From: Sanyastnella coralliicola
GTDB lineage: Bacteria > Bacteroidota > Bacteroidia > Flavobacteriales_D > Sanyastnellaceae
NCBI RefSeq assembly: GCF_030845195.1
Contig: NZ_CP132543.1
Span: 3,303,501-3,367,500, forward strand
Length of the DNA stretch: 64,000 bases
Direction: 5' to 3'
In this document: positions 1-64,000 of the stretch, in pieces
How the letters are laid out: each line of letters opens with the position of its first letter
How positions within the stretch are numbered: position 1 is the first letter of the stretch
Notes under the pieces: model-generated
What the model was told of the DNA's origin: nothing
The model's database searches: none
The model's input: the letters and a program-made list of their open reading frames with translations, nothing else
Translations under genes and position numbers: made by a program

Positions 1-1
1 C

Positions 2-850
2 TTACTGATTCCAACAGCTTGTTGGGGGCTTTCCTAAACGGATGGAAAGGGTTACAGTGGTGAAATTGAACCAATCGCGTCTACCCGGGTCTCCTCGCTG
101 CAGTCCGGCGTTGTTCTCAAGGTCTCCCTCGAGTCCTAAACTGCGGTCTGAAAGGATGACTGCGAGCTCTCCACTTTCGTCAGCCAGAACAGCTGGATTC
201 GCATAAGTGGTTGACACGTCGTCAAGATAATCGGTGTATGTCTTGCGCATCCCCCATTCTAGAGAGATGGCTACAATGCTGAACAGGTTGGCTTTTAGTC
301 CAACACCGAATGGAATTGACACTCCATTCAAACTGTATGGCGCTTCTCCTTCAGAGGTTCCTTGACCTTCTGTTCCTAATGGCTGAAGCTCGTACCAACG
401 TCCTAAGTAGTTCGCTTGCGGCTTGTGTGAGTAGTACCCAAGACCAAGAAAAACGTAAGGGGAAATTGGATCCTTACGGTTTCCAATTTGATAGTCCACG
501 TAGTTCAACTCTACCGTTACAGAACCTTCAATGATTTCGTTTCGGAAACTCAGGTTACGGTTTTGTTGCCAGAGATCGTCACTATCAGCGTCTGTTGCTT
601 CGATGGTTCCGTAGAATACTTGGCCCTTGATAGACCAACGCTTGTCTAGATTCTCTCGGTACATCGCGCCTCCACCTACTCGTAACGTTCCGTTGAAGTG
701 TTGGTATGGGTTGATGTCTCCGATGTAGTATGAAGTACCAGCTACCAAACCGAATTCTCGACTGGTTTCGAACTTCTTTCCTTGAGCGGAGAGATCAATT
801 CCTGCGGTTAGCAGAAATAAAGATGATATGAAAGCGACAATTAAACGCAT
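2..850 (-). CDS. DUF6089 family outer-membrane beta-barrel protein
   Basis: 282 codons, complete (TAA at positions 2-4). The first ~22 residues form a signal peptide (MRLIVAFISS..., cleavage near SAQG). The mature part has alternating aromatic/hydrophobic strands and the segment FGLVAGTSYYIGDINPYQHF, which I recognise from DUF6089 proteins of Bacteroidota. It ends in aromatic-rich strands, as beta-barrels do. It lies 52 bp downstream of nadK on the same strand; in this phylum DUF6089 commonly sits between nadK and the uppS/bamA cluster, which would continue to the left of the window. A role in outer-membrane biogenesis is inferred from that context only; no activity is known to me. Confidence 0.8.
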   Translation of the reverse strand: MRLIVAFISSLFLLTAGIDLSAQGKKFETSREFGLVAGTSYYIGDINPYQHFNGTLRVGGGAMYRENLDKRWSIKGQVFYGTIEATDADSDDLWQQNRNLSFRNEIIEGSVTVELNYVDYQIGNRKDPISPYVFLGLGYYSHKPQANYLGRWYELQPLGTEGQGTSEGEAPYSLNGVSIPFGVGLKANLFSIVAISLEWGMRKTYTDYLDDVSTTYANPAVLADESGELAVILSDRSLGLEGDLENNAGLQRGDPGRRDWFNFTTVTLSIRLGKPPTSCWNQ

Positions 851-902
851 ACCGCACTATAAACGAGATATTTCCAATTGTGTTGCAAAAGTAGTCGAAA
901 CC

Positions 903-1781
903 TTAATTCCTTCGATCAATTCCCCACAGTAACTTATTGCGAATCGTCTGGAAGAAATGCTGATCTTCCATATCGATCAATTTCATCCGGAAAGCCGCTG
1001 TAGAAAGGACTACCTGGGCTCCAGCCTTCAAGCTATAACTATGCGAATCCAAGGTTAGAAGGAATTCTTCTGCTCGTCCTTCAGCACGCAAACGAATTTT
1101 ACAATCATTCGGCACTACCAGTGGACGAACATTCAAATTGTGCGGTGCAATTGGAGTAAGGATGAAATTTTCAGACCCTGGCATCACAATCGGACCTCCA
1201 CAACTTAAGCTGTAAGCCGTAGACCCTGTTGGTGTGGCCACGATCAGCCCATCTGCCCAATAGGTATTGATGAACTTATCGTCTTTATAGGCATCCACTG
1301 TCACCATCGAAGCATCTTCCTTTTTGTGGATCGTCACTTCGTTGAGCGCATATGGGAAATCAATATCTGTGAGATCAGGACAATCAACCTTGATCAAAGA
1401 ACGCTCATCGATTTTGTACTCTTTGTTCTCTAGCGCATCAATGGCCTGGCCGATTTCATCTGTTGGAATGTTCGAAAGGAACCCGAGACGTCCTGTATTG
1501 ATACCAAGCACAGGAATGTCTTTGTCTCGGATAACACCGAGGGTATCAAGCAAGGTTCCATCACCTCCAATGGAGATCATGACATCTGCCCCTTCGATTT
1601 CTGTATGGTCGTGGAATATTTCTGCTTTCGCAGGAAGCGCGATTCCGATCTCATTCAAGAAACGACTAAATCGCTCTCCAACGAGAAGATCATGCCCTCT
1701 AATCACGAGCATATCGAGTAGACCAGTTATGGCATCGATGTACTCGGTTTCGAAGCGTTTACCAAAGACTGCGAGCTTCAT
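903..1781 (-). CDS. nadK: NAD kinase
   Basis: 292 codons. ATP-dependent phosphorylation of NAD+ to NADP+ in the cytosol. Diagnostic motifs: GGDGT at residues 72-76, the following GINTGRLGFLSN, and DGLIVATPTGSTAYSLSCGGP in the C-terminal domain. Length is normal for the family. The start is ATG at 1781; a TACCTTCG box lies only 5 nt upstream, so the transcript may be leaderless. It is transcribed with the DUF6089 gene downstream, and the CBS-domain gene is 38 bp upstream on the same strand. Confidence 0.95.
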   Translation of the reverse strand: MKLAVFGKRFETEYIDAITGLLDMLVIRGHDLLVGERFSRFLNEIGIALPAKAEIFHDHTEIEGADVMISIGGDGTLLDTLGVIRDKDIPVLGINTGRLGFLSNIPTDEIGQAIDALENKEYKIDERSLIKVDCPDLTDIDFPYALNEVTIHKKEDASMVTVDAYKDDKFINTYWADGLIVATPTGSTAYSLSCGGPIVMPGSENFILTPIAPHNLNVRPLVVPNDCKIRLRAEGRAEEFLLTLDSHSYSLKAGAQVVLSTAAFRMKLIDMEDQHFFQTIRNKLLWGIDRRN

Positions 1782-1786
1782 GCTTA

Positions 1787-1794
1787 CGAAGGTA
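1787..1794 (-). promoter_or_regulatory. -7 box of nadK (leaderless type)
   Basis: TACCTTCG on the minus strand, close to the Bacteroidota TAnnTTTG element, ends 5 nt before the nadK ATG. No clear TTTG -33 element was seen. Confidence 0.45.
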
Positions 1795-1819
1795 TCAATA
1801 TTCTATGGGGAAAAGAGGA

Positions 1820-2476
1820 TCAGGTATTGAGATAGCGCATCAGCTCATCATAGCGATTGCGCAGGTCATCCTGATAGTTCGGCGCATCATAAGTAGCCTT
1901 AATGGTGTAATTGTAACGCTGCAAGGTCTGCACGATTCCGCGAATGCTTGTTTCGTTGATCTTGAGCGAGACTTGCACCATTCTGCTATCGCCCATTCGA
2001 GCTACTGAAGCACTCAATACCTTGGCATCATTTGCTTCTACGTGGCGGGCAATGTCACCAAGAGAGTAATCGACATCGTTCATTTCAAGAACAATGACTG
2101 AACCTTCTTGACGAACCGCTGTGAGGTCTGCCAAACACTCGATGATATGGAACGGAAGGATTTCTCCGAGGTAATTTCCTTCTTCATCCACTACAGCCAC
2201 CATGCTGAGTTTGTAGTCAACCATCAATTCAATCACGTCGAAGATGTGCACCTTCGGACTAACCTTGATATCGATCAATTCAAACTCGCCAACATTATTC
2301 TGAACACCTTCTGCGCTGAGCAGCACTGATTCGTCGAGAAGACCAAGAAACTTCTTTCCGTCAAGTACAGCCAGATGGCCTACTTTCCAGTCATCCATGT
2401 ATTGGATTGCGGTTTCTATACTGTCTTTCGCGATCAGCGAAGGAATTTCGTTCGTTATGATGTTATTGATGTCCAT
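1820..2476 (-). CDS. CBS-domain pair protein
   Basis: 218 codons. Residues about 5-125 hold two CBS modules, recognisable by the pattern DSIETAIQYMDDWKVGHLAVLDGKKFLGLLDE followed by HIFDVIELMVDYKLSMVAVVDEEGNYLGEI. The C-terminal ~80 residues look like a small ACT-like domain (EGSVIVLEMNDVDYSLGDIARHVEANDAKVLSA). Such stand-alone proteins bind adenine nucleotides and are regulatory, but the target is unknown. It sits upstream of nadK and is divergent from pdxJ, a conserved arrangement in Bacteroidota. Confidence 0.8.
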   Translation of the reverse strand: MDINNIITNEIPSLIAKDSIETAIQYMDDWKVGHLAVLDGKKFLGLLDESVLLSAEGVQNNVGEFELIDIKVSPKVHIFDVIELMVDYKLSMVAVVDEEGNYLGEILPFHIIECLADLTAVRQEGSVIVLEMNDVDYSLGDIARHVEANDAKVLSASVARMGDSRMVQVSLKINETSIRGIVQTLQRYNYTIKATYDAPNYQDDLRNRYDELMRYLNT

Positions 2477-2500
2477 GTGTTTTCCAGCTACAGATAGCCC

Positions 2501-2508
2501 TACCTTTG
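2501..2508 (+). promoter_or_regulatory. Candidate -7 box for pdxJ
   Basis: TACCTTTG matches the Bacteroidota -7 element. It is 73 nt before the pdxJ ATG, leaving a leader that contains a 6-codon open frame (ATG at 2528, MRAASV) and an imperfect inverted repeat (GTTGAA/TTCAAC) just before the start codon. The -33 element is poor, so this is tentative. Confidence 0.35.
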
Positions 2509-2581
2509 CGTCAACAAGTTAACCGCATGAGGGCTGCCTCTGTTTAAAGGACGTTGAATTTTTAAACAAGTTGTTCAACAG

Positions 2582-3304
2582 ATGAGAAAAACTTCTGTCA
2601 GATTAAGCGTAAATATTAACAAGATCGCCACCATCCGTAATGCTCGAGGTGGGAATACGCCGAATGTGGCCCTCGCGGCCAAAAACACTGAAGCCTTTGG
2701 TGCTGAGGGAATTACAGTTCACCCAAGGCCTGATCAACGTCACATCACCTACGCCGACGTTCGAGAATTAAAGGAAATTGTGACAACAGAATTTAACGTT
2801 GAGGGGTATCCTAACGCTGAATTCATGAAGCTCGTTGAGGAGGTAAAACCACACCAAGTGACGCTTGTCCCAGACCCACCGGGTGTACTAACAAGCAACG
2901 CTGGATGGAACACCATTGAGCATGCCGATTTCTTGAAAGATGTCATTGCCCAGCTTTCTTCATGGGGAGCGCGCACCAGTGTATTCATCGAAACTGATGA
3001 AGCCATGATTGAAGGCGCGAAAGCATGTGGTTCAGATCGAATTGAGTTGTACACAGAAGCTTATGCTACCGGTTTTGCGAAAAACCCTGAGGAGGCTGTT
3101 GCCCCTTTTGTTCGATCAGCAGCATTTGCCAGAGACATTGGATTGGGCGTGAACGCAGGTCACGATTTGAACTTAGATAACCTGGCTTTCTTCGCTCAAG
3201 AAGTGAAAGGACTGCAAGAAGTTTCCATAGGCCATGCACTCATAAGCGACGCCTTGTACTATGGATTAGAGAACACGGTTCAAATGTACCTCGGCAAACT
3301 CTAG
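2582..3304 (+). CDS. pdxJ: Pyridoxine 5'-phosphate synthase
   Basis: 240 codons. Condenses 1-deoxyxylulose 5-phosphate with 3-amino-2-oxopropyl phosphate to pyridoxine 5'-phosphate, the last ring-forming step of DXP-dependent vitamin B6 synthesis. Family motifs are clear: LSVNINKIATIRNARGG at the N-terminus, HPRPDQRHI near residue 48, LVPDPPGVLTSNAGW in the middle and GVNAGHDLNLDNL near the C-terminus. Length is typical. Three bases separate its stop from the next gene, so the hydrolase is co-transcribed. Confidence 0.96.
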   Translation: MRKTSVRLSVNINKIATIRNARGGNTPNVALAAKNTEAFGAEGITVHPRPDQRHITYADVRELKEIVTTEFNVEGYPNAEFMKLVEEVKPHQVTLVPDPPGVLTSNAGWNTIEHADFLKDVIAQLSSWGARTSVFIETDEAMIEGAKACGSDRIELYTEAYATGFAKNPEEAVAPFVRSAAFARDIGLGVNAGHDLNLDNLAFFAQEVKGLQEVSIGHALISDALYYGLENTVQMYLGKL

Positions 3305-3307
3305 CAC

Positions 3308-4075
3308 ATGGAATTGTTCTACCGAAAAATTGGTGAGGAAGGAAGACCTCTCATTATTCTTCACGGACTGTTTGGCTCGGGAGATAATTGGCAAACGTTA
3401 GCACGCAGCTATGCGGAAGACCACCAAGTCTACCTTGTTGACCAACGCAACCACGGTCGTTCTCCTCATGCTGATGAGTTCAGTTACGAATTGATGGCTG
3501 ATGACCTCGCCAAATTTGTGGAAGATCACGATTTGACCGACGTTGATATGATTGGTCATTCGATGGGTGGAAAAACAGCGATGCTCTTTGCTTCAGAGCA
3601 TAGTTATGCCTTGAATAAACTCATCGTTGCTGACATGGCTCCAAAGCCATACCCTCTTCACCACCAAAAGATACTAGAGGCACTGATGACAGCTGACCTA
3701 AATTCCCTTGGCACCCGAGGAGCTGTTGGTAAACACCTCGAACAACACATTGAAGAAGAGGGAGTGCGTCAGTTCCTACTGAAGAATCTTTATTGGAAGA
3801 ACAAAGGAGAACTCGCTTGGCGATTCAATGTTCCGGTGCTGAACCGAGAGATCGGGGTAATTGTAGACGAAACCGACCAACAGATCTGTTTGACAGATAC
3901 ATTATTCGTTAGAGGTAGCGAATCAAACTACATAACTGACGAAGATCAGTTTTACCTTTCTCACTACTTCCCAAACTCTGAGTTAGAGACGATAAACGGC
4001 GCTGGACACTGGCTTCACGCCGAAGCGCCTGAAACTTTCTTAGCTGTCACTCGTACCTTTTTGGAGGCACTCTAA
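3308..4075 (+). CDS. Alpha/beta-fold hydrolase (YbfF-like)
   Basis: 255 codons. An esterase-type alpha/beta hydrolase: oxyanion region LHGLFGSGDNW near residue 19, nucleophile Ser85 in GHSMGG, and the likely catalytic His in GAGHWLHAEAP near the C-terminus. It resembles YbfF-type acyl-CoA/ester hydrolases; the substrate cannot be told from sequence. No signal peptide, so cytosolic. It follows pdxJ by 3 bp. Confidence 0.85.
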   Translation: MELFYRKIGEEGRPLIILHGLFGSGDNWQTLARSYAEDHQVYLVDQRNHGRSPHADEFSYELMADDLAKFVEDHDLTDVDMIGHSMGGKTAMLFASEHSYALNKLIVADMAPKPYPLHHQKILEALMTADLNSLGTRGAVGKHLEQHIEEEGVRQFLLKNLYWKNKGELAWRFNVPVLNREIGVIVDETDQQICLTDTLFVRGSESNYITDEDQFYLSHYFPNSELETINGAGHWLHAEAPETFLAVTRTFLEAL

Positions 4076-4109
4076 CGACTAAAGTCGATTTACTGTCGAC
4101 GAAATGTTG

Positions 4110-4117
4110 TATTTTTG
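4110..4117 (+). promoter_or_regulatory. -7 box of the di-heme peroxidase gene
   Basis: TATTTTTG, a full match to TAnnTTTG, 38 nt before the ATG at 4156. No matching TTTG lies 19 bp upstream. Confidence 0.4.
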
Positions 4118-4155
4118 TGATAACTGACAATCTACTTATAACTAAAAAACTCATA

Positions 4156-5517
4156 ATGCAGCGATCTATTAACCGGATCTTCCTTGCATCAGCGGTGGTA
4201 TTGCTCACGCTTGCCGGCTGTAAGAAAGACAAGACCGATGATCAAACTACCGAAGTGGTAGATCTTGATGCTCAGCTCCGTGAAGTACTTGAAACGGCGT
4301 CGAATGGACAGGGGCTAAATTATTTCATTCTTCCGGAGAGCGATCAGTTCTCACTGATTCCGCAAGACCCATTGAACCCATTGAACACTGCCAAGGTTGA
4401 ACTTGGTCGTTTGTTGTTCCATGAAACGGGGATAGGTCTTAATCCCAGATTAGAAATTGGTACTGGGACTTTTTCGTGTGCGACTTGTCATCACTCAGCG
4501 GCTGGATTTCAGGCCAATGTTCGACAAGGGATAGGAGAAGGTGGCATTGGATTTGGGATGTCAGGTGAAGGGCGAGAAGCCAATCCAGCTTACCCTGCTG
4601 ACTCAATGGATATACAAACGCGCCGTTCTCCTACTATTATGAACAGTGCATATCAAGATGTAATGCTATGGAATGGACAGTTCGGAGCCACTGGAGTGAA
4701 TGAAGGCACAGAGTCTCAATGGACGCCAGGGACACCTATTTTCAACAACAACTTTGGCCATCAAGGAGTTGAAACACAAGCTATTGCTGGATTAACCGTC
4801 CATCGTAGTCTTATCAACGAAGAAATATGTCAAGAAATCGACTTGTATGAAGAACTATTTGACATAGCATTCCCGGATTGGCCAGAAGCAACGCGTTATA
4901 CCAACAGAACTGGAGGTTTAGCGATTGCAGCTTATGAAAGAACAATATTGGCCAACCAATCACCATGGCAAGACTGGCTTCGTGGAAACACAAACGCCAT
5001 GACTGACAGCGAAAAACGTGGTGCAACGTTGTTCTTCTCTAAAGCAGAATGTAACAGCTGCCATTCGGGACCTGCCCTTAGCAGCATGACTTTCTACGGT
5101 ATCGGGATGAATGACTTGTCTGGCCCAGATGTCATCAATGGAACTGACGACGATAAAGGACGTGGTGGATTCACTGGTAATCCTGAAGATGAATACAAAT
5201 TCAAGACTCCTCAGTTATATAACCTTAGAGACTCACCTTTCTTTGGCCACGGAGGAACTTTCACTTCTGTTCGTCAAGTTATCGAATACAAGAATAATGC
5301 GGTTGCCGAAAACATGAATGTTCCTGCTTCACAATTGGCAGAAGAATTCCATGCACTTCAATTGACAGAACAAGAGATTGATGACCTTGTGAACTTCATT
5401 GAATACGCATTGTACGATCCAAACTTGGTGCGTTACACACCGGATGCACTTCCTAGCGGACAGTGTTTCCCGAACAATGACGCGATCTCTCAGATTGACC
5501 AAGGTTGTATCGAATAA
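4156..5517 (+). CDS. Di-heme cytochrome c peroxidase family lipoprotein
   Basis: 453 codons from ATG 4156; an upstream in-frame ATG (4117) lies in the promoter region and is less likely. The N-terminus is a lipoprotein signal with lipobox LAGC, so the protein should be lipid-anchored in the cell envelope. Two CxxCH haem-binding motifs, CATCH and CNSCH, define the two haem domains of the MauG/CcpA family, which reduce H2O2 with electrons from small cytochromes or oxidise protein side chains. Monocistronic, with a good terminator after it. MauG-like versus peroxidase activity cannot be decided. Confidence 0.9.
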   Translation: MQRSINRIFLASAVVLLTLAGCKKDKTDDQTTEVVDLDAQLREVLETASNGQGLNYFILPESDQFSLIPQDPLNPLNTAKVELGRLLFHETGIGLNPRLEIGTGTFSCATCHHSAAGFQANVRQGIGEGGIGFGMSGEGREANPAYPADSMDIQTRRSPTIMNSAYQDVMLWNGQFGATGVNEGTESQWTPGTPIFNNNFGHQGVETQAIAGLTVHRSLINEEICQEIDLYEELFDIAFPDWPEATRYTNRTGGLAIAAYERTILANQSPWQDWLRGNTNAMTDSEKRGATLFFSKAECNSCHSGPALSSMTFYGIGMNDLSGPDVINGTDDDKGRGGFTGNPEDEYKFKTPQLYNLRDSPFFGHGGTFTSVRQVIEYKNNAVAENMNVPASQLAEEFHALQLTEQEIDDLVNFIEYALYDPNLVRYTPDALPSGQCFPNNDAISQIDQGCIE

Positions 5518-5540
5518 AGACACCAACTACTAAACAAGAT

Positions 5541-5573
5541 GGCGCCTTCCTTCGGGGAGGCGCTTTTCTTTTT
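5541..5573 (+). terminator. Rho-independent terminator of the peroxidase gene
   Basis: Stem GCGCCTTCC (5542-5550) with GGGAGGCGC (5555-5563), one G-T wobble, followed by TTTTCTTTTT. The T-run reaches the stop codon of the convergent ClC gene. Confidence 0.85.
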
Positions 5574-7329
5574 AGGAAACTTCCACCAAGACTTGGCGGT
5601 AGGCTGAGAACAGTCGAGACTTAGAGACAAAGCCAATGTACTTTCCTTGCTCATCGACCACAGGCAGGTTCCAGGCTACAGAATCATCGAATTTAGACAC
5701 CACCGTTTCCATCCGATCTGAAAGGTGAATGATCTCCGGCGGGAGTGTCATTAGCTCATTTACTTTGACATCGTCGTACAGCTCTGTATTGAACATAATC
5801 GATCGAATGTCATCCAACATGAGGATACCTATCAGTCGTTCAGCAGGATCAACTACTGCAAAGATGTTTCGCTTACTGTTACTGACAACAGCAATTAATT
5901 CACGCAAGGAGTCTTCCGGTTGAATGGTCGCAAAGTTGGTTTCGATTTCATCTTTGAGACTCATCAAGGTCAACACTGCTTTGTCTTTGTTATGCGTAAT
6001 CAACTCCCCTTTCGCAGCCAGCTCGCGGGTATAGATCGTGTGTTTCGTGAAGAGTCGACTGGTGTAATAAGCTATTCCGGCGGTAGCCATTAGAGGAACA
6101 AAAAGCTGATAGCCCCCACTAATTTCAGCGATCAAGAAGATGGAGGTCAAGGGCGCATGAAGCACTCCGGCCATCAAGCCAGCCATTCCTAACAAGGCAA
6201 AATTACCAACGGGGATATCGCCGGCTGCGGGAGTCTTCTGCAAGACCTTCGCAACTAAGTATCCAAAGGTTCCTCCCATGAAAAGCGTAGGGGCGAAAAT
6301 TCCACCAACTCCACCAGAGCCGAGTGTAATTCCGGTAGCCACTACCTTCAACACCATCAAAGCAAAGAGGAAACCGAGCAGATACCACGACTCCATCGAC
6401 ACTTCAAAGAAAACTGAGTTGACAGTGGTTTCCCTAAGATCATCACGGAGGAATGCATTCAGGATATCATAACCCTCACCATAAAGCGGAGGGAATACCA
6501 AGATGATACCTCCGAGTAACATTCCGCCGAAGGCGACACGAACCCAACCGTTCTTAATCGCGTTCATCCGATGGGTAATCCACAAGTAAATGCGATTGAA
6601 ATAGAACGAGAACACCCCACAACCAATCCCCAATACCACATAGTAAAACAAGTAGCGCGCCTTGAACGGAGCCACTTCATCAAGACTCAGGAGTTGTCCG
6701 TCATTCACAAAAAGGTAGGTGGTCAACAATGCCGACAGCGAAGCCATCAAGAGCGGAACTAAGCTGGCCGTAGTCAAGTCAATCATAATCACCTCAACGG
6801 CAAAAATGATCGCTGCCACCGGTGCTTTAAATATGGCCGCCAAAGAACCAGCCGCGGCACATCCAATCATCAGAATGCGCGTTTTGTAGTTCATCTTCAG
6901 CGAAGCGGCGATGTTAGACCCGATGCTTGCACTCGATTGGACCGCAGGCGCCTCCAGTCCGGCGCTTCCCCCGAAACCCACAGTGAAAATACTGGTGATG
7001 ATGGAGGCAAACATCTGCTTTCGACGAAGCTGCCCTTTTCGTTTACTAATGGCGTATAACGTGGAAGGGATTCCAGGCCCGGGGTGGACACCTTTCAAGA
7101 ATCGTTTGACGATTAAAAGTGTCAGAAGAATACCGATGCCTGGGTAAATGGCGTAAAGCCAGTTTAGGCCGTCAATGGCAAAGTTCTCGGTGAGTAGCCG
7201 ACGAATTCCGAATACTATATTCTTGAGGATGACGGCTACAAGACCTGAGGCTATACCCACAGCGATGCTCATGAGTATCAAGGCATGCTTTTGGCGAATA
7301 GAAAGAAGGTAAGCTCTCAGACGTTCCAT
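5572..7329 (-). CDS. ClC-family chloride channel/transporter with CBS pair
   Basis: 585 codons. About ten membrane helices (residues ~15-425) with ClC selectivity motifs: GSAGLEAPAVQ (the GxExP element), GSGGVGGIFAPTLFMGG (GxFxP) and a late GMAGLMAGVLHAPLT. The C-terminal ~130 residues are two CBS modules (ATIQPEDSLRELIAVVS... and LMTLPPEIIHLSDRMETVV...), which in this family sense nucleotides. It moves chloride across the inner membrane; channel versus H+/Cl- antiport is not settled. The gene has its own promoter. Confidence 0.92.
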   Translation of the reverse strand: MERLRAYLLSIRQKHALILMSIAVGIASGLVAVILKNIVFGIRRLLTENFAIDGLNWLYAIYPGIGILLTLLIVKRFLKGVHPGPGIPSTLYAISKRKGQLRRKQMFASIITSIFTVGFGGSAGLEAPAVQSSASIGSNIAASLKMNYKTRILMIGCAAAGSLAAIFKAPVAAIIFAVEVIMIDLTTASLVPLLMASLSALLTTYLFVNDGQLLSLDEVAPFKARYLFYYVVLGIGCGVFSFYFNRIYLWITHRMNAIKNGWVRVAFGGMLLGGIILVFPPLYGEGYDILNAFLRDDLRETTVNSVFFEVSMESWYLLGFLFALMVLKVVATGITLGSGGVGGIFAPTLFMGGTFGYLVAKVLQKTPAAGDIPVGNFALLGMAGLMAGVLHAPLTSIFLIAEISGGYQLFVPLMATAGIAYYTSRLFTKHTIYTRELAAKGELITHNKDKAVLTLMSLKDEIETNFATIQPEDSLRELIAVVSNSKRNIFAVVDPAERLIGILMLDDIRSIMFNTELYDDVKVNELMTLPPEIIHLSDRMETVVSKFDDSVAWNLPVVDEQGKYIGFVSKSRLFSAYRQVLVEVS

Positions 7330-7347
7330 CAGGGGAGATCAGTGGCA

Positions 7348-7355
7348 CAAATCTA
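7348..7355 (-). promoter_or_regulatory. -7 box of the ClC gene
   Basis: TAGATTTG on the minus strand (full TAnnTTTG match), 18 nt before the ATG. A TTG about 21 bp upstream lies in the T-run of the minus-strand terminator at 7380-7407, so terminator and promoter overlap. Confidence 0.5.
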
Positions 7356-7379
7356 TTGGAAAACCTCCATGACACCCAA

Positions 7380-7407
7380 CAAAAACGCCGGATACAAGAC
7401 CCGGCGC
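7380..7407 (-). terminator. Minus-strand terminator with no obvious gene
   Basis: Stem CGCCGG (7386-7391) with CCGGCG (7401-7406); on the minus strand it is followed by TTTTT. There is no minus-strand coding gene between here and 7811 for it to serve. Confidence 0.65.
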
Positions 7408-7560
7408 CTGATGAGAAAAAAATAGATCGGTGCGTTCATTGTCAGAAAACTGCATTCAGCTTTCTTACATTCAACTCTATGAAGTTACGTTTCCTCATTT
7501 CGAGAAGTGTAGGACTACTGATAAGCCATCTGTAGGAATATTCTGACACCAGGCATGGTT
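7381..7560 (-). ncRNA. Candidate small RNA A (boundaries uncertain)
   Basis: Inferred from the orphan terminator at 7380-7407 and from an upstream block on the minus strand, GGTGTCAG followed by TCCTACA (7550-7531). A similar block and spacing precede candidate B. The 5' end is a guess; no good -7 box was found. Confidence 0.25.
7508..7537 (+). repeat. Two TGTAGGA elements
   Basis: TGTAGGA at 7508-7514 and 7531-7537, start-to-start 23 bp. The second continues as TAGGAATATTCTGA, an imperfect version of the 6-2-6 palindrome at 7729-7742. Confidence 0.4.
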
Positions 7561-7563
7561 GGT

Positions 7564-7590
7564 AAAAAACCACCGGTTGGGGCCGGTGGC
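7564..7590 (-). terminator. Second minus-strand terminator with no obvious gene
   Basis: Seven-pair stem CCACCGG (7570-7576) with CCGGTGG (7583-7589), loop TTGGGG; on the minus strand it is followed by six T. No minus-strand coding gene lies upstream. Confidence 0.7.
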
Positions 7591-7722
7591 TGCCTATTGA
7601 GATCATCATGTTTGCTAAAAGTGAACAGTGGTATAGGATGGATGATCCGACCTTGAATAGGTCATTAGACGATACGAAGCTAAGTGGTTCATTTCCATAT
7701 GATGTAGGACACTGACACCCAT
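7565..7722 (-). ncRNA. Candidate small RNA B (boundaries uncertain)
   Basis: Inferred from the terminator at 7564-7590 and a minus-strand block GGGTGTCAGTGTCCTACA (7720-7703) about 113 nt before it, echoing the ~121-nt arrangement in candidate A. It could instead be the 3' end of an antisense transcript from the universal stress promoter. Confidence 0.25.
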
Positions 7723-7744
7723 CCTTCCTAGGAAAATTCCTACA
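7703..7744. promoter_or_regulatory. Putative operator TAGGAA-N2-TTCCTA upstream of the universal stress gene
   Basis: Perfect 6-2-6 inverted repeat at 7729-7742, with another TGTAGGA half-site at 7703-7709. Its centre is about 50 bp before the expected transcription start (-7-like box TATTTTCG at 7774-7781), a fitting distance for an activator. The 7-2-7-like shape recalls NarL/LuxR-type sites; the binding protein is unknown. Confidence 0.45.
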
Positions 7745-7773
7745 CGCTTAGGAGCTATCACATGAGATATTGC

Positions 7774-7781
7774 TATTTTCG
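7774..7781 (+). promoter_or_regulatory. -7 box of the universal stress gene
   Basis: TATTTTCG, 30 nt before the ATG at 7812. There is no TTTG at the -33 position, consistent with a need for an activator. Confidence 0.35.
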
Positions 7782-7811
7782 ACCTGTAAAGCAGTTACGA
7801 CCCAATACGCC

Positions 7812-8642
7812 ATGAGTAAGAAGATCCTAGTACCTACTGATTTCACCAAAGTTGGTGACACAGCCCTAAACCACGCTATCACTGTTGGTAAAGCGATTGA
7901 CGCTGAAGTGAATGTGCTTCACGTTATCGAGAACAAGAAGTTCATTTCTGAGGCTCGCCTAAAGCTTGAAACGCTAGCTGACCGAGTGAAGCAAGAGAGT
8001 GGATTCGAGATCAACACGATCGTTCGTATCGGTAGCATCTTCGAAGACATTGACGATGTGGCGACAGAGATGGGTGCTAGCATGATTATCATGGGAACAC
8101 ACGGAATGAAAGGAATGCAATTCATTACTGGAAGCCGTGCCCTGCGTATCGTAACTGATTCTACTATTCCGTTCATCGTTGTTCAGGAGAAAGGCATCCG
8201 CGAAGGTGGTTACGACGACATCGTTGTGCCTTTGGACCTTCACAAGGAAACAAAGCAAAAGCTTTCGTTGGTAGCAGATATGGCGAAGTACTTCAACAGC
8301 CGCGTTCACCTCATCTCTCCAGGAGAAACGGATGAATTCCTTAAGAATCAACTCGACCGTAACATCACTTACGCCAAAGGTTTCCTTTCGGAGCGTGAGA
8401 TTGAGTTCGATGTAGAGATTAGTGAGTCAAAGAGCTCTGGATTTGCGAAGGCCGTTGTGAAATACGCTTCTTCGATTGATGCAGACTTGATTACGATCAT
8501 GAACTTCTACGAGAACAGTTTGATCAGCATCATCGGTGGTGGTTACGAGCAGCAGATGATCACAAATGAAGCGCAGATTCCAGTAATGTGTTTGAACCCG
8601 AAAGACAGCTATGTCATGAGTGGTTCAGTCTTCTCTGGATAA
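7812..8642 (+). CDS. Tandem universal stress protein (UspA family)
   Basis: 276 codons from ATG 7812; in-frame codons upstream of it belong to the promoter. Two UspA domains, residues ~1-145 and ~148-276. The first is well conserved (KKILVPTDFTKVGDTALNHAITVGKAI..., then MIIMGTHGMKGMQFITGSRALRIV with the nucleotide-binding G-x2-G-x9-G-S/T spacing). The second is more divergent. The protein is cytosolic and stress- or energy-responsive. Its stop abuts the stop of the convergent SpoIIE gene with no intervening base. The upstream region has unusual palindromic sites. Confidence 0.9.
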   Translation: MSKKILVPTDFTKVGDTALNHAITVGKAIDAEVNVLHVIENKKFISEARLKLETLADRVKQESGFEINTIVRIGSIFEDIDDVATEMGASMIIMGTHGMKGMQFITGSRALRIVTDSTIPFIVVQEKGIREGGYDDIVVPLDLHKETKQKLSLVADMAKYFNSRVHLISPGETDEFLKNQLDRNITYAKGFLSEREIEFDVEISESKSSGFAKAVVKYASSIDADLITIMNFYENSLISIIGGGYEQQMITNEAQIPVMCLNPKDSYVMSGSVFSG

Positions 8643-10424
8643 TCAGACGCGAATTCCGATTACCAAGATATCGTCTACTTGATCTAGACTCTTTTTCCAG
8701 CGAACGAATGTTTCGTTCAATTTCTGGTGCTGCACATCCATGGGCAGATCAGAGATAGATAAGAGGGTTTCTCTAAAGCGCTTCTTCAAGAACTTCTTGC
8801 CTCTATCTCCTCCGAATTGATCCACATATCCGTCAGAGAAGGCGTAGATCGCATCTCCTTTCTCCAGCTGAAATTTGTGGTTGGTGTACTCGCGTTCACC
8901 GAAGCGGAAGGAGCCAATGGAGAAGTTATCAGCCTTCAGTTGGATAATCTCTTTGTTTCGGATGATATACAATGGGTTGTATGCCCCTGCATATTCCAAC
9001 TCAAGACTTTCCATATCAATCGTCACCATGGCTAGGTCCATGCCGTCAGAGACGCCTGTTTCTGACTCTTCGCTGCGCAAGGCTTCGGCGGCAAGTCGGT
9101 TGAGGTTATTCAGAATTTGAGATGGCCGCGTGAACACCTTCGTTACCTGGTTGAGTACGTTGTGACCCACCAGACTCATGAAGGCTCCTGGCACCCCGTG
9201 TCCTGTACAGTCAACGGCGGCAAAGATGTTCTTCTTTCCAGTGGTCTTGAACCAGTAGAAGTCACCAGAAACGATATCCCTCGGACGATACATGACAAAG
9301 GAATCAGGGAACATATCCAAGACAAACTCTTTGGTTGGAAGGATGGCTTGCTGGAGGCGCTTCGCGTAGTTAATGGAGTCTGTGAGGTCTTTGTAAAGCT
9401 CAGTTACCCGCTCCTTCTGGCGTTCAATTTCTTCTTTTTGCTGCACCACTTCGTTGGTACGCTCCTCTACCTTTCGCTCGAGGTGGCGTTCACTGGCGGC
9501 AAGATCGTCGCGCATTTTCAGCAGCGCAAAGCCAAGCTCATCATCTTCAGAAAGTGGTGTATAGGTAGCTTCGAAGTTTCCAGAACCCACTTGGGCAGAG
9601 AACTCTCTTGTTTTCTTTAAGCCGTCCACGAGACGATTGACTGCGAAGGCCATTTGTCCTATTTCATCGGAAGTCACTTCAACGGTAGAGCGAGGGTAGA
9701 TCCCTTTACCGAGGTAGAGCAGTGTGCGCTTCAGTTCATTTACCGGACGAACAATGGAACGCGATACCAAGAAGGCAATGACTACTCCCACAATCAGAAT
9801 GAAGATGGAGATGTTTCCTGCGAGAAAGCGCAGACGATCGCCTAAAGCATCACTACGTTGCGTAGCACTGAGCAGATTGCTTCGCTGGGCTTGTAGTAGT
9901 CGATCAATTTGTCCTTTCGCTGAGCGTAACTCTGTATCAATTCCCTCATCTGGTAGGAGGAGGAACTCGATATCCATCCGGGTCATTTGATCTGCGTAGC
10001 TCTCAAAATCAGGGAGCTTGACCATGACTTGCTGGTACAAGATGAACAGTCGTTCCATGGTTGTATTGAGACTGTCTAAGACGAACTGCTCTTCATTGTT
10101 CCATTCTGTACTGAGTGAATCGAGGGTGCTTAGTTGACTTGGTATCTCTGTCCCAATGAGCGTGCGCATGTTGCGCTTTTCGAGCACATCGTCTCGCGAC
10201 TGCACGGTTCCCCAATAGCGGATGAGGAGTTCACTATAGCTGAGTTGGGTGGATAGTTCTTCAACAGCTTCGATCCCAGGAGCGTACACCTCGTTGATCT
10301 CGCGATTGATTGATCGCGATTCACTCAAGGTATTAGATGTCAAGAAGAATAGGACGCCCGTTACCACAACGAACATCCCAAAACCGACACCGATCTTCCA
10401 TGGGATAGTAAACCTGAAGTTCAT
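8643..10424 (-). CDS. Membrane-bound HAMP/SpoIIE-type serine phosphatase
   Basis: 593 codons. TM1 at residues ~12-30, a helical extracytoplasmic sensor (~31-200, no recognised family), TM2 at ~203-223, a HAMP linker, a coiled coil (~320-375), then a PP2C-like SpoIIE domain (~385-590). Phosphatase motifs: FYWFKTTGKKNIFAAVDCTGHGVPGAFMS with the metal-binding Asp/Gly, GMDLAMVTID and FSDGYVDQFGG. It should dephosphorylate a Ser/Thr-phosphorylated partner in response to an envelope signal. It is the last gene of an operon after a TPR-like lipoprotein-size protein and a YfiR-like protein; the TPR gene ends 5 bp before it. Confidence 0.9.
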   Translation of the reverse strand: MNFRFTIPWKIGVGFGMFVVVTGVLFFLTSNTLSESRSINREINEVYAPGIEAVEELSTQLSYSELLIRYWGTVQSRDDVLEKRNMRTLIGTEIPSQLSTLDSLSTEWNNEEQFVLDSLNTTMERLFILYQQVMVKLPDFESYADQMTRMDIEFLLLPDEGIDTELRSAKGQIDRLLQAQRSNLLSATQRSDALGDRLRFLAGNISIFILIVGVVIAFLVSRSIVRPVNELKRTLLYLGKGIYPRSTVEVTSDEIGQMAFAVNRLVDGLKKTREFSAQVGSGNFEATYTPLSEDDELGFALLKMRDDLAASERHLERKVEERTNEVVQQKEEIERQKERVTELYKDLTDSINYAKRLQQAILPTKEFVLDMFPDSFVMYRPRDIVSGDFYWFKTTGKKNIFAAVDCTGHGVPGAFMSLVGHNVLNQVTKVFTRPSQILNNLNRLAAEALRSEESETGVSDGMDLAMVTIDMESLELEYAGAYNPLYIIRNKEIIQLKADNFSIGSFRFGEREYTNHKFQLEKGDAIYAFSDGYVDQFGGDRGKKFLKKRFRETLLSISDLPMDVQHQKLNETFVRWKKSLDQVDDILVIGIRV

Positions 10425-10429
10425 GAAGG

Positions 10430-11350
10430 CTAGTCTTGCGGTTTACCGTCAGTGATTAACTTCTCTAGCTCTTCTTGGTAAGCCATGGCAGTCTCACGAT
10501 CACTTAGTGAGCGGTAGATTGCCATGAGTCCTTTAAGGGTATCTGCGTGTTCAGGCTGTGCCTCGTGTGCTGCAAGCATGAACGGCAGGGCTTGCTTAAA
10601 CAAGGCAACACATTCGTCCTGAATGCGAATTAATTCAAAGATTTCCGTGTTGTGATCGATCTTACGAATCTTGTAAACTCCTTTGTTGTAGTAGTTGACA
10701 GCCAGGTTGTAGTTCGCCTGAAAATCTTCAGGAGCCACCTCTAGGGCCATCTTGTAAAAGTCAACCATTTTATCAAAGTAGATCACTTTGGTACCGTCTT
10801 CCTTTTCGTAGAGAATACGGCAGGCCTTCCCCATGTTCTTATAGAACTCGAGGTCTTGTTCTTTGTGATCTTTCGCTGGTTCGATGTGAACGTACAGCTC
10901 CTTGTATCGCTGGTAGAATTGAAGCGGGAATTCAAGGTTCGACTCATTGAGCGATTTCGTCAACAGAACCGCATCATTGTAGTAGGTTAACGACAAGTAT
11001 TTGAGGGCGTTCACGTTGTTTTCACGGTATTCCCCCTTTCCATCGAGTTTCATGGAATGCAGAATGGCTTCCACCGCTACTTCGCGGTTTTCACTGAAGG
11101 GATTGCCTTTCTCAATCTGCTTAAAGATCTCTTTGAAAATGAATCCTTTCACGAACCAAGTGTAGGCTTGGTCTTTCTCTTCGCTCGATTGCAGGGCATC
11201 AAGAATCTGTGTTCTTGCCGCCATCAGATCTCCTGTTTGGTAAATCCGTACAGCCTCTTCGGTTTTTGGAGTTCCCTGTGCTAGGCTGAACAACGGAGCG
11301 ATGATCAGCAACAAGGCACCAAGGCGTTGAATCATTCGCTGACTGACCAT
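10430..11350 (-). CDS. Periplasmic TPR-like protein of the YfiR-SpoIIE operon
   Basis: 306 codons. N-terminal signal peptide (hydrophobic core ~9-22, cleavage near LAQG). The rest is helical, with TPR-like pairs, for example KMALEVAPEDFQANYNLAVNYYNKGVYKI and PFMLAAHEAQPEHADTLKGLMAIYRSL. No enzyme motif is seen. It overlaps the upstream YfiR gene by 19 bp and precedes the SpoIIE phosphatase by 5 bp, so it probably scaffolds or senses in the same envelope signalling chain. This is an inference from context. Confidence 0.7.
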   Translation of the reverse strand: MVSQRMIQRLGALLLIIAPLFSLAQGTPKTEEAVRIYQTGDLMAARTQILDALQSSEEKDQAYTWFVKGFIFKEIFKQIEKGNPFSENREVAVEAILHSMKLDGKGEYRENNVNALKYLSLTYYNDAVLLTKSLNESNLEFPLQFYQRYKELYVHIEPAKDHKEQDLEFYKNMGKACRILYEKEDGTKVIYFDKMVDFYKMALEVAPEDFQANYNLAVNYYNKGVYKIRKIDHNTEIFELIRIQDECVALFKQALPFMLAAHEAQPEHADTLKGLMAIYRSLSDRETAMAYQEELEKLITDGKPQD

Positions 11351-11865
11351 AGTATGATGGTTGAACCGAAGGTGATGCCCTTTTTCTGAGCTGCTTCGGA
11401 GTTAATAATGTATTTCGTTGCGTTGTCTACGACGACAAAACTGATGCAGGCACCACTGTTGATGAACGACTTGTCGTCGGCAACCACCAAAGTGGGGGCG
11501 TCTCCAACGGAGCTAATGACTTTCTTGAATTCACTCGACATGGCTCTATCGACATAGATCATGTGATAGAATTCATCAAAGTTGGCGCTGGTGATTTCTT
11601 CCACTTCCACTACCTGACTACCTACGGCGTGGGTCGCGAATTTGTTGAGGAAATTCTCGTACACGCTGCTATTGCCGAATATCCCAACCTTGAAGGGCCC
11701 TGTTTTGGCGTCTTCTGGCCAGTCATTCGAAGTAGCAAATTTGAAAAGGTAACTCGCTTTGAAAACCGCTACGGTATCATCGTCTTCAACCTGCGGATCA
11801 GTCTGGTCAGGACTTTGCAGCCAAACAGACAAGAGAGCTGCCATACCTAACCAAAAGAGTTTCAT
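11332..11865 (-). CDS. YfiR/HmsC-like protein (DUF4154)
   Basis: 177 codons with a signal peptide (MKLFWLGMAALLSVWLQS). Family pattern: VFKASYLFKFATSNDWPE near residue 33, FKVGIFGNSSVYENFLNKFA, and a C-terminal GACISFVVVDNATKYIINSEAAQKKGITFGSTI. In Pseudomonas, YfiR is a periplasmic repressor of a membrane diguanylate cyclase; here the neighbour is a HAMP-SpoIIE phosphatase, so it may instead control that protein. The promoter is at 11891-11898. First gene of the three-gene operon. Confidence 0.8.
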   Translation of the reverse strand: MKLFWLGMAALLSVWLQSPDQTDPQVEDDDTVAVFKASYLFKFATSNDWPEDAKTGPFKVGIFGNSSVYENFLNKFATHAVGSQVVEVEEITSANFDEFYHMIYVDRAMSSEFKKVISSVGDAPTLVVADDKSFINSGACISFVVVDNATKYIINSEAAQKKGITFGSTIILWSVSE

Positions 11866-11890
11866 ACGCGCAAAGTGTCGTCAGTAGGAT

Positions 11891-11898
11891 CAAATATA
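11891..11898 (-). promoter_or_regulatory. -7 box of the YfiR operon
   Basis: TATATTTG on the minus strand (full TAnnTTTG match), 25 nt before the ATG. It overlaps the T-run of the ferritin terminator directly upstream. Confidence 0.5.
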
Positions 11899-11930
11899 AA
11901 AAGCCCCAACCTTTGAAGGTCAGGGCTTTC
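11897..11930 (-). terminator. Terminator of the ferritin gene
   Basis: Minus-strand stem AAGCCC (11928-11923) with GGGCTT (11906-11901), with an inner ACCTT/AAGGT stem, then TTTTT. It lies 31 bp after the ferritin stop. Confidence 0.8.
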
Positions 11931-11960
11931 GGGTCTTTTTAAACGCTTAGATGTGGATAC

Positions 11961-12467
11961 TTACGCCTCTTCTTCAAGACTGTGCATCCCTTCAAGATCG
12001 CGGTCGAAGAGATAGAGCCCTCCTTTATCATTTCCGATCAAGCTCAACTTGTCTAGGATCGTGCGCGCTAGTGCTTCTTCCTCGATCTGCTCACTTACGT
12101 ACCACTGCATAAAGTTGTGCGTAGTGTAGTCTTTCTCAGACAAGCAGATATCAACAACATTGTTGATCTCAGCGGTTACTTTCGTTTCGTGTTCTAATAG
12201 GGATTCAAACACTTCTTGAATGCCACTCCATGATTTTGGCGGCTGCGCAAGCATTGGAATCTCGGCTTTTCCGCCGCGTTCGTTAACGAACTTCACCAAC
12301 TTCATCATGTGCATGCGCTCCTCATCAGAGTGCATGTACAGAAATGCTGCCGTTCCATTCAGTCCTTCAGTCTCTGCCCATGAAGCCATGGCGAGGTAGA
12401 CCTGAGATGACTCAGCCTCAATTTTGATTTGTTGATTTAGTGCGTCTTCAATCTTCTTTGCTAACAT
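11961..12467 (-). CDS. ftnA: Ferritin (bacterial, non-haem)
   Basis: 168 codons from ATG 12467, preceded by an A-rich AAAGGAAT; a longer frame to 12512 exists but the family N-terminus (MLAKKIEDALNQQIKIEAESSQVYLAMASWAE) fits this start. Four-helix ferritin with ferroxidase-site residues in ESSQVY and YMHSDEERMHMMKLVKF, and EQIEEEA in the last helix. It stores iron as a ferric core in a 24-mer and detoxifies Fe2+. Single-gene transcript with its own promoter and terminator. Confidence 0.93.
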   Translation of the reverse strand: MLAKKIEDALNQQIKIEAESSQVYLAMASWAETEGLNGTAAFLYMHSDEERMHMMKLVKFVNERGGKAEIPMLAQPPKSWSGIQEVFESLLEHETKVTAEINNVVDICLSEKDYTTHNFMQWYVSEQIEEEALARTILDKLSLIGNDKGGLYLFDRDLEGMHSLEEEA

Positions 12468-12516
12468 ATTCCTTTTGCTTGTTTGATATTTTAACAGCTG
12501 GATTTGCTGCATGTTT

Positions 12517-12524
12517 CAAAGCTA
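12517..12524 (-). promoter_or_regulatory. -7 box of ferritin
   Basis: TAGCTTTG on the minus strand (full TAnnTTTG match), with a TTG about 21 bp upstream; 49 nt before the ATG at 12467. Confidence 0.5.
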
Positions 12525-12575
12525 GTAAAAGCTGTCGAACGCGAACAATTCTAGAGGTCTTAACGCAGTATTTTT

Positions 12576-13580
12576 TCAATGTTCGGCAAGAATGAGCTTC
12601 TTTTCCCGCTGGCGCGGAATCGGATCGCCCACCATTGATGAGCTAGCCACATCACCGCCTTGAATAAGGGCCTCCAAGGCTTCTCGGTAGTGGGGGTACT
12701 TAAACTCGTACCCATGCTCCATGAGCCGTTGAGGGTAGACGTACCGACTCTTAAGTAGGAGTTCGGTTTCGGTACTTCGAATCCACGCACCGAACTCCAA
12801 AAGTCGCTTTCCAATGGGGAATGAAAAGGTGGCATTTTTCAGCTCTCTGACTATACACATGACTTCCTCATTCGTAGGATGGGTGGGTGCTGTGAGGTTG
12901 AACACGCCTTCCCATTCATCTTCATAGGCGTTGATCAAGGCATTCGCCAGGTCATCCTCGTGAATCCAGCTCATGCGTTGTTTGCCTGTTCCTACTTTAC
13001 CTCCAAGCCCCATTTTAGCTAGGCTTACCAATTCAGGCAATGCCCCACCGGCTTTTCCGAAAACTAAGCCCATTCTCAAGATCAGCTTCCGTGTTCCTGG
13101 AACTGGGATGTCATTGAACGTGGCTTCCCATTCCTTACAGACGTTCATGCTAAAATCATGGCCTATTCTGCCTTCGGCTTCTGTATGTGCTGTATCGTAT
13201 TCGTCGTCGTATATCGTGGCACTTGAGGCGTTCATCCAACACTTGGGAGGATGATCTGCGGCAATGACTGCGGCACCCAAGGCAAGCGTGCTCTTCACTC
13301 GACTTTGAAGAATCTCTGTTTTGTTCTTTTGATGGTACCTGCAGTTCACTGAACGTCCGGCAAGGTTGATGAGTAAGTCGGCACCGTCAATCTCCTTGAC
13401 CCATTTGCCCACATGTACTCCATCCCAACGTACCCAACGGATTCCATCCTGCGCTTCTTGTGGCTTTCGTGTCAGGACAACGATCTCTTCAAAGACGCTG
13501 CGAAGGCGCTCTACGAGCGAGTTTCCAAGGAAACCACTTCCTCCAGCGACCACCAATTTCTTATTTCCTTTACGTTTCAT
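12576..13580 (-). CDS. TIGR01777-type NAD(P)-dependent epimerase/SDR protein
   Basis: 334 codons. Extended-SDR Rossmann start VVAGGSGFLGNSLVERL (GxxGxxG), LINLAGRSVNCRYHQKNKTEILQSRV, and a DUF1731-like C-terminus (LLKSRYVYPQRLMEHGYEFKYPHYREALEAL), all typical of the YfcH/TIGR01777 family. Substrate unknown. Last gene of the GbsR operon, starting 36 bp after the membrane-protein stop. The intergenic space holds a near copy of the operator found before the regulator gene. Confidence 0.85.
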   Translation of the reverse strand: MKRKGNKKLVVAGGSGFLGNSLVERLRSVFEEIVVLTRKPQEAQDGIRWVRWDGVHVGKWVKEIDGADLLINLAGRSVNCRYHQKNKTEILQSRVKSTLALGAAVIAADHPPKCWMNASSATIYDDEYDTAHTEAEGRIGHDFSMNVCKEWEATFNDIPVPGTRKLILRMGLVFGKAGGALPELVSLAKMGLGGKVGTGKQRMSWIHEDDLANALINAYEDEWEGVFNLTAPTHPTNEEVMCIVRELKNATFSFPIGKRLLEFGAWIRSTETELLLKSRYVYPQRLMEHGYEFKYPHYREALEALIQGGDVASSSMVGDPIPRQREKKLILAEH

Positions 13581-13581
13581 C

Positions 13582-13608
13582 TTTTCAGTATTTTTTGAAA
13601 CTTCTAGT
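13582..13608. promoter_or_regulatory. Second copy of the GbsR-operon palindrome
   Basis: TTTTCAGTATTTTTTGAAA with further matching bases to 13608; about 23 of 27 positions agree with 14580-14606. It lies directly before the epimerase start codon, so a bound protein could block elongation or translation. Confidence 0.5.
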
Positions 13609-13616
13609 GAAAAAAA

Positions 13617-14015
13617 TTAGGCATCAATGATGTCTGCCAAATGCTCATCTACGTGCTCGAGTTTGTCGCTTTTCATTTTGTCTGTGATAAAAACAAAGAA
13701 AATCGCAAGTCCGATAGGGATACCAATGGCAGGAACCAAGAGCCAATCTGAATTGACACGGACCATTTCTACTAAGACATACCCTACTCCGAAATAGGCA
13801 ATAACAACGCCCCAGTAAACACTTAGCATCTGCTTGGTTGAAGACGAAATACGATTCCAAAAGCCAATGACGTACACGGCTCCTAGTATCAATTGAAGTC
13901 CGCCAACCACAAAACCCAATATTAATGGGATAAATAGAGTCACAGAAGTGAGCAACGCTGCACCCAGCAGAATCATCTGTAATGTGACCAATACTTTAAC
14001 TGCTTTCTTGTTCAT
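13617..14015 (-). CDS. Small four-helix membrane protein
   Basis: 132 codons. Four hydrophobic segments at about residues 7-24, 28-50, 62-84 and 90-110, then an acidic cytoplasmic-type tail (DKMKSDKLEHVDEHLADIIDA). I do not recognise the family. It lies between the GbsR-like regulator and the epimerase, in the same direction with short gaps (24 bp and 36 bp), so it is probably co-regulated. Confidence 0.7.
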   Translation of the reverse strand: MNKKAVKVLVTLQMILLGAALLTSVTLFIPLILGFVVGGLQLILGAVYVIGFWNRISSSTKQMLSVYWGVVIAYFGVGYVLVEMVRVNSDWLLVPAIGIPIGLAIFFVFITDKMKSDKLEHVDEHLADIIDA

Positions 14016-14039
14016 AGCGATCAGTTTATGGTGTGTATT

Positions 14040-14552
14040 TTATCGTTTCATGATTTTCGTGAGAAGCCCGGTGAACCATCGTTCATCCGCGCGATCGAGT
14101 CGATCGAAGATGCGGTCTACCCTTCCAGTAAAGTTTTCGAGTTCGGTCATTTGCTTCTTGAAGGCCTCCAACTCAGCCTTATCAGCTTGCTTGTCTTCAA
14201 TGTCCTTCATCTGATCAATAACCTTGAGGATCGGCTGCAATTCACGCTTGCGTCGCTCACTGGCAATGCGCGTGGCGATCTTCCACATGTCTTTTTCTGC
14301 CTGGAAGAATTCACGACGCTCACCGAGCTTATGGATCTTTTCTACCAACCCCCAATCGATCAATGCGCGTAGGTTCATGTTGGCATTTCCGCGTGAGATA
14401 TTCAGTTGTTCCATCACCTCGTCTGCAGATAGTGGATCATTGCTCACCATCAATAAGGCGTGTACTTGAGCCATGGTCTTACTTACCCCCCAGTTAGAGC
14501 CCAGGGCACCCCATGACATGATGAATTGTTCTTTCGCTTCTTTGAGTTCCAT
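14040..14552 (-). CDS. GbsR/MarR-family transcriptional regulator
   Basis: 170 codons from ATG 14552. Winged helix typical of GbsR: SWGALGSNWGVSKTMAQVHALLMVSNDPLSADEVMEQLNISRGNANMNLRALIDWGLV, then a helical C-terminal half that should dimerise. First gene of an operon with a membrane protein and an epimerase. A strong promoter (ATTG-N19-TATCTTTG) lies just upstream, with a palindrome over its -33 element, so auto-repression is likely. The ATG is 4 nt after the -7 box, suggesting a leaderless mRNA. Confidence 0.88.
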   Translation of the reverse strand: MELKEAKEQFIMSWGALGSNWGVSKTMAQVHALLMVSNDPLSADEVMEQLNISRGNANMNLRALIDWGLVEKIHKLGERREFFQAEKDMWKIATRIASERRKRELQPILKVIDQMKDIEDKQADKAELEAFKKQMTELENFTGRVDRIFDRLDRADERWFTGLLTKIMKR

Positions 14553-14556
14553 GACC

Positions 14557-14587
14557 CAAAGATACAAAACAATTCTAATCTTTCAAT
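14557..14587 (-). promoter_or_regulatory. Promoter of the GbsR-type operon
   Basis: Minus strand ATTG (14587-14584), exact 19-bp spacer, TATCTTTG (14564-14557): a model Bacteroidota promoter. The ATG follows 4 nt later. Confidence 0.7.
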
Positions 14588-14606
14588 ATTTTTTGAAAGT
14601 TCTATT
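14580..14606. promoter_or_regulatory. Putative operator of the GbsR-type regulator
   Basis: Inverted repeat CTTTCAA-TATTTT-TTGAAAG (14580-14599), overlapping the -33 element. A near copy is at 13582-13608 in the same operon, which supports recognition by the operon's own regulator. Confidence 0.6.
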
Positions 14607-15660
14607 ACTTAAATCGATTGAGATCGGTTTCTGGATGCAATGGCGTCCCTTCAAAGATGTGATTCAGTAACTCTCCCGCCAATAATGGTGCGATTAACAC
14701 ACCTCGTGTACCTAGTCCGTTGAATGACCATATTTGTGGTTCCAGCTCACCTAAAAGTGGTCTGCGGTCTTTGACGGTCGGTCGTAATCCCACCTTATGC
14801 TCCACTACAGACACCTCGGCATCGAGCATGAGTTGAACCTTCTCCAATAGCATCTCACGTACCTCATCAGACTTTTCTAGATCGTCTTGACGCCAATCAT
14901 AGCTTGCACCGAGTTTGTACCCCCCTCCTTCATAGGGCAAGAGCCATTTTCCGTTGTTTGCGGTGATGTCACGCTGAAAGTCTTTCACGTTGACATCAAG
15001 CACCTCGCCCTTATTGGTCTGAAGTGGCAGATCTTGATACCACGAGAGATTACGAGCACTCGTCCCCATGGCGATGATGAGGTGATCGGCTTGCCAATCT
15101 TTGTAGACTACACCAGCAGTAATCCCTTTTTCCGGCGTCCGGCGTCCGGCGTCCGTTTTTAGATACTCTGGGTCAAACTCCTCTTCTAGGAGTCGCGATT
15201 CCGCGCTAGCGAAATCACGAACCGATTTTAGAAAACGAGGAAGATGCAGATACCCAGCTTGATCAACCAATCCCGCACCGTGCGGAGCCTTAATACGATT
15301 TGGAAGTTCATTTACCGCTTTAATCCAGGGCATGCCCTCGGTCACTCGCTTCGCCCATAAGTCAGCGTACTCTTGATTCGGGAAGACACGCATCACCGGG
15401 CGATCAAAGTAGAATTGGCTTTCAAGAGACTTCTCCCAGGCAGGATACTTGGTTTGAAGCGCCTCCATGCATTCTTGATCACGCCAAACGGAAATGATCT
15501 TACGGAAGCTCACCGGATTCCACATACCGGCAGCAACCATTGAGGCACTCAACTTCCAGCCATTGTCGATGATACCGACAGACAGCCCTCGGGATTGCGC
15601 TTCACACGCCAACACAGATCCTGCCAGACCTTGTCCGACAATGATCAGGTCAAACCTCAT
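14605..15660 (-). CDS. FAD-dependent amine oxidase (DAO/ThiO-like)
   Basis: 351 codons. N-terminal dinucleotide fold [28 protein letters not shown] (GxGxxG then acidic residue) and C-terminal [16 protein letters not shown] and [17 protein letters not shown] match the D-amino-acid/glycine oxidase superfamily. The substrate is unknown; its position after kbl suggests glycine or a related amine. Its ATG overlaps the kbl stop by 4 bp (translational coupling). A 7-bp tandem repeat at 15132-15155 encodes a hydrophilic insert (DAGRRTPEK) near residue 172; a change of one unit would shift the frame. Confidence 0.8.
15132..15155. repeat. 7-bp tandem repeat CCGGCGT x 3.4 inside the FAD oxidase gene
   Basis: Three perfect CCGGCGT units plus CCG. 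Seven is not a multiple of three, so the peptide reads through three frames and unit gain or loss would disrupt the gene. Confidence 0.85.
15199..15212 (-). repeat. TCGCTAnCGCGGAA motif (exact)
   Basis: Inside the FAD oxidase gene, co-oriented with it, read as FASAE. Confidence 0.8.
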
Positions 15661-16853
15661 GCTTCTTTGAGTACGCCCAGCTCCTTCGCTACCTTTTCGA
15701 AGGCAGCCAGTGCTTTATCAAGATGTTCTTGGGTGTGCGCCGCACTCAACTGAACGCGGATACGCGCTTGCTCTTTTGGCACTACCGGGTAGAAGAAACC
15801 AATCACGTAAATACCTTCTTCGAGCAGGCGGTCAGCCATTACTTGCGACAACTTCGCATCGTATAGCATCACCGGTACAATGGCCGAGTCACCGTCTTTA
15901 AAATCAAGACCAATTTTGCGCAAACCGTCTTTGAAGTAGTTGGTGTTCCATTCAAGTTTGTCGCGCAATTCAGTGGTCTCATTCAAAATATCAAACACAG
16001 CAATCGAAGCACCCACGATCGATGGCGCCAATGAGTTTGAGAACAAGTACGGACGAGAGCGCTGACGTAGCATTTCGATGATCTCTTTACGACCAGTAGT
16101 GAATCCACCCATCGCGCCACCAAGCGCCTTTCCGAGCGTTCCGGTGATGATGTCAACACGACCTAGCACACCGCGAAGTTCAACTGAACCACGTCCTGTC
16201 TTGCCAATGAAACCAGTCGCGTGGCATTCATCAACCATCACAAGTGCATCATACTTATCTGCGAGATCACAGATCTTGTCAAGCTGCGCAACGTATCCAT
16301 CCATAGAGAATACACCATCGGTTACGATGATCTTGAAGCGAGCTCCTTCAGCTGCCTGAAGTTGCTTCTCCAGATCTTCCATATCGTTGTTCGCGTAGCG
16401 GTAGCGCGCTGCTTTACACAAGCGAACCCCGTCGATGATAGATGCGTGATTCAATGAATCAGAAATGATCGCGTCATCTTTCGTCAACAATGGTTCAAAT
16501 ACACCACCATTGGCATCGAATGCCGCTGCATATAGAATCGTGTCTTCCGTATGTAGGAAGTCAGCAATTTTCTCTTCGAGCGTTTTATGGATGTCTTGCG
16601 TTCCACAGATGAAACGCACAGAGCTCATTCCAAACCCATGTGTGTCTAGTGTAGCCTTCGCCGCGTCTAGCACTTTCGGATGTGATGAAAGTCCGAGGTA
16701 GTTGTTTGCACAGAAGTTCAGCACCTCTTCTCCTGTTGACACCTTGATCAAGGCGTCTTGAGGACCAGTGATGATTCGTTCCTTCTTGAACAGTCCGGCT
16801 TCTTCGATTTGCTTCAGTTCTTCCTGAAGATGTTCTTTCATCTTTCCGTACAT
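15657..16853 (-). CDS. kbl: Glycine C-acetyltransferase (2-amino-3-ketobutyrate CoA ligase)
   Basis: 398 codons. PLP enzyme of the alpha-oxoamine synthase family; cleaves 2-amino-3-oxobutyrate with CoA into glycine and acetyl-CoA (threonine catabolism). PLP lysine K242 in [22 protein letters not shown] with the aspartate contacting the pyridine nitrogen; NHASIIDG near residue 136. The length matches E. coli Kbl. No threonine dehydrogenase is adjacent in this window. The FAD oxidase overlaps its end. Confidence 0.94.
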
Positions 16854-16892
16854 GGCTATGGGATTAAATTCGGGTTCAAATTTCAGGTAAAA

Positions 16893-17813
16893 TTACCGAT
16901 ACACAATGTGGCAGCGATGATCTTTCAATTCAAGTTCAACTTCTGCTCCTAATCTCACGGGCAGATTCATCGCCTCATGTCCAAATGGAAGTCCGAAAGC
17001 CACCGGTATGTTCAGGGTTTGCGAGAATCGTTCAATGATCTGTCGTTGGTTATACCCAAATGGGTTATCGCTGCTAAAACCGAAAGATTTTGTGTTGTCA
17101 CGCATGTCTGAGAACTGCCCTATGAGTAGTCCGCTCAGCTTCTCAAACTCACCAGACAGAGCGAAGTTATTCATCATTCGATCCAAGTGATAGAGCATCT
17201 CGTCAAGATCTTCAATGATCAATATTTTGCCTGAGAGATCAGGAAAGTACGGTGTGCCTCGAAGACTGTAAAGCACGCTTAGGTTACCTCCGATGAGCTT
17301 CCCTTCTGACTTTCCCTCTTTAACAACCTCAGCTTCGACATTCCATCCCGTGGTTTTCCCTTGAAGTTCATTAAAAAAGGCATCCACCACCTCCGGTGGG
17401 GAAGTGAGCAAGGTGGTTCCTACCGGAGAATGCAAAGAACTGATACCATTGACGGTTGTCCAGGAGTGAATCGCAGTGACATCGCTAAAACCACATAACC
17501 AAGGGAAGCGGTCGCGTTCCGCCGTTAGGCGAAGAAAAGGAAGCAAACGCCCAGCACCATAGCCCCCACGCATAAATAGCACTGCCTTTACATCATCAGA
17601 TGCCATCAACGCATTCAATAGTTGAGCACGGTGGGCATCATCACCGGCCAATTGACCATCGCGCTCAAACAGTCCATCTGGAACCTGAACACGAAAGCCT
17701 CTAGCCTCTATCAACTGTGAAACAGCGGCCGCTTGTTCAGGCGTGCACCAACGGCTTGCAGCGGCTAAGGCGATCGTATCTCCTTGATTTAAGAATGGTG
17801 GATTGACATGCAT
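16893..17813 (-). CDS. LD-carboxypeptidase (S66 family)
   Basis: 306 codons from ATG 17813 (a longer frame to 17855 would cross the metG promoter). Removes the terminal D-Ala from muropeptide tetrapeptides in the cytosol during peptidoglycan recycling. Motifs: IALAAASRWC at the start, the nucleophile region AVLFMRGGYGAGRLLPFL and GTPYFPDLSGKILIIEDLDE. Possible leaderless start: CAGATTTG 5 nt before ATG. Divergent from metG, with overlapping promoters; kbl follows 39 bp later. Confidence 0.88.
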   Translation of the reverse strand: MHVNPPFLNQGDTIALAAASRWCTPEQAAAVSQLIEARGFRVQVPDGLFERDGQLAGDDAHRAQLLNALMASDDVKAVLFMRGGYGAGRLLPFLRLTAERDRFPWLCGFSDVTAIHSWTTVNGISSLHSPVGTTLLTSPPEVVDAFFNELQGKTTGWNVEAEVVKEGKSEGKLIGGNLSVLYSLRGTPYFPDLSGKILIIEDLDEMLYHLDRMMNNFALSGEFEKLSGLLIGQFSDMRDNTKSFGFSSDNPFGYNQRQIIERFSQTLNIPVAFGLPFGHEAMNLPVRLGAEVELELKDHRCHIVYR

Positions 17814-17814
17814 A

Positions 17815-17845
17815 CCTGCAAATCTGCTGAAAAGAAATAATTTTG
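17815..17845 (+). promoter_or_regulatory. Promoter of metG, overlapping the divergent LD-carboxypeptidase start
   Basis: CCTG (17815-17818), 19-bp spacer, TAATTTTG (17838-17845); 20 nt before the metG ATG. The minus-strand box CAGATTTG (17826-17819) of the divergent gene lies within it, so the two promoters should compete. Confidence 0.45.
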
Positions 17846-17865
17846 CGGCGCACAATTAGAAGACA

Positions 17866-19929
17866 ATGACAGCTCCAAAGCGATACATGGTTACTTCGGC
17901 ACTCCCATATGCCAATGGTCCACTTCATATTGGTCACATTGCTGGCGCGATGCTACCGGCTGATATTTATGTTCGCCACCTGCGTTCCGCAGGGGAAGAC
18001 GTTGCCTTCGTTTGTGGAAGCGATGAACATGGCGCTGCAATTACGCTTCGCGCCAAAAAAGAGGGAGTTACCCCGAAAGACATCGTTGATCAGTACCACG
18101 AATTGATGAAGAAGACCTTCGCGGAATTCGGTATTGAGTTCGATATCTACGATCGCACTTCATCGCCTGAGCATCACAAGAACGCACAAGACTTCTTCTT
18201 GACGCTGCTTGAAAAAGGTTCTTTCGAAGTCAAAACGGAAGAGCAGTACTTCGATCACGAAGCACAGCAATTCTTGGCCGACCGTTACATCACAGGGACA
18301 TGTCCGAAGTGTGGTCACGACCATGCCTACGGTGATCAATGTGAAAACTGTGGAAGCGCATTGAGCCCAACAGACTTGATTGACCCGCGTTCTGTATTGA
18401 GCGGAAGCAAGCCAGAATTGAAAGAGACTTCACTTTGGTACCTACCAATGGGTGACCACGAAGACTGGCTGCGCGATTACATCGAGAACGGACAGTTCGA
18501 AGGGAAGTCGCAGCACGAAGTGAAAGAGTGGAAGAAGCATGTTATTGGTCAGTGTAAGTCTTGGATCGATAGCGGACTTCAATCACGTGCGATGACTCGT
18601 GACCTTGATTGGGGTGTGCCAGTGCCTGTTGAAGGTGCCGATGGAAAAGTACTCTACGTTTGGCTAGATGCTCCAATTGGATACATCACAGCCACGCAGA
18701 AATGGGCTAAAGAGCACGGAAAGAACTGGGAAGACTACTGGAAGTCTGAAGATAGCCACCTCGTGCACTTCATTGGAAAGGACAACATCGTATTCCACTG
18801 TCTGATTTTCCCAATCTTACTTCGTGAGCACGGTGATTACGTATTGCCATACAACGTACCTGCCAACGAGTTTATGAACCTGGAAGGTGATAAGATTTCG
18901 ACTTCGAGAAACTGGGCTGTATGGCTTCACGAATACCTCGAAGAATTCCCTGGAAAGCAGGATGAGTTGCGTTACGTTCTGGCGTCTATTATGCCTGAGC
19001 AGAAAGACTCAGAATTCACTTGGAACGACTACAAAGATCGCGTCAACAATGAACTTGCCGATATCCTCGGAAACTTCATCAACCGCGCGGTGGTCTTGAC
19101 ACATAAATATTACGATGGTGCTGTTCCTGCTGCTGGAGAATTGCTCCCACAGGATGAAGAGATGCTTCAAACCATCGCCGCTACTCCTGAAAAAGTAGCG
19201 AAGTTGATTCGTGGATACCGATTCCGCGAAGCGCAATTAGAAGCAATGAACCTAGCGCGTGCCGGCAACAAATACCTCACTGAGGAAGAGCCTTGGAAGA
19301 AAATCAAGGAAGATCCAGAGCGCGTAAAAACCATCATGAACATCTGTGTTCAGGTGGCAGCGAATCTTCCTTACGTGTTGCACCCATTCCTTCCGAATAC
19401 CTCAGCTAAGATTGCCTCGGCACTTGGACTGAACCATTTGGAGTGGAACGAAGCTGGGAAATCGCTACTTGAACCAGGTACTTCTATCGAGAAGACGCCA
19501 ATTCTATTTACGAAAGTGGACGACGAGTTGGTATCAGCCCAAGTTGCGAAACTGGAAGAGGCGAAGGCTGCTTCGCAAGAGCGCGAGTTGGAGCCTGTGA
19601 AAGCGAATGTTCCATTTGAGCAATTCGCTGGACTTGACATTCGCATAGCGGAGATTCTCGACGCTGAGCCAATCAAGAAAACGAAGAAGCTGTTGAAGCT
19701 CACCATCCGAACAGGTGTGGATGAGCGTACGGTTGTTTCAGGTATTGCAGAGCACTACAAACCGGAAGAAATCATCGGAAAGAAAGTATGTGTTCTTCTC
19801 AACCTTGAGCCGCGTAAGATCAAAGGCGTAGAAAGCCAGGGAATGGTACTCATGGCAGAAAACGCTGCGGGTGAACTTAGTTTTGTAACGGCTGAAAAAG
19901 GTGCTGAACCGGGCGACGGTGTTGCTTAA
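17866..19929 (+). CDS. metG: Methionyl-tRNA synthetase
   Basis: 687 codons. Class I synthetase: HIGH motif in NGPLHIGHIAGAMLPADIYVR, zinc-binding CPKCGHDH...CENCG (~residues 146-164), KMSKS equivalent KISTSRN (~residue 344) and, at the C-terminus (~575-687), a Trbp111-like tRNA-binding domain (FAGLDIRIAEILDAEPI...GVESQGMVLMA). This is the long, four-cysteine dimeric form. Its stop codon abuts the stop of convergent asd, with no room for a terminator. Confidence 0.97.
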   Translation: MTAPKRYMVTSALPYANGPLHIGHIAGAMLPADIYVRHLRSAGEDVAFVCGSDEHGAAITLRAKKEGVTPKDIVDQYHELMKKTFAEFGIEFDIYDRTSSPEHHKNAQDFFLTLLEKGSFEVKTEEQYFDHEAQQFLADRYITGTCPKCGHDHAYGDQCENCGSALSPTDLIDPRSVLSGSKPELKETSLWYLPMGDHEDWLRDYIENGQFEGKSQHEVKEWKKHVIGQCKSWIDSGLQSRAMTRDLDWGVPVPVEGADGKVLYVWLDAPIGYITATQKWAKEHGKNWEDYWKSEDSHLVHFIGKDNIVFHCLIFPILLREHGDYVLPYNVPANEFMNLEGDKISTSRNWAVWLHEYLEEFPGKQDELRYVLASIMPEQKDSEFTWNDYKDRVNNELADILGNFINRAVVLTHKYYDGAVPAAGELLPQDEEMLQTIAATPEKVAKLIRGYRFREAQLEAMNLARAGNKYLTEEEPWKKIKEDPERVKTIMNICVQVAANLPYVLHPFLPNTSAKIASALGLNHLEWNEAGKSLLEPGTSIEKTPILFTKVDDELVSAQVAKLEEAKAASQERELEPVKANVPFEQFAGLDIRIAEILDAEPIKKTKKLLKLTIRTGVDERTVVSGIAEHYKPEEIIGKKVCVLLNLEPRKIKGVESQGMVLMAENAAGELSFVTAEKGAEPGDGVA

Positions 19930-20934
19930 TTAAGACCAACGTCCTTTCGCAAGCAGGTCTTCTGCAATTTGAATCGCGTTTGTCGCCGCCCCCTTTCGAA
20001 GGTTGTCTGCCACTACCCACATGTTGAGTGTATTCTCTTGCGTGAAATCACGACGAATTCTACCTACAAATACCTCGTCTTTACCTGAAGCATATAGCGG
20101 CATTGGGTAATTGTTGATGTCCGGTTGATCTTGCACTTTGATACCGGGAAAATCAGATAAACGCTTCTTCACATCCCCGACTTCAAATGCTGATTCAAAC
20201 TCTACATTGACAGATTCCGAATGTCCACCAGCTACAGGAACACGCACAGCAGTTGCGACGACCTTAATCGTATCATCGCCTAAAATTTTGCAGGTCTCCT
20301 GCGTGAGCTTCATTTCCTCTTTCGTGTAGTCGTTATCAAGGAAAATATCGCAGTGCGGCAAGACGTTACGGTCAATGGGATATGGGTAAACCATTTCACC
20401 ATCTTCTCCTCTGCGCTCCATTTCCAATTGCTGGATTGCTGCTTGTCCGGTACCCGTTACCGATTGGTAAGTCGATACCACGACACGCTTCGCATTGAAA
20501 GCATCATGTAAGGGCTTCAAGGCCATCACTAATTGAATCGTCGAGCAGTTTGGGTTCGCTATAATGAGGTCTTCGTTGGTCACCACATCTCCATTCACCT
20601 CAGGCACCACCAGTTTGAAATTCTCATTCATGCGCCATGCTGAAGAATTGTCGATCACTGTGGTTCCGACTTCTGCAAAGCGGGGCGCCCATTCCAGGCT
20701 TACCGAACCTCCGGCGCTGAATAGTGCCACGTCAGGTTTACGCAACAAGGCTTCATCAAAGCTTACGATGGTGTGTTGCTCTCCTTTGAACTCTAACTGC
20801 TTTCCTGCAGAGCGTGAAGAGGCTACGGGAATCAATTCGCTGATAGGGAAATTGCGCTCAGCCAACAGATTCAACATGGTTCTTCCTACCATTCCTGTGG
20901 CTCCGCACACTGCTACTTTCAATCCTTGAGACAT
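19930..20934 (-). CDS. asd: Aspartate-semialdehyde dehydrogenase
   Basis: 334 codons. NADPH-dependent reduction of aspartyl phosphate, the branch point to lysine/DAP, threonine and methionine. Rossmann motif GATGMVGRTML; catalytic Cys130 in NPNCSTIQLV; YQSVTGTGQAA; catalytic His in AGGHSESVNVEFE. Length typical. A -7 box TACTTTTG lies at 20969-20976. Convergent with, and directly abutting, metG. Confidence 0.96.
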   Translation of the reverse strand: MSQGLKVAVCGATGMVGRTMLNLLAERNFPISELIPVASSRSAGKQLEFKGEQHTIVSFDEALLRKPDVALFSAGGSVSLEWAPRFAEVGTTVIDNSSAWRMNENFKLVVPEVNGDVVTNEDLIIANPNCSTIQLVMALKPLHDAFNAKRVVVSTYQSVTGTGQAAIQQLEMERRGEDGEMVYPYPIDRNVLPHCDIFLDNDYTKEEMKLTQETCKILGDDTIKVVATAVRVPVAGGHSESVNVEFESAFEVGDVKKRLSDFPGIKVQDQPDINNYPMPLYASGKDEVFVGRIRRDFTQENTLNMWVVADNLRKGAATNAIQIAEDLLAKGRWS

Positions 20935-20968
20935 AAATTAAGATTTTGTAAACCTGATTCTCAGGGGT

Positions 20969-20976
20969 CAAAAGTA
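20969..20976 (-). promoter_or_regulatory. -7 box of asd
   Basis: TACTTTTG on the minus strand, a full TAnnTTTG match, 34 nt before the ATG; no clear -33. Confidence 0.45.
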
Positions 20977-21007
20977 GTATATTTAGGCCCCTTAGCCGCC
21001 TTGTACA

Positions 21008-24000
21008 ATGCAACTGATGCGTCTTTTCCTTTTGTTGATCCTATGCAGCGTTTATTCGCTGGCCTCCGCGCAATTGACGGATGATTTCTCTGATGGTGAT
21101 TTCACCACGAATCCAGTCTGGAATGGGAATACAGAGAACTTCATTATCAACGGCAATCAACGCTTGCAGCTGAATGACGATGAGGCTTCCCAGAGTTATC
21201 TGTCTACTACTTTCGCTAGCGCGGAATTGGCTAACCAAGAATGGACCGTTTGGGTAAAACACTCATTCTCTGGCTCTTCCAACAACTTCACACGCTACTA
21301 CCTCAGCTCTCAAGCTGAGAACCTTTCCTTCTCTGGAGCTTCCAGCGCTGGAGCACAAGGTTATTTCCTGCTTTTTGGAGAATCTGGCTCTGAAGATGCC
21401 ATCCGACTTTTCCGGGATGATAACATGGGCGACCCAGTAGTAGAAATTGCAGCAGGAACAGCGGGACTAGTAGCCGGTTCTTTTGAAATCAGAGTACGTG
21501 TCACACGAGATGAATTAGGCAACTGGCAAATCTTTGTTGACCCAGATGGCGGCACGAACTACCAGCTCGAAGCTTCTGGAATGGACGATACGTATTCAGT
21601 AGCCACAACGCTTGGAGTCGTTTGTAATTACACCGTCAGTAATGCTGATGCCTTTCAATTTGACGACATCTATTTCGGTGCTCAATTCGTTGATGAAATT
21701 GCTCCCGAATTGCAGTCCATCACTACCATCAGCGCGAATGAGATTGACATCGTTTTCAATGAGGCTGTTGATGAGGCTAGCGCCGAAACGGTGGGTAATT
21801 ATTCAGTTTCGAATGGCGTTGGCTCTCCTACCACAGCTGAACGTGACGAAGTTGATCAGTCTTTGGTTCACCTGACTTTTGGAAACAACTTCCCTGAGAA
21901 TACAGAAGTAACCTTGACTGCGAATGGAGTGGAGGATCTTTCAGGCAATAGTCTTGAGGGGGGCACCTTGAACTTCACTTGGGTAGTAAGCGCTATCGCG
22001 GAAGCAGGTGACATCGTCATCAACGAGATCTTCCCTGACCCAACTCCAGCCCTAGGCCTGCCAGAGTTTGAATTCGTCGAGTTCTTCAATGCCTCTGACA
22101 ACGCCTTTGACTTGGCCAATTTTGAATTCGTCAATACGAACACTTCGAAGATCCTTCCTTCCTACCCTTTGTTACCGGGAGAATACGTGATCCTATGTGA
22201 TGATGAGGCAGCTGAAGCGCTGGAAGCTTTCGGTCCGGTGATAACTGTTGAGTCATTCACCGCTCTGAGCAATTCCGGCGATAGCCTCACCCTATTAAGC
22301 CCGGAAAGCACCATTCTCGACATTGTTGCCTACACTGACGATTGGTATGGAGCCTCAGAATTCTCCGATGGTGGAATCACCTTGGAACGCATCAATCCAT
22401 TCGCAGGATGTTCTGGGTCTGGAAACTGGAGTGCTTCACAAAGTTTCTCTGGAGGAACTCCTGGAGCCGTGAACAGCATATTCAACGACGCGCCAGATGC
22501 AACAGCACCGACGATTGCTTCGTTCTTCTTCCCAGCTGATAACAGTGTGCTCATTCAATTTGACGAACGCTTGGCCGATGATCAACTAGACTTGATTACC
22601 ATCGACATCGCGCCGGCCATTGCGATATCATCCACAGCGCTGGCAAATGACCTCAGTGCCATCGAAATCGTATTTGATAGTGAATTCGAAAGTGGCACTA
22701 GTTACACGATCACTTTGTCAAACGTAGTTGACTGCTCCGGTAATGCAAGTACTGATGACCTCATCATTGAATTTACGCGTGGCTCTGTACCTCAAGAAGG
22801 CGACTTAATCATGACCGAGATCATGGCCGCCCCAAATGCTGAAATTCCTTCACCGAACGCTGAGTACGTCGAAGTATTCAACCGTTCTGAGAATTTACTC
22901 GAGCTCACAGACCTATTGCTGAATGACGGATTCTTCGAAGAGCAAGTCGTTCTTGAACCCGGCGCCTACCTTATCATTACTGACAGCGAAGACTTGATTG
23001 ACTTCTTGTTATTCGAGAATGTAGTGGGAATGGTTGAATTCCCGGGTCTGACAAATGGCGGAAGAACCCTCACCTTGACCGATGCAGCCCTCAACGTCAT
23101 CGATGAAGTTAGCTACGAAGACAGCTGGTACAACGACCCATCCAAGGATGACGGAGGCTACAGCTTGGAGTTGATTAATCTTGAAGACCCATGTAGCGAC
23201 CAAGACAACTGGACGGCTTCACAAGCAACCACCGGACATACGGCTGGAGCTATTAATTCAGTTTACGACGAGACTCCAGATGAGGCATTTCCTGCAGTGC
23301 TTTACGCCCTCGTTTCTGGAGCCAACAGCATCGACATCTTCTTCGACGAGCAACTTGATTTGATCAGTGAAGAAACATTGGAAGCTGAGGTCGGTATCGA
23401 AACGAACGGAACCTTTGAATCATTGGGGTATCTGCAAGGCGCGACTTCCCTTATTCCTCCTACACAGCGATCAATGCGCATCGAATTCGACGGTGGGTTC
23501 TCAGCAGGAGTAACCTACATATGTCAACTCACTGGAGCCACTGATTGCTGGGGAAATTTGAACGAGGACGTTGAGTCGGTTCGTTTCGCCGTACCAGAAG
23601 ATGCGGAGGCTGGAGATTTGATCATCAATGAGATTCTCTTCGACCCTTATACAGATGGGACAGACTTCGTTGAAATCTACAACCGCTCAGAAAAGAACAT
23701 CAGTATTCTGAACTGGCAGTTGGGTAATGAAGCCAACGGAATACCTGAGAATTTCAAGCCTATTTCTGAGGTACCATTTATCATCTATCCAGGCGAATAT
23801 TTCGTCTTCACAGAATCGGTGTCTGGAGTTACTGCATTCTACCCGAACGCAGTGGAGACGGCTATCATTGAAGTAGACGACCTTCCAACATACAGCAACA
23901 ACAGCGGAGTGGTTGTGCTCACCGACAGTCTATTCACCATCAGTGACCGTGTTCCATACGACGACAGCCAACACTACCCATTGTTGGATGATACAGAAGG

Positions 24001-24448
24001 CGTTTCTCTTGAGCGCCTCAGCGCAGAACGAGATTCAGACGATGAAACCAACTGGCACAGTGCTGCAAGCATCGAAGGCTTCGCAACGCCGGGTTATATG
24101 AATAGTCAGTTCGATCAAGCCATGTCAGAGAGCGTGGTGAGCCTATCTCCAGAAGTTTTCTCACCTGACAACGATGGCTTTGAAGACAATCTGTTGATCA
24201 GTTACAACCTTGGTCGTTCCGGATTCACTGGAAACATCCAAATCTTCGATGATGGTGGTCGTTTTATCCGACGCCTCACCAACAATGAGACTTTGGGAAT
24301 TGAAGGCACCTTGAGCTGGGATGGAATTACTGACCATGGCGAGAAGGCCCCTATTGGCATCTACGTCATCATTTTCGAGGTTTTCCACCCTGATGGAGAA
24401 GTCATCTTTGAAAAATTGGTCTGCACGCTGGGGCACCAGTTAGATTAA
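21008..24448 (+). CDS. Large secreted lamin-tail-domain protein (T9SS-type cargo)
   Basis: 1146 codons; the second ATG (21017) may be the real start. Signal peptide MRLFLLLILCSVYSLASAQ. Residues ~25-225 look like a laminin-G/lectin-like jelly roll. Then Big_5-like Ig domains alternate with three lamin-tail domains starting near residues 335 (GDIVINEIFPDP), 598 (GDLIMTEIMAAP) and 869 (GDLIINEILFDP). The C-terminus (~1045-1146) is a FlgD-Ig/gliding-type domain (SPDNDGFEDNLLISY...GIYVIIFEVF), a type-B-like T9SS signal. Probably surface-exposed; adhesive or nucleic-acid-related function not shown. Two TCGCTAnCGCGGAA-type motifs lie inside. Confidence 0.8.
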   Translation: MQLMRLFLLLILCSVYSLASAQLTDDFSDGDFTTNPVWNGNTENFIINGNQRLQLNDDEASQSYLSTTFASAELANQEWTVWVKHSFSGSSNNFTRYYLSSQAENLSFSGASSAGAQGYFLLFGESGSEDAIRLFRDDNMGDPVVEIAAGTAGLVAGSFEIRVRVTRDELGNWQIFVDPDGGTNYQLEASGMDDTYSVATTLGVVCNYTVSNADAFQFDDIYFGAQFVDEIAPELQSITTISANEIDIVFNEAVDEASAETVGNYSVSNGVGSPTTAERDEVDQSLVHLTFGNNFPENTEVTLTANGVEDLSGNSLEGGTLNFTWVVSAIAEAGDIVINEIFPDPTPALGLPEFEFVEFFNASDNAFDLANFEFVNTNTSKILPSYPLLPGEYVILCDDEAAEALEAFGPVITVESFTALSNSGDSLTLLSPESTILDIVAYTDDWYGASEFSDGGITLERINPFAGCSGSGNWSASQSFSGGTPGAVNSIFNDAPDATAPTIASFFFPADNSVLIQFDERLADDQLDLITIDIAPAIAISSTALANDLSAIEIVFDSEFESGTSYTITLSNVVDCSGNASTDDLIIEFTRGSVPQEGDLIMTEIMAAPNAEIPSPNAEYVEVFNRSENLLELTDLLLNDGFFEEQVVLEPGAYLIITDSEDLIDFLLFENVVGMVEFPGLTNGGRTLTLTDAALNVIDEVSYEDSWYNDPSKDDGGYSLELINLEDPCSDQDNWTASQATTGHTAGAINSVYDETPDEAFPAVLYALVSGANSIDIFFDEQLDLISEETLEAEVGIETNGTFESLGYLQGATSLIPPTQRSMRIEFDGGFSAGVTYICQLTGATDCWGNLNEDVESVRFAVPEDAEAGDLIINEILFDPYTDGTDFVEIYNRSEKNISILNWQLGNEANGIPENFKPISEVPFIIYPGEYFVFTESVSGVTAFYPNAVETAIIEVDDLPTYSNNSGVVVLTDSLFTISDRVPYDDSQHYPLLDDTEGVSLERLSAERDSDDETNWHSAASIEGFATPGYMNSQFDQAMSESVVSLSPEVFSPDNDGFEDNLLISYNLGRSGFTGNIQIFDDGGRFIRRLTNNETLGIEGTLSWDGITDHGEKAPIGIYVIIFEVFHPDGEVIFEKLVCTLGHQLD
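21213..21226 (+). repeat. TCGCTAnCGCGGAA motif (exact)
   Basis: Inside the lamin-tail protein gene, read as FASAE. A one-mismatch copy lies at 21990-22003. Confidence 0.8.
21990..22003 (+). repeat. TCGCTAnCGCGGAA motif (one mismatch)
   Basis: GCGCTATCGCGGAA, read as SAIAE in the lamin-tail protein. Confidence 0.7.
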
Positions 24449-24452
24449 TTGC

Positions 24453-24460
24453 CACCTTTG
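24453..24460 (+). promoter_or_regulatory. -7-like box before DUF4271 (leaderless type)
   Basis: CACCTTTG, one base from TAnnTTTG, ends 4 nt before the GTG start at 24465. Confidence 0.35.
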
Positions 24461-24464
24461 GGTT

Positions 24465-25169
24465 GTGCAGCCCATTGCCCTCCTTTTAGACATAACACCG
24501 AGACTTCGCGAAGTGGATCACCTCTTCGAACCTTGGATGACTTGGTTCCTTTTGGGTGCATTAATTCTTGTGGTACTAGTTAGGGTGCAATACCCTCAGT
24601 ACATCCAACTCCTGGGCTACAACTTCACCAACTACCGCATCGCCAAGCAAACCTTCATCGACAACGAATACCAGATCAAGCCTGACTGGCTCTTCATGTT
24701 CCCGGTGTTGGTCATTGGTCACGCCTTGTTTCTGTTTTTGTTTCTCAAGAGTTCTGCTTCATTCGCTATCGCGGAAGGGGTCGGTCCGTTTTTGACCATG
24801 TGTTTCTTGGTGGCCATGGTGTTTATGTTAAAGATTGTTGCCATGCAATTGGTTTCTACCATTGGTAAACCGGGCAACAGTCTGAAAGTCTACTACGGAA
24901 ACTCAATTTTAGTCTCGGAATTAACCGGAAGCGTGTTACTTCTCCTTTCCATTGCAGCCTCCCTTTCTGAGGGTGGTCCAGCTCCCCTTCTGATCTATGT
25001 TGGGATTGGAATATACTTGTTGAGCTATTTGTTCCGTTTGTTCAGGGGTGTCATAGCGGCCATTGAAAACCGCATCTCTTTGAACTATATAATTTTGTAT
25101 CTTTGCACCCTCGAAATTCTACCCTTCGTGGTGCTGTTGAAGGTGTTTTCCACGGTTTACGGCGGTTAG
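24465..25169 (+). CDS. DUF4271 integral membrane protein
   Basis: 234 codons from a GTG start. Six or so membrane helices after an N-terminal segment (HLFEPWMTWFLLGALILVVLVRVQYP). I recognise the DUF4271 family, restricted to Bacteroidota, whose members usually sit directly upstream of a HemD-like gene, as here (37 bp). The function is unknown. The start codon is 4 nt after a CACCTTTG box. A TCGCTATCGCGGAA motif lies at 24763. Confidence 0.75.
   Translation: MQPIALLLDITPRLREVDHLFEPWMTWFLLGALILVVLVRVQYPQYIQLLGYNFTNYRIAKQTFIDNEYQIKPDWLFMFPVLVIGHALFLFLFLKSSASFAIAEGVGPFLTMCFLVAMVFMLKIVAMQLVSTIGKPGNSLKVYYGNSILVSELTGSVLLLLSIAASLSEGGPAPLLIYVGIGIYLLSYLFRLFRGVIAAIENRISLNYIILYLCTLEILPFVVLLKVFSTVYGG
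24763..24776 (+). repeat. TCGCTAnCGCGGAA motif (exact)
   Basis: In the DUF4271 gene, read as FAIAE. Confidence 0.8.
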
Positions 25170-25206
25170 GAGTAGAATTCGCTAAGGAATTTGAAACGAA
25201 CTACTT

Positions 25207-25959
25207 ATGGCTGGGCAAGACAAGGTTAAAACCATTCTCATCTCGCAACCAAAGCCTGCTTCTGATAAGTCTCCATACTTTGACTTGGCAGACAAATACA
25301 ACATGAAGATCGACTTCCGTCCTTTCATTCATGTTGAACCAGTTCCAGGACAGGAATTTCGTCAAGAGCGCATTGACCTGGAAGATCACACTGCGGTGAT
25401 TTTCACAAGTCGTAATGCCGTTGACAACTACTTCCGAATTTGTGAAGAGTTACGATTCGCTGTTCCTGATACCATGAAGTACTTCTGTATTTCAGAATCA
25501 ACTGCATTCTACCTCCAGAAATACGTTGTTTACCGCAAGCGTAAGATCTTCCATGGGAAGGCGCGTTTTGCTGACTTGATGGATTCTATCAAAAAGCACA
25601 GCAAGGAGAAGTTCCTTCTTCCATGTTCTGATTTGTTGAAGCCATCTATTCCTCATTTGTTGGAAGAAGCGAAGATCAACTACACGAAAGCTATCATGTA
25701 CCGTACGGTATGTAGCGACCTTTCTGACCTTTCAGATGTGACCTACGATATGCTAGTGTTCTTCTCTCCTTCTGGAATTGAGTCACTCTTCAAGAACTTC
25801 CCTGATTTTAAGCAGAATGCTACGCGTATTGCAGCGTTCGGCCCAACAACGGTGAAAGCAACAGAAGAATCTGGACTACGTGTTGATGTTAGCGCTCCAA
25901 ACCCAAAGGCACCCTCGATGTCGATGGCGATTGAGAACTACATCACCGGGAAAGGATAG
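25207..25959 (+). CDS. hemD: Uroporphyrinogen-III synthase
   Basis: 250 codons. Cyclises hydroxymethylbilane to uroporphyrinogen III for haem synthesis. Fold pattern: KTILISQPKPASDKSPYFDLADKYNMKIDFRPFIHVEPV, AVIFTSRNAVDNYFRI, FLLPCSDLLKPSIPHLLEEAKI, and YDMLVFFSPSGIESLFKNF. Sequence conservation in this family is low, so the assignment rests on pattern and on the DUF4271 neighbour. It precedes rnpA by 17 bp. Confidence 0.85.
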   Translation: MAGQDKVKTILISQPKPASDKSPYFDLADKYNMKIDFRPFIHVEPVPGQEFRQERIDLEDHTAVIFTSRNAVDNYFRICEELRFAVPDTMKYFCISESTAFYLQKYVVYRKRKIFHGKARFADLMDSIKKHSKEKFLLPCSDLLKPSIPHLLEEAKINYTKAIMYRTVCSDLSDLSDVTYDMLVFFSPSGIESLFKNFPDFKQNATRIAAFGPTTVKATEESGLRVDVSAPNPKAPSMSMAIENYITGKG

Positions 25960-25976
25960 GCCTGCCCACTACTTTC

Positions 25977-26420
25977 ATGAAACGATACACCTTTAAAAAG
26001 CACGAGCGTCTTACGCACCGTAAGATCATCGGTCAGCTTTTTGAAAAGGGTGCGGCTGTCAAGTCATTTCCTGTGCGCTTCAAGTGGCTCGCTACTGAGC
26101 TCATCGAAGAGCAACCAGCACAGGTAGTCATCAGTGTGTCTAAGCGATACTTTAAGAAAGCTGTCGATCGTAACCGAATCAAGCGACTTATTCGCGAAAG
26201 TTGGCGTATGCAAAAGCACCGTCTTTACGATGCTTGTCAACAACACGATCTTCAATTGGCGGTAGCAGTAATCTACATTGGGAAAGAACTCCCAGACTTT
26301 AACACAATAGATCTTAAAATATCGCTCCTGATCGATCGTTTAATAGAGGATATCGCTAACTTCAAGAGCGATGACCAATCGATCCATCAAACCGGACAGG
26401 ATGAAAAAAGTGCTACGTAA
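25977..26420 (+). CDS. rnpA: Ribonuclease P protein component
   Basis: 147 codons. Basic protein that binds RNase P RNA and assists 5' processing of pre-tRNA. Start KHERLTHRKIIGQLFEKG and the signature FKKAVDRNRIKRLIRESWR (RNR motif) are clear. The gene is away from its common rpmH/dnaA neighbourhood, as usual in Bacteroidota. It overlaps the protease start by 20 bp. Confidence 0.94.
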   Translation: MKRYTFKKHERLTHRKIIGQLFEKGAAVKSFPVRFKWLATELIEEQPAQVVISVSKRYFKKAVDRNRIKRLIRESWRMQKHRLYDACQQHDLQLAVAVIYIGKELPDFNTIDLKISLLIDRLIEDIANFKSDDQSIHQTGQDEKSAT

Positions 26421-28053
26421 GAATAAGTGGGTTTGGTTACTGTTTGTACCACTCGCCATCGGAGGAATCTCATTCAAAGCTGCTGAAGACTATTTCGAAA
26501 TCTCAAAGAACCTTGAGATCTTCACTGGACTCTACAAAGAGCTCAATATCTTCTACGTAGACGAGACCAATCCAGGTGAGTTGATGAAGACTGGTATTGA
26601 TGCCATGCTCAAGTCACTCGACCCTTACACAGTTTACTATCCTGAATCTAAGATTGAAGACTACCGTTTCATGACCACGGGTCAATACGGTGGCATCGGC
26701 GCACTCGTCAACACTATTGATGGAGAGGTGACAATCATGGAACCATACGAAGGATACGCAGCACACTCTGCCGGACTTCTCGCTGGAGATGTTGTACTTG
26801 AAATTGATGGGAAAGACCTCAATGAAGTAGACCCTGACGAAATCAGCGGACTCCTCAAAGGTCAAGCCGGAACAAAGGTGGATGTAAAAATCCGCCGTGA
26901 AGGAGAAGCGAGTCCGATGGTTGTTCAAGTGGAGCGCCAAGATGTGCAGATCCCAGACGTTCCTTACGCTGGAATGTTGACTGATAAGATCGGATACATC
27001 CACCTCAGAAGCTTCACCAAAACAGCCAGCGCGGAAGTGCGCAAAAACCTTGTTGAACTTCGAGACAACGAAGGAATGGAGCAACTTGTGTTTGACCTTC
27101 GCGGGAATGGTGGTGGTTTGCTTCGAGAAGCCATCAACATTGTGAACCTTTTCGTTCCGAAAGGAACAGAAATCGTAAGCACGAAAGGTAAACTCGAAGA
27201 GTGGAATCGTACGCATACTGCACTCAACGAGCCAATCGCTCCTGACATGCCCGTTATTGTTTTGGTTGATGGTGGTTCTGCCAGCGCAAGTGAAATTGTA
27301 AGTGGAGCACTGCAAGATCTAGATCGAGCTGTAGTTGTTGGAAATACCACATTCGGTAAAGGACTCGTACAGCAAACAAAAGACCTCGAGTACAACTCAA
27401 AGCTGAAGTTGACGGTTGCGAAATACTACATCCCTAGCGGACGATGCATCCAGAAACTCGACTACACTAACCGTGCTGGTGAGCGTGTAGATGAAGTACC
27501 TGATTCACTGATCAAGCCTTTCCAAACTGTTGGCGGTCGTACCGTTTATGACGGACGAGGAGTGGCACCAGATGTAGACGTAGAACAAGGAGAATTCAGC
27601 AACGTACTTGCCGGACTCATGCGCAATCACATCGTATTCAAATACGCCACCACCTTTGCACGTGAGAACGCGGAAATCGCAGAGCCGGAAGCCTTCGATC
27701 TAGGTGAACGTTACGATGATTTTGTAGCCTACGCACTTTCAAAAGAATTCGACTACGACACACGTACAGAAGAACTCCTCGCTCGACTTAAAGAAGTGGC
27801 TCAAGACGAGCGCTACTATGAAGGAGCTGAAGAGGTATTTGCTTCGCTTGAAGAACAGATCGCACCGGAGAAATCACGTGATCTTCAGAAATTCCGCGAG
27901 CAGATTGAGTACACTCTTGAAGAAGAGATCATTAGTCGTTACTACTATCAAAAAGGGGCGATTCGCTACGCACTGGAACATGATCCAGTACTGAAACGTG
28001 CCTTGAATGTCTTCGGAGAGGAGTATATTCGGATCCTAAACGGAACCGAATAG
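26401..28053 (+). CDS. S41 C-terminal processing peptidase
   Basis: 550 codons from ATG 26401; an earlier ATG (26371) would only add residues deep within rnpA. Signal anchor ~residues 9-26; a PDZ domain ~90-175 (YGGIGALVNTIDGEVTIMEPYEGYAAHSAGLLAGDVVLEIDG); S41 protease domain with catalytic Ser near 295 in GGSASASEIVSGAL and Lys320 in TFGKGLVQ. A periplasmic protease trimming C-termini or clearing envelope proteins. The downstream O-antigen ligase-like gene follows after 6 bp. Confidence 0.93.
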   Translation: MKKVLRKNKWVWLLFVPLAIGGISFKAAEDYFEISKNLEIFTGLYKELNIFYVDETNPGELMKTGIDAMLKSLDPYTVYYPESKIEDYRFMTTGQYGGIGALVNTIDGEVTIMEPYEGYAAHSAGLLAGDVVLEIDGKDLNEVDPDEISGLLKGQAGTKVDVKIRREGEASPMVVQVERQDVQIPDVPYAGMLTDKIGYIHLRSFTKTASAEVRKNLVELRDNEGMEQLVFDLRGNGGGLLREAINIVNLFVPKGTEIVSTKGKLEEWNRTHTALNEPIAPDMPVIVLVDGGSASASEIVSGALQDLDRAVVVGNTTFGKGLVQQTKDLEYNSKLKLTVAKYYIPSGRCIQKLDYTNRAGERVDEVPDSLIKPFQTVGGRTVYDGRGVAPDVDVEQGEFSNVLAGLMRNHIVFKYATTFARENAEIAEPEAFDLGERYDDFVAYALSKEFDYDTRTEELLARLKEVAQDERYYEGAEEVFASLEEQIAPEKSRDLQKFREQIEYTLEEEIISRYYYQKGAIRYALEHDPVLKRALNVFGEEYIRILNGTE

Positions 28054-28059
28054 ACCTAG

Positions 28060-29649
28060 GTGATTCAGAAAGATAGAATTGTCCCCCTTCTTTATCAGGC
28101 AGGGCTAATCCTTGCTGTGGTGTCGATGCCCTTCTCGAATTTCGGGATGAGTGTGTCTTCATTCTGGCTTCTCGGAACCTGGATCATCGACCAGCTTACT
28201 TCTGAAAAACAGAACCTTAAGTACCGCTGGGCAAAGGCCATTTCAAGTGGTTACTTCTGGATCCTGATCTCTGTCTTCCTCATCCACATCATTGGCTTGC
28301 TGTGGACGCAAGACTTCGGTTATGCGATGAAAGACATACGGATTAAGCTCCCTATACTTCTCTTCGTTACCATCTTCTTCACCGCCAGACCTATTGAAGG
28401 ATTGAGCTTACGGCGTATGTGGCTCTTCTTTGTGATGGCCTGCGGAGCGGCAGTTATTGGATGTGCATTGATTCCTCTCGGCATCTGGGATAAGGAAGTC
28501 AGCAACATCCGTGACATCAGTGTTTTCATCTCACACATTCGATTCAGTATGCTGCTCGTGTTTGCATCGGCTGTGTTGATGTTGTGGATCTCTGAAGGAC
28601 GCAAAATCTTGCTCTGTTTGGTGCTGTTAGCACTGAATCTCGGCTTCTTGTGGATCATCGAATCCGTTACAGGAGCGGTACTCCTGACAGCAGTGATTAT
28701 TCTTTTCCTTGTGAGTGAAGAAGCGAGCGTAATTAAGCCAAGATGGCGCAAGATGCTTCGCTGGACGATTCCTTCTATGATGTTAATTGGCATGATTGCC
28801 ATTGGGTACATGACCTATGATTACTTCAACCTTCCAGAGAACCACGCTGAAGGACTTGAAACGCACACAGCCCAAGGAAACCCCTATGAGCACCATCCAG
28901 ATAACACCATGCGTGAAAACGGGCACTTTATCTGGAGGTACATTGCCTGGGGAGAGTTGCGTTCAGGATGGGAAGAGCGAAGCACCTTAGCATACGACAG
29001 TACGGATGCTCGTGGGCAAGCGCTCTATGGCACCTTGGTTCGATACCTCACTTCAAAAGGCCTACGCAAAGACCTTGAAGGAGTGCGCGCGCTAACAGAA
29101 GAAGATGTGAGGCTTGTGGAGTCAGGTATCCCTTCCGTTCTTGAAATTGAACACAGTGGTTTACGTCGTCGACTCGACAAGATTTTCTTCGAAATATCGA
29201 ACGTCATGAATGGCGGTAACCCAAGCGGAAATTCTGTGACCCAACGATTAGAATTCTGGAAGGCCGGAAGACACATCATCGCCAATCACCCTATACTCGG
29301 TGTGGGAACCGGAGATGTCAAAGATGCTTTTGCTACCGCATACGACGAGATTGATTCTTCACTGGAAGAACCTTACCGATTGCGTGCGCACAATCAATAC
29401 ATGACCTTCTGGATTGCCTTCGGGATTTGTGGCGTGTTGTTACTCCTACTCGTGTTGTTTATGCCTCTCGGAGTAGTGGGAAGTGAACGTGGTTTCCTCT
29501 TTACTACCTTCTGCTTGATTTTGGCGTTGAGCTTCCTGACGGAAGACACCCTAGAGACGCAAGCGGGAGTTACCTTCTTTGCGTTTTTCGCTGCTCTTTT
29601 CAGCGGTCAACGACTCGCCTTCCACTCCAGGATTCGTCCGAACACCTGA
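28060..29649 (+). CDS. O-antigen ligase/polymerase-like membrane protein (Wzy/WaaL)
   Basis: 529 codons from a GTG start. About eleven membrane helices with one large periplasmic loop (~residues 265-425) containing NPYEHHPDNTMRENGHFIWRYIAWGELR and SVTQRLEFWKAGRHIIANHPILGVGTGD, followed by RLRAHNQYMTFWIAFG, the usual order in O-antigen ligases. It should join or polymerise surface glycans in the periplasm. Two LPS-type glycosyltransferases lie next to it on the other strand; its last 43 bp overlap the end of the convergent GT9 gene. Confidence 0.82.
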   Translation: MIQKDRIVPLLYQAGLILAVVSMPFSNFGMSVSSFWLLGTWIIDQLTSEKQNLKYRWAKAISSGYFWILISVFLIHIIGLLWTQDFGYAMKDIRIKLPILLFVTIFFTARPIEGLSLRRMWLFFVMACGAAVIGCALIPLGIWDKEVSNIRDISVFISHIRFSMLLVFASAVLMLWISEGRKILLCLVLLALNLGFLWIIESVTGAVLLTAVIILFLVSEEASVIKPRWRKMLRWTIPSMMLIGMIAIGYMTYDYFNLPENHAEGLETHTAQGNPYEHHPDNTMRENGHFIWRYIAWGELRSGWEERSTLAYDSTDARGQALYGTLVRYLTSKGLRKDLEGVRALTEEDVRLVESGIPSVLEIEHSGLRRRLDKIFFEISNVMNGGNPSGNSVTQRLEFWKAGRHIIANHPILGVGTGDVKDAFATAYDEIDSSLEEPYRLRAHNQYMTFWIAFGICGVLLLLLVLFMPLGVVGSERGFLFTTFCLILALSFLTEDTLETQAGVTFFAFFAALFSGQRLAFHSRIRPNT

Positions 29650-30599
29650 TCGGGAGTCATCTTCAATCGTCCATCTTCTGGATGAACATCATCAACTAAG
29701 TACGATGCCTTTGGCCCCAATGGAGCCCAACGTGTTGGGAATATTGGACGTTTCGGTGAATACAACCCAAGTGCATTGATGCCTGTCGCTGCTGCCATAT
29801 GCAATGGCCCTGTAGAAGCCGCCACCAGACCATCTGCTTTCGAAATCAAGTACAACAGTTGATCTAAGTTCAATTGTCCACCGAGATCAATCACTTTGTT
29901 CCAAGGCAATTTATCGCCCATGGTTTGGCGTTCTTTCTCTGTGCCGGTCACACCTACGGTGATACCTTCTGCTGACAGTAGTTCAATGAGTTTGGCAAAT
30001 GATTCCAATGGCCATTCGAGCGCGCTTCCATGAGAAAGCGGATGCAACAAGATGGAAAACTCCGCATCGAGAATGGCTTGAGCATTCCCGAGATCTTGAG
30101 AAGGGACACTCATATTGTAAAGCTTTCCGATGCGATTGAGATCGTAAGAGGCATCTTGACCTATGGCCTCCAACATCTTTAGATTCAGTTGTGCTTCGTG
30201 AAGGTCTGATCCTTTTCTGCTGTACCAAAGGCGTTTGTTCACCTTGGTCAAAGCATGCCATCGTTTAGCCGTCCCAATGCGTGTCGGAATCTTCGCTTCA
30301 TGAGCTACTTCAATCACTTCTTTCCGCGGGAACACATGGAAGATCATATCTGAGTCCCACGCTTTCACTTTGGCTACCTGCTCATTCCGCGCTAGCGAAG
30401 AAATATCATCCCAATTCAAAAAGACATCCACGCTTTGACAGGCCTCAATAACACAGCGCGTGTAAGAGCGACCTAAGAAGCTAATTTTCGCCGTTGGGTA
30501 TAGTGCATGCAAACGTGTCGCCAAAGGCAGCGTGAGGATAACATCTCCGATGCCGTCTGTGCGCGAAATGACAATATGCTTAGGCGAAAGTTCCGGCAT
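29607..30599 (-). CDS. Glycosyltransferase family 9 (heptosyltransferase-like)
   Basis: 330 codons from ATG 30599. N-terminal HIVISRTDGIGDVILTLPLATRLHALYP and C-terminal LGGQLNLDQLLYLISKADGLVAASTGPLHMAAATGINALGLYSP are hallmarks of ADP-heptose:LPS heptosyltransferases. It would add heptose or a similar sugar to the LPS core at the cytoplasmic face. It overlaps the upstream GT2 gene by 20 bp and the convergent O-antigen ligase-like gene by 43 bp. A TCGCTAGCGCGGAA motif (30385-30398) is read here in a different frame (SLARN) from most copies. Confidence 0.88.
   Translation of the reverse strand: MPELSPKHIVISRTDGIGDVILTLPLATRLHALYPTAKISFLGRSYTRCVIEACQSVDVFLNWDDISSLARNEQVAKVKAWDSDMIFHVFPRKEVIEVAHEAKIPTRIGTAKRWHALTKVNKRLWYSRKGSDLHEAQLNLKMLEAIGQDASYDLNRIGKLYNMSVPSQDLGNAQAILDAEFSILLHPLSHGSALEWPLESFAKLIELLSAEGITVGVTGTEKERQTMGDKLPWNKVIDLGGQLNLDQLLYLISKADGLVAASTGPLHMAAATGINALGLYSPKRPIFPTRWAPLGPKASYLVDDVHPEDGRLKMTPDQVFGRILEWKASR
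30385..30398 (-). repeat. TCGCTAnCGCGGAA motif (exact, different frame)
   Basis: In the GT9 gene, read as SLARN rather than ASAE: conservation at DNA level. Confidence 0.8.
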
Positions 30600-31353
30600 G
30601 ACGTTGTTTGAGTTTAACGTATTTGCGGTAGGTCGCAAAAGCACTCATCCGTGCAATGGTGAAGCCTGTGGCGCCATCAAGAAAGCCTTTCTTGAAAAAG
30701 AATGTCTTCATGAACTGCGCAAAAACCTTGAGGTAAATCGTGAACCAACCTTTCTTGACGCCACGTTCGTACAGCTCTTTACTCGCGATGTTTCCGAAGT
30801 ACTCAATCTGCTTGTAGTGATCTTCAGAAGTGTAGTAGCTGTAGTGAAGAATATCGCCTTTCAAATGGCCTGAAACAAGACCTTCATGCAGGTCAAATTT
30901 ATCATGAGGATTCACACCACCCCACTCCCCTTTTCCTTTTCGGAAAAGGCGCATTTTGGTGTCAGGATACCATCCTGAATGGCGCACCCAATCACCACAG
31001 TAATTGGTCAAGCGGTTCATGGAGTAACCATCAACCTGCGGATCATCACTGGAAAGAACTTCTTCAATGGCGGCGCTCAATTGACCATCCAGTGCTTCAT
31101 CAGCGTCGAGGCTTAACACCCAGTCGTGTGTGGCCATCTGCCAAGCTCGGTTCTTCTGTTGAATATGTCCGTCAAAGGCATGCTCTTCAAAGCGTGCTCC
31201 GAGTGAAGTAGCGATGTGTTTGGTGTTATCCTTAGAAAAAGAGTCAAGGATCAACACTTCGTCTGCAAGATCTTGCACTGAACGTATGCAACGTTCAATG
31301 TTCCGTTCCTCGTTAAAGGTGATGACTACAACTGAGAGTTTTGCTCTTTCCAT
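30580..31353 (-). CDS. Glycosyltransferase family 2 (LPS core WaaE/KdtX-like)
   Basis: 257 codons from ATG 31353. GT-A fold: LSVVVITFNEERNIERCIRSVQDLADEVLILDSFSKDNT, with DxD-like LSLDADEAL near residue 95 and a C-terminal amphipathic stretch (KVFAQFMKTFFFKKGFLDGATGFTIARMSAFATYRKYVKL). It resembles the WaaE/KdtX glucosyltransferases of the LPS inner core. Co-transcribed with the GT9 gene. Box TACCTTCG lies 16 nt upstream. Confidence 0.88.
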   Translation of the reverse strand: MERAKLSVVVITFNEERNIERCIRSVQDLADEVLILDSFSKDNTKHIATSLGARFEEHAFDGHIQQKNRAWQMATHDWVLSLDADEALDGQLSAAIEEVLSSDDPQVDGYSMNRLTNYCGDWVRHSGWYPDTKMRLFRKGKGEWGGVNPHDKFDLHEGLVSGHLKGDILHYSYYTSEDHYKQIEYFGNIASKELYERGVKKGWFTIYLKVFAQFMKTFFFKKGFLDGATGFTIARMSAFATYRKYVKLKQRHAGTFA

Positions 31354-31369
31354 TACCGGAGATTCGATG

Positions 31370-31377
31370 CGAAGGTA
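31370..31377 (-). promoter_or_regulatory. -7 box of the GT2-GT9 operon
   Basis: TACCTTCG on the minus strand, 16 nt before the ATG at 31353; -33 not clear. Confidence 0.4.
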
Positions 31378-31412
31378 CACACAAGAACTGGTATTCGCTG
31401 TTGAAAACCTTG

Positions 31413-31443
31413 CTTGTCAAGGGCGCACAAAGTGCTAATTTTG
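31413..31443 (+). promoter_or_regulatory. Promoter of purD
   Basis: CTTG (31413-31416), exact 19-bp spacer, TAATTTTG (31436-31443), then 16 nt to the ATG. A good Bacteroidota promoter. Confidence 0.65.
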
Positions 31444-31459
31444 TAGAAAACACCCCCTT

Positions 31460-32752
31460 ATGAATGTTCTGATCCTTGGTTCAGGAGGACGGGAGCACGC
31501 GATCGCCTGGAAAGTAGCTCAAAGTTCTATTTTGACGAAACTGTACGTCGCACCGGGTAATGCCGGAACCGCTGCTATTGCTGAGAATGTAGCGCTCGAT
31601 GTGATGGATTTCAAAGCAGTTGCTCAGTTCGCTCTTGACAATGACATTAAGATCGTTGTTGTTGGTCCTGAAGCACCATTGGTTGAAGGAATTGCAGATT
31701 ATTTCGAGTCTGACGATTCTCTTAGCCACATCTGTGTGATTGGACCTAACAAAGTGGGTGCTCAGTTGGAGGGTAGTAAAGAGTTCGCCAAAGAATTCAT
31801 GCGCCGCCATCAGATTCCGACAGCTCGTTACAAAAGCTTTACGCGAGAAAACGCAAAAGACGCCCGTGCTTTCTTGGAAGGCATGAAAGCGCCTTACGTG
31901 ATTAAAGCTGACGGACTCGCCGCCGGAAAAGGGGTCATCATCACCGAAGACATCGAAGAAGCTGTGACCACAGTCAATAACATGCTCGTAGACAAAGTCT
32001 TTGGGGATGCTGGTAGCACTGTAGTAATCGAAGAGTTCCTGAAAGGGATCGAAGTTTCGATGTTCGTGATTACTGACGGAAGATCTTACAAGATTCTCCC
32101 TGAGGCGAAAGATTACAAGCGCATTGGCGAAGGTGATACGGGTCCGAACACTGGAGGTATGGGGGCAATTAGCCCAGTACCATTCGTGAATCCAGAATTC
32201 ATGGAGAAAGTGAAAAACCATGTCATCATTCCAACCATCAAAGGACTAAACGCTGACGACATCAGCTACAAAGGATTCATCTTCTTCGGATTGATGAAGG
32301 TTCAAGGAGATCCGTACGTGATTGAGTACAACTGCCGCTTAGGAGACCCTGAAACAGAAGTAATTCTTCCGCGCATCAAGTCTGATCTATTGCACTTCTT
32401 CGAAGGAATTGCCACAGACACTTTGAGTGAATGTGATTTGGAGATTGATGATCGTACGGCAACCACGGTGATCCTTGCTTCTGGTGGATATCCTGCTTCG
32501 TATGAAAAAGGAAAGGCCATCACCATGTCAAATGAAAAGAACAAGAGCATAGTTTACCACGCTGGTACAAAGCTTGACGGAGATAAGGTGCTCACGAATG
32601 GCGGGCGCGTAATGGCCGTAACGTCGATGGGTGCGGATATGGAAGAGGCGCTAGAAAAAAGCTACGCTACCATTGATGCTGTACAATTTGACGGGAAATA
32701 CTTCCGTAAAGACATCGGATTCGATCTACGGAAGGTTCAAACAACGAAGTAA
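31460..32752 (+). CDS. purD: Phosphoribosylamine-glycine ligase (GARS)
   Basis: 430 codons. ATP-dependent joining of phosphoribosylamine and glycine, second step of purine synthesis. MNVLILGSGGREHAIAWKV, the ATP-grasp segment APYVIKADGLAAGKGVII and the metal/nucleotide region GDTGPNTGGMGAISP are diagnostic; IEYNCRLGDPETEVILPR closes the active site. Monocistronic with its own promoter. purQ lies 1.2 kb away on the other strand. Confidence 0.97.
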   Translation: MNVLILGSGGREHAIAWKVAQSSILTKLYVAPGNAGTAAIAENVALDVMDFKAVAQFALDNDIKIVVVGPEAPLVEGIADYFESDDSLSHICVIGPNKVGAQLEGSKEFAKEFMRRHQIPTARYKSFTRENAKDARAFLEGMKAPYVIKADGLAAGKGVIITEDIEEAVTTVNNMLVDKVFGDAGSTVVIEEFLKGIEVSMFVITDGRSYKILPEAKDYKRIGEGDTGPNTGGMGAISPVPFVNPEFMEKVKNHVIIPTIKGLNADDISYKGFIFFGLMKVQGDPYVIEYNCRLGDPETEVILPRIKSDLLHFFEGIATDTLSECDLEIDDRTATTVILASGGYPASYEKGKAITMSNEKNKSIVYHAGTKLDGDKVLTNGGRVMAVTSMGADMEEALEKSYATIDAVQFDGKYFRKDIGFDLRKVQTTK

Positions 32753-32768
32753 AAAGAGGGGGCGCGAA

Positions 32769-32957
32769 TTACATGAGCGTTCCTTCACGCTGCGCTTTCT
32801 TGTTGTAATCACCTTGCATCTTCAGCCAGATACCAAGGCCAACCAAACCAAGGACGATTACTCCCCAGTTGAACATTTCACTGATAGGTACAAGAACGCT
32901 TTCGAATGAATCTTCTACGATTTTACCAATTGGGTCAATGATGCTCTGCAAATTCAT
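32769..32957 (-). CDS. Small membrane protein, DUF6341 family
   Basis: 62 codons from ATG 32957. One central membrane helix (FNWGVIVLGLVGLGIWLKM) flanked by an amphipathic N-terminus and a lysine-rich tail. I recognise it as the small protein that accompanies DUF6427 in Flavobacteriales; here it is divergent from that gene. Function unknown. Ends 16 bp after purD (convergent). Confidence 0.65.
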   Translation of the reverse strand: MNLQSIIDPIGKIVEDSFESVLVPISEMFNWGVIVLGLVGLGIWLKMQGDYNKKAQREGTLM

Positions 32958-33031
32958 GGCTTGATTACTTTTGGGCAAAAATAGCACTTAGACTTTAAAT
33001 GCAATTCATTCGACACTGATTTTTGACAGGC

Positions 33032-33997
33032 ATGCTAAGTATTCTACGTTCAAACCAACCTATTGCTAACCTGGTAGCGCCGCTAATTGCGCTTCTCGGC
33101 ATTGGTTTGCACGTCTTTCTTAGTCCGGTCACCATCGAGTTGAATGAGAGTCATGCTTGGCTCCCAGGGTCCCTCACTTGGCATGGGTTTCCCTGGGTGA
33201 ATATGGTCTTTGCATTGGCCACTGCCATGCTTTTGAACCGTTGTTTTCTGCGTCATGAACTCAATCGCTCGGGCAACGTACTAGCCGCCTTTTTCTTCAT
33301 TTTCCCGGCGATGGTTATACCGCATACTTTGCCCTATTCACCGGTGTTTCCAGGTGCCATTTTCTTTGTGCTCGGGGTGAATGAGACGTTGAAGATTTAT
33401 CGCCAAAACGATGGTGCGGCGAGCTATTTCAATGCAGGTTTTCTTTTCGGAGTGGCTACGGTGATTTGCGGTTATTTCGCTAGCGCGGAATTGATGTTGA
33501 TCGTAGCAGTGCTATACACTCGTGCAGCCAACTGGCGCGAAATCATGCTCCCTATTGTTGGCTTCATCTTGCCGTTCATGATTTTCGCGACCCTCTTGTG
33601 GTTGTTAGATATGCCGTTGAATAGCTTTTGGTTCGGACTCACCGATCCAGGATCAGCAGATATCTCTTGGACACTATTTGTTTTCGCAAGCTTAATGGCG
33701 CTACTCAGCGTCACAGGATTATTATTCATGTTGGGCACCTTCTCTTCAAGCAGCAACAAGTCGAAGAATTCAAAAGCGGTCTTGCTCTTTTTCTCTGTTG
33801 GGATTCTCGGAAGCGCTATCACGGCATACTTCCACAGTGAAGCCGTGGCATCAAACCTTTTATTGATTCCAGCGGCGTGGTCGCTCCCATGGTTATTCCT
33901 GGAGCGTCAATATCGATTACAGGGAGTGTTGTTCTACACCTTAATTCTAGCCGGAATACTCAGCTGGATTTGGGTGCACTTCGGATGGCTTAGCTAA
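33032..33997 (+). CDS. DUF6427 polytopic membrane protein
   Basis: 321 codons from ATG 33032; a TTG at 33023 is in frame but less likely. About ten hydrophobic segments, beginning IANLVAPLIALLGIGLHVFLSP, resembling the DUF6427 proteins that in Flavobacteriales neighbour purD and a DUF6341 protein. Function unknown. Its last 8 bp overlap the end of convergent purQ. A TCGCTAGCGCGGAA motif lies at 33477 (FASAE). Confidence 0.7.
   Translation: MLSILRSNQPIANLVAPLIALLGIGLHVFLSPVTIELNESHAWLPGSLTWHGFPWVNMVFALATAMLLNRCFLRHELNRSGNVLAAFFFIFPAMVIPHTLPYSPVFPGAIFFVLGVNETLKIYRQNDGAASYFNAGFLFGVATVICGYFASAELMLIVAVLYTRAANWREIMLPIVGFILPFMIFATLLWLLDMPLNSFWFGLTDPGSADISWTLFVFASLMALLSVTGLLFMLGTFSSSSNKSKNSKAVLLFFSVGILGSAITAYFHSEAVASNLLLIPAAWSLPWLFLERQYRLQGVLFYTLILAGILSWIWVHFGWLS
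33477..33490 (+). repeat. TCGCTAnCGCGGAA motif (exact)
   Basis: In the DUF6427 gene, read as FASAE. Confidence 0.8.
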
Positions 33998-34685
33998 GCA
34001 CGAAGTTCTTTAGAATCGATTCGAAGATCTCTCGTCCGTCTGTATTGCTAAGGTCACTATCAGCTGCACGCTCTGGGTGCGGCATCATGCCGAATACGTT
34101 TCCTTTCTCGTTCATCACACCTGCAATGTTTTCAAGAGAACCGTTCGGGTTGGTGTCTTCTGAGATGTTTCCTTCAGCATCGCAGTAACGGAATAGTACC
34201 TGGTCATTGTCATTCAATGCCTTCAACGTTTCCGCGTCAGCGAAATAATTACCCTCACCGTGAGCCACAGGGATCTGGTAAGCGCGATCAAATTCAAGAT
34301 GGTTCGTCATCAACGCTCGCTCGCTCTGAGGTAGAAGGTGAACATTCTTACAAATGAACTTACGGTCAGTGTTGTGTAGCAGTGCTCCTGGAAGAAGGTT
34401 TGCTTCTGTCAACACCTGGAAACCGTTACAGATACCCATGAGGTAGCCGCCTTTATTTGCGTGATTTACGACGTCTTCCATAATTGGTGAGAATCGAGCA
34501 ATCGCCCCACTGCGGAGGTAATCTCCATAGCTGAACCCACCAGGCAAAACCACGAAATCTACTCCTTTGAGATCACGCTCTTTGTGCCATAGACGTTCAA
34601 CTTGTTGACCAAGGATTGACTCAAGGACATATACCATGTCTTCATCACAGTTACTGCCCGGGAAAATGACTACACCAAATTTCAT
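33990..34685 (-). CDS. purQ: Phosphoribosylformylglycinamidine synthase, glutaminase subunit
   Basis: 231 codons. Class I glutamine amidotransferase supplying ammonia for FGAM synthesis. Nucleophile Cys86 in YLMGICNGFQVL; His-Glu pair in MMPHPERA near the C-terminus; FPGSNCDEDM at the start. A separate PurQ implies a separate PurL and PurS elsewhere. A TAGTTTTG box lies 16 nt upstream (34702-34709). Confidence 0.95.
   Translation of the reverse strand: MKFGVVIFPGSNCDEDMVYVLESILGQQVERLWHKERDLKGVDFVVLPGGFSYGDYLRSGAIARFSPIMEDVVNHANKGGYLMGICNGFQVLTEANLLPGALLHNTDRKFICKNVHLLPQSERALMTNHLEFDRAYQIPVAHGEGNYFADAETLKALNDNDQVLFRYCDAEGNISEDTNPNGSLENIAGVMNEKGNVFGMMPHPERAADSDLSNTDGREIFESILKNFVLS
34230..34243 (-). 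repeat. TCGCTAnCGCGGAA motif (one mismatch)
   Basis: TCGCTGACGCGGAA in purQ, read as FADAE. Confidence 0.65.
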
Positions 34686-34701
34686 TGAGAAGAATTTGGG
34701 G

Positions 34702-34709
34702 CAAAACTA
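34702..34709 (-). promoter_or_regulatory. -7 box of purQ
   Basis: TAGTTTTG on the minus strand, a full TAnnTTTG match, 16 nt before the ATG at 34685. Confidence 0.45.
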
Positions 34710-34744
34710 CGAATTCGAGGTGCGAATAGACACACTTGTTAATT

Positions 34745-34772
34745 AAAAAACCCCGCAAATGCGGGGTTTATT
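34745..34772 (-). terminator. Terminator of the 34.8-37.5 kb T9SS cargo gene
   Basis: Stem AAACCCCGC/GCGGGGTTT with loop AAAT; six T follow on the minus strand. It lies 39 bp beyond the stop at 34811. The symmetry would also allow it to work on the plus strand. Confidence 0.85.
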
Positions 34773-34810
34773 TATGTTAAGTATGTGGTTAAGCTTAGCG
34801 CTGCTCTATG

Positions 34811-37504
34811 TCAGCGTAAGATCTTGAAGGTGTGTGATTCACCTGTGACTGTGTTCTTCAATGTGATCATCGTAGCAGGTACCATGTGTAGAAGCTCTAA
34901 CGGCAAGACTTCTCCTCCGAAGCTACCTGTAATTGGAGCGATCAATTGTTGCCCTAATAAGTTGTGTGCTTGAATGCTGTATTCACGTTTGTCATCGTGT
35001 CGGAAACGAATCACCGGCATCCCTCCTTGAAGGAATACATCTACCGTTTGATCCATCGGCATATCTTCGATACCAACGGCGTCTTGAACAATCACCACAA
35101 TCTGATGTGAATCGCTACACTGGTCGTTCGAAGCATCGAGCGAAACGATATACGAGCCTGTTTCTGTGTATGAATGTGATGGGTTTTCATCCATCGATGG
35201 CATTCCTCCATCTCCGAAATCCCAGACGAACATCTCCCCATTCTCTGAGAGATTCGAGAAGTTGACAGTAGCCAAACCATCGCTGAGATTCACAATCTGT
35301 GCACTCGGCTCAAAATCAGCGACTACAGTCGGTGCTTGATCGATCACTACCAATTCTTCTACCTCACAGCCATTGGCATCGGTGATGGTAAAGACGTAAG
35401 TACCCGCTTCTAGATCTGTCAACGATGTTGATGTTTCTCCATTCGACCATTGACCCATGAGCGGCTCAGCGCCTCCTGAGAATTCGACGGTCGCGGTACC
35501 CGTATTGACTTCATCACATCCAATATCAGCATGTGAACTTGAGAGTTCAATGGCCACCGGCTCAATGATTTCGAAGGTTCGACTTAGTGCGTCACATACA
35601 GGGTTCCCTTGAACAGACACATGGTAGGTTCCTTCGGTTAGACCTTCAAGGCTACTTGAACCGTTGATGTCTTCTTCCACAAGAATCTCTGTTCCTTCAC
35701 CGTCAGTCCAAGTGTATGTCCAAGGACCTACTCCTGTTCCTGTGACTTCGATACTTGCATTGTTATCGCCAAAACATGTGATTGGAGAAGTTGCTACTTG
35801 CAGCGCTTCACCCATGTGAATTACGAAACGTTCTTGCTCTGTCACAACTTCTGTTTCAACAGTGATCAGCATTCCAGGCTCTAAATCATAGAGCTCTCCG
35901 GTGATCATGTCTTCCATAAACATGCAGCGATCAGTGATATTCGGGAAATTCTCTACCGTAAGTTGAATTTCACCTGCCTCTTGACTTGTAATAAGTACCG
36001 GTACATCCATTGCTACCTGGTCTAGTGGCAGGTTGTTGATGGCGAGATTCATGTCATCTGTTGACACCGTGGCCATAGACAGCACGGCATTACTACTAAC
36101 AAATTTGAATGCGTCGATCGATTGATCAAAGTCTTGTGTGGCATTTTCATCGAACGCGATAATCACCTCATCTCCTAGACCTAAACCGTCTAGACGTAGT
36201 TTTAAGAATTGATCACCGGCGTTCACCTCTGGAGTCCAATCACCAGATACCTTTACCGTTTCTGACACACCCAGTTCTGGACTTGGAGCATTTGCTTGCA
36301 CCCAGAATGCCTCTCCACTTCGAATGAGTGGAGTTCCACCATTTACACCATAACCATTCACATAGGTACGGAACTGATTCAGGCCAACATCCCAAACGTA
36401 AATCGCGTTGTACATGTTGGTTTTTGTCCAGTCTTCATCATCCCAATTAATGTTCGACGGGTACGGATTGGCTACTACGTTGAATCCATCAGATGTTGGA
36501 TTACCTGTGTCGGTGAAAGAAACCGGCATCGTGGTATTTCCAATCATTGGTTGTCCGAATACATCAAACGTGTAGGTTCCTGCGTTTGCATAAACATAGT
36601 ACCCTAGACCATTGGAGATCATTTCATCTGTTGAACTTACCGGCAAGAACGAATCCTCACCCGGCGCAGCAGATTCATCATAGGTTTGAACACTTACGAA
36701 TTCATAAGCTGGGAAATCAGACCCTTCGAATCCGGTGGTGATAAAGTCGTCATTCCATTGTTCAAGTGTTGCATTGACGAAGGGCGCTCCAATGGTCAAC
36801 CAACCTTGATATGGCGCTTGCACGGTACGTTCCAGACCAAGGAGTCCGTTCAATAAACCACCCATAACCGGTGCTAAAGAACCACTTGCTCCAATTCCAC
36901 TGCTTTTCAGCACCAAGTTGGTATTGGTAGTCAGCGTCGTATTCAGGAAAAGAAGATTGGTGACCCCAGTTGGTCCCATAAGAACTACCTCTTCCGCGTT
37001 AGCGACATTCAAATCATAGAAATCGCTTTCACCAATGACTTGCTGCAAGGCCACCCCATCCAAATTGACGAGTGAAGTTCCAGCATCGAAACTACCTTGG
37101 TTCGTCCAGTCTCCTGATACATAAACTTCCACTGAGACTGCACTGCTAATTTCTAGATGTGCATCAGCATTGATTGTCAAATTCATGACGCTGATGTTCG
37201 TTGTCACAGACACACTATCACCATTCAAAATAGTGACGTCGTAGTTGGCGTCAGGAACACATCCACAATCCCAAACCCATGGTTGATTCCATTCACCGGA
37301 AGCCACAGTGTACGCTTCGAGAGAAGCCGCTGAAGCTGGTGCATTAGCAACCAACACTTGCATTGGAGATGCAGTATTTAATTCTGTTTCGGAGGGAAAG
37401 ATATCGTTTGCTGGAGGCATCACGCTTTGGGCTTGCGTGGTGAGTGTCAACACCATTGCACATAGCAATGCTGTCACATAGTGTGTAGTAAGCTTTCGAT
37501 TCAT
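34811..37504 (-). CDS. T9SS cargo protein with SprB repeats and PKD domain
   Basis: 897 codons. Signal peptide MNRKLTTHYVTALLCAMVL...QAQS. A long beta-rich region (~60-560), then two SprB-type repeats (~565-735; each with CFGDNN or GCDEVNTG, then ...LTEGTYHVSV / LEAGTYVFTITDANGC), a PKD domain (~738-815; VWDFGDGGMPSMDENPSHSYTETGSYIVSL) and a ~85-residue C-terminal domain that should be the T9SS type-A signal (EYSIQAHNLLGQQLI...). Likely secreted and attached to the outer surface; no enzymatic motif. Own terminator; divergent from the even larger cargo at 37682. Confidence 0.82.
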   Translation of the reverse strand: MNRKLTTHYVTALLCAMVLTLTTQAQSVMPPANDIFPSETELNTASPMQVLVANAPASAASLEAYTVASGEWNQPWVWDCGCVPDANYDVTILNGDSVSVTTNISVMNLTINADAHLEISSAVSVEVYVSGDWTNQGSFDAGTSLVNLDGVALQQVIGESDFYDLNVANAEEVVLMGPTGVTNLLFLNTTLTTNTNLVLKSSGIGASGSLAPVMGGLLNGLLGLERTVQAPYQGWLTIGAPFVNATLEQWNDDFITTGFEGSDFPAYEFVSVQTYDESAAPGEDSFLPVSSTDEMISNGLGYYVYANAGTYTFDVFGQPMIGNTTMPVSFTDTGNPTSDGFNVVANPYPSNINWDDEDWTKTNMYNAIYVWDVGLNQFRTYVNGYGVNGGTPLIRSGEAFWVQANAPSPELGVSETVKVSGDWTPEVNAGDQFLKLRLDGLGLGDEVIIAFDENATQDFDQSIDAFKFVSSNAVLSMATVSTDDMNLAINNLPLDQVAMDVPVLITSQEAGEIQLTVENFPNITDRCMFMEDMITGELYDLEPGMLITVETEVVTEQERFVIHMGEALQVATSPITCFGDNNASIEVTGTGVGPWTYTWTDGEGTEILVEEDINGSSSLEGLTEGTYHVSVQGNPVCDALSRTFEIIEPVAIELSSSHADIGCDEVNTGTATVEFSGGAEPLMGQWSNGETSTSLTDLEAGTYVFTITDANGCEVEELVVIDQAPTVVADFEPSAQIVNLSDGLATVNFSNLSENGEMFVWDFGDGGMPSMDENPSHSYTETGSYIVSLDASNDQCSDSHQIVVIVQDAVGIEDMPMDQTVDVFLQGGMPVIRFRHDDKREYSIQAHNLLGQQLIAPITGSFGGEVLPLELLHMVPATMITLKNTVTGESHTFKILR
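36992..37005 (-). repeat. TCGCTAnCGCGGAA motif (exact)
   Basis: In the PKD/SprB cargo gene, read as VANAE. Confidence 0.8.
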
Positions 37505-37681
37505 AATCGTCGTAATTGGTTCACCGGTTGGGCGTTACGCATTTTTACGAGCGAATTCAGTTATGGTTACACACACGAAATAACAACACGTACAAAGTAA
37601 TCATCAACGACAGTAAAACGCTTGTCGGACGTGGGTTTAAACGACTTAAGTTCGTTGAACTCAAACATCAAACTACATCCC

Positions 37682-40600
37682 ATGAACTACCTATTTTCAG
37701 CCCATGTGGCCGTGATGTTGTGCGCCTGTTTTGCCCTTCGCGCGCAACTCAATCCAGAGCTTTTACAGCTTGCTCCACTCATCCAATCTGACGTTTTTCT
37801 GCCCAATTCAAATAACCTTCCCATGGCCATTCCGGATGGCTCAAGTTTCACTGATTCCTACCCTGAGACGGTCAGGTCGTTATTCTTCAAACTGAACAAG
37901 GCCGAGTATGCATCGAATAACATTCCGTCTGCCCAAATGCTTCGCCAATCGGCGAAGGCAAGGAAATCACTGGATACTGTGATTCCGATTCATCTCGCGG
38001 CTGGAGTCTATGACGATCTCGTGGCCAATGCTTTTGGACTAGGGCTTCTCGCCATGATTGAAGACCAGTTTATTGACATCTCAGGGCCCTTGGAATCGCC
38101 GGTTTATCAAGAAGAGTTCTTCGCCATATATCTCGATTTCGACCGTTATACCGAAGGAACGTATCTGTTTCAGCTTTCGAGCGACTTCTTCTTCACTGAG
38201 TTGGGAGTCATGTCAGATGTCATGATCGACTTTGACGATGGACTCGGCTTTCAGCCTCTAGAGCCAAATCAAGTTCGGGAGGTCTCTTATGAGTCTCAAG
38301 ATGTGGATCGCCATATTCGCTTCAAGGCGACCATCAATGAACAAGAGTATCGCTCTGGTATGAAAGTTCGGTCTGCGGGGGGTGAGTCTGCTATTCCTTT
38401 GCCAAATCTTCCTCCGTGGGAGCCTGAAAACCCCATTTTCCCTTGGCGTGTCCAGGTGGAATACGAAGACACAAATGTTTACGCCAATGCCTACACGCTC
38501 ACCAGTGAGGACAACCAGTTTGATCGTCCGTTCATATTCGTGGAGGGGATTGATTTTGGATTCGATGCGAGCGTCCTTCGAAATGGAACTTTTGGATGGT
38601 ATGAGTTTTCATCTGGCCAATCGACAGAGTATCCATTCCTATACAACAGCCCTGAGATGATTAATACCTTAAGGGATGCAGGTTATGATATTATTCTCGT
38701 CGACTTCTTTGATGGTGCTGCTGATATACTCGCTAACGCGGAAGTGCTAAAAGCCATTATTCAGTTAACCAATGAGCACAAAGTCAGCCAGAACGAGCTT
38801 GTTGTCGCAGGGGCAAGTATGGGTGGTCAAGTCAGTCGTATCGCGCTCCGACAAATGGAGCTAGAGGGAATCCCTCATTGTACCCGTTCATGGATTTCAC
38901 TGGACTCACCGCATAAGGGAGCACACATTCCTAGAAGCTTGAGAGAAGCCATTTTCTTCCTTGAAGAACACGTGGAGGAGGCTGACAACTTCGCGGATAA
39001 TTTCCTCCGTAGACCAGCGGCTCGGCAGATGCTACTTGATCAATATCCAGAGGTAGGTGAGCAAGCCTATCTCAATATGCAAAACTATCTGACCGAGATT
39101 GGCTACCCAGAGCAGGTGCGTAAGATTGGCATGGCCAATGGGAACATTCACGGGATTGAGTTGGGTATTGAGCCCCAAGAGCATTTGGTTGATTACAACT
39201 GTACTCCGGTAGATTACAACATCCTTAAGTTCTTATTGATTGCGTCTCCCGGTGATCCATACAATGTAGAGTCGAATGAGTTCGAGAACACCATTGCCAT
39301 TATTCGTTACTCGGTCTACTATTCCTGTCAAGGTTGGGATTGTTTTCAATGGGATTGGCCCATTAGCTGGGCCACTCATGAGCACATCGCACGTGTTCCA
39401 AATAACTACTTGAACTACGATAATGCTCCTGGCGGAAAAAGGACATCTATCAAAGACTTTGCGGAGTCGATCAATGCTTCGTTGCAGTCTTATCCAACCT
39501 TAGAAACATGGTGTGATCTGAACGTAGGTGATTATGAAGATCATCACTCCTTCATTTCGACCTTGAGCGCCCTTGGTATACCGGGCAACGATTATTATAT
39601 GGATGTTCAAGCTGAAATTGACGCTGGGAATATCACCACCCCATTCGATCGAATCTATGGTCACCCAACCGGTAACATGACCCACAGCGAGATCAACAAC
39701 GACATGCTCCAGATAATGATCGAAGAGGTACTACAAGGAGAATCATCCATACCATCAGTGCTCTCTGAGAACACTCCAGAGGGTAGTGAATTTAACCTAG
39801 CGCATCCCTCCCAGAACGTTGTGTATACGCACGAAGTTAGTGACGGAGGTGTACTGCACGTTAACGGTAATCTACCGATCAATTTTGGCGATGATGAAAC
39901 GCTTTTCCCAGAAGACGGATCGCATATGAATTGCAGAACAAGCCAATGCGGGGGCTCGCTTCTCATCGGCAATCAAGGAAGTTTCTTTCTAGGAAGTGAA
40001 GGCGGAAATCTGACCGCCAACTTTACTGTTACATCAGGAAGCACTTTTGAGATGGAACAAGGCGCTTTCGTAGTCATTCATGAAAACTCAGAACTCGTGA
40101 TTCAATCGGGTGCTTCGTGCATCATTCACGGAGGGAATCTTCAACTGAGAAACGGAGCCTCCATCCTCATTGAAGAAGGTGCCGATTTGATCATATATGG
40201 TGATGAACCCATTCAACTCGAAGGTATCGAAGCTACCATCGATATTTATGGACGTATGCATGTGGGGGATAATGCTACAGCTACATTTCATGGTTTTGGA
40301 TCAGAGGGCGGCAAGCTTCGTTTCTTCTCTTCAGGCATTAATATTCTGGGAGGGCTTAACAGTCAACTTGAAGTCATAGGTACCGGCCTGAATGACAAAA
40401 TGATTGAACTCGTGGAAGGGGGAAATTTGTGGACTTCACCAGACTTCGGAAAGATCGAAGTGCGTGATGCGAGTATCACCTTTGGTACCGATAGTAAACT
40501 CACCGCCGGTGGAGGATTCAGAGCCACCGGATGTAAGCTCTTAGGGTTAGACACCAATTACGGACTGCGTGTTTATGGTGATGGTCGATTGAAAGACTGT

Positions 40601-42298
40601 TTGGTATCTACTATTCCAATTCGTTGCCATCCGGGTAATGCTTCATTCCGGGTAGATGATTCGCACTTGACGTGGGTTGAAATGCAGGTCATCGGCGGAA
40701 GCTATAAATGCTTTGATTCACAATTCTACAAGTCTACCATTGATAGCGAATCCCTATCTCACCCTGTCACTATCATCGGCACCTTTTTCGAAGAACAGGG
40801 AGAACACTCCGTGGCACTTTATGATGATTCGGACGTGGCCATGCTATTGAAAGACTCCGGCATTTCAGGATACGATATTGGGTTGGATAAGTCGGGTGGA
40901 GCGGTGACGATTCGTTGTTCTGACTTCACCGAAAACGAAGTGGGTATTCGCATGGGACTCTACTCAGAGTTGAACATGAGCACTTCCTTCGGAGGAGGAT
41001 ATAATTACTTTGATCAGAACGGTGTGCACTGCGAACTGAACGGCGTTTTAAACTTCGAGGTTGACGGCGGGTACAATCAGTTTTTGTCTGCCGAAGAACA
41101 TATGTTCGAGGGTTCCATCTTAGGATTCTGCGACGAATCATGTCAACGTCTCTTCCCTGTGCACCAGAACACTTGGTTTAATGGTGTTCCTACTTCATCA
41201 GATGCCATTTTACGCATGGTCGATCCTGAATGTGATGATTTAACCCCGTTTATTCCGCTGGATGGCTGTGTACTGAAGTTGATAGATAAATCGCCACAAC
41301 TCCCAGTAAGTTGCGGGGCTATGGATGAACATGGGGATCATCTCAGCGCACTGGGCAAATCGTTTAATCAAGAACCGCTGATCCAGTCTGATCATTTTGA
41401 TAACATCCCGCTATCAAGTGCCATCACACGAGCTATATGGGAGGATCAATACCTCCAGTCTGATGCCGATCCACATTTAAAAGCCCTTATGCTTCATGAG
41501 ATTCTTTACACTGATCTGGATGCCAATGACGCCAGCATCAGACGAATCATGCGTCGAGCTTCTTCGGCGTTGCAAGAAGTACGTGGTGAGTTAGCACTAA
41601 GAGGGCAGTTAGTATTTGATCCAGATAGTGCCCAGACATTTGACGAAGAAAATGACCTCGCGGTGAAGACGTTGAATAAGATCACCGGTCAGTCAACACC
41701 AATAGAACAGTATTTCACCCAAGCGGCGTATGAACTGGAGAAGAGTCAATTGCTCTTTTCACTTGGTCTCTTCGATCAATCAATAGAGGTCCTAGAGCAA
41801 ATGGAGCATTGCGGACTGGATTACTGGGAACAAGAAGCTGTCAACCATCGCAAAAGCCGAATTTTAGAATACACCCATCTTGAAGAATCGCTCAATCAAT
41901 ACTTCGACAACGATTCTGTGCTATTATCAAGCCCCGATATTTCGTTGATCGAACCTCAAGAGTTCGACCCGACACAAGCGGTATTTGATGCGGAGATCCT
42001 TTCACCTGATGATATTCAATATCCCCTCTGCGGTGAGATAGGTCAGCGGGCGGAGCGGATATCTTCAAACAACTTCCTCCTTTATCCGAATCCGGGTGAA
42101 GCTATCATCTTCGTTCGAATTGATGATTCAGAAGAATCTTTTGAACTCCGAATTATTGACTCTAGCGGACGTTGTGTTCTCCGACAAGCCACCCTCTCAG
42201 ATCAACCCGTCACCATCGATCACTTGGCTAAGGGTATATATGTTGTGGAAATAGAAAGTCTGCATCACTCAGCTCGAGAGACCTTGGTTGTTCACTAA
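37682..42298 (+). CDS. Secreted lipase-like/beta-helix fusion with T9SS sorting domain
   Basis: 1538 codons from ATG 37682 (MNYLFSAHVAVMLCACFALRAQ, a signal peptide); the upstream in-frame ATG is unlikely. Residues ~280-640 form an alpha/beta hydrolase: nucleophile Ser in GASMGG near 377, SWISLDSPHKGAHIP after it, and candidate His in DHHSFISTLSALG near 620. Residues ~700-1200 are short Gly/Ser-rich turns typical of a right-handed beta-helix (TVTSGSTFEMEQGAFV...). After a helical region comes a classic type-A T9SS signal (~1455-1538; LYPNPGEAIIF...LAKGIYVVEIE). Such lipase-helix fusions are unfamiliar to me. Confidence 0.78.
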   Translation: MNYLFSAHVAVMLCACFALRAQLNPELLQLAPLIQSDVFLPNSNNLPMAIPDGSSFTDSYPETVRSLFFKLNKAEYASNNIPSAQMLRQSAKARKSLDTVIPIHLAAGVYDDLVANAFGLGLLAMIEDQFIDISGPLESPVYQEEFFAIYLDFDRYTEGTYLFQLSSDFFFTELGVMSDVMIDFDDGLGFQPLEPNQVREVSYESQDVDRHIRFKATINEQEYRSGMKVRSAGGESAIPLPNLPPWEPENPIFPWRVQVEYEDTNVYANAYTLTSEDNQFDRPFIFVEGIDFGFDASVLRNGTFGWYEFSSGQSTEYPFLYNSPEMINTLRDAGYDIILVDFFDGAADILANAEVLKAIIQLTNEHKVSQNELVVAGASMGGQVSRIALRQMELEGIPHCTRSWISLDSPHKGAHIPRSLREAIFFLEEHVEEADNFADNFLRRPAARQMLLDQYPEVGEQAYLNMQNYLTEIGYPEQVRKIGMANGNIHGIELGIEPQEHLVDYNCTPVDYNILKFLLIASPGDPYNVESNEFENTIAIIRYSVYYSCQGWDCFQWDWPISWATHEHIARVPNNYLNYDNAPGGKRTSIKDFAESINASLQSYPTLETWCDLNVGDYEDHHSFISTLSALGIPGNDYYMDVQAEIDAGNITTPFDRIYGHPTGNMTHSEINNDMLQIMIEEVLQGESSIPSVLSENTPEGSEFNLAHPSQNVVYTHEVSDGGVLHVNGNLPINFGDDETLFPEDGSHMNCRTSQCGGSLLIGNQGSFFLGSEGGNLTANFTVTSGSTFEMEQGAFVVIHENSELVIQSGASCIIHGGNLQLRNGASILIEEGADLIIYGDEPIQLEGIEATIDIYGRMHVGDNATATFHGFGSEGGKLRFFSSGINILGGLNSQLEVIGTGLNDKMIELVEGGNLWTSPDFGKIEVRDASITFGTDSKLTAGGGFRATGCKLLGLDTNYGLRVYGDGRLKDCLVSTIPIRCHPGNASFRVDDSHLTWVEMQVIGGSYKCFDSQFYKSTIDSESLSHPVTIIGTFFEEQGEHSVALYDDSDVAMLLKDSGISGYDIGLDKSGGAVTIRCSDFTENEVGIRMGLYSELNMSTSFGGGYNYFDQNGVHCELNGVLNFEVDGGYNQFLSAEEHMFEGSILGFCDESCQRLFPVHQNTWFNGVPTSSDAILRMVDPECDDLTPFIPLDGCVLKLIDKSPQLPVSCGAMDEHGDHLSALGKSFNQEPLIQSDHFDNIPLSSAITRAIWEDQYLQSDADPHLKALMLHEILYTDLDANDASIRRIMRRASSALQEVRGELALRGQLVFDPDSAQTFDEENDLAVKTLNKITGQSTPIEQYFTQAAYELEKSQLLFSLGLFDQSIEVLEQMEHCGLDYWEQEAVNHRKSRILEYTHLEESLNQYFDNDSVLLSSPDISLIEPQEFDPTQAVFDAEILSPDDIQYPLCGEIGQRAERISSNNFLLYPNPGEAIIFVRIDDSEESFELRIIDSSGRCVLRQATLSDQPVTIDHLAKGIYVVEIESLHHSARETLVVH
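38730..38743 (+). repeat. TCGCTAnCGCGGAA motif (exact)
   Basis: In the lipase/beta-helix gene, read as LANAE. Confidence 0.8.
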
Positions 42299-42391
42299 GC
42301 GAATCCCAGCGAGTCTTTGGTCCTTCACATTTTTTATCTCCCGCCACCTGAAGTCGTGATGGATTCGGGAACTTCGCTGGGATTTCATTGT

Positions 42392-42399
42392 TACCTTTG
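42392..42399 (+). promoter_or_regulatory. -7 box of the bacilliredoxin gene
   Basis: TACCTTTG, full TAnnTTTG match, 16 nt before ATG 42416. Confidence 0.45.
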
Positions 42400-42415
42400 C
42401 CTAAAATCATTGAAT

Positions 42416-42826
42416 ATGTATCCACCGGAAATGGTAGCTCCAATGAAAGAGGAGCTTGTTACAGTAGGATTCAATCAGCTGACGACACCTGATGAGGTTG
42501 ACTCAGCAGTGAATGCAGAAGGTACCACACTTGTGGTTTTAAATAGCGTGTGTGGTTGTGCAGCTGGATCTATGCGTCCAGGTGTCAAACTCTCACTCGA
42601 GAACGCAAAATTGCCTAGCAGCTTGACAACGGCTTTTGCTGGAGTTGATCGCGAAGCGGTTGATCGTGCTCGTAAGTACATGCTGCCTTACCCTCCTTCA
42701 TCTCCGTCTATTGCTTTGTTCAAAGACGGTAAGCTCGTTCACATGGTTGAACGTCATCATATTGAAGGACGCACAGCAGAAATGATCTCTGAGAACCTCA
42801 AAGCAGCGTTCGACGAGTTCTGCTAA
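42416..42826 (+). CDS. BrxA/BrxB-family bacilliredoxin
   Basis: 136 codons from ATG 42416 (MYPPEMVAPMKEEL is the family N-terminus). Thioredoxin-like fold with the CGC motif in NSVCGCAAGSMRPG, the redox pair that removes bacillithiol-type adducts from proteins in Firmicutes; the conserved PYPPSSPSIALFKDGKLVHMVERHHIEGR follows. Bacillithiol or an equivalent thiol in this organism is inferred. Single gene with own promoter and terminator. Confidence 0.92.
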   Translation: MYPPEMVAPMKEELVTVGFNQLTTPDEVDSAVNAEGTTLVVLNSVCGCAAGSMRPGVKLSLENAKLPSSLTTAFAGVDREAVDRARKYMLPYPPSSPSIALFKDGKLVHMVERHHIEGRTAEMISENLKAAFDEFC

Positions 42827-42843
42827 GAACCAACGAATCGATC

Positions 42844-42876
42844 GAAAGGCTCGCTCCATGCGGGCCTTTCTTTTTT
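42844..42876 (+). terminator. Terminator of the bacilliredoxin gene
   Basis: Stem AAAGGC(T)CGC / GCG(G)GCCTTT followed by CTTTTTT. Confidence 0.85.
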
Positions 42877-42906
42877 CCCGTCGAAAGGAAGTAACTTCCG
42901 CCGCAG

Positions 42907-45090
42907 ATGAAGATTCCGTACCTCCGTCTATTATTACCCACACTGGTCTTGTTCATGGCTGTTCATGGACTCGATTTCCTCTTTGCGGTGCACAATCCTT
43001 CAGGGGGTGGAGTAGATGGGATCAAGAATCTCTACACCTTCGCTTGGTATGCTGACAACAATGAAAGCTTCACCAATTTCGAAGGAATGGCGGAGCCTTT
43101 CGGCGAACATGTATTCTACACCGACGGACACCCCGCACTTGGTTTTTTCTGGAAACCGATTGCCCAGCTTTTGGGAGTAAAAGGCCTCTCTGCCCACTTG
43201 CTAAGCTTCTTGATTCACCTGTCTTGGTTGCTCACTCCCATTCCACTCTTTTTGCTTTTCAGGCACTTCAAAATCAGGCATGGCATCGCGATCGCAGGGG
43301 CCATTGGATTCACGCTATTAGCACCCCAGATCTTACGTGATGGAGGGCACTATGCATTGGCCTATACCATAGCACTTCCTCTGAGCTGGTGGCTGACCAC
43401 CCGAGCGTTGCGGGATGGATTGCCTTGGAAGCAGCTGATTGTCTTGACCTTGATTCACACTTGGTGGTTAGGCACGCATGCCTATCTAGGCGTAATGACC
43501 ATCGGATTCAGTTCACTCCTTCTTGGCATCGAATGGCTACGATCTATCAGGAATTGGAAGCGTTTATTGGCTCCAATCATTACGGGAGTCATTCCGATGA
43601 TCCTCTTTTTGGGGTTCCTGAATTTGACGGATGCACATTCATGTCGACTCGACACTCCCTATGGGTACTTTGACTTTTTATCGAGTCCGCGTTCAATCTT
43701 TTTCCCGCAGACTGGTCCGCTTGCTAAATACACTGCGCAGCTGGGATGGAATACCAAATGGGAAGGTTGGTCCTATATCGGATTAAGCGCAGGATTGATG
43801 TTGATCTCCTTCATTTTCTGGGGATATCAAGCAGTACGAAAACAGCAAGTTACTTGGGTATTGGTCATCTTACCTTCCCTGATTGCGGCAGGAGTGCTTT
43901 TCCTTGTTGCATGCGGTCAGCCATTCATTTGGATTGGCCGAAGCAGCATTGAGAACTTCCCTGTTTTGGAGCAGTTTAGAGGAATTGGTCGTTTTGCCTG
44001 GCCCTTCTATTTTGTCTTGACCACCTTGGCCTTGATTATGCTCGAGACCTTTGTGGCCAATCGTCCGAAGGCCGTGGGAACCCCGATCAGTGTTGCCTTC
44101 TTCTTGTTGCTGGCATTCGAAGGTCTCTATCACCAAAGAAGTTTGGATACACTGCGAAGCGATGTTGAACACCCCTTCAGTTTCAGTGCCCCGGCCGCCT
44201 ATGAAAATGCTGTCAATAGTATCAATGCTTCAGAAACAGATGTGTTGTTACCGTTGCCCTATTTCCATGTGGGTAGTGAGGTGTACGGACGATTCGTTGA
44301 TGGGAATATGGAGGAAGTAACCCTGTTGCTTTCGTACCACACGGGCAAACCTACCTTCGGTGCTCATTTGACTCGAGCTTCGTTGAATGAGTCACGTCAA
44401 TTGCTTGAAATTCTTGCGAGCGCACCATCGCCCAAAACCATCGGACAAGAATTAGACTTGGCTCAGCAAGTCTGTATGATCAATGACGGCACTCCCATGG
44501 ATCCTGATGAACAGCACTGGTGGGATCGAGGTGTAGAGTTTTATAATGAGAATGGTATTGCCTTGCGCAGTCTTCCTTTAAGTGAATTGATTCAAAGATC
44601 AGAAGGGGCGTATGCACCGTTCCGCCCGAAGGGCGAAAATCAACTAGACAGCAACGAGGTATATGTCTTTGAACCATTTGACACCTTAGAACAAGGCATT
44701 CAATGGGAAGGAAATGGGCATGCGGAATACCCTTGTGATGGGATTTCGGTTGTCTACAGTACAGAACCTGATAGCTCATGGTTGGGCAAGCGCTTTATGG
44801 CAACGCTCTACATGCGTGGACCAGAAGATGCTTGTCTTGCAGGAAAGTATCAGCTGAACGCTCAACTCATTGCGCAGTACGCCACTGGCGATCAAGTAGA
44901 TTGGGTGGCATTGAATACCCCGAAGCAGGCGTCTGAACACCCGATGAATGGACAATGGGCGAAAACCTATGTGACGTTCGATATGACTGAAGCCATTCCC
45001 GAACGACTGGATATTATGGTCAAAGGAGAATGGAGGTGTGAAGGTCCAATTAAGGTAGATGCGCTGGAAATTGAAGAGCTGACTAATTGA
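42907..45090 (+). CDS. Polytopic membrane protein, GT-C-like
   Basis: 727 codons. About eleven membrane helices in residues ~5-410, then a large soluble C-terminal domain (~420-727) probably outside the inner membrane. The first loop carries TFAWYADNNESFTNFEGMAEPFGEHVFYTDGHPALGFFWKP, reminiscent of GT-C glycosyltransferases, which put acidic residues in this loop. The C-terminal half ends in a jelly-roll-like segment. Sugar donor unknown; surface glycan or protein glycosylation is inferred from the two GT39-like neighbours. It overlaps the next gene tail-to-tail by 8 bp. Confidence 0.6.
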   Translation: MKIPYLRLLLPTLVLFMAVHGLDFLFAVHNPSGGGVDGIKNLYTFAWYADNNESFTNFEGMAEPFGEHVFYTDGHPALGFFWKPIAQLLGVKGLSAHLLSFLIHLSWLLTPIPLFLLFRHFKIRHGIAIAGAIGFTLLAPQILRDGGHYALAYTIALPLSWWLTTRALRDGLPWKQLIVLTLIHTWWLGTHAYLGVMTIGFSSLLLGIEWLRSIRNWKRLLAPIITGVIPMILFLGFLNLTDAHSCRLDTPYGYFDFLSSPRSIFFPQTGPLAKYTAQLGWNTKWEGWSYIGLSAGLMLISFIFWGYQAVRKQQVTWVLVILPSLIAAGVLFLVACGQPFIWIGRSSIENFPVLEQFRGIGRFAWPFYFVLTTLALIMLETFVANRPKAVGTPISVAFFLLLAFEGLYHQRSLDTLRSDVEHPFSFSAPAAYENAVNSINASETDVLLPLPYFHVGSEVYGRFVDGNMEEVTLLLSYHTGKPTFGAHLTRASLNESRQLLEILASAPSPKTIGQELDLAQQVCMINDGTPMDPDEQHWWDRGVEFYNENGIALRSLPLSELIQRSEGAYAPFRPKGENQLDSNEVYVFEPFDTLEQGIQWEGNGHAEYPCDGISVVYSTEPDSSWLGKRFMATLYMRGPEDACLAGKYQLNAQLIAQYATGDQVDWVALNTPKQASEHPMNGQWAKTYVTFDMTEAIPERLDIMVKGEWRCEGPIKVDALEIEELTN

Positions 45091-46657
45091 GTCTGTACAC
45101 CCGGATTGATCGGTGTTCCAGCACCAAGTCGGTCATAAACTCTTTTACCCAAGGGAATTCATCTTCGTATTCGGGTTCGTTAATCACCAAGTACTTCGCT
45201 CCTTTCGCTATATGCTCTTGAAGGCTCTCCGCATTACGGTTCCGGTTTACCATGTTTGACCACCCTTTTCGGTCCATTAGATAAAGGGTAATGCTATAGC
45301 TAGCGTCGGGAATGGAAACCACGAGATCGTCTTCACCTACTCCAGCTTCGGCCAACAATGGTTCGATGTCAAGCAAGCCGCGTTCATGTCGGTCGTGATC
45401 CCAGAAAATGTACTTCAGCTCGCCTTCCTCTTGCTCCATGGCGGTGTAATATTCCTTCTCATAATCCGGAGCAATACGAAGTTCGAGGTGTTCTTGTCCG
45501 TACCAAAAAGACCAAACCAACACGAGCACTCCAACCACACGAATTGATCGTTCGGTCACCTTCGGAAGGTTCAACATCTTGTTTACTCCCACAATGCAGC
45601 CCAAAGCGATTAACGGCCATACATATACATTGATGAAGTAGTAGTCATGGTTCCTCCAGGCTTGAAACCAAAGGACGCTGTAAACCAAACAACCCAAGAA
45701 GAGAATGATCGGCGCTAGCCAAAGTGCTTTGGGGATTCGCTTGGCGAAGAAGACACCTAAAAAAGTGGTCAACAACGCGATTACCCAATTCACTGGAGAC
45801 ATGATTTGTGGTCCCACGAACTCTATGATCCCCTGCCAAACCTCAGCCCGATAAGAAGCATCAGCTTCCCAGAGCGGCCAGAGACCGTTAAAAGTGTACT
45901 TCCCTTCATGGATACCGTTATACCACGCTGCCCAAGCATACCAGATGAAGTTTGGCAACAAGGCCACTGCCATGACAAGTAGATCTCGCTTGTGGTTCCT
46001 GAAAAGCTTGCGTTCCGGCCATAGGCCGAGACCTATCCATTCCAAAAGCAACAAGGCGCCAATTGTACAGAAAGTCAACAAAGCCGTGACTTTAAACAAG
46101 CCAGCCAAGGCATAAAAGAAACTCATCCAATACAGATGTTTCTTAGATCCATCGATGGCATAGCGAATGAACAAAGCCAACCCGAGGAGGGCAAAACTCA
46201 AGGCAGGCACATTACTCAAGAAGGCGAATGCGTAGTACACGAGTGCGGGTTGCACAAAGAGCCACACCGTGAGTAACACGGACCAAAAATCGCCGATCAG
46301 TCGTCTGGTAGCAGATTGCAAGACCAACAACGATAGGACAAAGAAGCCGCCAACCGCGAAGCGGTACAGTCCCTCATTCACTCCAAAGATCTTCCAAAGC
46401 AAAGCCATGAGATAGTACCAACCGGGAAACTCCCCGGCGGTCTTCCCGCTTGTGTCATCATCAGAAATGTAATTGTGAATCGCAGGTTCACCGAAGTTCA
46501 TGCCCTCATCATAGTAGTTCTGGGTAATGCTCAAGCAATCGGCATTACGCCATATATGCAGCGGGTGTGGACGTTCATTCCAGAGATCAAAAATCCCGAA
46601 GAAGGCCATGGTGGCCAGCAGCAAGATGAAGGTGATGATCGTGGAACGATTCGGCAT
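45083..46657 (-). CDS. GT39-like membrane glycosyltransferase (copy A)
   Basis: 524 codons from ATG 46657. N-terminal helix, then RNADCLSITQNYYDEGMNFGEPAI, the acidic first-loop motif of GT39/ArnT-like enzymes that use polyprenyl-phosphate sugars; about eleven helices; soluble tail with VSIPDASYSITLYLMDRKGW. Probably adds sugars to lipid or protein in the periplasm. The start codon and the 31 bp upstream are identical to those of copy B (36-bp identical block at 46653-46688). The start is 4 nt after a TTAATTTG box. Confidence 0.72.
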   Translation of the reverse strand: MPNRSTIITFILLLATMAFFGIFDLWNERPHPLHIWRNADCLSITQNYYDEGMNFGEPAIHNYISDDDTSGKTAGEFPGWYYLMALLWKIFGVNEGLYRFAVGGFFVLSLLVLQSATRRLIGDFWSVLLTVWLFVQPALVYYAFAFLSNVPALSFALLGLALFIRYAIDGSKKHLYWMSFFYALAGLFKVTALLTFCTIGALLLLEWIGLGLWPERKLFRNHKRDLLVMAVALLPNFIWYAWAAWYNGIHEGKYTFNGLWPLWEADASYRAEVWQGIIEFVGPQIMSPVNWVIALLTTFLGVFFAKRIPKALWLAPIILFLGCLVYSVLWFQAWRNHDYYFINVYVWPLIALGCIVGVNKMLNLPKVTERSIRVVGVLVLVWSFWYGQEHLELRIAPDYEKEYYTAMEQEEGELKYIFWDHDRHERGLLDIEPLLAEAGVGEDDLVVSIPDASYSITLYLMDRKGWSNMVNRNRNAESLQEHIAKGAKYLVINEPEYEDEFPWVKEFMTDLVLEHRSIRVYRLN

Positions 46658-46688
46658 GGGACAAATTAAATGATAATCGATGAAGGGG
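46653..46688 (-). repeat. 36-bp promoter/start block, copy A
   Basis: Identical to 48436-48471, spanning the ATG and the upstream TTAATTTG box (46669-46662) of two neighbouring membrane glycosyltransferase genes. Read in frame, both upstream blocks encode FIDYHLICP. Confidence 0.8.
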
Positions 46689-46718
46689 AGATTGACTAAA
46701 CTCAAATGCTAGATGCAA

Positions 46719-48440
46719 TCAATTCCTGATGCGCTCAAAAAACTCAAGTTTTAGCGCCTGATCAATCATTGGCTCCTCACTTGTATTGACCATTTGAAGT
46801 AAAATGGTGTCTGAAGATGGATACCTGACCTCCGGCGAAAGAAGAACGATCGTATCTCGCCCGAGGATTTGATGTGACGAGAAACTGCAAATTCGACCTT
46901 TGGAAACAACACATAAATCAAAATGGAATTGGTCCTCCATGGATCTAGAGATATCATAACCAGTGATTTTGACCATAAAATGATCTCTTGAAGTGAGTTC
47001 TGAATAGGCCTGCTTGTAAACAAAAGGGTATGCATCAGTGTGAAACTCCACTGTTTCAATCGAGGTACTCTGGTAGTTCTTTTCCAAAACCTCAGGGTCA
47101 GGTTCACGAGTAAATCGATCTACTAATAAGAGTTCTTTCGTTTCTATTCGTGGTTCAAGATCAAAGAATGTTGCCCAGTAGTAGTCGCTTGTGATTCGGT
47201 CTCCAGGTAAGATCCAATGAGTGAATTGCCATGATTTAAAAAGTGATAATGCTCCGAAGAACACAGCTAAAAATAGAATAGGGATTCTGACCTGCGATCT
47301 ATTTTCCAGTGTGTATTTCAAGACTAATGCCAAGCCAATGAAAACTACAGGGTATGACTGAACAAAGGCACGGTGCCCAAAAGATTCAGCATACCACCAT
47401 GTGCTCCATGAGAGGATGATCCAGACATTCATAACAATGAAGATTAATGCTCCCCATTTCATATGACTGCGCACGAACATCCATCCCGAGATAGCCACCA
47501 TGCTTATTGGGGTCCAAAAGAGCCATCCTTTTCGAAATGAAAACAATCCATCCAGTAAATGTGGTGAGGCCAGATCTAATCCTTCCGCTGGATTATCATA
47601 ACTGAGATACAACCAACTCCCTGCCGTATGTTTCCAGTACAGCATTTGTAAAAACCCCAGGATTATCAAAGGCAAAAAGGCCGGCCACCAGCGCTTTCTG
47701 ACACGGTCTAACATAGACCCATTACCAATCAATTTTCCCGTAAAAAAGAGTGGAATAAGTACAGCAATAATTTCCGTTGGTCTGCTTAAAACCATGAGGG
47801 CAAGTATGGATACTAGGACTAGAAGACTTCGAATTCCTGGGTTATCTCTGAAGTGCTGACAAGCTCTTAGGAGTGCTGCGTAAAGGGTGAAAAGTAATCC
47901 ATGGGGCATTAAAATCGAGATATACGCAGTGAGTAAATAATTCGTCCCAAACACCACTAAAACACAGGTAATCAACGCTATCAATGGATTAAACTCTTCC
48001 TCGAGAAAACGATAGAATAACCAGATACCTAACAGGTTGAATAAAATGACCCACCATAACATTGCCTTTTGATAAGGCTTTGAAAATCCGTCAGTAGGAT
48101 ATGTAGTTACAGATGCAATCACATGCCCAACGAAAAAACCAGGTGAGTACAGAATGGCTAATCCTGAAGAGTATTTAATCGTCCGTTTTCCATCCTTCTG
48201 TTCAACAAGTTGATATTTTGAAGGAGATGGTTCGTATGTGACGTAAACGCCATCGGCCCAATCCTCTGATAGGTCTAGATCGTGGTGAATAAACGTTGCC
48301 GGTAAATAAAGGTAATAGCCAAAAGCGTCCCATGTAATCACATCTTTCCCAGCGTTATTCGAGGCTGAAAAAAATGCACAACTCAGCATAACGAGAAGTA
48401 AAATTACTCGTGGCGTCGTGGCGTCGTGGCGTCGTGGCAT
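46719..48440 (-). CDS. Polytopic membrane glycosyltransferase-like protein (copy B) with 8-bp repeat at its start
   Basis: 573 codons from ATG 48440 (in-frame GTG/ATG up to 48497 would pass through the duplicated promoter). About eleven membrane helices; first loop NAGKDVITWDAFGYYLYLPATFIHHDLDLSEDW, with the Asp expected in GT39/PMT-like enzymes; soluble C-terminal part. Its first 11 codons are made of four 8-bp units, so gaining or losing one unit would move the ATG out of frame. A+T content of the gene is visibly higher than its neighbours, hinting at transfer. Confidence 0.65.
   Translation of the reverse strand: MPRRHDATTPRVILLLVMLSCAFFSASNNAGKDVITWDAFGYYLYLPATFIHHDLDLSEDWADGVYVTYEPSPSKYQLVEQKDGKRTIKYSSGLAILYSPGFFVGHVIASVTTYPTDGFSKPYQKAMLWWVILFNLLGIWLFYRFLEEEFNPLIALITCVLVVFGTNYLLTAYISILMPHGLLFTLYAALLRACQHFRDNPGIRSLLVLVSILALMVLSRPTEIIAVLIPLFFTGKLIGNGSMLDRVRKRWWPAFLPLIILGFLQMLYWKHTAGSWLYLSYDNPAEGLDLASPHLLDGLFSFRKGWLFWTPISMVAISGWMFVRSHMKWGALIFIVMNVWIILSWSTWWYAESFGHRAFVQSYPVVFIGLALVLKYTLENRSQVRIPILFLAVFFGALSLFKSWQFTHWILPGDRITSDYYWATFFDLEPRIETKELLLVDRFTREPDPEVLEKNYQSTSIETVEFHTDAYPFVYKQAYSELTSRDHFMVKITGYDISRSMEDQFHFDLCVVSKGRICSFSSHQILGRDTIVLLSPEVRYPSSDTILLQMVNTSEEPMIDQALKLEFFERIRN
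48409..48440. repeat. 8-bp tandem repeat CGTGGCGT x 4 over a start codon
   Basis: Three perfect CGTGGCGT units and a final CGTGGCAT whose last three bases are the complement of the ATG. Period 8 is out of frame with codons: the architecture of a slipped-strand phase-variation switch. Confidence 0.9.
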
Positions 48441-48471
48441 GGGACAAATTAAATGATAATCGATGAAGGGG
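48436..48471 (-). repeat. 36-bp promoter/start block, copy B
   Basis: Second copy of the block at 46653-46688; contains box TTAATTTG 4 nt before the ATG. Confidence 0.8.
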
Positions 48472-48531
48472 GATTGGTTCTGCTCACGTTCAGACATAAC
48501 GTTTCTAAAATATTGTTCCTAGATTATCCCC

Positions 48532-48987
48532 ATGATGAATGCCTTGATTGCTAAACACCTTCGCGAGGCCTATTTCGGAAGAAACTGGCCTGCTGCCAAT
48601 GTTGAAGAACACCTTGCTGATGTAACTTGGGAACAAGCCCTTCAGCCCATCGCAGGAAAGAACACCATTGCTGCCCTCACCTTTCATATCGGATACTTCG
48701 TCAACGTAGCCCTCCGTGTGCTTGAAGGAGGTCCATTAGAAGGGAAAGACTCGGAAAGTTTCGACCACCCTCCTATCGAAAATGAAGAACAATGGAGAGG
48801 TATGGTCAACGGCATTTTTGATAGCGTCAGAAGAATGGCTGACCTCATCGAAGAACTCCCTGAATCCATCTGGGATAAAGACTTTACTGATCCTAAGTAC
48901 GGTAACTATTATCGAAATATTGGAGGGATTATCGAGCACTCTTATTATCATCTTGGGCAAATCGTTTTGCTGAAAACTTTGTTTTAG
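48532..48987 (+). CDS. DinB/DUF1572-like four-helix protein
   Basis: 151 codons. Helical, with LTFHIGYFVNVALRVLEGG and the C-terminal EHSYYHLGQIVLLK, which supply the metal-binding histidines of the DinB/YfiT superfamily. This superfamily includes thiol-dependent transferases (bacillithiol or mycothiol), which would fit the bacilliredoxin gene 6 kb away, but the substrate is unknown. Starts 4 nt after a TAGATTAT box. Followed by a repeat array. Confidence 0.78.
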   Translation: MMNALIAKHLREAYFGRNWPAANVEEHLADVTWEQALQPIAGKNTIAALTFHIGYFVNVALRVLEGGPLEGKDSESFDHPPIENEEQWRGMVNGIFDSVRRMADLIEELPESIWDKDFTDPKYGNYYRNIGGIIEHSYYHLGQIVLLKTLF

Positions 48988-49000
48988 ACGAGCGTCGAGC

Positions 49001-49107
49001 GTCTAGAGTCTAGAGTCTAGAGTCTAGTGACCAAGAACCAAAGACTAAAAACCAAAGACTAAAAACCAAAGACTCTAACGCCCAATGCCTATAGCCTAAA
49101 GCCTGCG
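49001..49107. repeat. Heptad array 0: GTCTAGA x 4, 14-bp repeats, GCCTANA units
   Basis: GTCTAGA at 49001, 49008 and 49015, then GTCTAGT at 49022; a 14-bp unit (AACCAAAGACTAAA) repeated about 2.5 times from 49036; then GCCTATA, GCCTAAA, GCCTGCG from 49087. Everything has a 7- or 14-bp period. Confidence 0.85.
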
Positions 49108-49114
49108 CTTTAAG

Positions 49115-49122
49115 TACCTTCG
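49115..49122 (+). promoter_or_regulatory. -7 box of the methyltransferase gene (leaderless type)
   Basis: TACCTTCG followed by CGCC and the GTG start (49127): a 4-nt leader at most. Confidence 0.45.
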
Positions 49123-49126
49123 CGCC

Positions 49127-50170
49127 GTGAATTACTTCCTACTACAACACCCGGGGCACAATCGTGTCTATTACGATGCTGCGGAGAACTTAGCTTTGGC
49201 AGAATTGACGCTGGCAACAGATCGTTTTTCTACTGAGGTGACCAATATTTCGGTTGAAGAATTGGCCGGTGTACGCTATTTGAAATTGGAATGTGCGAGT
49301 GCACTTTCTGAAACAGATCTTCAAATTGCGGCACGCCTTTCGTTTCTGTTTGCGATGTACCAAGGAGTGGAAGTCGTAGATAAGGTTCTTCTTGAACCCC
49401 TCTTGATGGAAGACCATCACTACATCGATCCGAAAATCAGCTCTTTGCTCAAGTATAAAGGAAAGACCAACGAGCTCTTCACTCGCATGATGATCAATGT
49501 TGGACTACTTTCTTCAGGCTTTGGGTATGAAGAGGCGATTCGTTTGCTCGACCCGGTGGCCGGACGTGGAACAACACTCTATGAAGCGGCGGTTTATGGT
49601 TACGATGCCTACGGGATTGAACTTGATCAGAAGTCGGTTCATGAAGGACAGGTATTCTTCAAGAAGTTCCTGCAGGAAGAACGTATGAAGCACCTTCTGA
49701 ATAAACGCCAGATTTCCGGAAGTAAAAAGTCGCAAGCCACTCATCTTCAAGAATTCACCTACGCCAAAGACAAAGATGAATTTAAGAAACCTGATGGACG
49801 ACGTTACCTAGGGCTGATCCAAGGTGAGACACAAGGAGCTCACGATTATTTCAAGAAGGCATCCTTCCACCTGATCATCGGAGATCTTCCTTACGGTGTT
49901 CACCATGCACACAATACGGAAAAGAAAGGGCCATCACCTTCACGAAACCCAAAGGAGCTGCTTGCGGAAAGCATTGGTGAATGGAAGAAGGTACTATACC
50001 CAGGCGGAGTCATTGTCTTGGCATGGAATAGCAACGTTGCCTCTCCAAAAGTCATCCGCGAGCTTTTCGAAAAGGCAGGTCTGGAAGTTCTAGATAGCGA
50101 ACCCTATTCAATGTTCGTCCATCAAGTTGACCGCGCTATTAAGCGAGATATCGTTGTTGTTAGGCGATAG
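49127..50170 (+). CDS. RNA methyltransferase-like protein (Trm11/UPF0020 type)
   Basis: 347 codons from a GTG start. Rossmann SAM-binding motif LLDPVAGRGTTLYEAAVYGYDAYGIELD near residue 142 and catalytic motif DLPYG near 252 (an N/DPPY variant), as in N2-guanosine methyltransferases of the Trm11/RlmL group. The N-terminal ~130 residues are not a clear THUMP domain. The likely target is tRNA or rRNA; which base is unknown. The stop TAG is part of the first heptad of array 1. Confidence 0.75.
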   Translation: MNYFLLQHPGHNRVYYDAAENLALAELTLATDRFSTEVTNISVEELAGVRYLKLECASALSETDLQIAARLSFLFAMYQGVEVVDKVLLEPLLMEDHHYIDPKISSLLKYKGKTNELFTRMMINVGLLSSGFGYEEAIRLLDPVAGRGTTLYEAAVYGYDAYGIELDQKSVHEGQVFFKKFLQEERMKHLLNKRQISGSKKSQATHLQEFTYAKDKDEFKKPDGRRYLGLIQGETQGAHDYFKKASFHLIIGDLPYGVHHAHNTEKKGPSPSRNPKELLAESIGEWKKVLYPGGVIVLAWNSNVASPKVIRELFEKAGLEVLDSEPYSMFVHQVDRAIKRDIVVVRR

Positions 50171-50225
50171 GCTATAGGCGCTAGGCCTTAGTACGAATCC
50201 AGCTATCGCCTATAGCCTAACGCCC
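50164..50225. repeat. Heptad array 1: inverted GCNNTAG/CTANNGC arms
   Basis: Left arm GCGATAG, GCTATAG, GCGCTAG, GCCTTAG (50164-50191). Right arm CTATCGC, CTATAGC, CTAACGC (50203-50223). The right-arm heptads are reverse complements of left-arm heptads, so an imperfect stem of about 21 bp can form. Confidence 0.85.
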
Positions 50226-50235
50226 ACAAAACCCC

Positions 50236-50243
50236 TACCTTCG
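50236..50243 (+). promoter_or_regulatory. -7 box of trpS (leaderless type)
   Basis: TACCTTCG, then CGGC and ATG 50248. Same arrangement as before the methyltransferase gene. Confidence 0.45.
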
Positions 50244-50247
50244 CGGC

Positions 50248-51219
50248 ATGGCACGAATCCTTACCGGAATACAAAGTACTGGAACACCGCACCTAGGAAA
50301 TATTTTGGGTGCAATTCTACCTGCGATTGAGTTGGCGAAACAGCCTGAAAACGACTCATTCTTGTTCATCGCTGACATGCACTCTTTGACGCAAATCAAG
50401 GATGCAGAAGTGTTGCGTGAAAACACCTACTCGGTGGCTGCCACGTGGTTGGCTTTCGGATTAGATACGGATAAGTCTGTTTTCTATCGCCAAAGCGACA
50501 TTCCTGAAGTGACGGAGCTCGCATGGTACCTTTCGTGTTACTTCCCATACCAGCGTTTGACCTTGGCGCACTCGTTCAAAGACAAGGCGGATCGCCTCGA
50601 AGATGTGAATGCCGGTTTGTTCGTCTACCCTATGCTCATGGCAGCTGATATCTTGCTCTATGATGCTGATTTTGTGCCTGTGGGTAAAGACCAACTCCAG
50701 CACCTCGAAATGACGCGCGATGTGGCGAGCCGTTTCAACCATAAAATGGGAGAAACCTTCGTCATTCCTCAAGACAAACTCAAAGAGGAGACCATGTATG
50801 TACCGGGTACTGACGGCAACAAAATGTCAAAGTCTCGCGGCAACATCATCGACATCTTCATGGAAGACAAGCCGTTGAAGAAGTCGCTCAACAAGAACAT
50901 TATTACAGACGCCACTCCACTCGAGGATCCTAAAGATCCAGACTCTGCGGTGGTTTATAAACTTTATGAATTGATCGCTAGCGCGGAAAAAGTGCAATCC
51001 ATGGCTGATCAATTACGCGCCGGCGGTTACGGCTGGGGCCACGCCAAAAAAGACCTCCTCGAAGCCATCATCGAACGCTTCGGAGAAGCACGCGAAAAGT
51101 ACCACGCCCTCATGGCTGACCGCTCAAAAATCGACGAAGAACTCGCGAAAGGAGCAGAAAAAGCACGTGTTGTTGCGAGAGGGGTTTTGGAGCGTGTAAG
51201 GGAGAAAACCGGTTATTAA
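50248..51219 (+). CDS. trpS: Tryptophanyl-tRNA synthetase
   Basis: 323 codons. Class I synthetase charging tRNA-Trp. HIGH equivalent TPHLGNILGA at ~residue 12, LYDADFVPVGKDQLQHLEMTRD in the middle and KMSKS in GTDGNKMSKSRGNI (~residue 193). Normal length. A TCGCTAGCGCGGAA motif at 50975 encodes IASAE. The gene stands between heptad arrays 1 and 2, which end 22 nt before it and begin directly after its stop. Confidence 0.96.
   Translation: MARILTGIQSTGTPHLGNILGAILPAIELAKQPENDSFLFIADMHSLTQIKDAEVLRENTYSVAATWLAFGLDTDKSVFYRQSDIPEVTELAWYLSCYFPYQRLTLAHSFKDKADRLEDVNAGLFVYPMLMAADILLYDADFVPVGKDQLQHLEMTRDVASRFNHKMGETFVIPQDKLKEETMYVPGTDGNKMSKSRGNIIDIFMEDKPLKKSLNKNIITDATPLEDPKDPDSAVVYKLYELIASAEKVQSMADQLRAGGYGWGHAKKDLLEAIIERFGEAREKYHALMADRSKIDEELAKGAEKARVVARGVLERVREKTGY
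50975..50988 (+). repeat. TCGCTAnCGCGGAA motif (exact)
   Basis: In trpS, read as IASAE. Confidence 0.8.
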
Positions 51220-51317
51220 AGGCTTATGGCCTAAGGCATAAGGCTTAAGCCAGTACTAACGCCTTACGCCTTATGCCAAAACATACGCCATAGGCCTTAG
51301 GCCTTAAGCCTTAAGCC
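51220..51317. repeat. Heptad array 2: GGCNTAA / GCCTTAN arms
   Basis: Left arm GGCTTAT, GGCCTAA, GGCATAA, GGCTTAA, GCC (51221-51251); loop AGTACTAA; right arm of CGCCTTA/GGCCTTA/AGCCTTA heptads to 51317. Compared with array 3 the left arm has one extra heptad (GGCATAA). It supplies the TAA stop of the four-helix-bundle gene (51311-51313 on the minus strand). Confidence 0.88.
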
Positions 51318-51685
51318 TCTCCAATCTCTTTTCTAAGTGCTTTTTGCAATCCGAAGATCATCCGAGAGATCACTTTGCATTCATTTCTTAATTCTTCGCA
51401 TAACTCTGGCGAAGCCATCTTCTGGTCTTCGAATAAGTATAACTGAGCTCGAATTTCGGCTGAAGAGGCATTCGCTATGTCTAAGAAATGACAATAGTCT
51501 TTTAAGGTACGTCTTGAAGAACCTTCTGCGATATTCGAAACTATGCTGATCGCAGCTCTTGTGATTTGTCTGTTGAGTGTGTAGTCTACCCTCGACTTGT
51601 CAACGGCACGGCACATTTCAAAAATGATATTCGCCATCTCTCGCGAACGTTTCCACACGATGAGGTCTTCAAAGGTTCTAGGCAT
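51311..51685 (-). CDS. Four-helix-bundle protein (23S rRNA intervening-sequence family)
   Basis: 124 codons. FEDLIVWKRSREMANIIFEMCRAVDKS, then ITRAAISIVSNIAEGSSRRTLKDYCHFLDIANASSAEIRAQLYL, is the S23/TIGR02436 pattern. These proteins were first seen in intervening sequences of 23S rRNA but are common as scattered solitary genes; the role is unknown. It is flanked on both sides by heptad arrays (51220-51317 and 51767-51800), and its last codon and stop are inside the array, so gene and arrays may form one movable block. Confidence 0.85.
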   Translation of the reverse strand: MPRTFEDLIVWKRSREMANIIFEMCRAVDKSRVDYTLNRQITRAAISIVSNIAEGSSRRTLKDYCHFLDIANASSAEIRAQLYLFEDQKMASPELCEELRNECKVISRMIFGLQKALRKEIGEA

Positions 51686-51766
51686 TTTTCACCCAAGTAA
51701 CCCCATTTAAAGTCCCAAAAAACAAAGACTTCACAAACGTCAACCAAAATCTTGTAGTCGGTAAAA

Positions 51767-51800
51767 TGGCCATAGGCCTTAAGCCTTAAGCCCTACGCCC
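51767..51800. repeat. Heptad array 2b
   Basis: TGGCCATAGGCCTTAAGCC followed by TTAAGCCCTACGCCC: AGGCCTTA/AGCCTTA heptads between the Nfu stop and the four-helix-bundle gene start. One-armed, shorter than arrays 1-3. Confidence 0.75.
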
Positions 51801-51806
51801 AAAAAG

Positions 51807-52448
51807 TTATCCTTCATAAGCCACCACCTCCTCAACCTGCTCAATGTGCGTCTTGAGGAGATTCTCAATTCCACCTTTGAGGGTTTGCATTGAGCTTGGA
51901 CATCCGCTGCATGCGCCGCGCATGGTGACGTAGACTGTTCCTTCTTTGTAGGCCATGAAATCGATGGCGCCGCCGTCTTGTTCTACGGCTGGACGAACGA
52001 AATCATCGAGTAATTGCTTGATTTGAGCGTCGAACTCTGAAGGGATGATGTCTTCAGCGCTAAGCTGCGGCTGATTAGCTGAAGGCGCCGTTGGTGGAGT
52101 GAAGTTCTCCGGAGTTACAACTGCACTTTCAGGGACGAATGCTACCGCCACTTCGTTTTCGGTGAGCCATTCGCGGATGTACTCTCGTAGTTGCTGGACA
52201 ATCATCTCCCACCCTAGTGAATCGTCTTTTGTGACTGAGACGAAGTTGGCAGAAACGAATACCTGCGTTACGAAGGGGAAGTTGAATAATTCATCAGCCA
52301 AGGGCGATGAATCACCCACAGACTCTTTCGAGGTGTACTGAACTTGCTCTCCTCCGTTGATCAACATGCGATCAGCTACAAACTTCATCACTGATGGGTT
52401 CGGAGTCATTTCAGCGTAAACTGCAGTAGGTATTTTTTTCGTTTCCAT
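51807..52448 (-). CDS. Nfu-type Fe-S cluster scaffold/carrier
   Basis: 213 codons from ATG 52448. Nfu_N domain (~1-90; TPNPSVMKFVADRML), a Pro-rich linker (~112-128) and the C-terminal NifU domain (~135-213) with CSGCPSSMQTLKGGIENLL, whose CxxC binds a 4Fe-4S cluster between two subunits. It delivers clusters to apo-proteins. Box TACCTTTG lies 43 nt upstream (52492-52499). It is transcribed alone. Confidence 0.92.
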   Translation of the reverse strand: METKKIPTAVYAEMTPNPSVMKFVADRMLINGGEQVQYTSKESVGDSSPLADELFNFPFVTQVFVSANFVSVTKDDSLGWEMIVQQLREYIREWLTENEVAVAFVPESAVVTPENFTPPTAPSANQPQLSAEDIIPSEFDAQIKQLLDDFVRPAVEQDGGAIDFMAYKEGTVYVTMRGACSGCPSSMQTLKGGIENLLKTHIEQVEEVVAYEG

Positions 52449-52491
52449 TGCTTGGGGTATCTTCGGCATTCTATTGCACGACAAAGGTAAT

Positions 52492-52499
52492 TGAGCCGC
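52492..52499 (-). promoter_or_regulatory. -7 box of nfu
   Basis: TACCTTTG on the minus strand, full TAnnTTTG match, 43 nt before the ATG. Confidence 0.45.
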
Positions 52500-52561
52500 A
52501 CTTCTAAACGAAACAAGTTTAGTAGGAAGCTTGTTCTTTTGTGCACCAGAACCTGAATCCT

Positions 52562-55500
52562 ATGAGAAAGCTCCTGCTCCTGCTGATGCTCTTGAGCACC
52601 ACTGTTGTTTTCGGTCAAAACACCTACCCGGTGAATGGCACCTACGAAAAGAACTCTTCCGTTTATGTATTGACCAACGCCACAATTCACATCACTGCTG
52701 ATCAGGTAGTAGAAGGAGACTTGTTGGTTGCCAATGGTAAGATCGTAGCCTCTGGTGAGGTGGCTAAGGTAGAAGGCATGGTAGAGGTAGACTGTTCTGG
52801 TCTGCACATCTACCCCTCATTCATTGATCTGTACAGTGACTACGGTACTCCGGAAATTCCAAAAACGAAGCGTGAACCTGGTCCTCAATACTTGAGCAAT
52901 AAGAAAGGACCTTACGGTTGGAACCAAGCGATTAAACCAGAGATTCGAGCAGCTGAAGATTTCACGCACAGCAGTGGTTCAGCGAAGTCGCTTCGCAGCG
53001 CTGGATTTGGATCACTTTTGATTAACCAACAAGACGGAATCGCCCGAGGAACTGGAGCTTTTATTACCCTCGGAGACAACGAAAATCACGACCTCATCGC
53101 TTCCGATGCAGGAGCATTCTATGCATTTCGTAAAGGGTCATCTACTCAGAACTACCCGAGTTCATTGATGGGTGTAATTGCCTTGCTTCGACAAACATAT
53201 TGCGATGCGAATTGGTATGCTACGAGCGATGACGTCAATGAAGGGAACCTCAGTTTGGAAGCCTGGATTGCGAATCAAGAACTTCCACAATTCTTTAAAG
53301 TACGCGACCGACTAGATATTCTCAGAGCAGATAAAGTGGGCGATGAGTTCGGCGTTCAATACAACTTCATCGGAAATGGAGATGAGTACCAACGCCTCGA
53401 AGCCATCAAAAATAGCGGCGGTGCCCTCATCATTCCTCTTGATTTTCCTGGAGCGTATGATGTGAGTGATCCATACTTAGCTCGTATGATTGGTTTGGAT
53501 GAATTGCGTCACTGGGAATTGGCCCCGTCAAATCCAGGACTACTCATTGACGCTGGTATCCAAGTCGCGTTCACCGCTGAAGGATTGAAAGATCCCGGAA
53601 TGCTGATCGGACAAGTACGAAAAGCCATTGAAGCCGGACTTTCAGAGGAAGACGCGCTACGTGCTCTGACCTCAACTCCAGCCAACTTGGTTGGAATGGA
53701 AGACATGGTGGGAACACTTCAAAATGGCATGCTCGCCAACTTCATCCTGACTTCAGGACCTCTTTTTAATGAAGGAAGCAAGATTGTGGAGAACTGGGTG
53801 CAAGGTGAACAGTACATTCTCATTGACCGTACTATTCCAGATCTGAGCGGTGAATACTCACTTACCTTCAACGATAAGAGCTGGAACCTCAAAGTGAAAG
53901 GTGAACCTGGCAAACACAAGGGATCTTTCGAAGTCATTACTCAAGGAGAGGAAGGCGCCGACACGGTGATGGTGAAAGTGAAAATCAAACAGGAAGGCGA
54001 AATGATCGGTCTTCAGTTTGGTCCTACTGAAGGTGTTTTTGACGGCACGTACCGTCTGAACGGAAACGCCTTTAAAGGTCGTATCTGGAAAGGTAAAGGA
54101 GAAGATCCAAGCGGCGAGTGGATTGAATGGGCAGCAGTAAAAGACAACGAGGTGGAGAAACCAAAAGAAGCGAAGCGTTCCGCGCTAGCGGCTGAAGGAA
54201 CAGACACCTTAGGCACCAACATGCCTGAAATCACCTACCCATTTGTTGCCTACGGTTGGAAAGAACAACCCGCGCAAGAAATATTGCTCATTTCAAATGC
54301 CACCATTTGGACATGCGAAGAAGACGGCATCATCGAAAACGGACAGTTGCTCATTGCCGATGGCAAGATCAAGGCCGTTGGGAAGTCCATCGACCTTAAT
54401 GCGTTGTACGGACGAACACTTCCTGACATCATACAATATGACGCTCAGGGAGCTCACGTCACACCTGGGATCATTGACGAGCACTCACACATTGCCATTT
54501 CACGTGGTGTGAATGAAGGTACCCAAGCAAGCTCAGCTGAAGTAAGCATCGCCTCAGTGGTGAACAGCGAAGACGTCAACATTTATCGTCAGCTCAGCGG
54601 TGGGGTGACAGCAGCTCAATTGCTTCATGGCTCGGCCAATCCAATTGGCGGTCAAAGCGGTATCATCAAAATGCGCTGGGGAAGCACGCCAGAGGAAATG
54701 CTCATCAAGACCGACGCACCTTTCATCAAATTCGCCCTTGGTGAAAACGTGAAACAATCGAATTGGGGTGAGTACTACCGTTCACGTTTCCCGCAAACAC
54801 GTATGGGTGTGGAGCAAGTATTCTACGATCACTTCATCAGAGCCCGTGAATATGGTGAGGCTTGGGATGCCTACGAGGAAGAAATGGCCAACCTGACACG
54901 TCGTCAACGTCGTAAAGGTGAGTTCCCAACCGCCCCAAGGCGAGATCTTGAGTTAGAGACACTCTTACAAATCATCGAAAGTGAACGCTTTGTTTCATGT
55001 CACAGCTACCGTCAAGATGAGATTAACATGTTGATGCACGTGGCTGATTCAATGGGCTTCACGCTCAACACCTTCACGCACATTTTGGAAGGATATAAAG
55101 TAGCCGACAAAATGTTCGAGCACGGTGCTGGAGGATCGAGTTTCTCTGACTGGTGGGCCTACAAATTCGAGGTGAAAGATGCCATTCCACATAACGGAGC
55201 CATCCTGTGGGAACAAGGAGTAATTACCGCTTTCAATAGTGACGACGCCGAGATGGCGAGACGTCTCAATCAAGAAGCGGCAAAAGCAGTGAAGTACGGA
55301 GGCGTACCTGAAGAAGAGGCCTTGAAGTTCGTTACGCTTAACCCGGCAAAACTGCTTCACCTCGACGACCGTATGGGGTCGATCAAGGTGGGTAAAGATG
55401 CTGATATCGTTATTTGGACTGATCACCCGTTGAGCATCTACGCTCAGGCTCGCATGACCTTTGTTGATGGTCGTCGACTTTACGACCAAGAACGTGATCA

Positions 55501-55642
55501 AGAACTCCGTCAAGAAATGCGTGAAGAACGCGCCCGACTTGTTCAGCAAATGTTGAACGATGGAGGTGAAGGAAAAAAGAAACCGATGGAACGAGTTCCA
55601 CACCGCTATCACTGTGATAGTGCAACTGAAGAAATCCGATAA
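52562..55642 (+). CDS. Secreted tandem amidohydrolase, N-terminal half degenerate
   Basis: 1027 codons from ATG 52562 (signal peptide MRKLLLLLMLLSTTVVFGQ). Two amidohydrolase domains. The first (~30-420) has lost the metal-binding HxH: where it belongs, the sequence is FIDLYSDYGTPEIP. A beta domain (~435-545) follows. The second (~570-1000) keeps GIIDEHSHIAISRG (HxH near 640), FVSCHSYRQDEI, NTFTHILEGYKVADKMFEHG and FNSDDAEMARRL, and is probably active (imidazolonepropionase-like; substrate unknown, perhaps cyclic dipeptides or peptides). Periplasmic. Followed after 3 bp by a second, degenerate amidohydrolase. Confidence 0.82.
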   Translation: MRKLLLLLMLLSTTVVFGQNTYPVNGTYEKNSSVYVLTNATIHITADQVVEGDLLVANGKIVASGEVAKVEGMVEVDCSGLHIYPSFIDLYSDYGTPEIPKTKREPGPQYLSNKKGPYGWNQAIKPEIRAAEDFTHSSGSAKSLRSAGFGSLLINQQDGIARGTGAFITLGDNENHDLIASDAGAFYAFRKGSSTQNYPSSLMGVIALLRQTYCDANWYATSDDVNEGNLSLEAWIANQELPQFFKVRDRLDILRADKVGDEFGVQYNFIGNGDEYQRLEAIKNSGGALIIPLDFPGAYDVSDPYLARMIGLDELRHWELAPSNPGLLIDAGIQVAFTAEGLKDPGMLIGQVRKAIEAGLSEEDALRALTSTPANLVGMEDMVGTLQNGMLANFILTSGPLFNEGSKIVENWVQGEQYILIDRTIPDLSGEYSLTFNDKSWNLKVKGEPGKHKGSFEVITQGEEGADTVMVKVKIKQEGEMIGLQFGPTEGVFDGTYRLNGNAFKGRIWKGKGEDPSGEWIEWAAVKDNEVEKPKEAKRSALAAEGTDTLGTNMPEITYPFVAYGWKEQPAQEILLISNATIWTCEEDGIIENGQLLIADGKIKAVGKSIDLNALYGRTLPDIIQYDAQGAHVTPGIIDEHSHIAISRGVNEGTQASSAEVSIASVVNSEDVNIYRQLSGGVTAAQLLHGSANPIGGQSGIIKMRWGSTPEEMLIKTDAPFIKFALGENVKQSNWGEYYRSRFPQTRMGVEQVFYDHFIRAREYGEAWDAYEEEMANLTRRQRRKGEFPTAPRRDLELETLLQIIESERFVSCHSYRQDEINMLMHVADSMGFTLNTFTHILEGYKVADKMFEHGAGGSSFSDWWAYKFEVKDAIPHNGAILWEQGVITAFNSDDAEMARRLNQEAAKAVKYGGVPEEEALKFVTLNPAKLLHLDDRMGSIKVGKDADIVIWTDHPLSIYAQARMTFVDGRRLYDQERDQELRQEMREERARLVQQMLNDGGEGKKKPMERVPHRYHCDSATEEIR
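54178..54191 (-). repeat. TCGCTAnCGCGGAA motif (one mismatch, antisense to its gene)
   Basis: CCGCTAGCGCGGAA on the minus strand inside the plus-strand amidohydrolase gene, which reads SALAA there. Confidence 0.75.
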
Positions 55643-55645
55643 GCC

Positions 55646-56935
55646 ATGAAGAAGTACAGTATCCTCCTCATCCTTTGTGTTGTGACTGTGTTGGCATGGG
55701 CACAACCTACTCCTGGACCAAAACAAACGAAGTCGATTCTGATTGTTGGCGCCACAGCCCACATGGGTAACGGCGAGGTCGTGGAAGACTCTGCGATCGG
55801 ATTCAAAGACGGAATTATCAAGTATGCTGGTCCGCAACGCGGAGTCAACCAAGCCGAATACGACGAAATCATTGACGCCACTGGAAAGCACGTTTACCCT
55901 GGTTTCATCGCTCCAAATTCAACCCTTGGATTGCAAGAAATCGGTGCAGTACGTGCCACGCGTGATCAATATGAAACCGGAACTTTTCGTCCCAACGTTC
56001 GCTCAATCATCGCCTTCAACACTGAAAGCGAGGTGACGCCGACCGTACGAACAAACGGTGTTTTGATCGGACAAATCACCCCTCGTGGTGGGATCATCAG
56101 CGGAAGCAGCAGCATCGTTCACTTCGATGGTTGGAACTGGGAAGACGCAGCCATTGAAATGGTAGATGGTGTGCATTTGAATTGGCCATACGTTCACCAC
56201 CGCCACAGCCAACACGGCAAGACGGAATTCAAGAAGCGTAAGACCTACGATCAAACGAAACAAGAGATCATTCGCTTCTTCACGGAAGCAAAGGCCTACT
56301 GCGAAGGCGAGCAAGAAATCACCGAAGTGAAGTACGAAGCCATGTGCGGACTATTCAACGGAGAGCATCGTCTGTACGTCCATGCAAATGACATCAAGCA
56401 AATCACTGAAGCCGTTCACTTCAAGCGTGCCATGGGCATCGAGCACATGGTGATCATTGGTGGCTATGACAGCTACCTTGTCACAGATCTATTGAAGGAG
56501 AATAACGTCAGCGTCATGATTCAGCGTGTTCACAGTCTTCCTCGTTTTGATCAAGACGATGTGGATCTTCCGTACAAACTCCCAGCCTTACTACAGGAAG
56601 CAGGAGTCTTGTTCTGCATTGAAAATGCCGGAGACATGGAGCAGATGGGCACACGCAATCTACCTTTCTACGGAGGTACAGCCGTTGCGTACGGATTGGA
56701 ATACGAAGAGGCCGTCATGGCCATGACCTTAAACACCGCAATAATCCTCGGTGTCGATGACCGTCTCGGTTCCCTCGAAAAAGAAAAGGACGCCACGCTG
56801 TTCATTTCAACAGGTGACGCCCTCGATATGCGCACTAACGATGTAACGCATGCTTACATCCAAGGCCGCGCGATCGACCTTGACAATCGTCAGTTGCAGC
56901 TTTATCGGAAGTATAAGGCGAAGTATGATAACTAG
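55646..56935 (+). CDS. Secreted amidohydrolase-fold protein, probably inactive
   Basis: 429 codons with signal peptide (MKKYSILLILCVVTVLAWAQ). Amidohydrolase composite-domain frame (IIVGATAHMGNGEVVEDSAIGFKDGIIKYAG, GKHVYPGFIAPNSTLG) but the HxH is replaced by PNST, as in the first half of its neighbour, to which it is closest in pattern (VYPGFIAPNSTLGLQEI / IYPSFIDLYSDYGTPEI). MTLNTAIILGVDDRLGSLEKEKDATLFI closes the fold. A regulatory or structural partner of the tandem amidohydrolase is an inference. Its stop touches heptad array 3. Confidence 0.8.
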   Translation: MKKYSILLILCVVTVLAWAQPTPGPKQTKSILIVGATAHMGNGEVVEDSAIGFKDGIIKYAGPQRGVNQAEYDEIIDATGKHVYPGFIAPNSTLGLQEIGAVRATRDQYETGTFRPNVRSIIAFNTESEVTPTVRTNGVLIGQITPRGGIISGSSSIVHFDGWNWEDAAIEMVDGVHLNWPYVHHRHSQHGKTEFKKRKTYDQTKQEIIRFFTEAKAYCEGEQEITEVKYEAMCGLFNGEHRLYVHANDIKQITEAVHFKRAMGIEHMVIIGGYDSYLVTDLLKENNVSVMIQRVHSLPRFDQDDVDLPYKLPALLQEAGVLFCIENAGDMEQMGTRNLPFYGGTAVAYGLEYEEAVMAMTLNTAIILGVDDRLGSLEKEKDATLFISTGDALDMRTNDVTHAYIQGRAIDLDNRQLQLYRKYKAKYDN

Positions 56936-56994
56936 GCTTATGGCCTAAGGCTTAAGCCAATACTTACGCCATACGCCTTAGGCCTTACGCCTAT
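56933..56994. repeat. Heptad array 3
   Basis: Left arm GGCTTAT, GGCCTAA, GGCTTAA, GCC (56935-56958); loop AATACTTA; right arm CGCCATA, CGCCTTA, GGCCTTA, CGCCTAT. It overlaps the stop codons of the two convergent genes either side. Same plan as array 2 with one heptad fewer. Confidence 0.88.
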
Positions 56995-58901
56995 TCTAAT
57001 CGCACATAAAGCTCCTTCGGATACTTCACCGAGTACTTCAGCTTGAACGCTTTTTGCTTACCGCTTGGGATTTCATAGTCCCAAACAACACGGCCGGTGG
57101 CTTCGTTTAGGTGGCCTCCATCGAGGGTTTCCGCTTCGATTTCTACCTCTTCAGATGTGGTAACTGGGATGTGATCATCTATCTGAATCTTGATGCGCTC
57201 GCGCTTGTTGTTGCGCACCACGTAGCTCCATTCTCTGACGTCTTTGCGGGTGCCTTGGATGGCTTGATTTTTACGATCGGCTTTGATGCGACGGCGCTTG
57301 ACTTCGATGCGCTCATCTTGACCGAGAGATAAGGTGAGCGTGTCCTCCACGTATTGCAATCCAAGGTGGGCTTGACCTACGTAGCTGTCTTCAAAGTAAA
57401 TGTTCATGTTTCCGTCGAAGAGGTTGTAGTCTTCCCAATCAGTGATGCGCGCGGTGAGGTATACGGATGGGTCAAGTTTAGGTGTACACTGGTAGACGAA
57501 ATCAGCGGGAATCATGATGTCTTGCATCTTCACAGCATAGCGCGTTCCATCGCTTGGGATGTTGTACTTCGCTTCGATTTCGAACTTCGTTGAAGTGGGT
57601 GTATAGGCAATAGCAACAGGCGCATAGTTGAGATCGAGGTTGTTGTCTTTCTTAGCTCCTCCGAATAGGCGTCCATCGCGGTTGATCGCTACATCGTCTG
57701 AGGTAATGACTACTTCGTTCAAACTCGCCGTGTTTGAGTTCATGTAGACATTCATATTGTACGTACTGATCGGCAGTGATTCTGCTTGGTACCCTACGTA
57801 ATTGTATGAAAGCGTCGTCGCGCCTTGAGGTACATTCAAGTTGTAGTAGCCATTCACATCAGTTACTGTTCCCGTGGTTGTACCCGGCACCACAATCGTT
57901 GCCCCGATGAGTGGTTGTCCGTTCTCGTCAAGAAGTCTTCCCTGCACATTCTGAACACTTGGGTTGTACGCTTGAGCTCTCAATCCTTGATTCAAATCAC
58001 CGCGGTATCCCGTTGGTTGTTGCTGTTGGTATACCGGCTGTTGATTGATATACCACGGAGATAGATTGGGCTTCGTGTGATTTCGCGAAGGAGTTCCTGT
58101 TGAGATGATCAGGTCAATGTCTTCCCAGTCTTCACCGGAATTCTGGAATACATGCGCGTTTTGAATCAACTCCAAAGGCTCACTAACTGAATTTACTCGT
58201 GCATCATACCCGGTCGTCCAGCCTGCATTTGCTACTTGGTAGGTCAAATTGAATTCAGCGTACTGCTGCTTCTTAGAATTGATGCGTACCATGTACTGAA
58301 GTTCTTGCTTCGTCTGAATGCCACCGAGCATGTTCAACTCATTATTGATCTCGTACACGCGTACATTCATTTCGTCGATGCGATCTTGAATTTCAAGTCG
58401 CTTCGTGCGAATATCGAGGTAACGTTGGCGCACGAATTCTGCGGCTTCTTTGAGTTTGGTGATTTCGATTCCGTCTTCCTTGCTTCCGAAAATTTGATTC
58501 GCTTGAAGCATCTGTTCCTCGCGATCATAAATCTGGAGCCAACCTTGTTCACGAGCAATTTCTTGTTGCAACTTGGTGCGTTCCTTTTCGAGCTTCTTGC
58601 GATCTTCAGCGACATCCCAACCGGCAATGGTGTCTACTTTGTAGCGGTGGTAGCTCGCGAGTACCGTGAAGTCGCCTTTTCCGTTGAATAGAATCTGAGA
58701 AGGAACGATTGCGGTGTTCAATTCATCAAAGATCAGCAGGCTCGTTCCTGCGGGGATGCTCGCTTTTCCACTGCGAACAACTTGAGCTCCTGATTCGAAA
58801 ACGGTCGCTTCCGAAATGCTCGTTTTTACTTTGGTTTCTTTGTCTTTGGCTAGCGCCGAAACGGTCACTGCCATGAAGAGGAGAATAAGCATGCGTTTCA
58901 T
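56991..58901 (-). CDS. DUF4139/DUF4140 (MuiA-like) protein with carboxypeptidase-like insert
   Basis: 636 codons, signal peptide MKRMLILLFMAVTVSALA. DUF4140 N-terminus (ISEATVFESGAQVVRSGKASIPAGTSLLIFDEL, ~30-125), coiled coil (~105-205), the start of DUF4139 (~215-275; YQVANAGWTTGYDARV), then a carboxypeptidase-regulatory-like insert (~318-400; VQGRLLDENGQPLIGATIVVPGTTTGTVTDVNGYYNL), then the rest of DUF4139 (~430-636; WDYEIPSGKQKAFKLKYSV). The insert looks like the plug-proximal domain of TonB receptors. Periplasmic; function unknown. Confidence 0.82.
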   Translation of the reverse strand: MKRMLILLFMAVTVSALAKDKETKVKTSISEATVFESGAQVVRSGKASIPAGTSLLIFDELNTAIVPSQILFNGKGDFTVLASYHRYKVDTIAGWDVAEDRKKLEKERTKLQQEIAREQGWLQIYDREEQMLQANQIFGSKEDGIEITKLKEAAEFVRQRYLDIRTKRLEIQDRIDEMNVRVYEINNELNMLGGIQTKQELQYMVRINSKKQQYAEFNLTYQVANAGWTTGYDARVNSVSEPLELIQNAHVFQNSGEDWEDIDLIISTGTPSRNHTKPNLSPWYINQQPVYQQQQPTGYRGDLNQGLRAQAYNPSVQNVQGRLLDENGQPLIGATIVVPGTTTGTVTDVNGYYNLNVPQGATTLSYNYVGYQAESLPISTYNMNVYMNSNTASLNEVVITSDDVAINRDGRLFGGAKKDNNLDLNYAPVAIAYTPTSTKFEIEAKYNIPSDGTRYAVKMQDIMIPADFVYQCTPKLDPSVYLTARITDWEDYNLFDGNMNIYFEDSYVGQAHLGLQYVEDTLTLSLGQDERIEVKRRRIKADRKNQAIQGTRKDVREWSYVVRNNKRERIKIQIDDHIPVTTSEEVEIEAETLDGGHLNEATGRVVWDYEIPSGKQKAFKLKYSVKYPKELYVRLE

Positions 58902-58974
58902 GGTCTGTCATTTTTAAGATTGATGCCCCTCCGTACACGATTCCACAAAAAGGGTTCATCTGAATGCCATTGCT

Positions 58975-58982
58975 TACCTTTG
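58975..58982 (+). promoter_or_regulatory. -7 box of the S24-type regulator (leaderless type)
   Basis: TACCTTTG, 5 nt before ATG 58988. Confidence 0.5.
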
Positions 58983-58987
58983 AATCC

Positions 58988-59773
58988 ATGTCGTTCTTAG
59001 GAAAGAATCTTCGCATTTTACGCAAGCAACAATCGCTCACTCAAGGACAGCTGGCTGAGAAGCTAGGCCTGAATAGGAGCGTAATTGGTGCGTATGAAGA
59101 AGGTCGTGCTGAGCCTCGTCTTCAGACCTTAATCGCTATCGCGGAATTCTTCAATATTTCTTTGGATGATTTGGTCATTCGTTCTTTAGATGACACCCCC
59201 GCTAGCGCGGAATTCAACTCAGAAATCCCATTGAAAGTCCTCTCCATTGCCGTAGACAAAAGCAGTGAGGAGGAATTGATCACAGTGGTTCCAGTTAAGG
59301 CGGCCGCAGGTTACCTCGATGGCTATGGCGATTTGGATTTCATTGAAGGACTTCCACAGTTTAGCATGCCTGTAAAGGAGATCCCTCAAGACCTCTCATT
59401 GCGAATGTTTCAGGTAGAAGGAGAAAGCATGCACCCGCTTCCAGAAGGGAGCTACGTGCTTTCCAGTTATGAGAATGACATCCGAAATGCGGGTGGTGGT
59501 CATCCATACATCGTGGTCACCAAAAATGATGGTATCGTTTTCAAACGAGTAGAGAACCTCATCGGCAGCAATGGCACGTTCCGCTTGATCAGCGAGAATC
59601 CGGAGTATGCCCCTTATGAGGTTGCGGCAGATGAGATTCTTGAGATGTGGAGAGCACGTGCATTCATGATGTTTGACTTCCCCGTCACTCCACTCAGTAA
59701 GGTGGACTCGTTGAGGATTCGTGAAATCACCGATAGACTCTCCCGAATTGAATCTAAACTTAGTGAGGACTAG
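58988..59773 (+). CDS. LexA/CI-like regulator: XRE helix-turn-helix plus S24 peptidase
   Basis: 261 codons from ATG 58988. HTH_3 domain at residues 1-65 (LRILRKQQSLTQGQLAEKLGLNRSVIGAYEEGRAEP), a linker, then an S24 domain: candidate cleavage site Ala107-Gly108 in VKAAAGYL, nucleophile Ser147 in VEGESMHP and Lys186 in GIVFKRV. The full set predicts self-cleavage and de-repression, as in SOS-type repressors; the trigger and regulon are unknown. No prophage genes are near. Two copies of the 14-bp motif lie 66 bp apart in its linker region (59133, 59199). Confidence 0.87.
   Translation: MSFLGKNLRILRKQQSLTQGQLAEKLGLNRSVIGAYEEGRAEPRLQTLIAIAEFFNISLDDLVIRSLDDTPASAEFNSEIPLKVLSIAVDKSSEEELITVVPVKAAAGYLDGYGDLDFIEGLPQFSMPVKEIPQDLSLRMFQVEGESMHPLPEGSYVLSSYENDIRNAGGGHPYIVVTKNDGIVFKRVENLIGSNGTFRLISENPEYAPYEVAADEILEMWRARAFMMFDFPVTPLSKVDSLRIREITDRLSRIESKLSED
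59133..59146 (+). repeat. TCGCTAnCGCGGAA motif (exact)
   Basis: In the S24-type regulator gene, read as IAIAE. Confidence 0.8.
59199..59212 (+). repeat. TCGCTAnCGCGGAA motif (one mismatch)
   Basis: CCGCTAGCGCGGAA in the same regulator gene, read as PASAE, 66 bp after the previous copy. Confidence 0.75.
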
Positions 59774-59858
59774 TCTGTTATAGTGACTGTGACAGAGATT
59801 CGTGATAATCATCTGTCATCAAATGCGTATCTTAGTCACCCTTATCAGAGACCTAACC

Positions 59859-61997
59859 ATGAAACAACTTACTATTGCGCTGGCCTTTATTCTATCGGCC
59901 GTAACAGTAAATGCTCAGCTCGTATGCGGCTTGGGCGAATATCAAAAAGGACATATGAACGGGTGTGAACACGGGCTCCAAGGAACGGGGATCGATGAGT
60001 TCACCTACGTGCCACCACCAGAGGGATTTGTTCCTGGAGCAGAGCGTTCTGTAGTCATCTCAGTGGTTTATAATGGTTTCTCTCCAGAAGCTCAAACGGC
60101 CTTTCAATTTGCGGTTGATATCTGGGCGAGTCTACTGACATCTAGTGTGCCGATTACGCTTGAAGCGAATTGGCAATCACTTTCAGGCGGAACCCTTGGA
60201 TTCGCCGGTGCAGATGGGTACTTCCGAAATTTCCCCGGAGCGATTGAGCCAAATACCTTCTACCCAGCTGCCTTAGCAAACAAACTTCGTGGATCTGATA
60301 ATGACATTACTTCCTTTGACCTTTCATGTACCTTCAACAGCAACGCCAACTGGTACTACGGTACCGATGGTAACACACCAGGAGGTCAATACGATTTCGT
60401 TACGGTAGTACTTCACGAGTTGTGTCACGGTCTAGGATTCATTGGTAGTGGTAACGTTAGTGGTAGCACTGGTTTCTTAGGTCTCGCCGGTGACCCGATC
60501 ATCTATGACCGTTTCATTGAAGAACTTGATGGTGACGACCTCGTTGACACTTACGCAAGTGGAACAACAGCTCTTGGAAATGCCCTCACAAGCAACCAGC
60601 TTTATTGGAACGGCGCTGAAGGTATAGGAAACAACAACGGAAACCGTCCTCGTATCTACGCTCCTGGTTCTTGGAATGGAGGATCGAGCTATTCTCACTT
60701 AAATGAGGGAACTTACGGTGCTGGTAGTGGAAATGCCTTGATGACTCCATTCGTTGGAACGGCAGAAGCGCACCACGATCCAGGTCCAATCGTAGAAGGC
60801 ATCTTCACAGACATTGGATGGACTGTGGGTGGTTGTATTATATCGAACGTGACCTTAGGAACTCAAACCCCGTGCAACCCAGCCACGAATACCTATAACC
60901 AGCAAATCATTCTTGAATACACAGGTGAACCTGCGGGAGGATTGATCAGCGTGAACGGCAACCTCTTCACAATCCAAGGTTCACCTCAGACCATTAATAT
61001 TATCGGACTTCCTTCTGACGGACAAGGTGTAGATCTTGACATCTTTTTCACTTCAGAATCAGACTGTATGTATCAAGAATCGAATGCCTTTACCGCACCT
61101 CAGTCATGTTGTGACAACGTGCGTATCACGGCAGTAGACACGGATGTGAAGCAAATCACATTAACCAACTATGGCTCTTGTGCGATTGATGCCAGCAACT
61201 TTATTCTTGGTTCTGAATTCTCGTTCACATTGGCAAGCGCACTGACCGCAGTAGACGGTTCAATTGTGATTCCACCTGCAGGCTCTGTGACGCTGCAATG
61301 GAATGTTTGGAATCCGAACCCAGGTGGTTCAACCATGGAGCTCTTTGCACCAGGTGCGAACCTTCTATTGGTCGATGACTTCCTCGATTTCGTTCAGTGG
61401 GGTAGTGGCGGAAATGGTAACGAAGCCCTGGCTGTATCTGCAGGCTATTGGGGTGCTGGAGATTTTGTCTCTCTCATTTCGCCATATTCATACACGGGAG
61501 ATGGCTCCCAGTATGGAGTAGCCTTCTGGCAGGGAAGCTTACCTCCATGTTCCATCGATAATGTAACCGCTGGGGCACAAACAGCATGTGATCCAATGAC
61601 CAACTTGTACTCACAAGAAATCGTCGTTGAATTCACCAGCGCCCCAACAACGGGTTCAATCAATGTAAACGGAACTGACTTTGCGATTGGAGCAAGTCCA
61701 CAAACGATCAACCTCACTGACTTGTCAAGTGACGGAAACGCAAACGACGTGTTAATCCTTTTCACAGACGAGCCTACCTGTAGTTCAGTAGCGGTGGGTG
61801 TTTTCACAGCACCGGCCAACTGCTTCTGTCCTGCCGACCTGAATAATAGCGGCTACGTTGATATCGCAGACTTCCTCGCGTTCCTTTCTGATTTCGGATG
61901 CACCACAGGATGTGTTGCCGATTTCGATGGAGACGGATCTGTAGGAGCTGAAGACCTGTTGATTTTCACTAGTCAGTTCGATACGGCTTGTCCATAA
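59859..61997 (+). CDS. Secreted zinc-metalloprotease-like protein with dockerin-like C-terminus
   Basis: 712 codons from ATG 59859 (signal peptide MKQLTIALAFILSAVTVNAQ). Protease-like region ~45-325 with zinc motif HELCHGLGFIG near 186; the usual metzincin third His is not in place, so the third ligand is unclear. Then two ~90-residue homologous repeats (each with NVT.G.QT.C.P.TN.Y.Q.I..E, ending in FTAP) with a lamin-tail-like segment between. The C-terminus (CPADLNNSGYVDIADFLAFLSDFG...DFDGDGSVGAEDLLIF) is a dockerin-like pair of calcium loops instead of a standard T9SS signal. The next gene starts one base after its stop. Confidence 0.78.
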   Translation: MKQLTIALAFILSAVTVNAQLVCGLGEYQKGHMNGCEHGLQGTGIDEFTYVPPPEGFVPGAERSVVISVVYNGFSPEAQTAFQFAVDIWASLLTSSVPITLEANWQSLSGGTLGFAGADGYFRNFPGAIEPNTFYPAALANKLRGSDNDITSFDLSCTFNSNANWYYGTDGNTPGGQYDFVTVVLHELCHGLGFIGSGNVSGSTGFLGLAGDPIIYDRFIEELDGDDLVDTYASGTTALGNALTSNQLYWNGAEGIGNNNGNRPRIYAPGSWNGGSSYSHLNEGTYGAGSGNALMTPFVGTAEAHHDPGPIVEGIFTDIGWTVGGCIISNVTLGTQTPCNPATNTYNQQIILEYTGEPAGGLISVNGNLFTIQGSPQTINIIGLPSDGQGVDLDIFFTSESDCMYQESNAFTAPQSCCDNVRITAVDTDVKQITLTNYGSCAIDASNFILGSEFSFTLASALTAVDGSIVIPPAGSVTLQWNVWNPNPGGSTMELFAPGANLLLVDDFLDFVQWGSGGNGNEALAVSAGYWGAGDFVSLISPYSYTGDGSQYGVAFWQGSLPPCSIDNVTAGAQTACDPMTNLYSQEIVVEFTSAPTTGSINVNGTDFAIGASPQTINLTDLSSDGNANDVLILFTDEPTCSSVAVGVFTAPANCFCPADLNNSGYVDIADFLAFLSDFGCTTGCVADFDGDGSVGAEDLLIFTSQFDTACP

Positions 61998-61998
61998 C

Positions 61999-62781
61999 AT
62001 GAGCGAAGAAGCATCGCTGAACGTCGATGTGGTAGGACATGGCGCTCCTACTCTTCTTATCCATGGCTTTCTTGAAAAAGGAAGCATGTGGGACTTCCTG
62101 CTCGAACGCTTCCCTGATCGGCAATATATCGTCCCTGACCTTCCTGGTCATGGGAGCAGCGATATGCCTGAAGACTTCAACTCCATGGGGTCTTTGGCCG
62201 ATGTTTGCCTTGACATTCTTGATGCCCTCGAAGTAGTGAAAGCCGATATCATTGGTCATTCCTTGGGTGGTTATGTAGCTTGCGAACTTGCGCATCGTGC
62301 ACCTGAACGTGTAGGATCACTTATGATGTATCATTCCACCTCATGTGAAGACGCGGAGGTAAAGAAAGCACTCCGTGACCGCGCGATGGAGATGGTTAAA
62401 ACCCACAAAACGCATTACACCCGATCTATGATTGGCGGCCTTTTTCCGGAAAACAAAAAAGCCTCCTATGAAGCGCTGGTAATGCAACTTTCAGAAGAGG
62501 CTAATGAAATGTCAAGTGAAGTAATTGCGCGTCATTTGAAGATCATGCGAGACCGCAATGATCATCAAGAAACACTCAATACCGCTTCTTTTCCTGTGGG
62601 ATATCTACTTGGAAATGCTGACCCAAGATTGCCAATGGATAGCATGGATCAGGAGAAAACCAGGGTCAACCCTAGTTTCTGGACTGTCATGGATCAAACA
62701 GGACACATGTCACAATTTGAGGAGCCTAATATGGCGACTCAACACATGATCCAATGGTTTAAATCTATCGGTGGATTGTAA
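61999..62781 (+). CDS. Alpha/beta-fold hydrolase
   Basis: 260 codons. Oxyanion region LLIHGFLEKGSMWDFL (~residue 20), nucleophile Ser88 in IIGHSLGGYVA, acid in YLLGNADPRLP and His in DQTGHMSQFEEP. Cytosolic, substrate unknown. It starts directly after the metalloprotease stop and overlaps the end of the convergent sorting-domain gene by 17 bp. Confidence 0.88.
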   Translation: MSEEASLNVDVVGHGAPTLLIHGFLEKGSMWDFLLERFPDRQYIVPDLPGHGSSDMPEDFNSMGSLADVCLDILDALEVVKADIIGHSLGGYVACELAHRAPERVGSLMMYHSTSCEDAEVKKALRDRAMEMVKTHKTHYTRSMIGGLFPENKKASYEALVMQLSEEANEMSSEVIARHLKIMRDRNDHQETLNTASFPVGYLLGNADPRLPMDSMDQEKTRVNPSFWTVMDQTGHMSQFEEPNMATQHMIQWFKSIGGL

Positions 62782-63022
62782 ATCGCTGAGTTCGGATTCG
62801 ATCTCCATCTAATACGAGGAAGACGTAAGCTGAATTCAACAGATCTGAAACAGCAACACGCATGGAGTCGCGATTGATTTTGCCCGTTTTTATGATACGG
62901 CCATTCACGTCACAAATGTCATATAATGCGTCTGGGGAACCAGGAGTGTAGTCTACATCAATGTAGCGTTGGTCATCACTGACCTGAACCTTCAATCGGT
63001 TGAGGAATGCGAATAAGTGCAT
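62765..63022 (-). CDS. Orphan T9SS sorting-domain-like small protein
   Basis: 85 codons. Residues ~12-85 resemble a type-A T9SS C-terminal domain alone: VQVSDDQRYIDVDYTPG...LYDICDVNGRIIKTGKINRDSMRVAVSDLLNSAYVFLVLDGDRIRTQRF. There is no cargo domain and no signal peptide. It could be a remnant of a larger gene or a small cytosolic protein. Overlaps the hydrolase end by 17 bp. Confidence 0.6.
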   Translation of the reverse strand: MHLFAFLNRLKVQVSDDQRYIDVDYTPGSPDALYDICDVNGRIIKTGKINRDSMRVAVSDLLNSAYVFLVLDGDRIRTQRFTIHR

Positions 63023-63112
63023 AGTACGTTAGGTTATCTCAAGTTTGGTCTCTCCCTTTACGCGGAATGCAGAGTTTAGGTTACACTTTTTGACCTCTTG
63101 CCGCGAAGGCCT

Positions 63113-63120
63113 TATACTTG
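63113..63120 (+). promoter_or_regulatory. Promoter -7 box of the LytTR regulator
   Basis: TATACTTG with TTTG about 20 bp upstream (63089-63092); 9 nt before ATG 63130. Confidence 0.5.
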
Positions 63121-63129
63121 AACAAGCAA

Positions 63130-63909
63130 ATGGACAAACTGAGGGCATTAATAGTAGACGATGAGTTCCATGCCAGAGAAAATCTGCGCATGCTGATTGA
63201 TGATTTCTGTCCTGAAATTAAGGTGGTGGCCGATGCTTCTGGTGTGAACGATGCCCTAGACAAGCTTCAAGAATTCGAACCGGATGTTGTCTTCCTTGAT
63301 ATCCGAATGCCCAGCGGTAGCGAAGGGTTCGACTTCCTAGAAAAGGCACCTAACCTGAACTTCCAGGTGGTCTTTGTGACTGCATTTAAGGACTACGCGG
63401 TGCAAGCCTTCAACGCGAACGCCATTCACTACGTGCTCAAGCCTGTTGATATCGAAGATCTTCGAAGTGCCGTTGAGAAGTTGATTGAATACCAGCACAC
63501 CTTCGTTACGGAACCTTCGAGTCAGCCTGCTTATTTGGAAAGTCTCAAGGCGCTCACAGAAACATTGAAGGCCAACCAACGTCCGAAAAAAATCACCCTT
63601 CATCACCAGAAAGGATTCCGAATCGTCAATGATGATGAGATTGTTCGCCTAGAAGCCGATGGTACCTACACCACCCTTTACTTTAAAGATGGTGCTTCTT
63701 TCTATGATAGTCGGAACATGAAAATCTATGACGACATGTTGGATCCGGCCATTTTCTGCAGAGTTCATAAGTCGCACATAATCAACATTCAAGAACTCCG
63801 CGAGTACTTGAAAACGGATGGACATATTGCGGTTCTCTCCGATGGTTCGCAGGTTCCAGTCGCACGTGCCCGACTGTCTGATTTCCTGACGCGTGTGAAG
63901 TCACTCTGA
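63130..63909 (+). CDS. LytTR-family response regulator
   Basis: 259 codons from ATG 63130 (the TTG at 63118 lies in the -7 box). Receiver domain ~1-122 with DDE at the start, phospho-acceptor Asp in VVFLDIRMP and the KPV loop (HYVLKPVDI). LytTR DNA-binding domain ~158-259 (ITLHHQKGFRIVNDDEIVRLEADGTYTTLYFKDG...FCRVHKSHIINIQELREY). The partner LytS-type kinase is not in the window. A canonical LytTR direct repeat lies 4 bp after its stop, so the next gene is a probable target. Confidence 0.93.
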   Translation: MDKLRALIVDDEFHARENLRMLIDDFCPEIKVVADASGVNDALDKLQEFEPDVVFLDIRMPSGSEGFDFLEKAPNLNFQVVFVTAFKDYAVQAFNANAIHYVLKPVDIEDLRSAVEKLIEYQHTFVTEPSSQPAYLESLKALTETLKANQRPKKITLHHQKGFRIVNDDEIVRLEADGTYTTLYFKDGASFYDSRNMKIYDDMLDPAIFCRVHKSHIINIQELREYLKTDGHIAVLSDGSQVPVARARLSDFLTRVKSL

Positions 63910-63912
63910 TTT

Positions 63913-63942
63913 ACCGTTTGTTTACTGAACGCTACCGTTTAT
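63913..63942 (+). promoter_or_regulatory. LytTR binding-site direct repeat
   Basis: ACCGTTTGT (63913-63921), 12-bp gap, ACCGTTTAT (63934-63942). Both fit the published LytTR consensus [TA][AC][CA]GTTN[AG][TG], with the expected 12-13 bp spacer and 21-bp repeat distance. Confidence 0.7.
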
Positions 63943-64000
63943 TAGTTTGCTCCCTCAATTACGGCTCGTTCCTCTTATCTTCCTTTTACTAAGACGGCAA
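63943..64000. other. Intergenic DNA at the window end
   Basis: No start of a new gene is visible. TATCTTCC at about 63977 could be a weak -7 box of a plus-strand gene beyond the window. Confidence 0.4.

Follow-up and report, generated by a model that had tools for sequence, protein, structure and literature searches.

The repeated motif in the genes of Sanyastnella coralliicola (genome G000), a marine flavobacterium with a genome of 4.10 Mb, is a small DNA hairpin and not a fixed word. The hairpin is composed of a T-rich tract, a 3-bp stem closed by the loop TANC, and the tail GAA, which follows the second arm of the stem. Tags of this kind are scattered over the whole genome on both strands, mostly within genes. 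The motif was initially noticed as a 14-mer in the window, which is the entire analyzed stretch of 64,000 nucleotides. The nine exact copies and four copies with one mismatch reported there are all present at their positions (Table 1), and the observation is confirmed as correct and understated.

Table 1. Hairpin elements in the window, written as stem-loop-stem-tail
Position	Strand	Element	Context
12607..12619	+	possible loop variant CGC-TGGC-GCG-GAA, T-rich flank	antisense in gene 12576-13580
15199..15211	-	CGC-TAGC-GCG-GAA, T-rich 5' flank	sense in gene 14605-15660
21214..21226	+	CGC-TAGC-GCG-GAA	sense in gene 21008-24448
21775..21787	+	compensated stem variant GGC-TAGC-GCC-GAA, not in original prediction	sense in gene 21008-24448
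21991..22003	+	CGC-TATC-GCG-GAA	sense in gene 21008-24448
24764..24776	+	CGC-TATC-GCG-GAA	sense in gene 24465-25169
30385..30397	-	CGC-TAGC-GCG-GAA	within ORF 29607-30644, other frame (SLARN)
33478..33490	+	CGC-TAGC-GCG-GAA	sense in gene 33023-33997
34230..34242	-	loop variant CGC-TGAC-GCG-GAA	sense in gene 33990-34685
36992..37004	-	CGC-TAAC-GCG-GAA	sense in gene 34811-37504
38731..38743	+	CGC-TAAC-GCG-GAA	sense in gene 37622-42298
50976..50988	+	CGC-TAGC-GCG-GAA	sense in gene 50248-51219
54178..54190	-	CGC-TAGC-GCG-GAA	antisense in gene 52541-55642
58848..58860	+	compensated stem variant GGC-TAGC-GCC-GAA, not in original prediction	antisense in gene 56991-58901
59134..59146	+	CGC-TATC-GCG-GAA	sense in gene 58964-59773
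59200..59212	+	CGC-TAGC-GCG-GAA	sense in gene 58964-59773

Structure of the hairpin element

The window contains 15 matches to the 14-mer with at most two mismatches, whereas 100 dinucleotide shuffles contain a mean of 1.01 and a maximum of 5. The two matches beyond the 13 reported originally start at positions 12606 and 58847, and the latter is a stem in which pairing is restored (GGC-TAGC-GCC). Three copies counted as having one mismatch (21990, 54178, and 59199) deviate at the leading T alone, and the 13-bp core CGCTANCGCGGAA therefore occurs 12 times without mismatch in the window. The CGCG that had been regarded as a core in itself is formed by the last base of the loop and the 3' arm of the hairpin.

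Sites in S. coralliicola with the loop TANC and the tail GAA have fully paired stems in 231 of 815 cases, while approximately 13 are expected at a chance of 1 in 64. The paired stems include CGC/GCG (183), GGC/GCC (17), CAC/GTG (10), and CTC/GAG (3). In a test not selected for pairing, the stem covaries by Watson-Crick double changes: the outer pair is C-G in 183 sites, G-C in 17, and another in seven; the middle pair is G-C in 183, A-T in 10, T-A in three, C-G in two, and another in three. G-U pairs are scarce, although they are a single step from the common pairs: one of 207 outer and one of 201 middle pairs in S. coralliicola, two of 92 outer pairs in its sister species (G296), and none in the congener G297. 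The near-absence of G·T pairs, together with the antisense copies, argues that the signal acts as DNA and not as mRNA. The case for a hairpin in S. coralliicola is founded on this covariation, because the predicted folding of four window elements is ordinary (z -0.4 to -1.0). The predicted folding of three elements of G297 stands out (z -2.65 to -3.80).

The T-rich tract of ~20 bases, which precedes the stem, is present in all contexts, and the fraction of T is 0.40 before the element versus 0.27 after it. In sense copies the flanking Ts are mainly at third codon positions.

Copy number and placement in the genome

The whole genome contains 469 exact copies of the 14-mer, 240 on one strand and 229 on the other, and no copy of the reversed control. 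Placement was analyzed in a sample of 864 kb (21% of the genome), made up of the window plus 40 further stretches of 20 kb each, in which the core has a density of ~0.21 per kb (183 exact copies). The 163 core copies in coding sequence compare with 0–3 in 20 synonymous-codon shuffles of the same sample, which rules out a repeat at the protein level. The motif thereby withstands the comparison with codon-preserving shuffles that the original prediction had named as able to refute it. Hundreds of dispersed copies far beyond codon-preserving chance are a trait of uptake sequences.

The original prediction included two window copies outside the frame that reads as ASAE, and the sample provides many more: besides 97 sense copies in frame 2, there are 11 in sense frame 1, 55 antisense, and 20 outside called genes. 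The last number is an upper bound, because the simple gene caller overlooked at least one true gene; the copy at 30385 was scored as intergenic yet lies inside ORF 29607-30644. The caution that most copies are co-oriented with transcription holds as a sense majority (108 of 163), but this total is near the 112.7 expected from codon usage, and it is the single frames that deviate: 11 versus 1.0 in sense frame 1, 0 versus 10.2 in sense frame 0, 27 versus 3.8 in antisense frame 2, and 28 versus 46.4 in antisense frame 0.

Chi and KOPS sites are dispersed, act at the level of DNA, and are oriented to replication. The cores of S. coralliicola lack such polarity: with the origin and terminus placed according to the GC skew of the samples, 88 of 183 are on the leading strand. 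A Chi- or KOPS-like site thus fits badly. Among the roles listed originally, the uptake-type tag, which shares the lack of polarity, fits best. The spacing is near-Poisson (counts per 20-kb stretch average 4.28 with a variance of 4.51, n = 40), and the 149 copies tested have no bias toward gene ends. Genes of weak codon bias are more densely tagged (47 copies in 157 kb) than the others compared (36 in 248 kb). Rho-independent terminators were rejected as an identity of the elements, since the T-rich tract precedes the hairpin and no more than 24 of the 222 near-exact sites are outside called genes.

Origin and conservation of the copies

The 163 coding sites were queried against relatives and yielded 66 query-by-source alignments, in which one site is counted up to three times. 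In 60 of the 66 the relative has no gap at the site, in six it has one, and in four the gap is in S. coralliicola itself. As judged from these alignments, the copies at alignable sites arose by substitution and not by insertion, and insertion of a mobile element was rejected as their source.

In the sister species, 38 of 48 sites are identical, two are valid variants, and eight are lost. Third codon positions differ between the two genomes at six of 213 positions inside elements (2.8%), 61 of 487 in the flanks, and 19.6% overall. At the alignable sites, the element is thus maintained by selection or drive on the DNA. The original view of a signal at the DNA level is upheld, while the original interpretation as a whole is supported in part, as it did not include the pairing that defines the hairpin or the dialects of some relatives.

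Dialects in related genomes

The congener G297 has its own dialect, CGCNAAAGCGNNGGATG, with 379 genome copies (196 and 183 by strand), none of the reversed control, and at most one copy in each of 59 other genomes. Its sites with the loop and tail, not selected for pairing, have all six pairs in 82 of 149 cases. In a second genus, G310 has a dialect that bridges the other two, because its loop TANC is shared with S. coralliicola and its tail GAT(G) with G297. Stems are 5–6 bp long in G310 and G297 versus 3 bp in S. coralliicola, and the tails are GAT(G) versus GAA. A third genus (G045 and G320) probably has a dialect of the same plan: 16 of 44 arm placements in G045 are doubly paired versus 2.8 expected, and the flanks are T-rich. 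The first hairpin scan passed over G045, where the loops vary. Dialects of lineages are another trait of uptake sequences.

Unlike in S. coralliicola, elements outside called genes are over-represented in G297 (27 of 94) and G310 (31 of 86). Within genes, 51 are sense and 16 antisense in G297, and 31 are sense and 24 antisense in G310. Alignment A1 of G297 includes 60 of the 94 elements, omitting the final 28 listed and six members of a seven-copy tandem group, and alignment A2 of G310 includes the 50 of 86 elements with 4-base loops; the 100% pairing in both is by construction, because the elements were picked for perfect stems. The density in G310 is inflated, because its stretches were chosen around model hits.

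No element was found in 340 kb of G353, 100 kb of G304, or 100 kb of G302, and the GC-rich G305 gives an ambiguous 19 versus eight in the mock. Absence from other genomes is weakly tested, because models R1 and R2 are adapted to two dialects and evaluate no more than 65 or 18 candidates in each genome. Of 73 named loci of at least 8 kb, some exceeded the mock in hairpins (best score 5.0, with the 14 best listed) and none showed a single loop recurring often among its best-scoring rows, in a scan of low power in which four positive-control loci yield just 13–20 hairpins with 4-base loops.

Comparison with known dispersed signals

To our knowledge, the known dispersed DNA address tags (uptake sequences, Chi, KOPS, and HIP1) are fixed words, and stem covariation is not known for the USS of Pasteurellaceae. 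The DUS of Neisseriaceae form hairpins where two copies face each other. HIP1 of cyanobacteria is a very abundant short motif in genes, but it is a fixed 8-bp palindrome, whereas the tag of S. coralliicola combines a loop with a stem of free sequence and a tail that gives it direction. REP/BIME palindromes are dispersed hairpins with a short fixed foot sequence, recognized as folded single-stranded DNA by RAYT (TnpA-REP). However, they are mainly intergenic and linked to a transposase, whereas the tags are mostly genic and made by substitution, with no clearly shared RAYT.

The DUS resemble the tags in their very many copies, species dialects, and frequent location within genes in both orientations (PMC3630211, PMC2346458), and the dialects described for Neisseriaceae have a shared core (PMC3630211). 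In contrast to the DUS, which are fixed 10-12-mers, the tags have a fixed loop and tail and a stem that may vary provided that its arms pair. The USS are likewise described as a short core with an AT-rich flank and a preferred orientation in genes (PMC7811141, PMC2346458), and melting of the strands at or beside the core has been proposed (PMC7811141). They differ in having a fixed core with a crucial GCGG, in being denser, and in the bias toward gene ends reported for Pasteurellaceae (PMC2346458), which the tags lack. The signals of Neisseria and Haemophilus number ~1,500 copies each (PMC2346458, PMC7811141), and the tag density is some three to four times lower.

Possible functions of the hairpin

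With about even odds, the elements constitute a type of genome-wide mark that has not been described before. Such a mark would be a DNA hairpin specified by its pairing and not by its sequence; members of one bacterial family would carry hundreds of copies in their genes, in dialects differing between species and genera, and would read the folded or strand-separated form to distinguish kin DNA from other DNA. We tentatively propose, with slightly less than even confidence, that the hairpin is a tag for preferring DNA of the same species in natural transformation. A protein of the cell would read the folded or strand-separated tag, and the T-rich tract may ease local melting. A tag within coding DNA that is specified by base pairing and nearly devoid of G·T pairs implies that the protein would meet it as folded or melted DNA. 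Tagged DNA would be favored as is DNA with the uptake sequences of Neisseria and Haemophilus; its import would keep spreading the tag, and related species would drift toward different dialects. The competence proteins ComEC and DprA were found in all three genomes of the genus, which is weak support because 10 and 11 of 14 control genomes also match the two families. Several observations speak against this role: the density is below that of the known signals, those signals are fixed words and not covarying stems, genes of weak codon bias are more and not less densely tagged, gene ends are not favored, and elements outside called genes are in excess in G297 and G310. Five of 40 genomes (G000, G296, G302, G335, and G339) have a full GspE/PilB-type ATPase, and G297 lacks it. 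The machine does not track the tag, because G302 has the ATPase but yielded neither an element in 100 kb nor an R2 match, and a filament ATPase was rejected as the common cause.

The hairpin could instead be a site of chromosome maintenance, bound or entered by a protein of replication restart, recombination, or the nucleoid that works on DNA in single-stranded or cruciform form. Near-Poisson spacing, occurrence on both strands, conservation in the sister species, and pairing at the DNA level agree with such a site, but the leading-strand bias of Chi and KOPS is missing, dialects that differ inside one genus would be odd for a core chromosomal function, and several close relatives have no element detected by scans tuned to the known dialects; we regard this role as rather unlikely. 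It is more doubtful still that the hairpin is a mark of self and non-self by which a nuclease or another defense system spares or attacks DNA. Such a mark could have lineage dialects, and the exact S. coralliicola word, the one word scanned, occurs once each in 60 viral stretches, with no listed virus rich in it; however, a density of about one tag in 5 kb is low for a mark that protects DNA. These viral matches were read as chance without a shuffled-pattern control, and a phage-borne motif was rejected. The G297 word, present in 95 viral stretches with one match each among the 80 listed, was read in the same way.

An RNA signal, in which hairpins in mRNA are bound by a regulator or steer the fate of the transcript, is very unlikely. 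The conserved loops of the stem-loops, the excess of sense copies in S. coralliicola (108 to 55) and G297, and the surplus of G297 and G310 elements outside called genes would suit it, but antisense copies are many and near parity in G310, the sense total of S. coralliicola matches the codon-usage prediction, G-U pairs are rare, and no Rfam family matches the window at gathering cut-offs. Relics of mobile elements, either REP-like palindromes moved by RAYT or Rickettsia-type palindromes inserted in genes, are highly improbable: the hairpin with a short fixed foot recalls the REP layout, but most alignments have no gap in the relative and the flanking Ts of sense copies mainly occupy third codon positions. 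Genes for Y1 transposases are not clearly common to the carriers, with one match each in G000 (weak), G296, G297, and G310, none in G045, and matches in 21 of 40 genomes overall; these single scattered matches, which may be different genes, do not support a RAYT/Y1 transposase as the common cause. A protein repeat or codon-usage artefact of A-x-A-E, to which the 97 of 163 coding copies in one frame might point, has a negligible probability given the synonymous shuffles, the four frame and orientation classes, the copies outside genes, and the unusually conserved third positions.

For the Flavobacteriales, the proposed self tag bears on a preference that has been described in the order: Riemerella columbina is reported to favor its own DNA, with no signal established (PMC7965970), and uptake in Riemerella anatipestifer is described as requiring proteins of unknown function (PMC8459023). 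The hairpin may provide a concrete signal to test in these bacteria, and its relatives, which differ in dialect or have yielded no element, form a natural experiment.

Copy number and coding context

The original prediction held that a 14-bp motif, TCGCTANCGCGGAA, is dispersed through this DNA and probably acts as a DNA-level signal. The nine exact copies and four copies with one mismatch that it placed in the window are all present at those positions, and 15 matches are found with up to two mismatches (mean 1.01, maximum 5 in window shuffles). The genome of Sanyastnella coralliicola, a single contig of 4,097,636 bases, contains 469 exact copies, 240 on the forward and 229 on the reverse strand, and none of the motif read backwards. 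The 13-bp core CGCTANCGCGGAA occurs exactly 183 times in an 864-kb sample made up of the window plus 40 further 20-kb stretches, which extrapolates to about 870 copies in the full genome.

Twenty core copies of the sample are positioned outside called genes, in DNA that makes up 11% of it. The coding copies are in sense frames 2 (97) and 1 (11) and antisense frames 0 (28) and 2 (27). A protein-level origin of the motif was rejected, in line with the prediction, because 20 synonymous-codon shuffles left 0–3 coding copies versus 163 observed. The sense share of 108/163 is close to the 112.7 expected from codon usage, even though individual frames deviate; for example, antisense frame 2 has 27 copies versus 3.8 expected.

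The spacing of the elements is close to Poisson, and no bias towards gene ends was found. Replication polarity was not detected in the sample: the leading strand, as defined by an origin and terminus derived from GC skew of the samples, carries 88 of the 183 core copies and 54.1% of the coding bases. Two of the 40 stretches have no exact core. One of them (L044, G000:C1:2200001-2220000), in which about four are expected, has a lower GC content (0.435) and encodes a GspE/PilB-type ATPase, very large proteins, and, judged by eye, a pilin-like protein.

Covariation of the stem and conservation of the element

Three Watson-Crick pairs are formed at 231 of the 815 sample sites selected only for the loop TANC and tail GAA, whereas chance (1 in 64) predicts about 13. 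Among the arm pairs, CGC/GCG leads with 183 sites, followed by GGC/GCC (17), CAC/GTG (10), and CTC/GAG (3). When the remaining pairs are held, the outer pair is C-G in 183 sites, G-C in 17, and anything else in 7; the middle pair is G-C (183), A-T (10), T-A (3), C-G (2), or other (3); and the loop-closing pair is C-G (183), T-A (1), or other (2). The sister genome, MAG ALOHA_ZT_13, has outer pairs C-G (76), G-C (7), and others (9), and middle pairs G-C (76), A-T (4), T-A (3), C-G (1), and others (1). G·T pairs, although one step from the common pairs, are limited to one outer and one middle pair in S. coralliicola and two outer pairs in the sister. The case for a hairpin rests on this covariation; the stabilities predicted for four elements of the window are nothing out of the ordinary.

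Compensated stem variants of the element in the window
Feature	Window position
Compensated stem variant	21775-21787
Compensated stem variant	58848-58860

The T-rich 5' flank is common to every context, including copies outside genes. The T fraction is 0.40 in the 20 bases preceding the element and 0.27 in the 20 following it. In sense copies the flank Ts are mostly at third codon positions, with every third base 44–71% T, compared to 28% at third codon positions overall.

The two sister genomes share 91.6% DNA identity across 185 kb aligned. Of the element sites compared between them, 38 of 48 S. coralliicola sites are identical in the sister, two are still valid elements, and eight are lost; in the reverse direction 38 of 44 are identical, two valid, and four lost. 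Third codon positions changed in 6/213 cases inside the element, 61/487 in the flanks, and 19.6% overall. In relatives without the motif the site is ungapped in 60 of 66 alignments, indicating that copies were made by substitution.

Dialects in related genomes

In a sample of 296 genomes of the phylum, 17 contain exact TCGCTANCGCGGAA, never in more than one copy except for S. coralliicola. A shorter 11-mer, counted across 60 relatives, occurs 789 times in S. coralliicola, 693 in the sister, three in the congener G297, and at most eight in each of the other 57.

The congener, which lacks the window motif, has an element of its own (94 in 400 kb, loci L179-L198): a T-rich flank, C, five free bases, the loop AAAA, GAAA, or AGAA, the complement of the free bases, G, and GAT(G). 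Of 149 loop-and-tail sites chosen regardless of pairing, 82 form six pairs, three form five, and the remainder fewer; applied to seven other genome samples, this test found no six-pair sites. A core form of the element has 379 copies in the congener (196/183 by strand), none when reversed, and at most one in each of 59 other genomes, S. coralliicola included. A covariance model, with 65 candidates scored per genome in 114 family genomes, gave 66 matches in the congener, 22 in G310, a genome of a different genus, and at most three in any other. At locus L182:7977-8983 of the congener, seven elements are spaced 157–167 bases apart, apparently one per tandem repeat unit.

The element of G310 (86 in 359 kb of stretches selected around matches) consists of a T-rich flank, C, three free bases, mostly C, the loop TANC or TNAAC, the complement, G, and GAT(G). 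It combines the S. coralliicola loop with the congener tail, and the simplest reading of these sequences is that the three dialects probably have a common origin. A model of this element, with 18 candidates scored per genome, matched 47 of 399 order genomes, most often G310 (18), the congener (18), and G045 (13) and G320 (10), both of genus g2, followed by S. coralliicola (4) and the sister (3). In G045, of which 100 kb was sampled, double pairing is seen in 16 of 44 CG..CG-GATG arm placements, versus 2.8 expected, and the upstream T fraction is 0.48 for paired and 0.31 for unpaired placements; loops are mixed in length and sequence.

Elements of G310 with TAAAC loops (loci L412-L431) have the single arm CGGCC in 19 of 22 cases, and 19 of 36 with five-base loops are outside called genes. 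Given the near-uniform arm and the many positions outside genes, these elements may form a sub-family with a different role.

Among other dispersed words, TTCGCCCC is over-represented in the relative G353 (L199-L218, L079), in 30 genes versus 6.7 after synonymous shuffling. Its sites there have no hairpin and no obvious T-rich flank, and it may be a separate dispersed word of an ordinary kind. G305 (L234-L238), a relative with 59% GC, has an excess of GGATTTGGCC-like words.

Discussion

The element is a dispersed, selected DNA feature that is defined by pairing and exists in dialects. An RNA signal would be favored by the sense excess in the congener (51 versus 16 antisense) and by the elements outside called genes, which are 27 of 94 in the congener and 31 of 86 in G310, where such DNA is 15% and 11% of the sample, respectively. 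However, antisense copies are common and reach near parity in G310 (31 sense, 24 antisense), and the three dialects that were sampled well contain few G·T pairs. We therefore disfavor the RNA signal, and these sequence patterns argue for an element that would work at the DNA level. A protein may read it folded or strand-separated, a state that the T-rich side would help.

None of the papers listed by searches of an open-access library, with few subscription journals covered, was seen to describe a covarying hairpin tag dispersed through bacterial genes. Passages of a survey that covered stem-loop families of 40 bacterial genomes describe structured families as tending to be intergenic and do not name Bacteroides (PMC2267715). 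Uptake sequences are the nearest known kind; in contrast to them, the element is defined by pairing. Work on other bacteria lends support to an import role: uptake signals of Neisseriaceae exist as dialects (PMC3630211), and uptake sequences also prefer one orientation within genes (PMC2346458). Transformation of R. columbina, a member of the same order, is competed out by the species' own DNA but not by the same quantity (1 µg) of DNA from R. anatipestifer or E. coli, although a tenfold amount competes too; AT-rich words were listed as candidates, their role left undecided (PMC7965970). R. anatipestifer is reported to require, besides four proteins of unknown function, ComEC, DprA, ComF, and RecA (PMC8459023). 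ComEC and DprA are encoded in all three genomes of the Sanyastnella genus, which is weak support for an import tag, since both are widespread. The element density below that of known uptake signals, the lack of a filament ATPase common to tag carriers, and the higher density of elements in weakly codon-biased genes count against it. Weighing these observations, we give slightly less than an even chance to the element being a putative self tag for DNA import. It may represent a new class of genome-wide mark.
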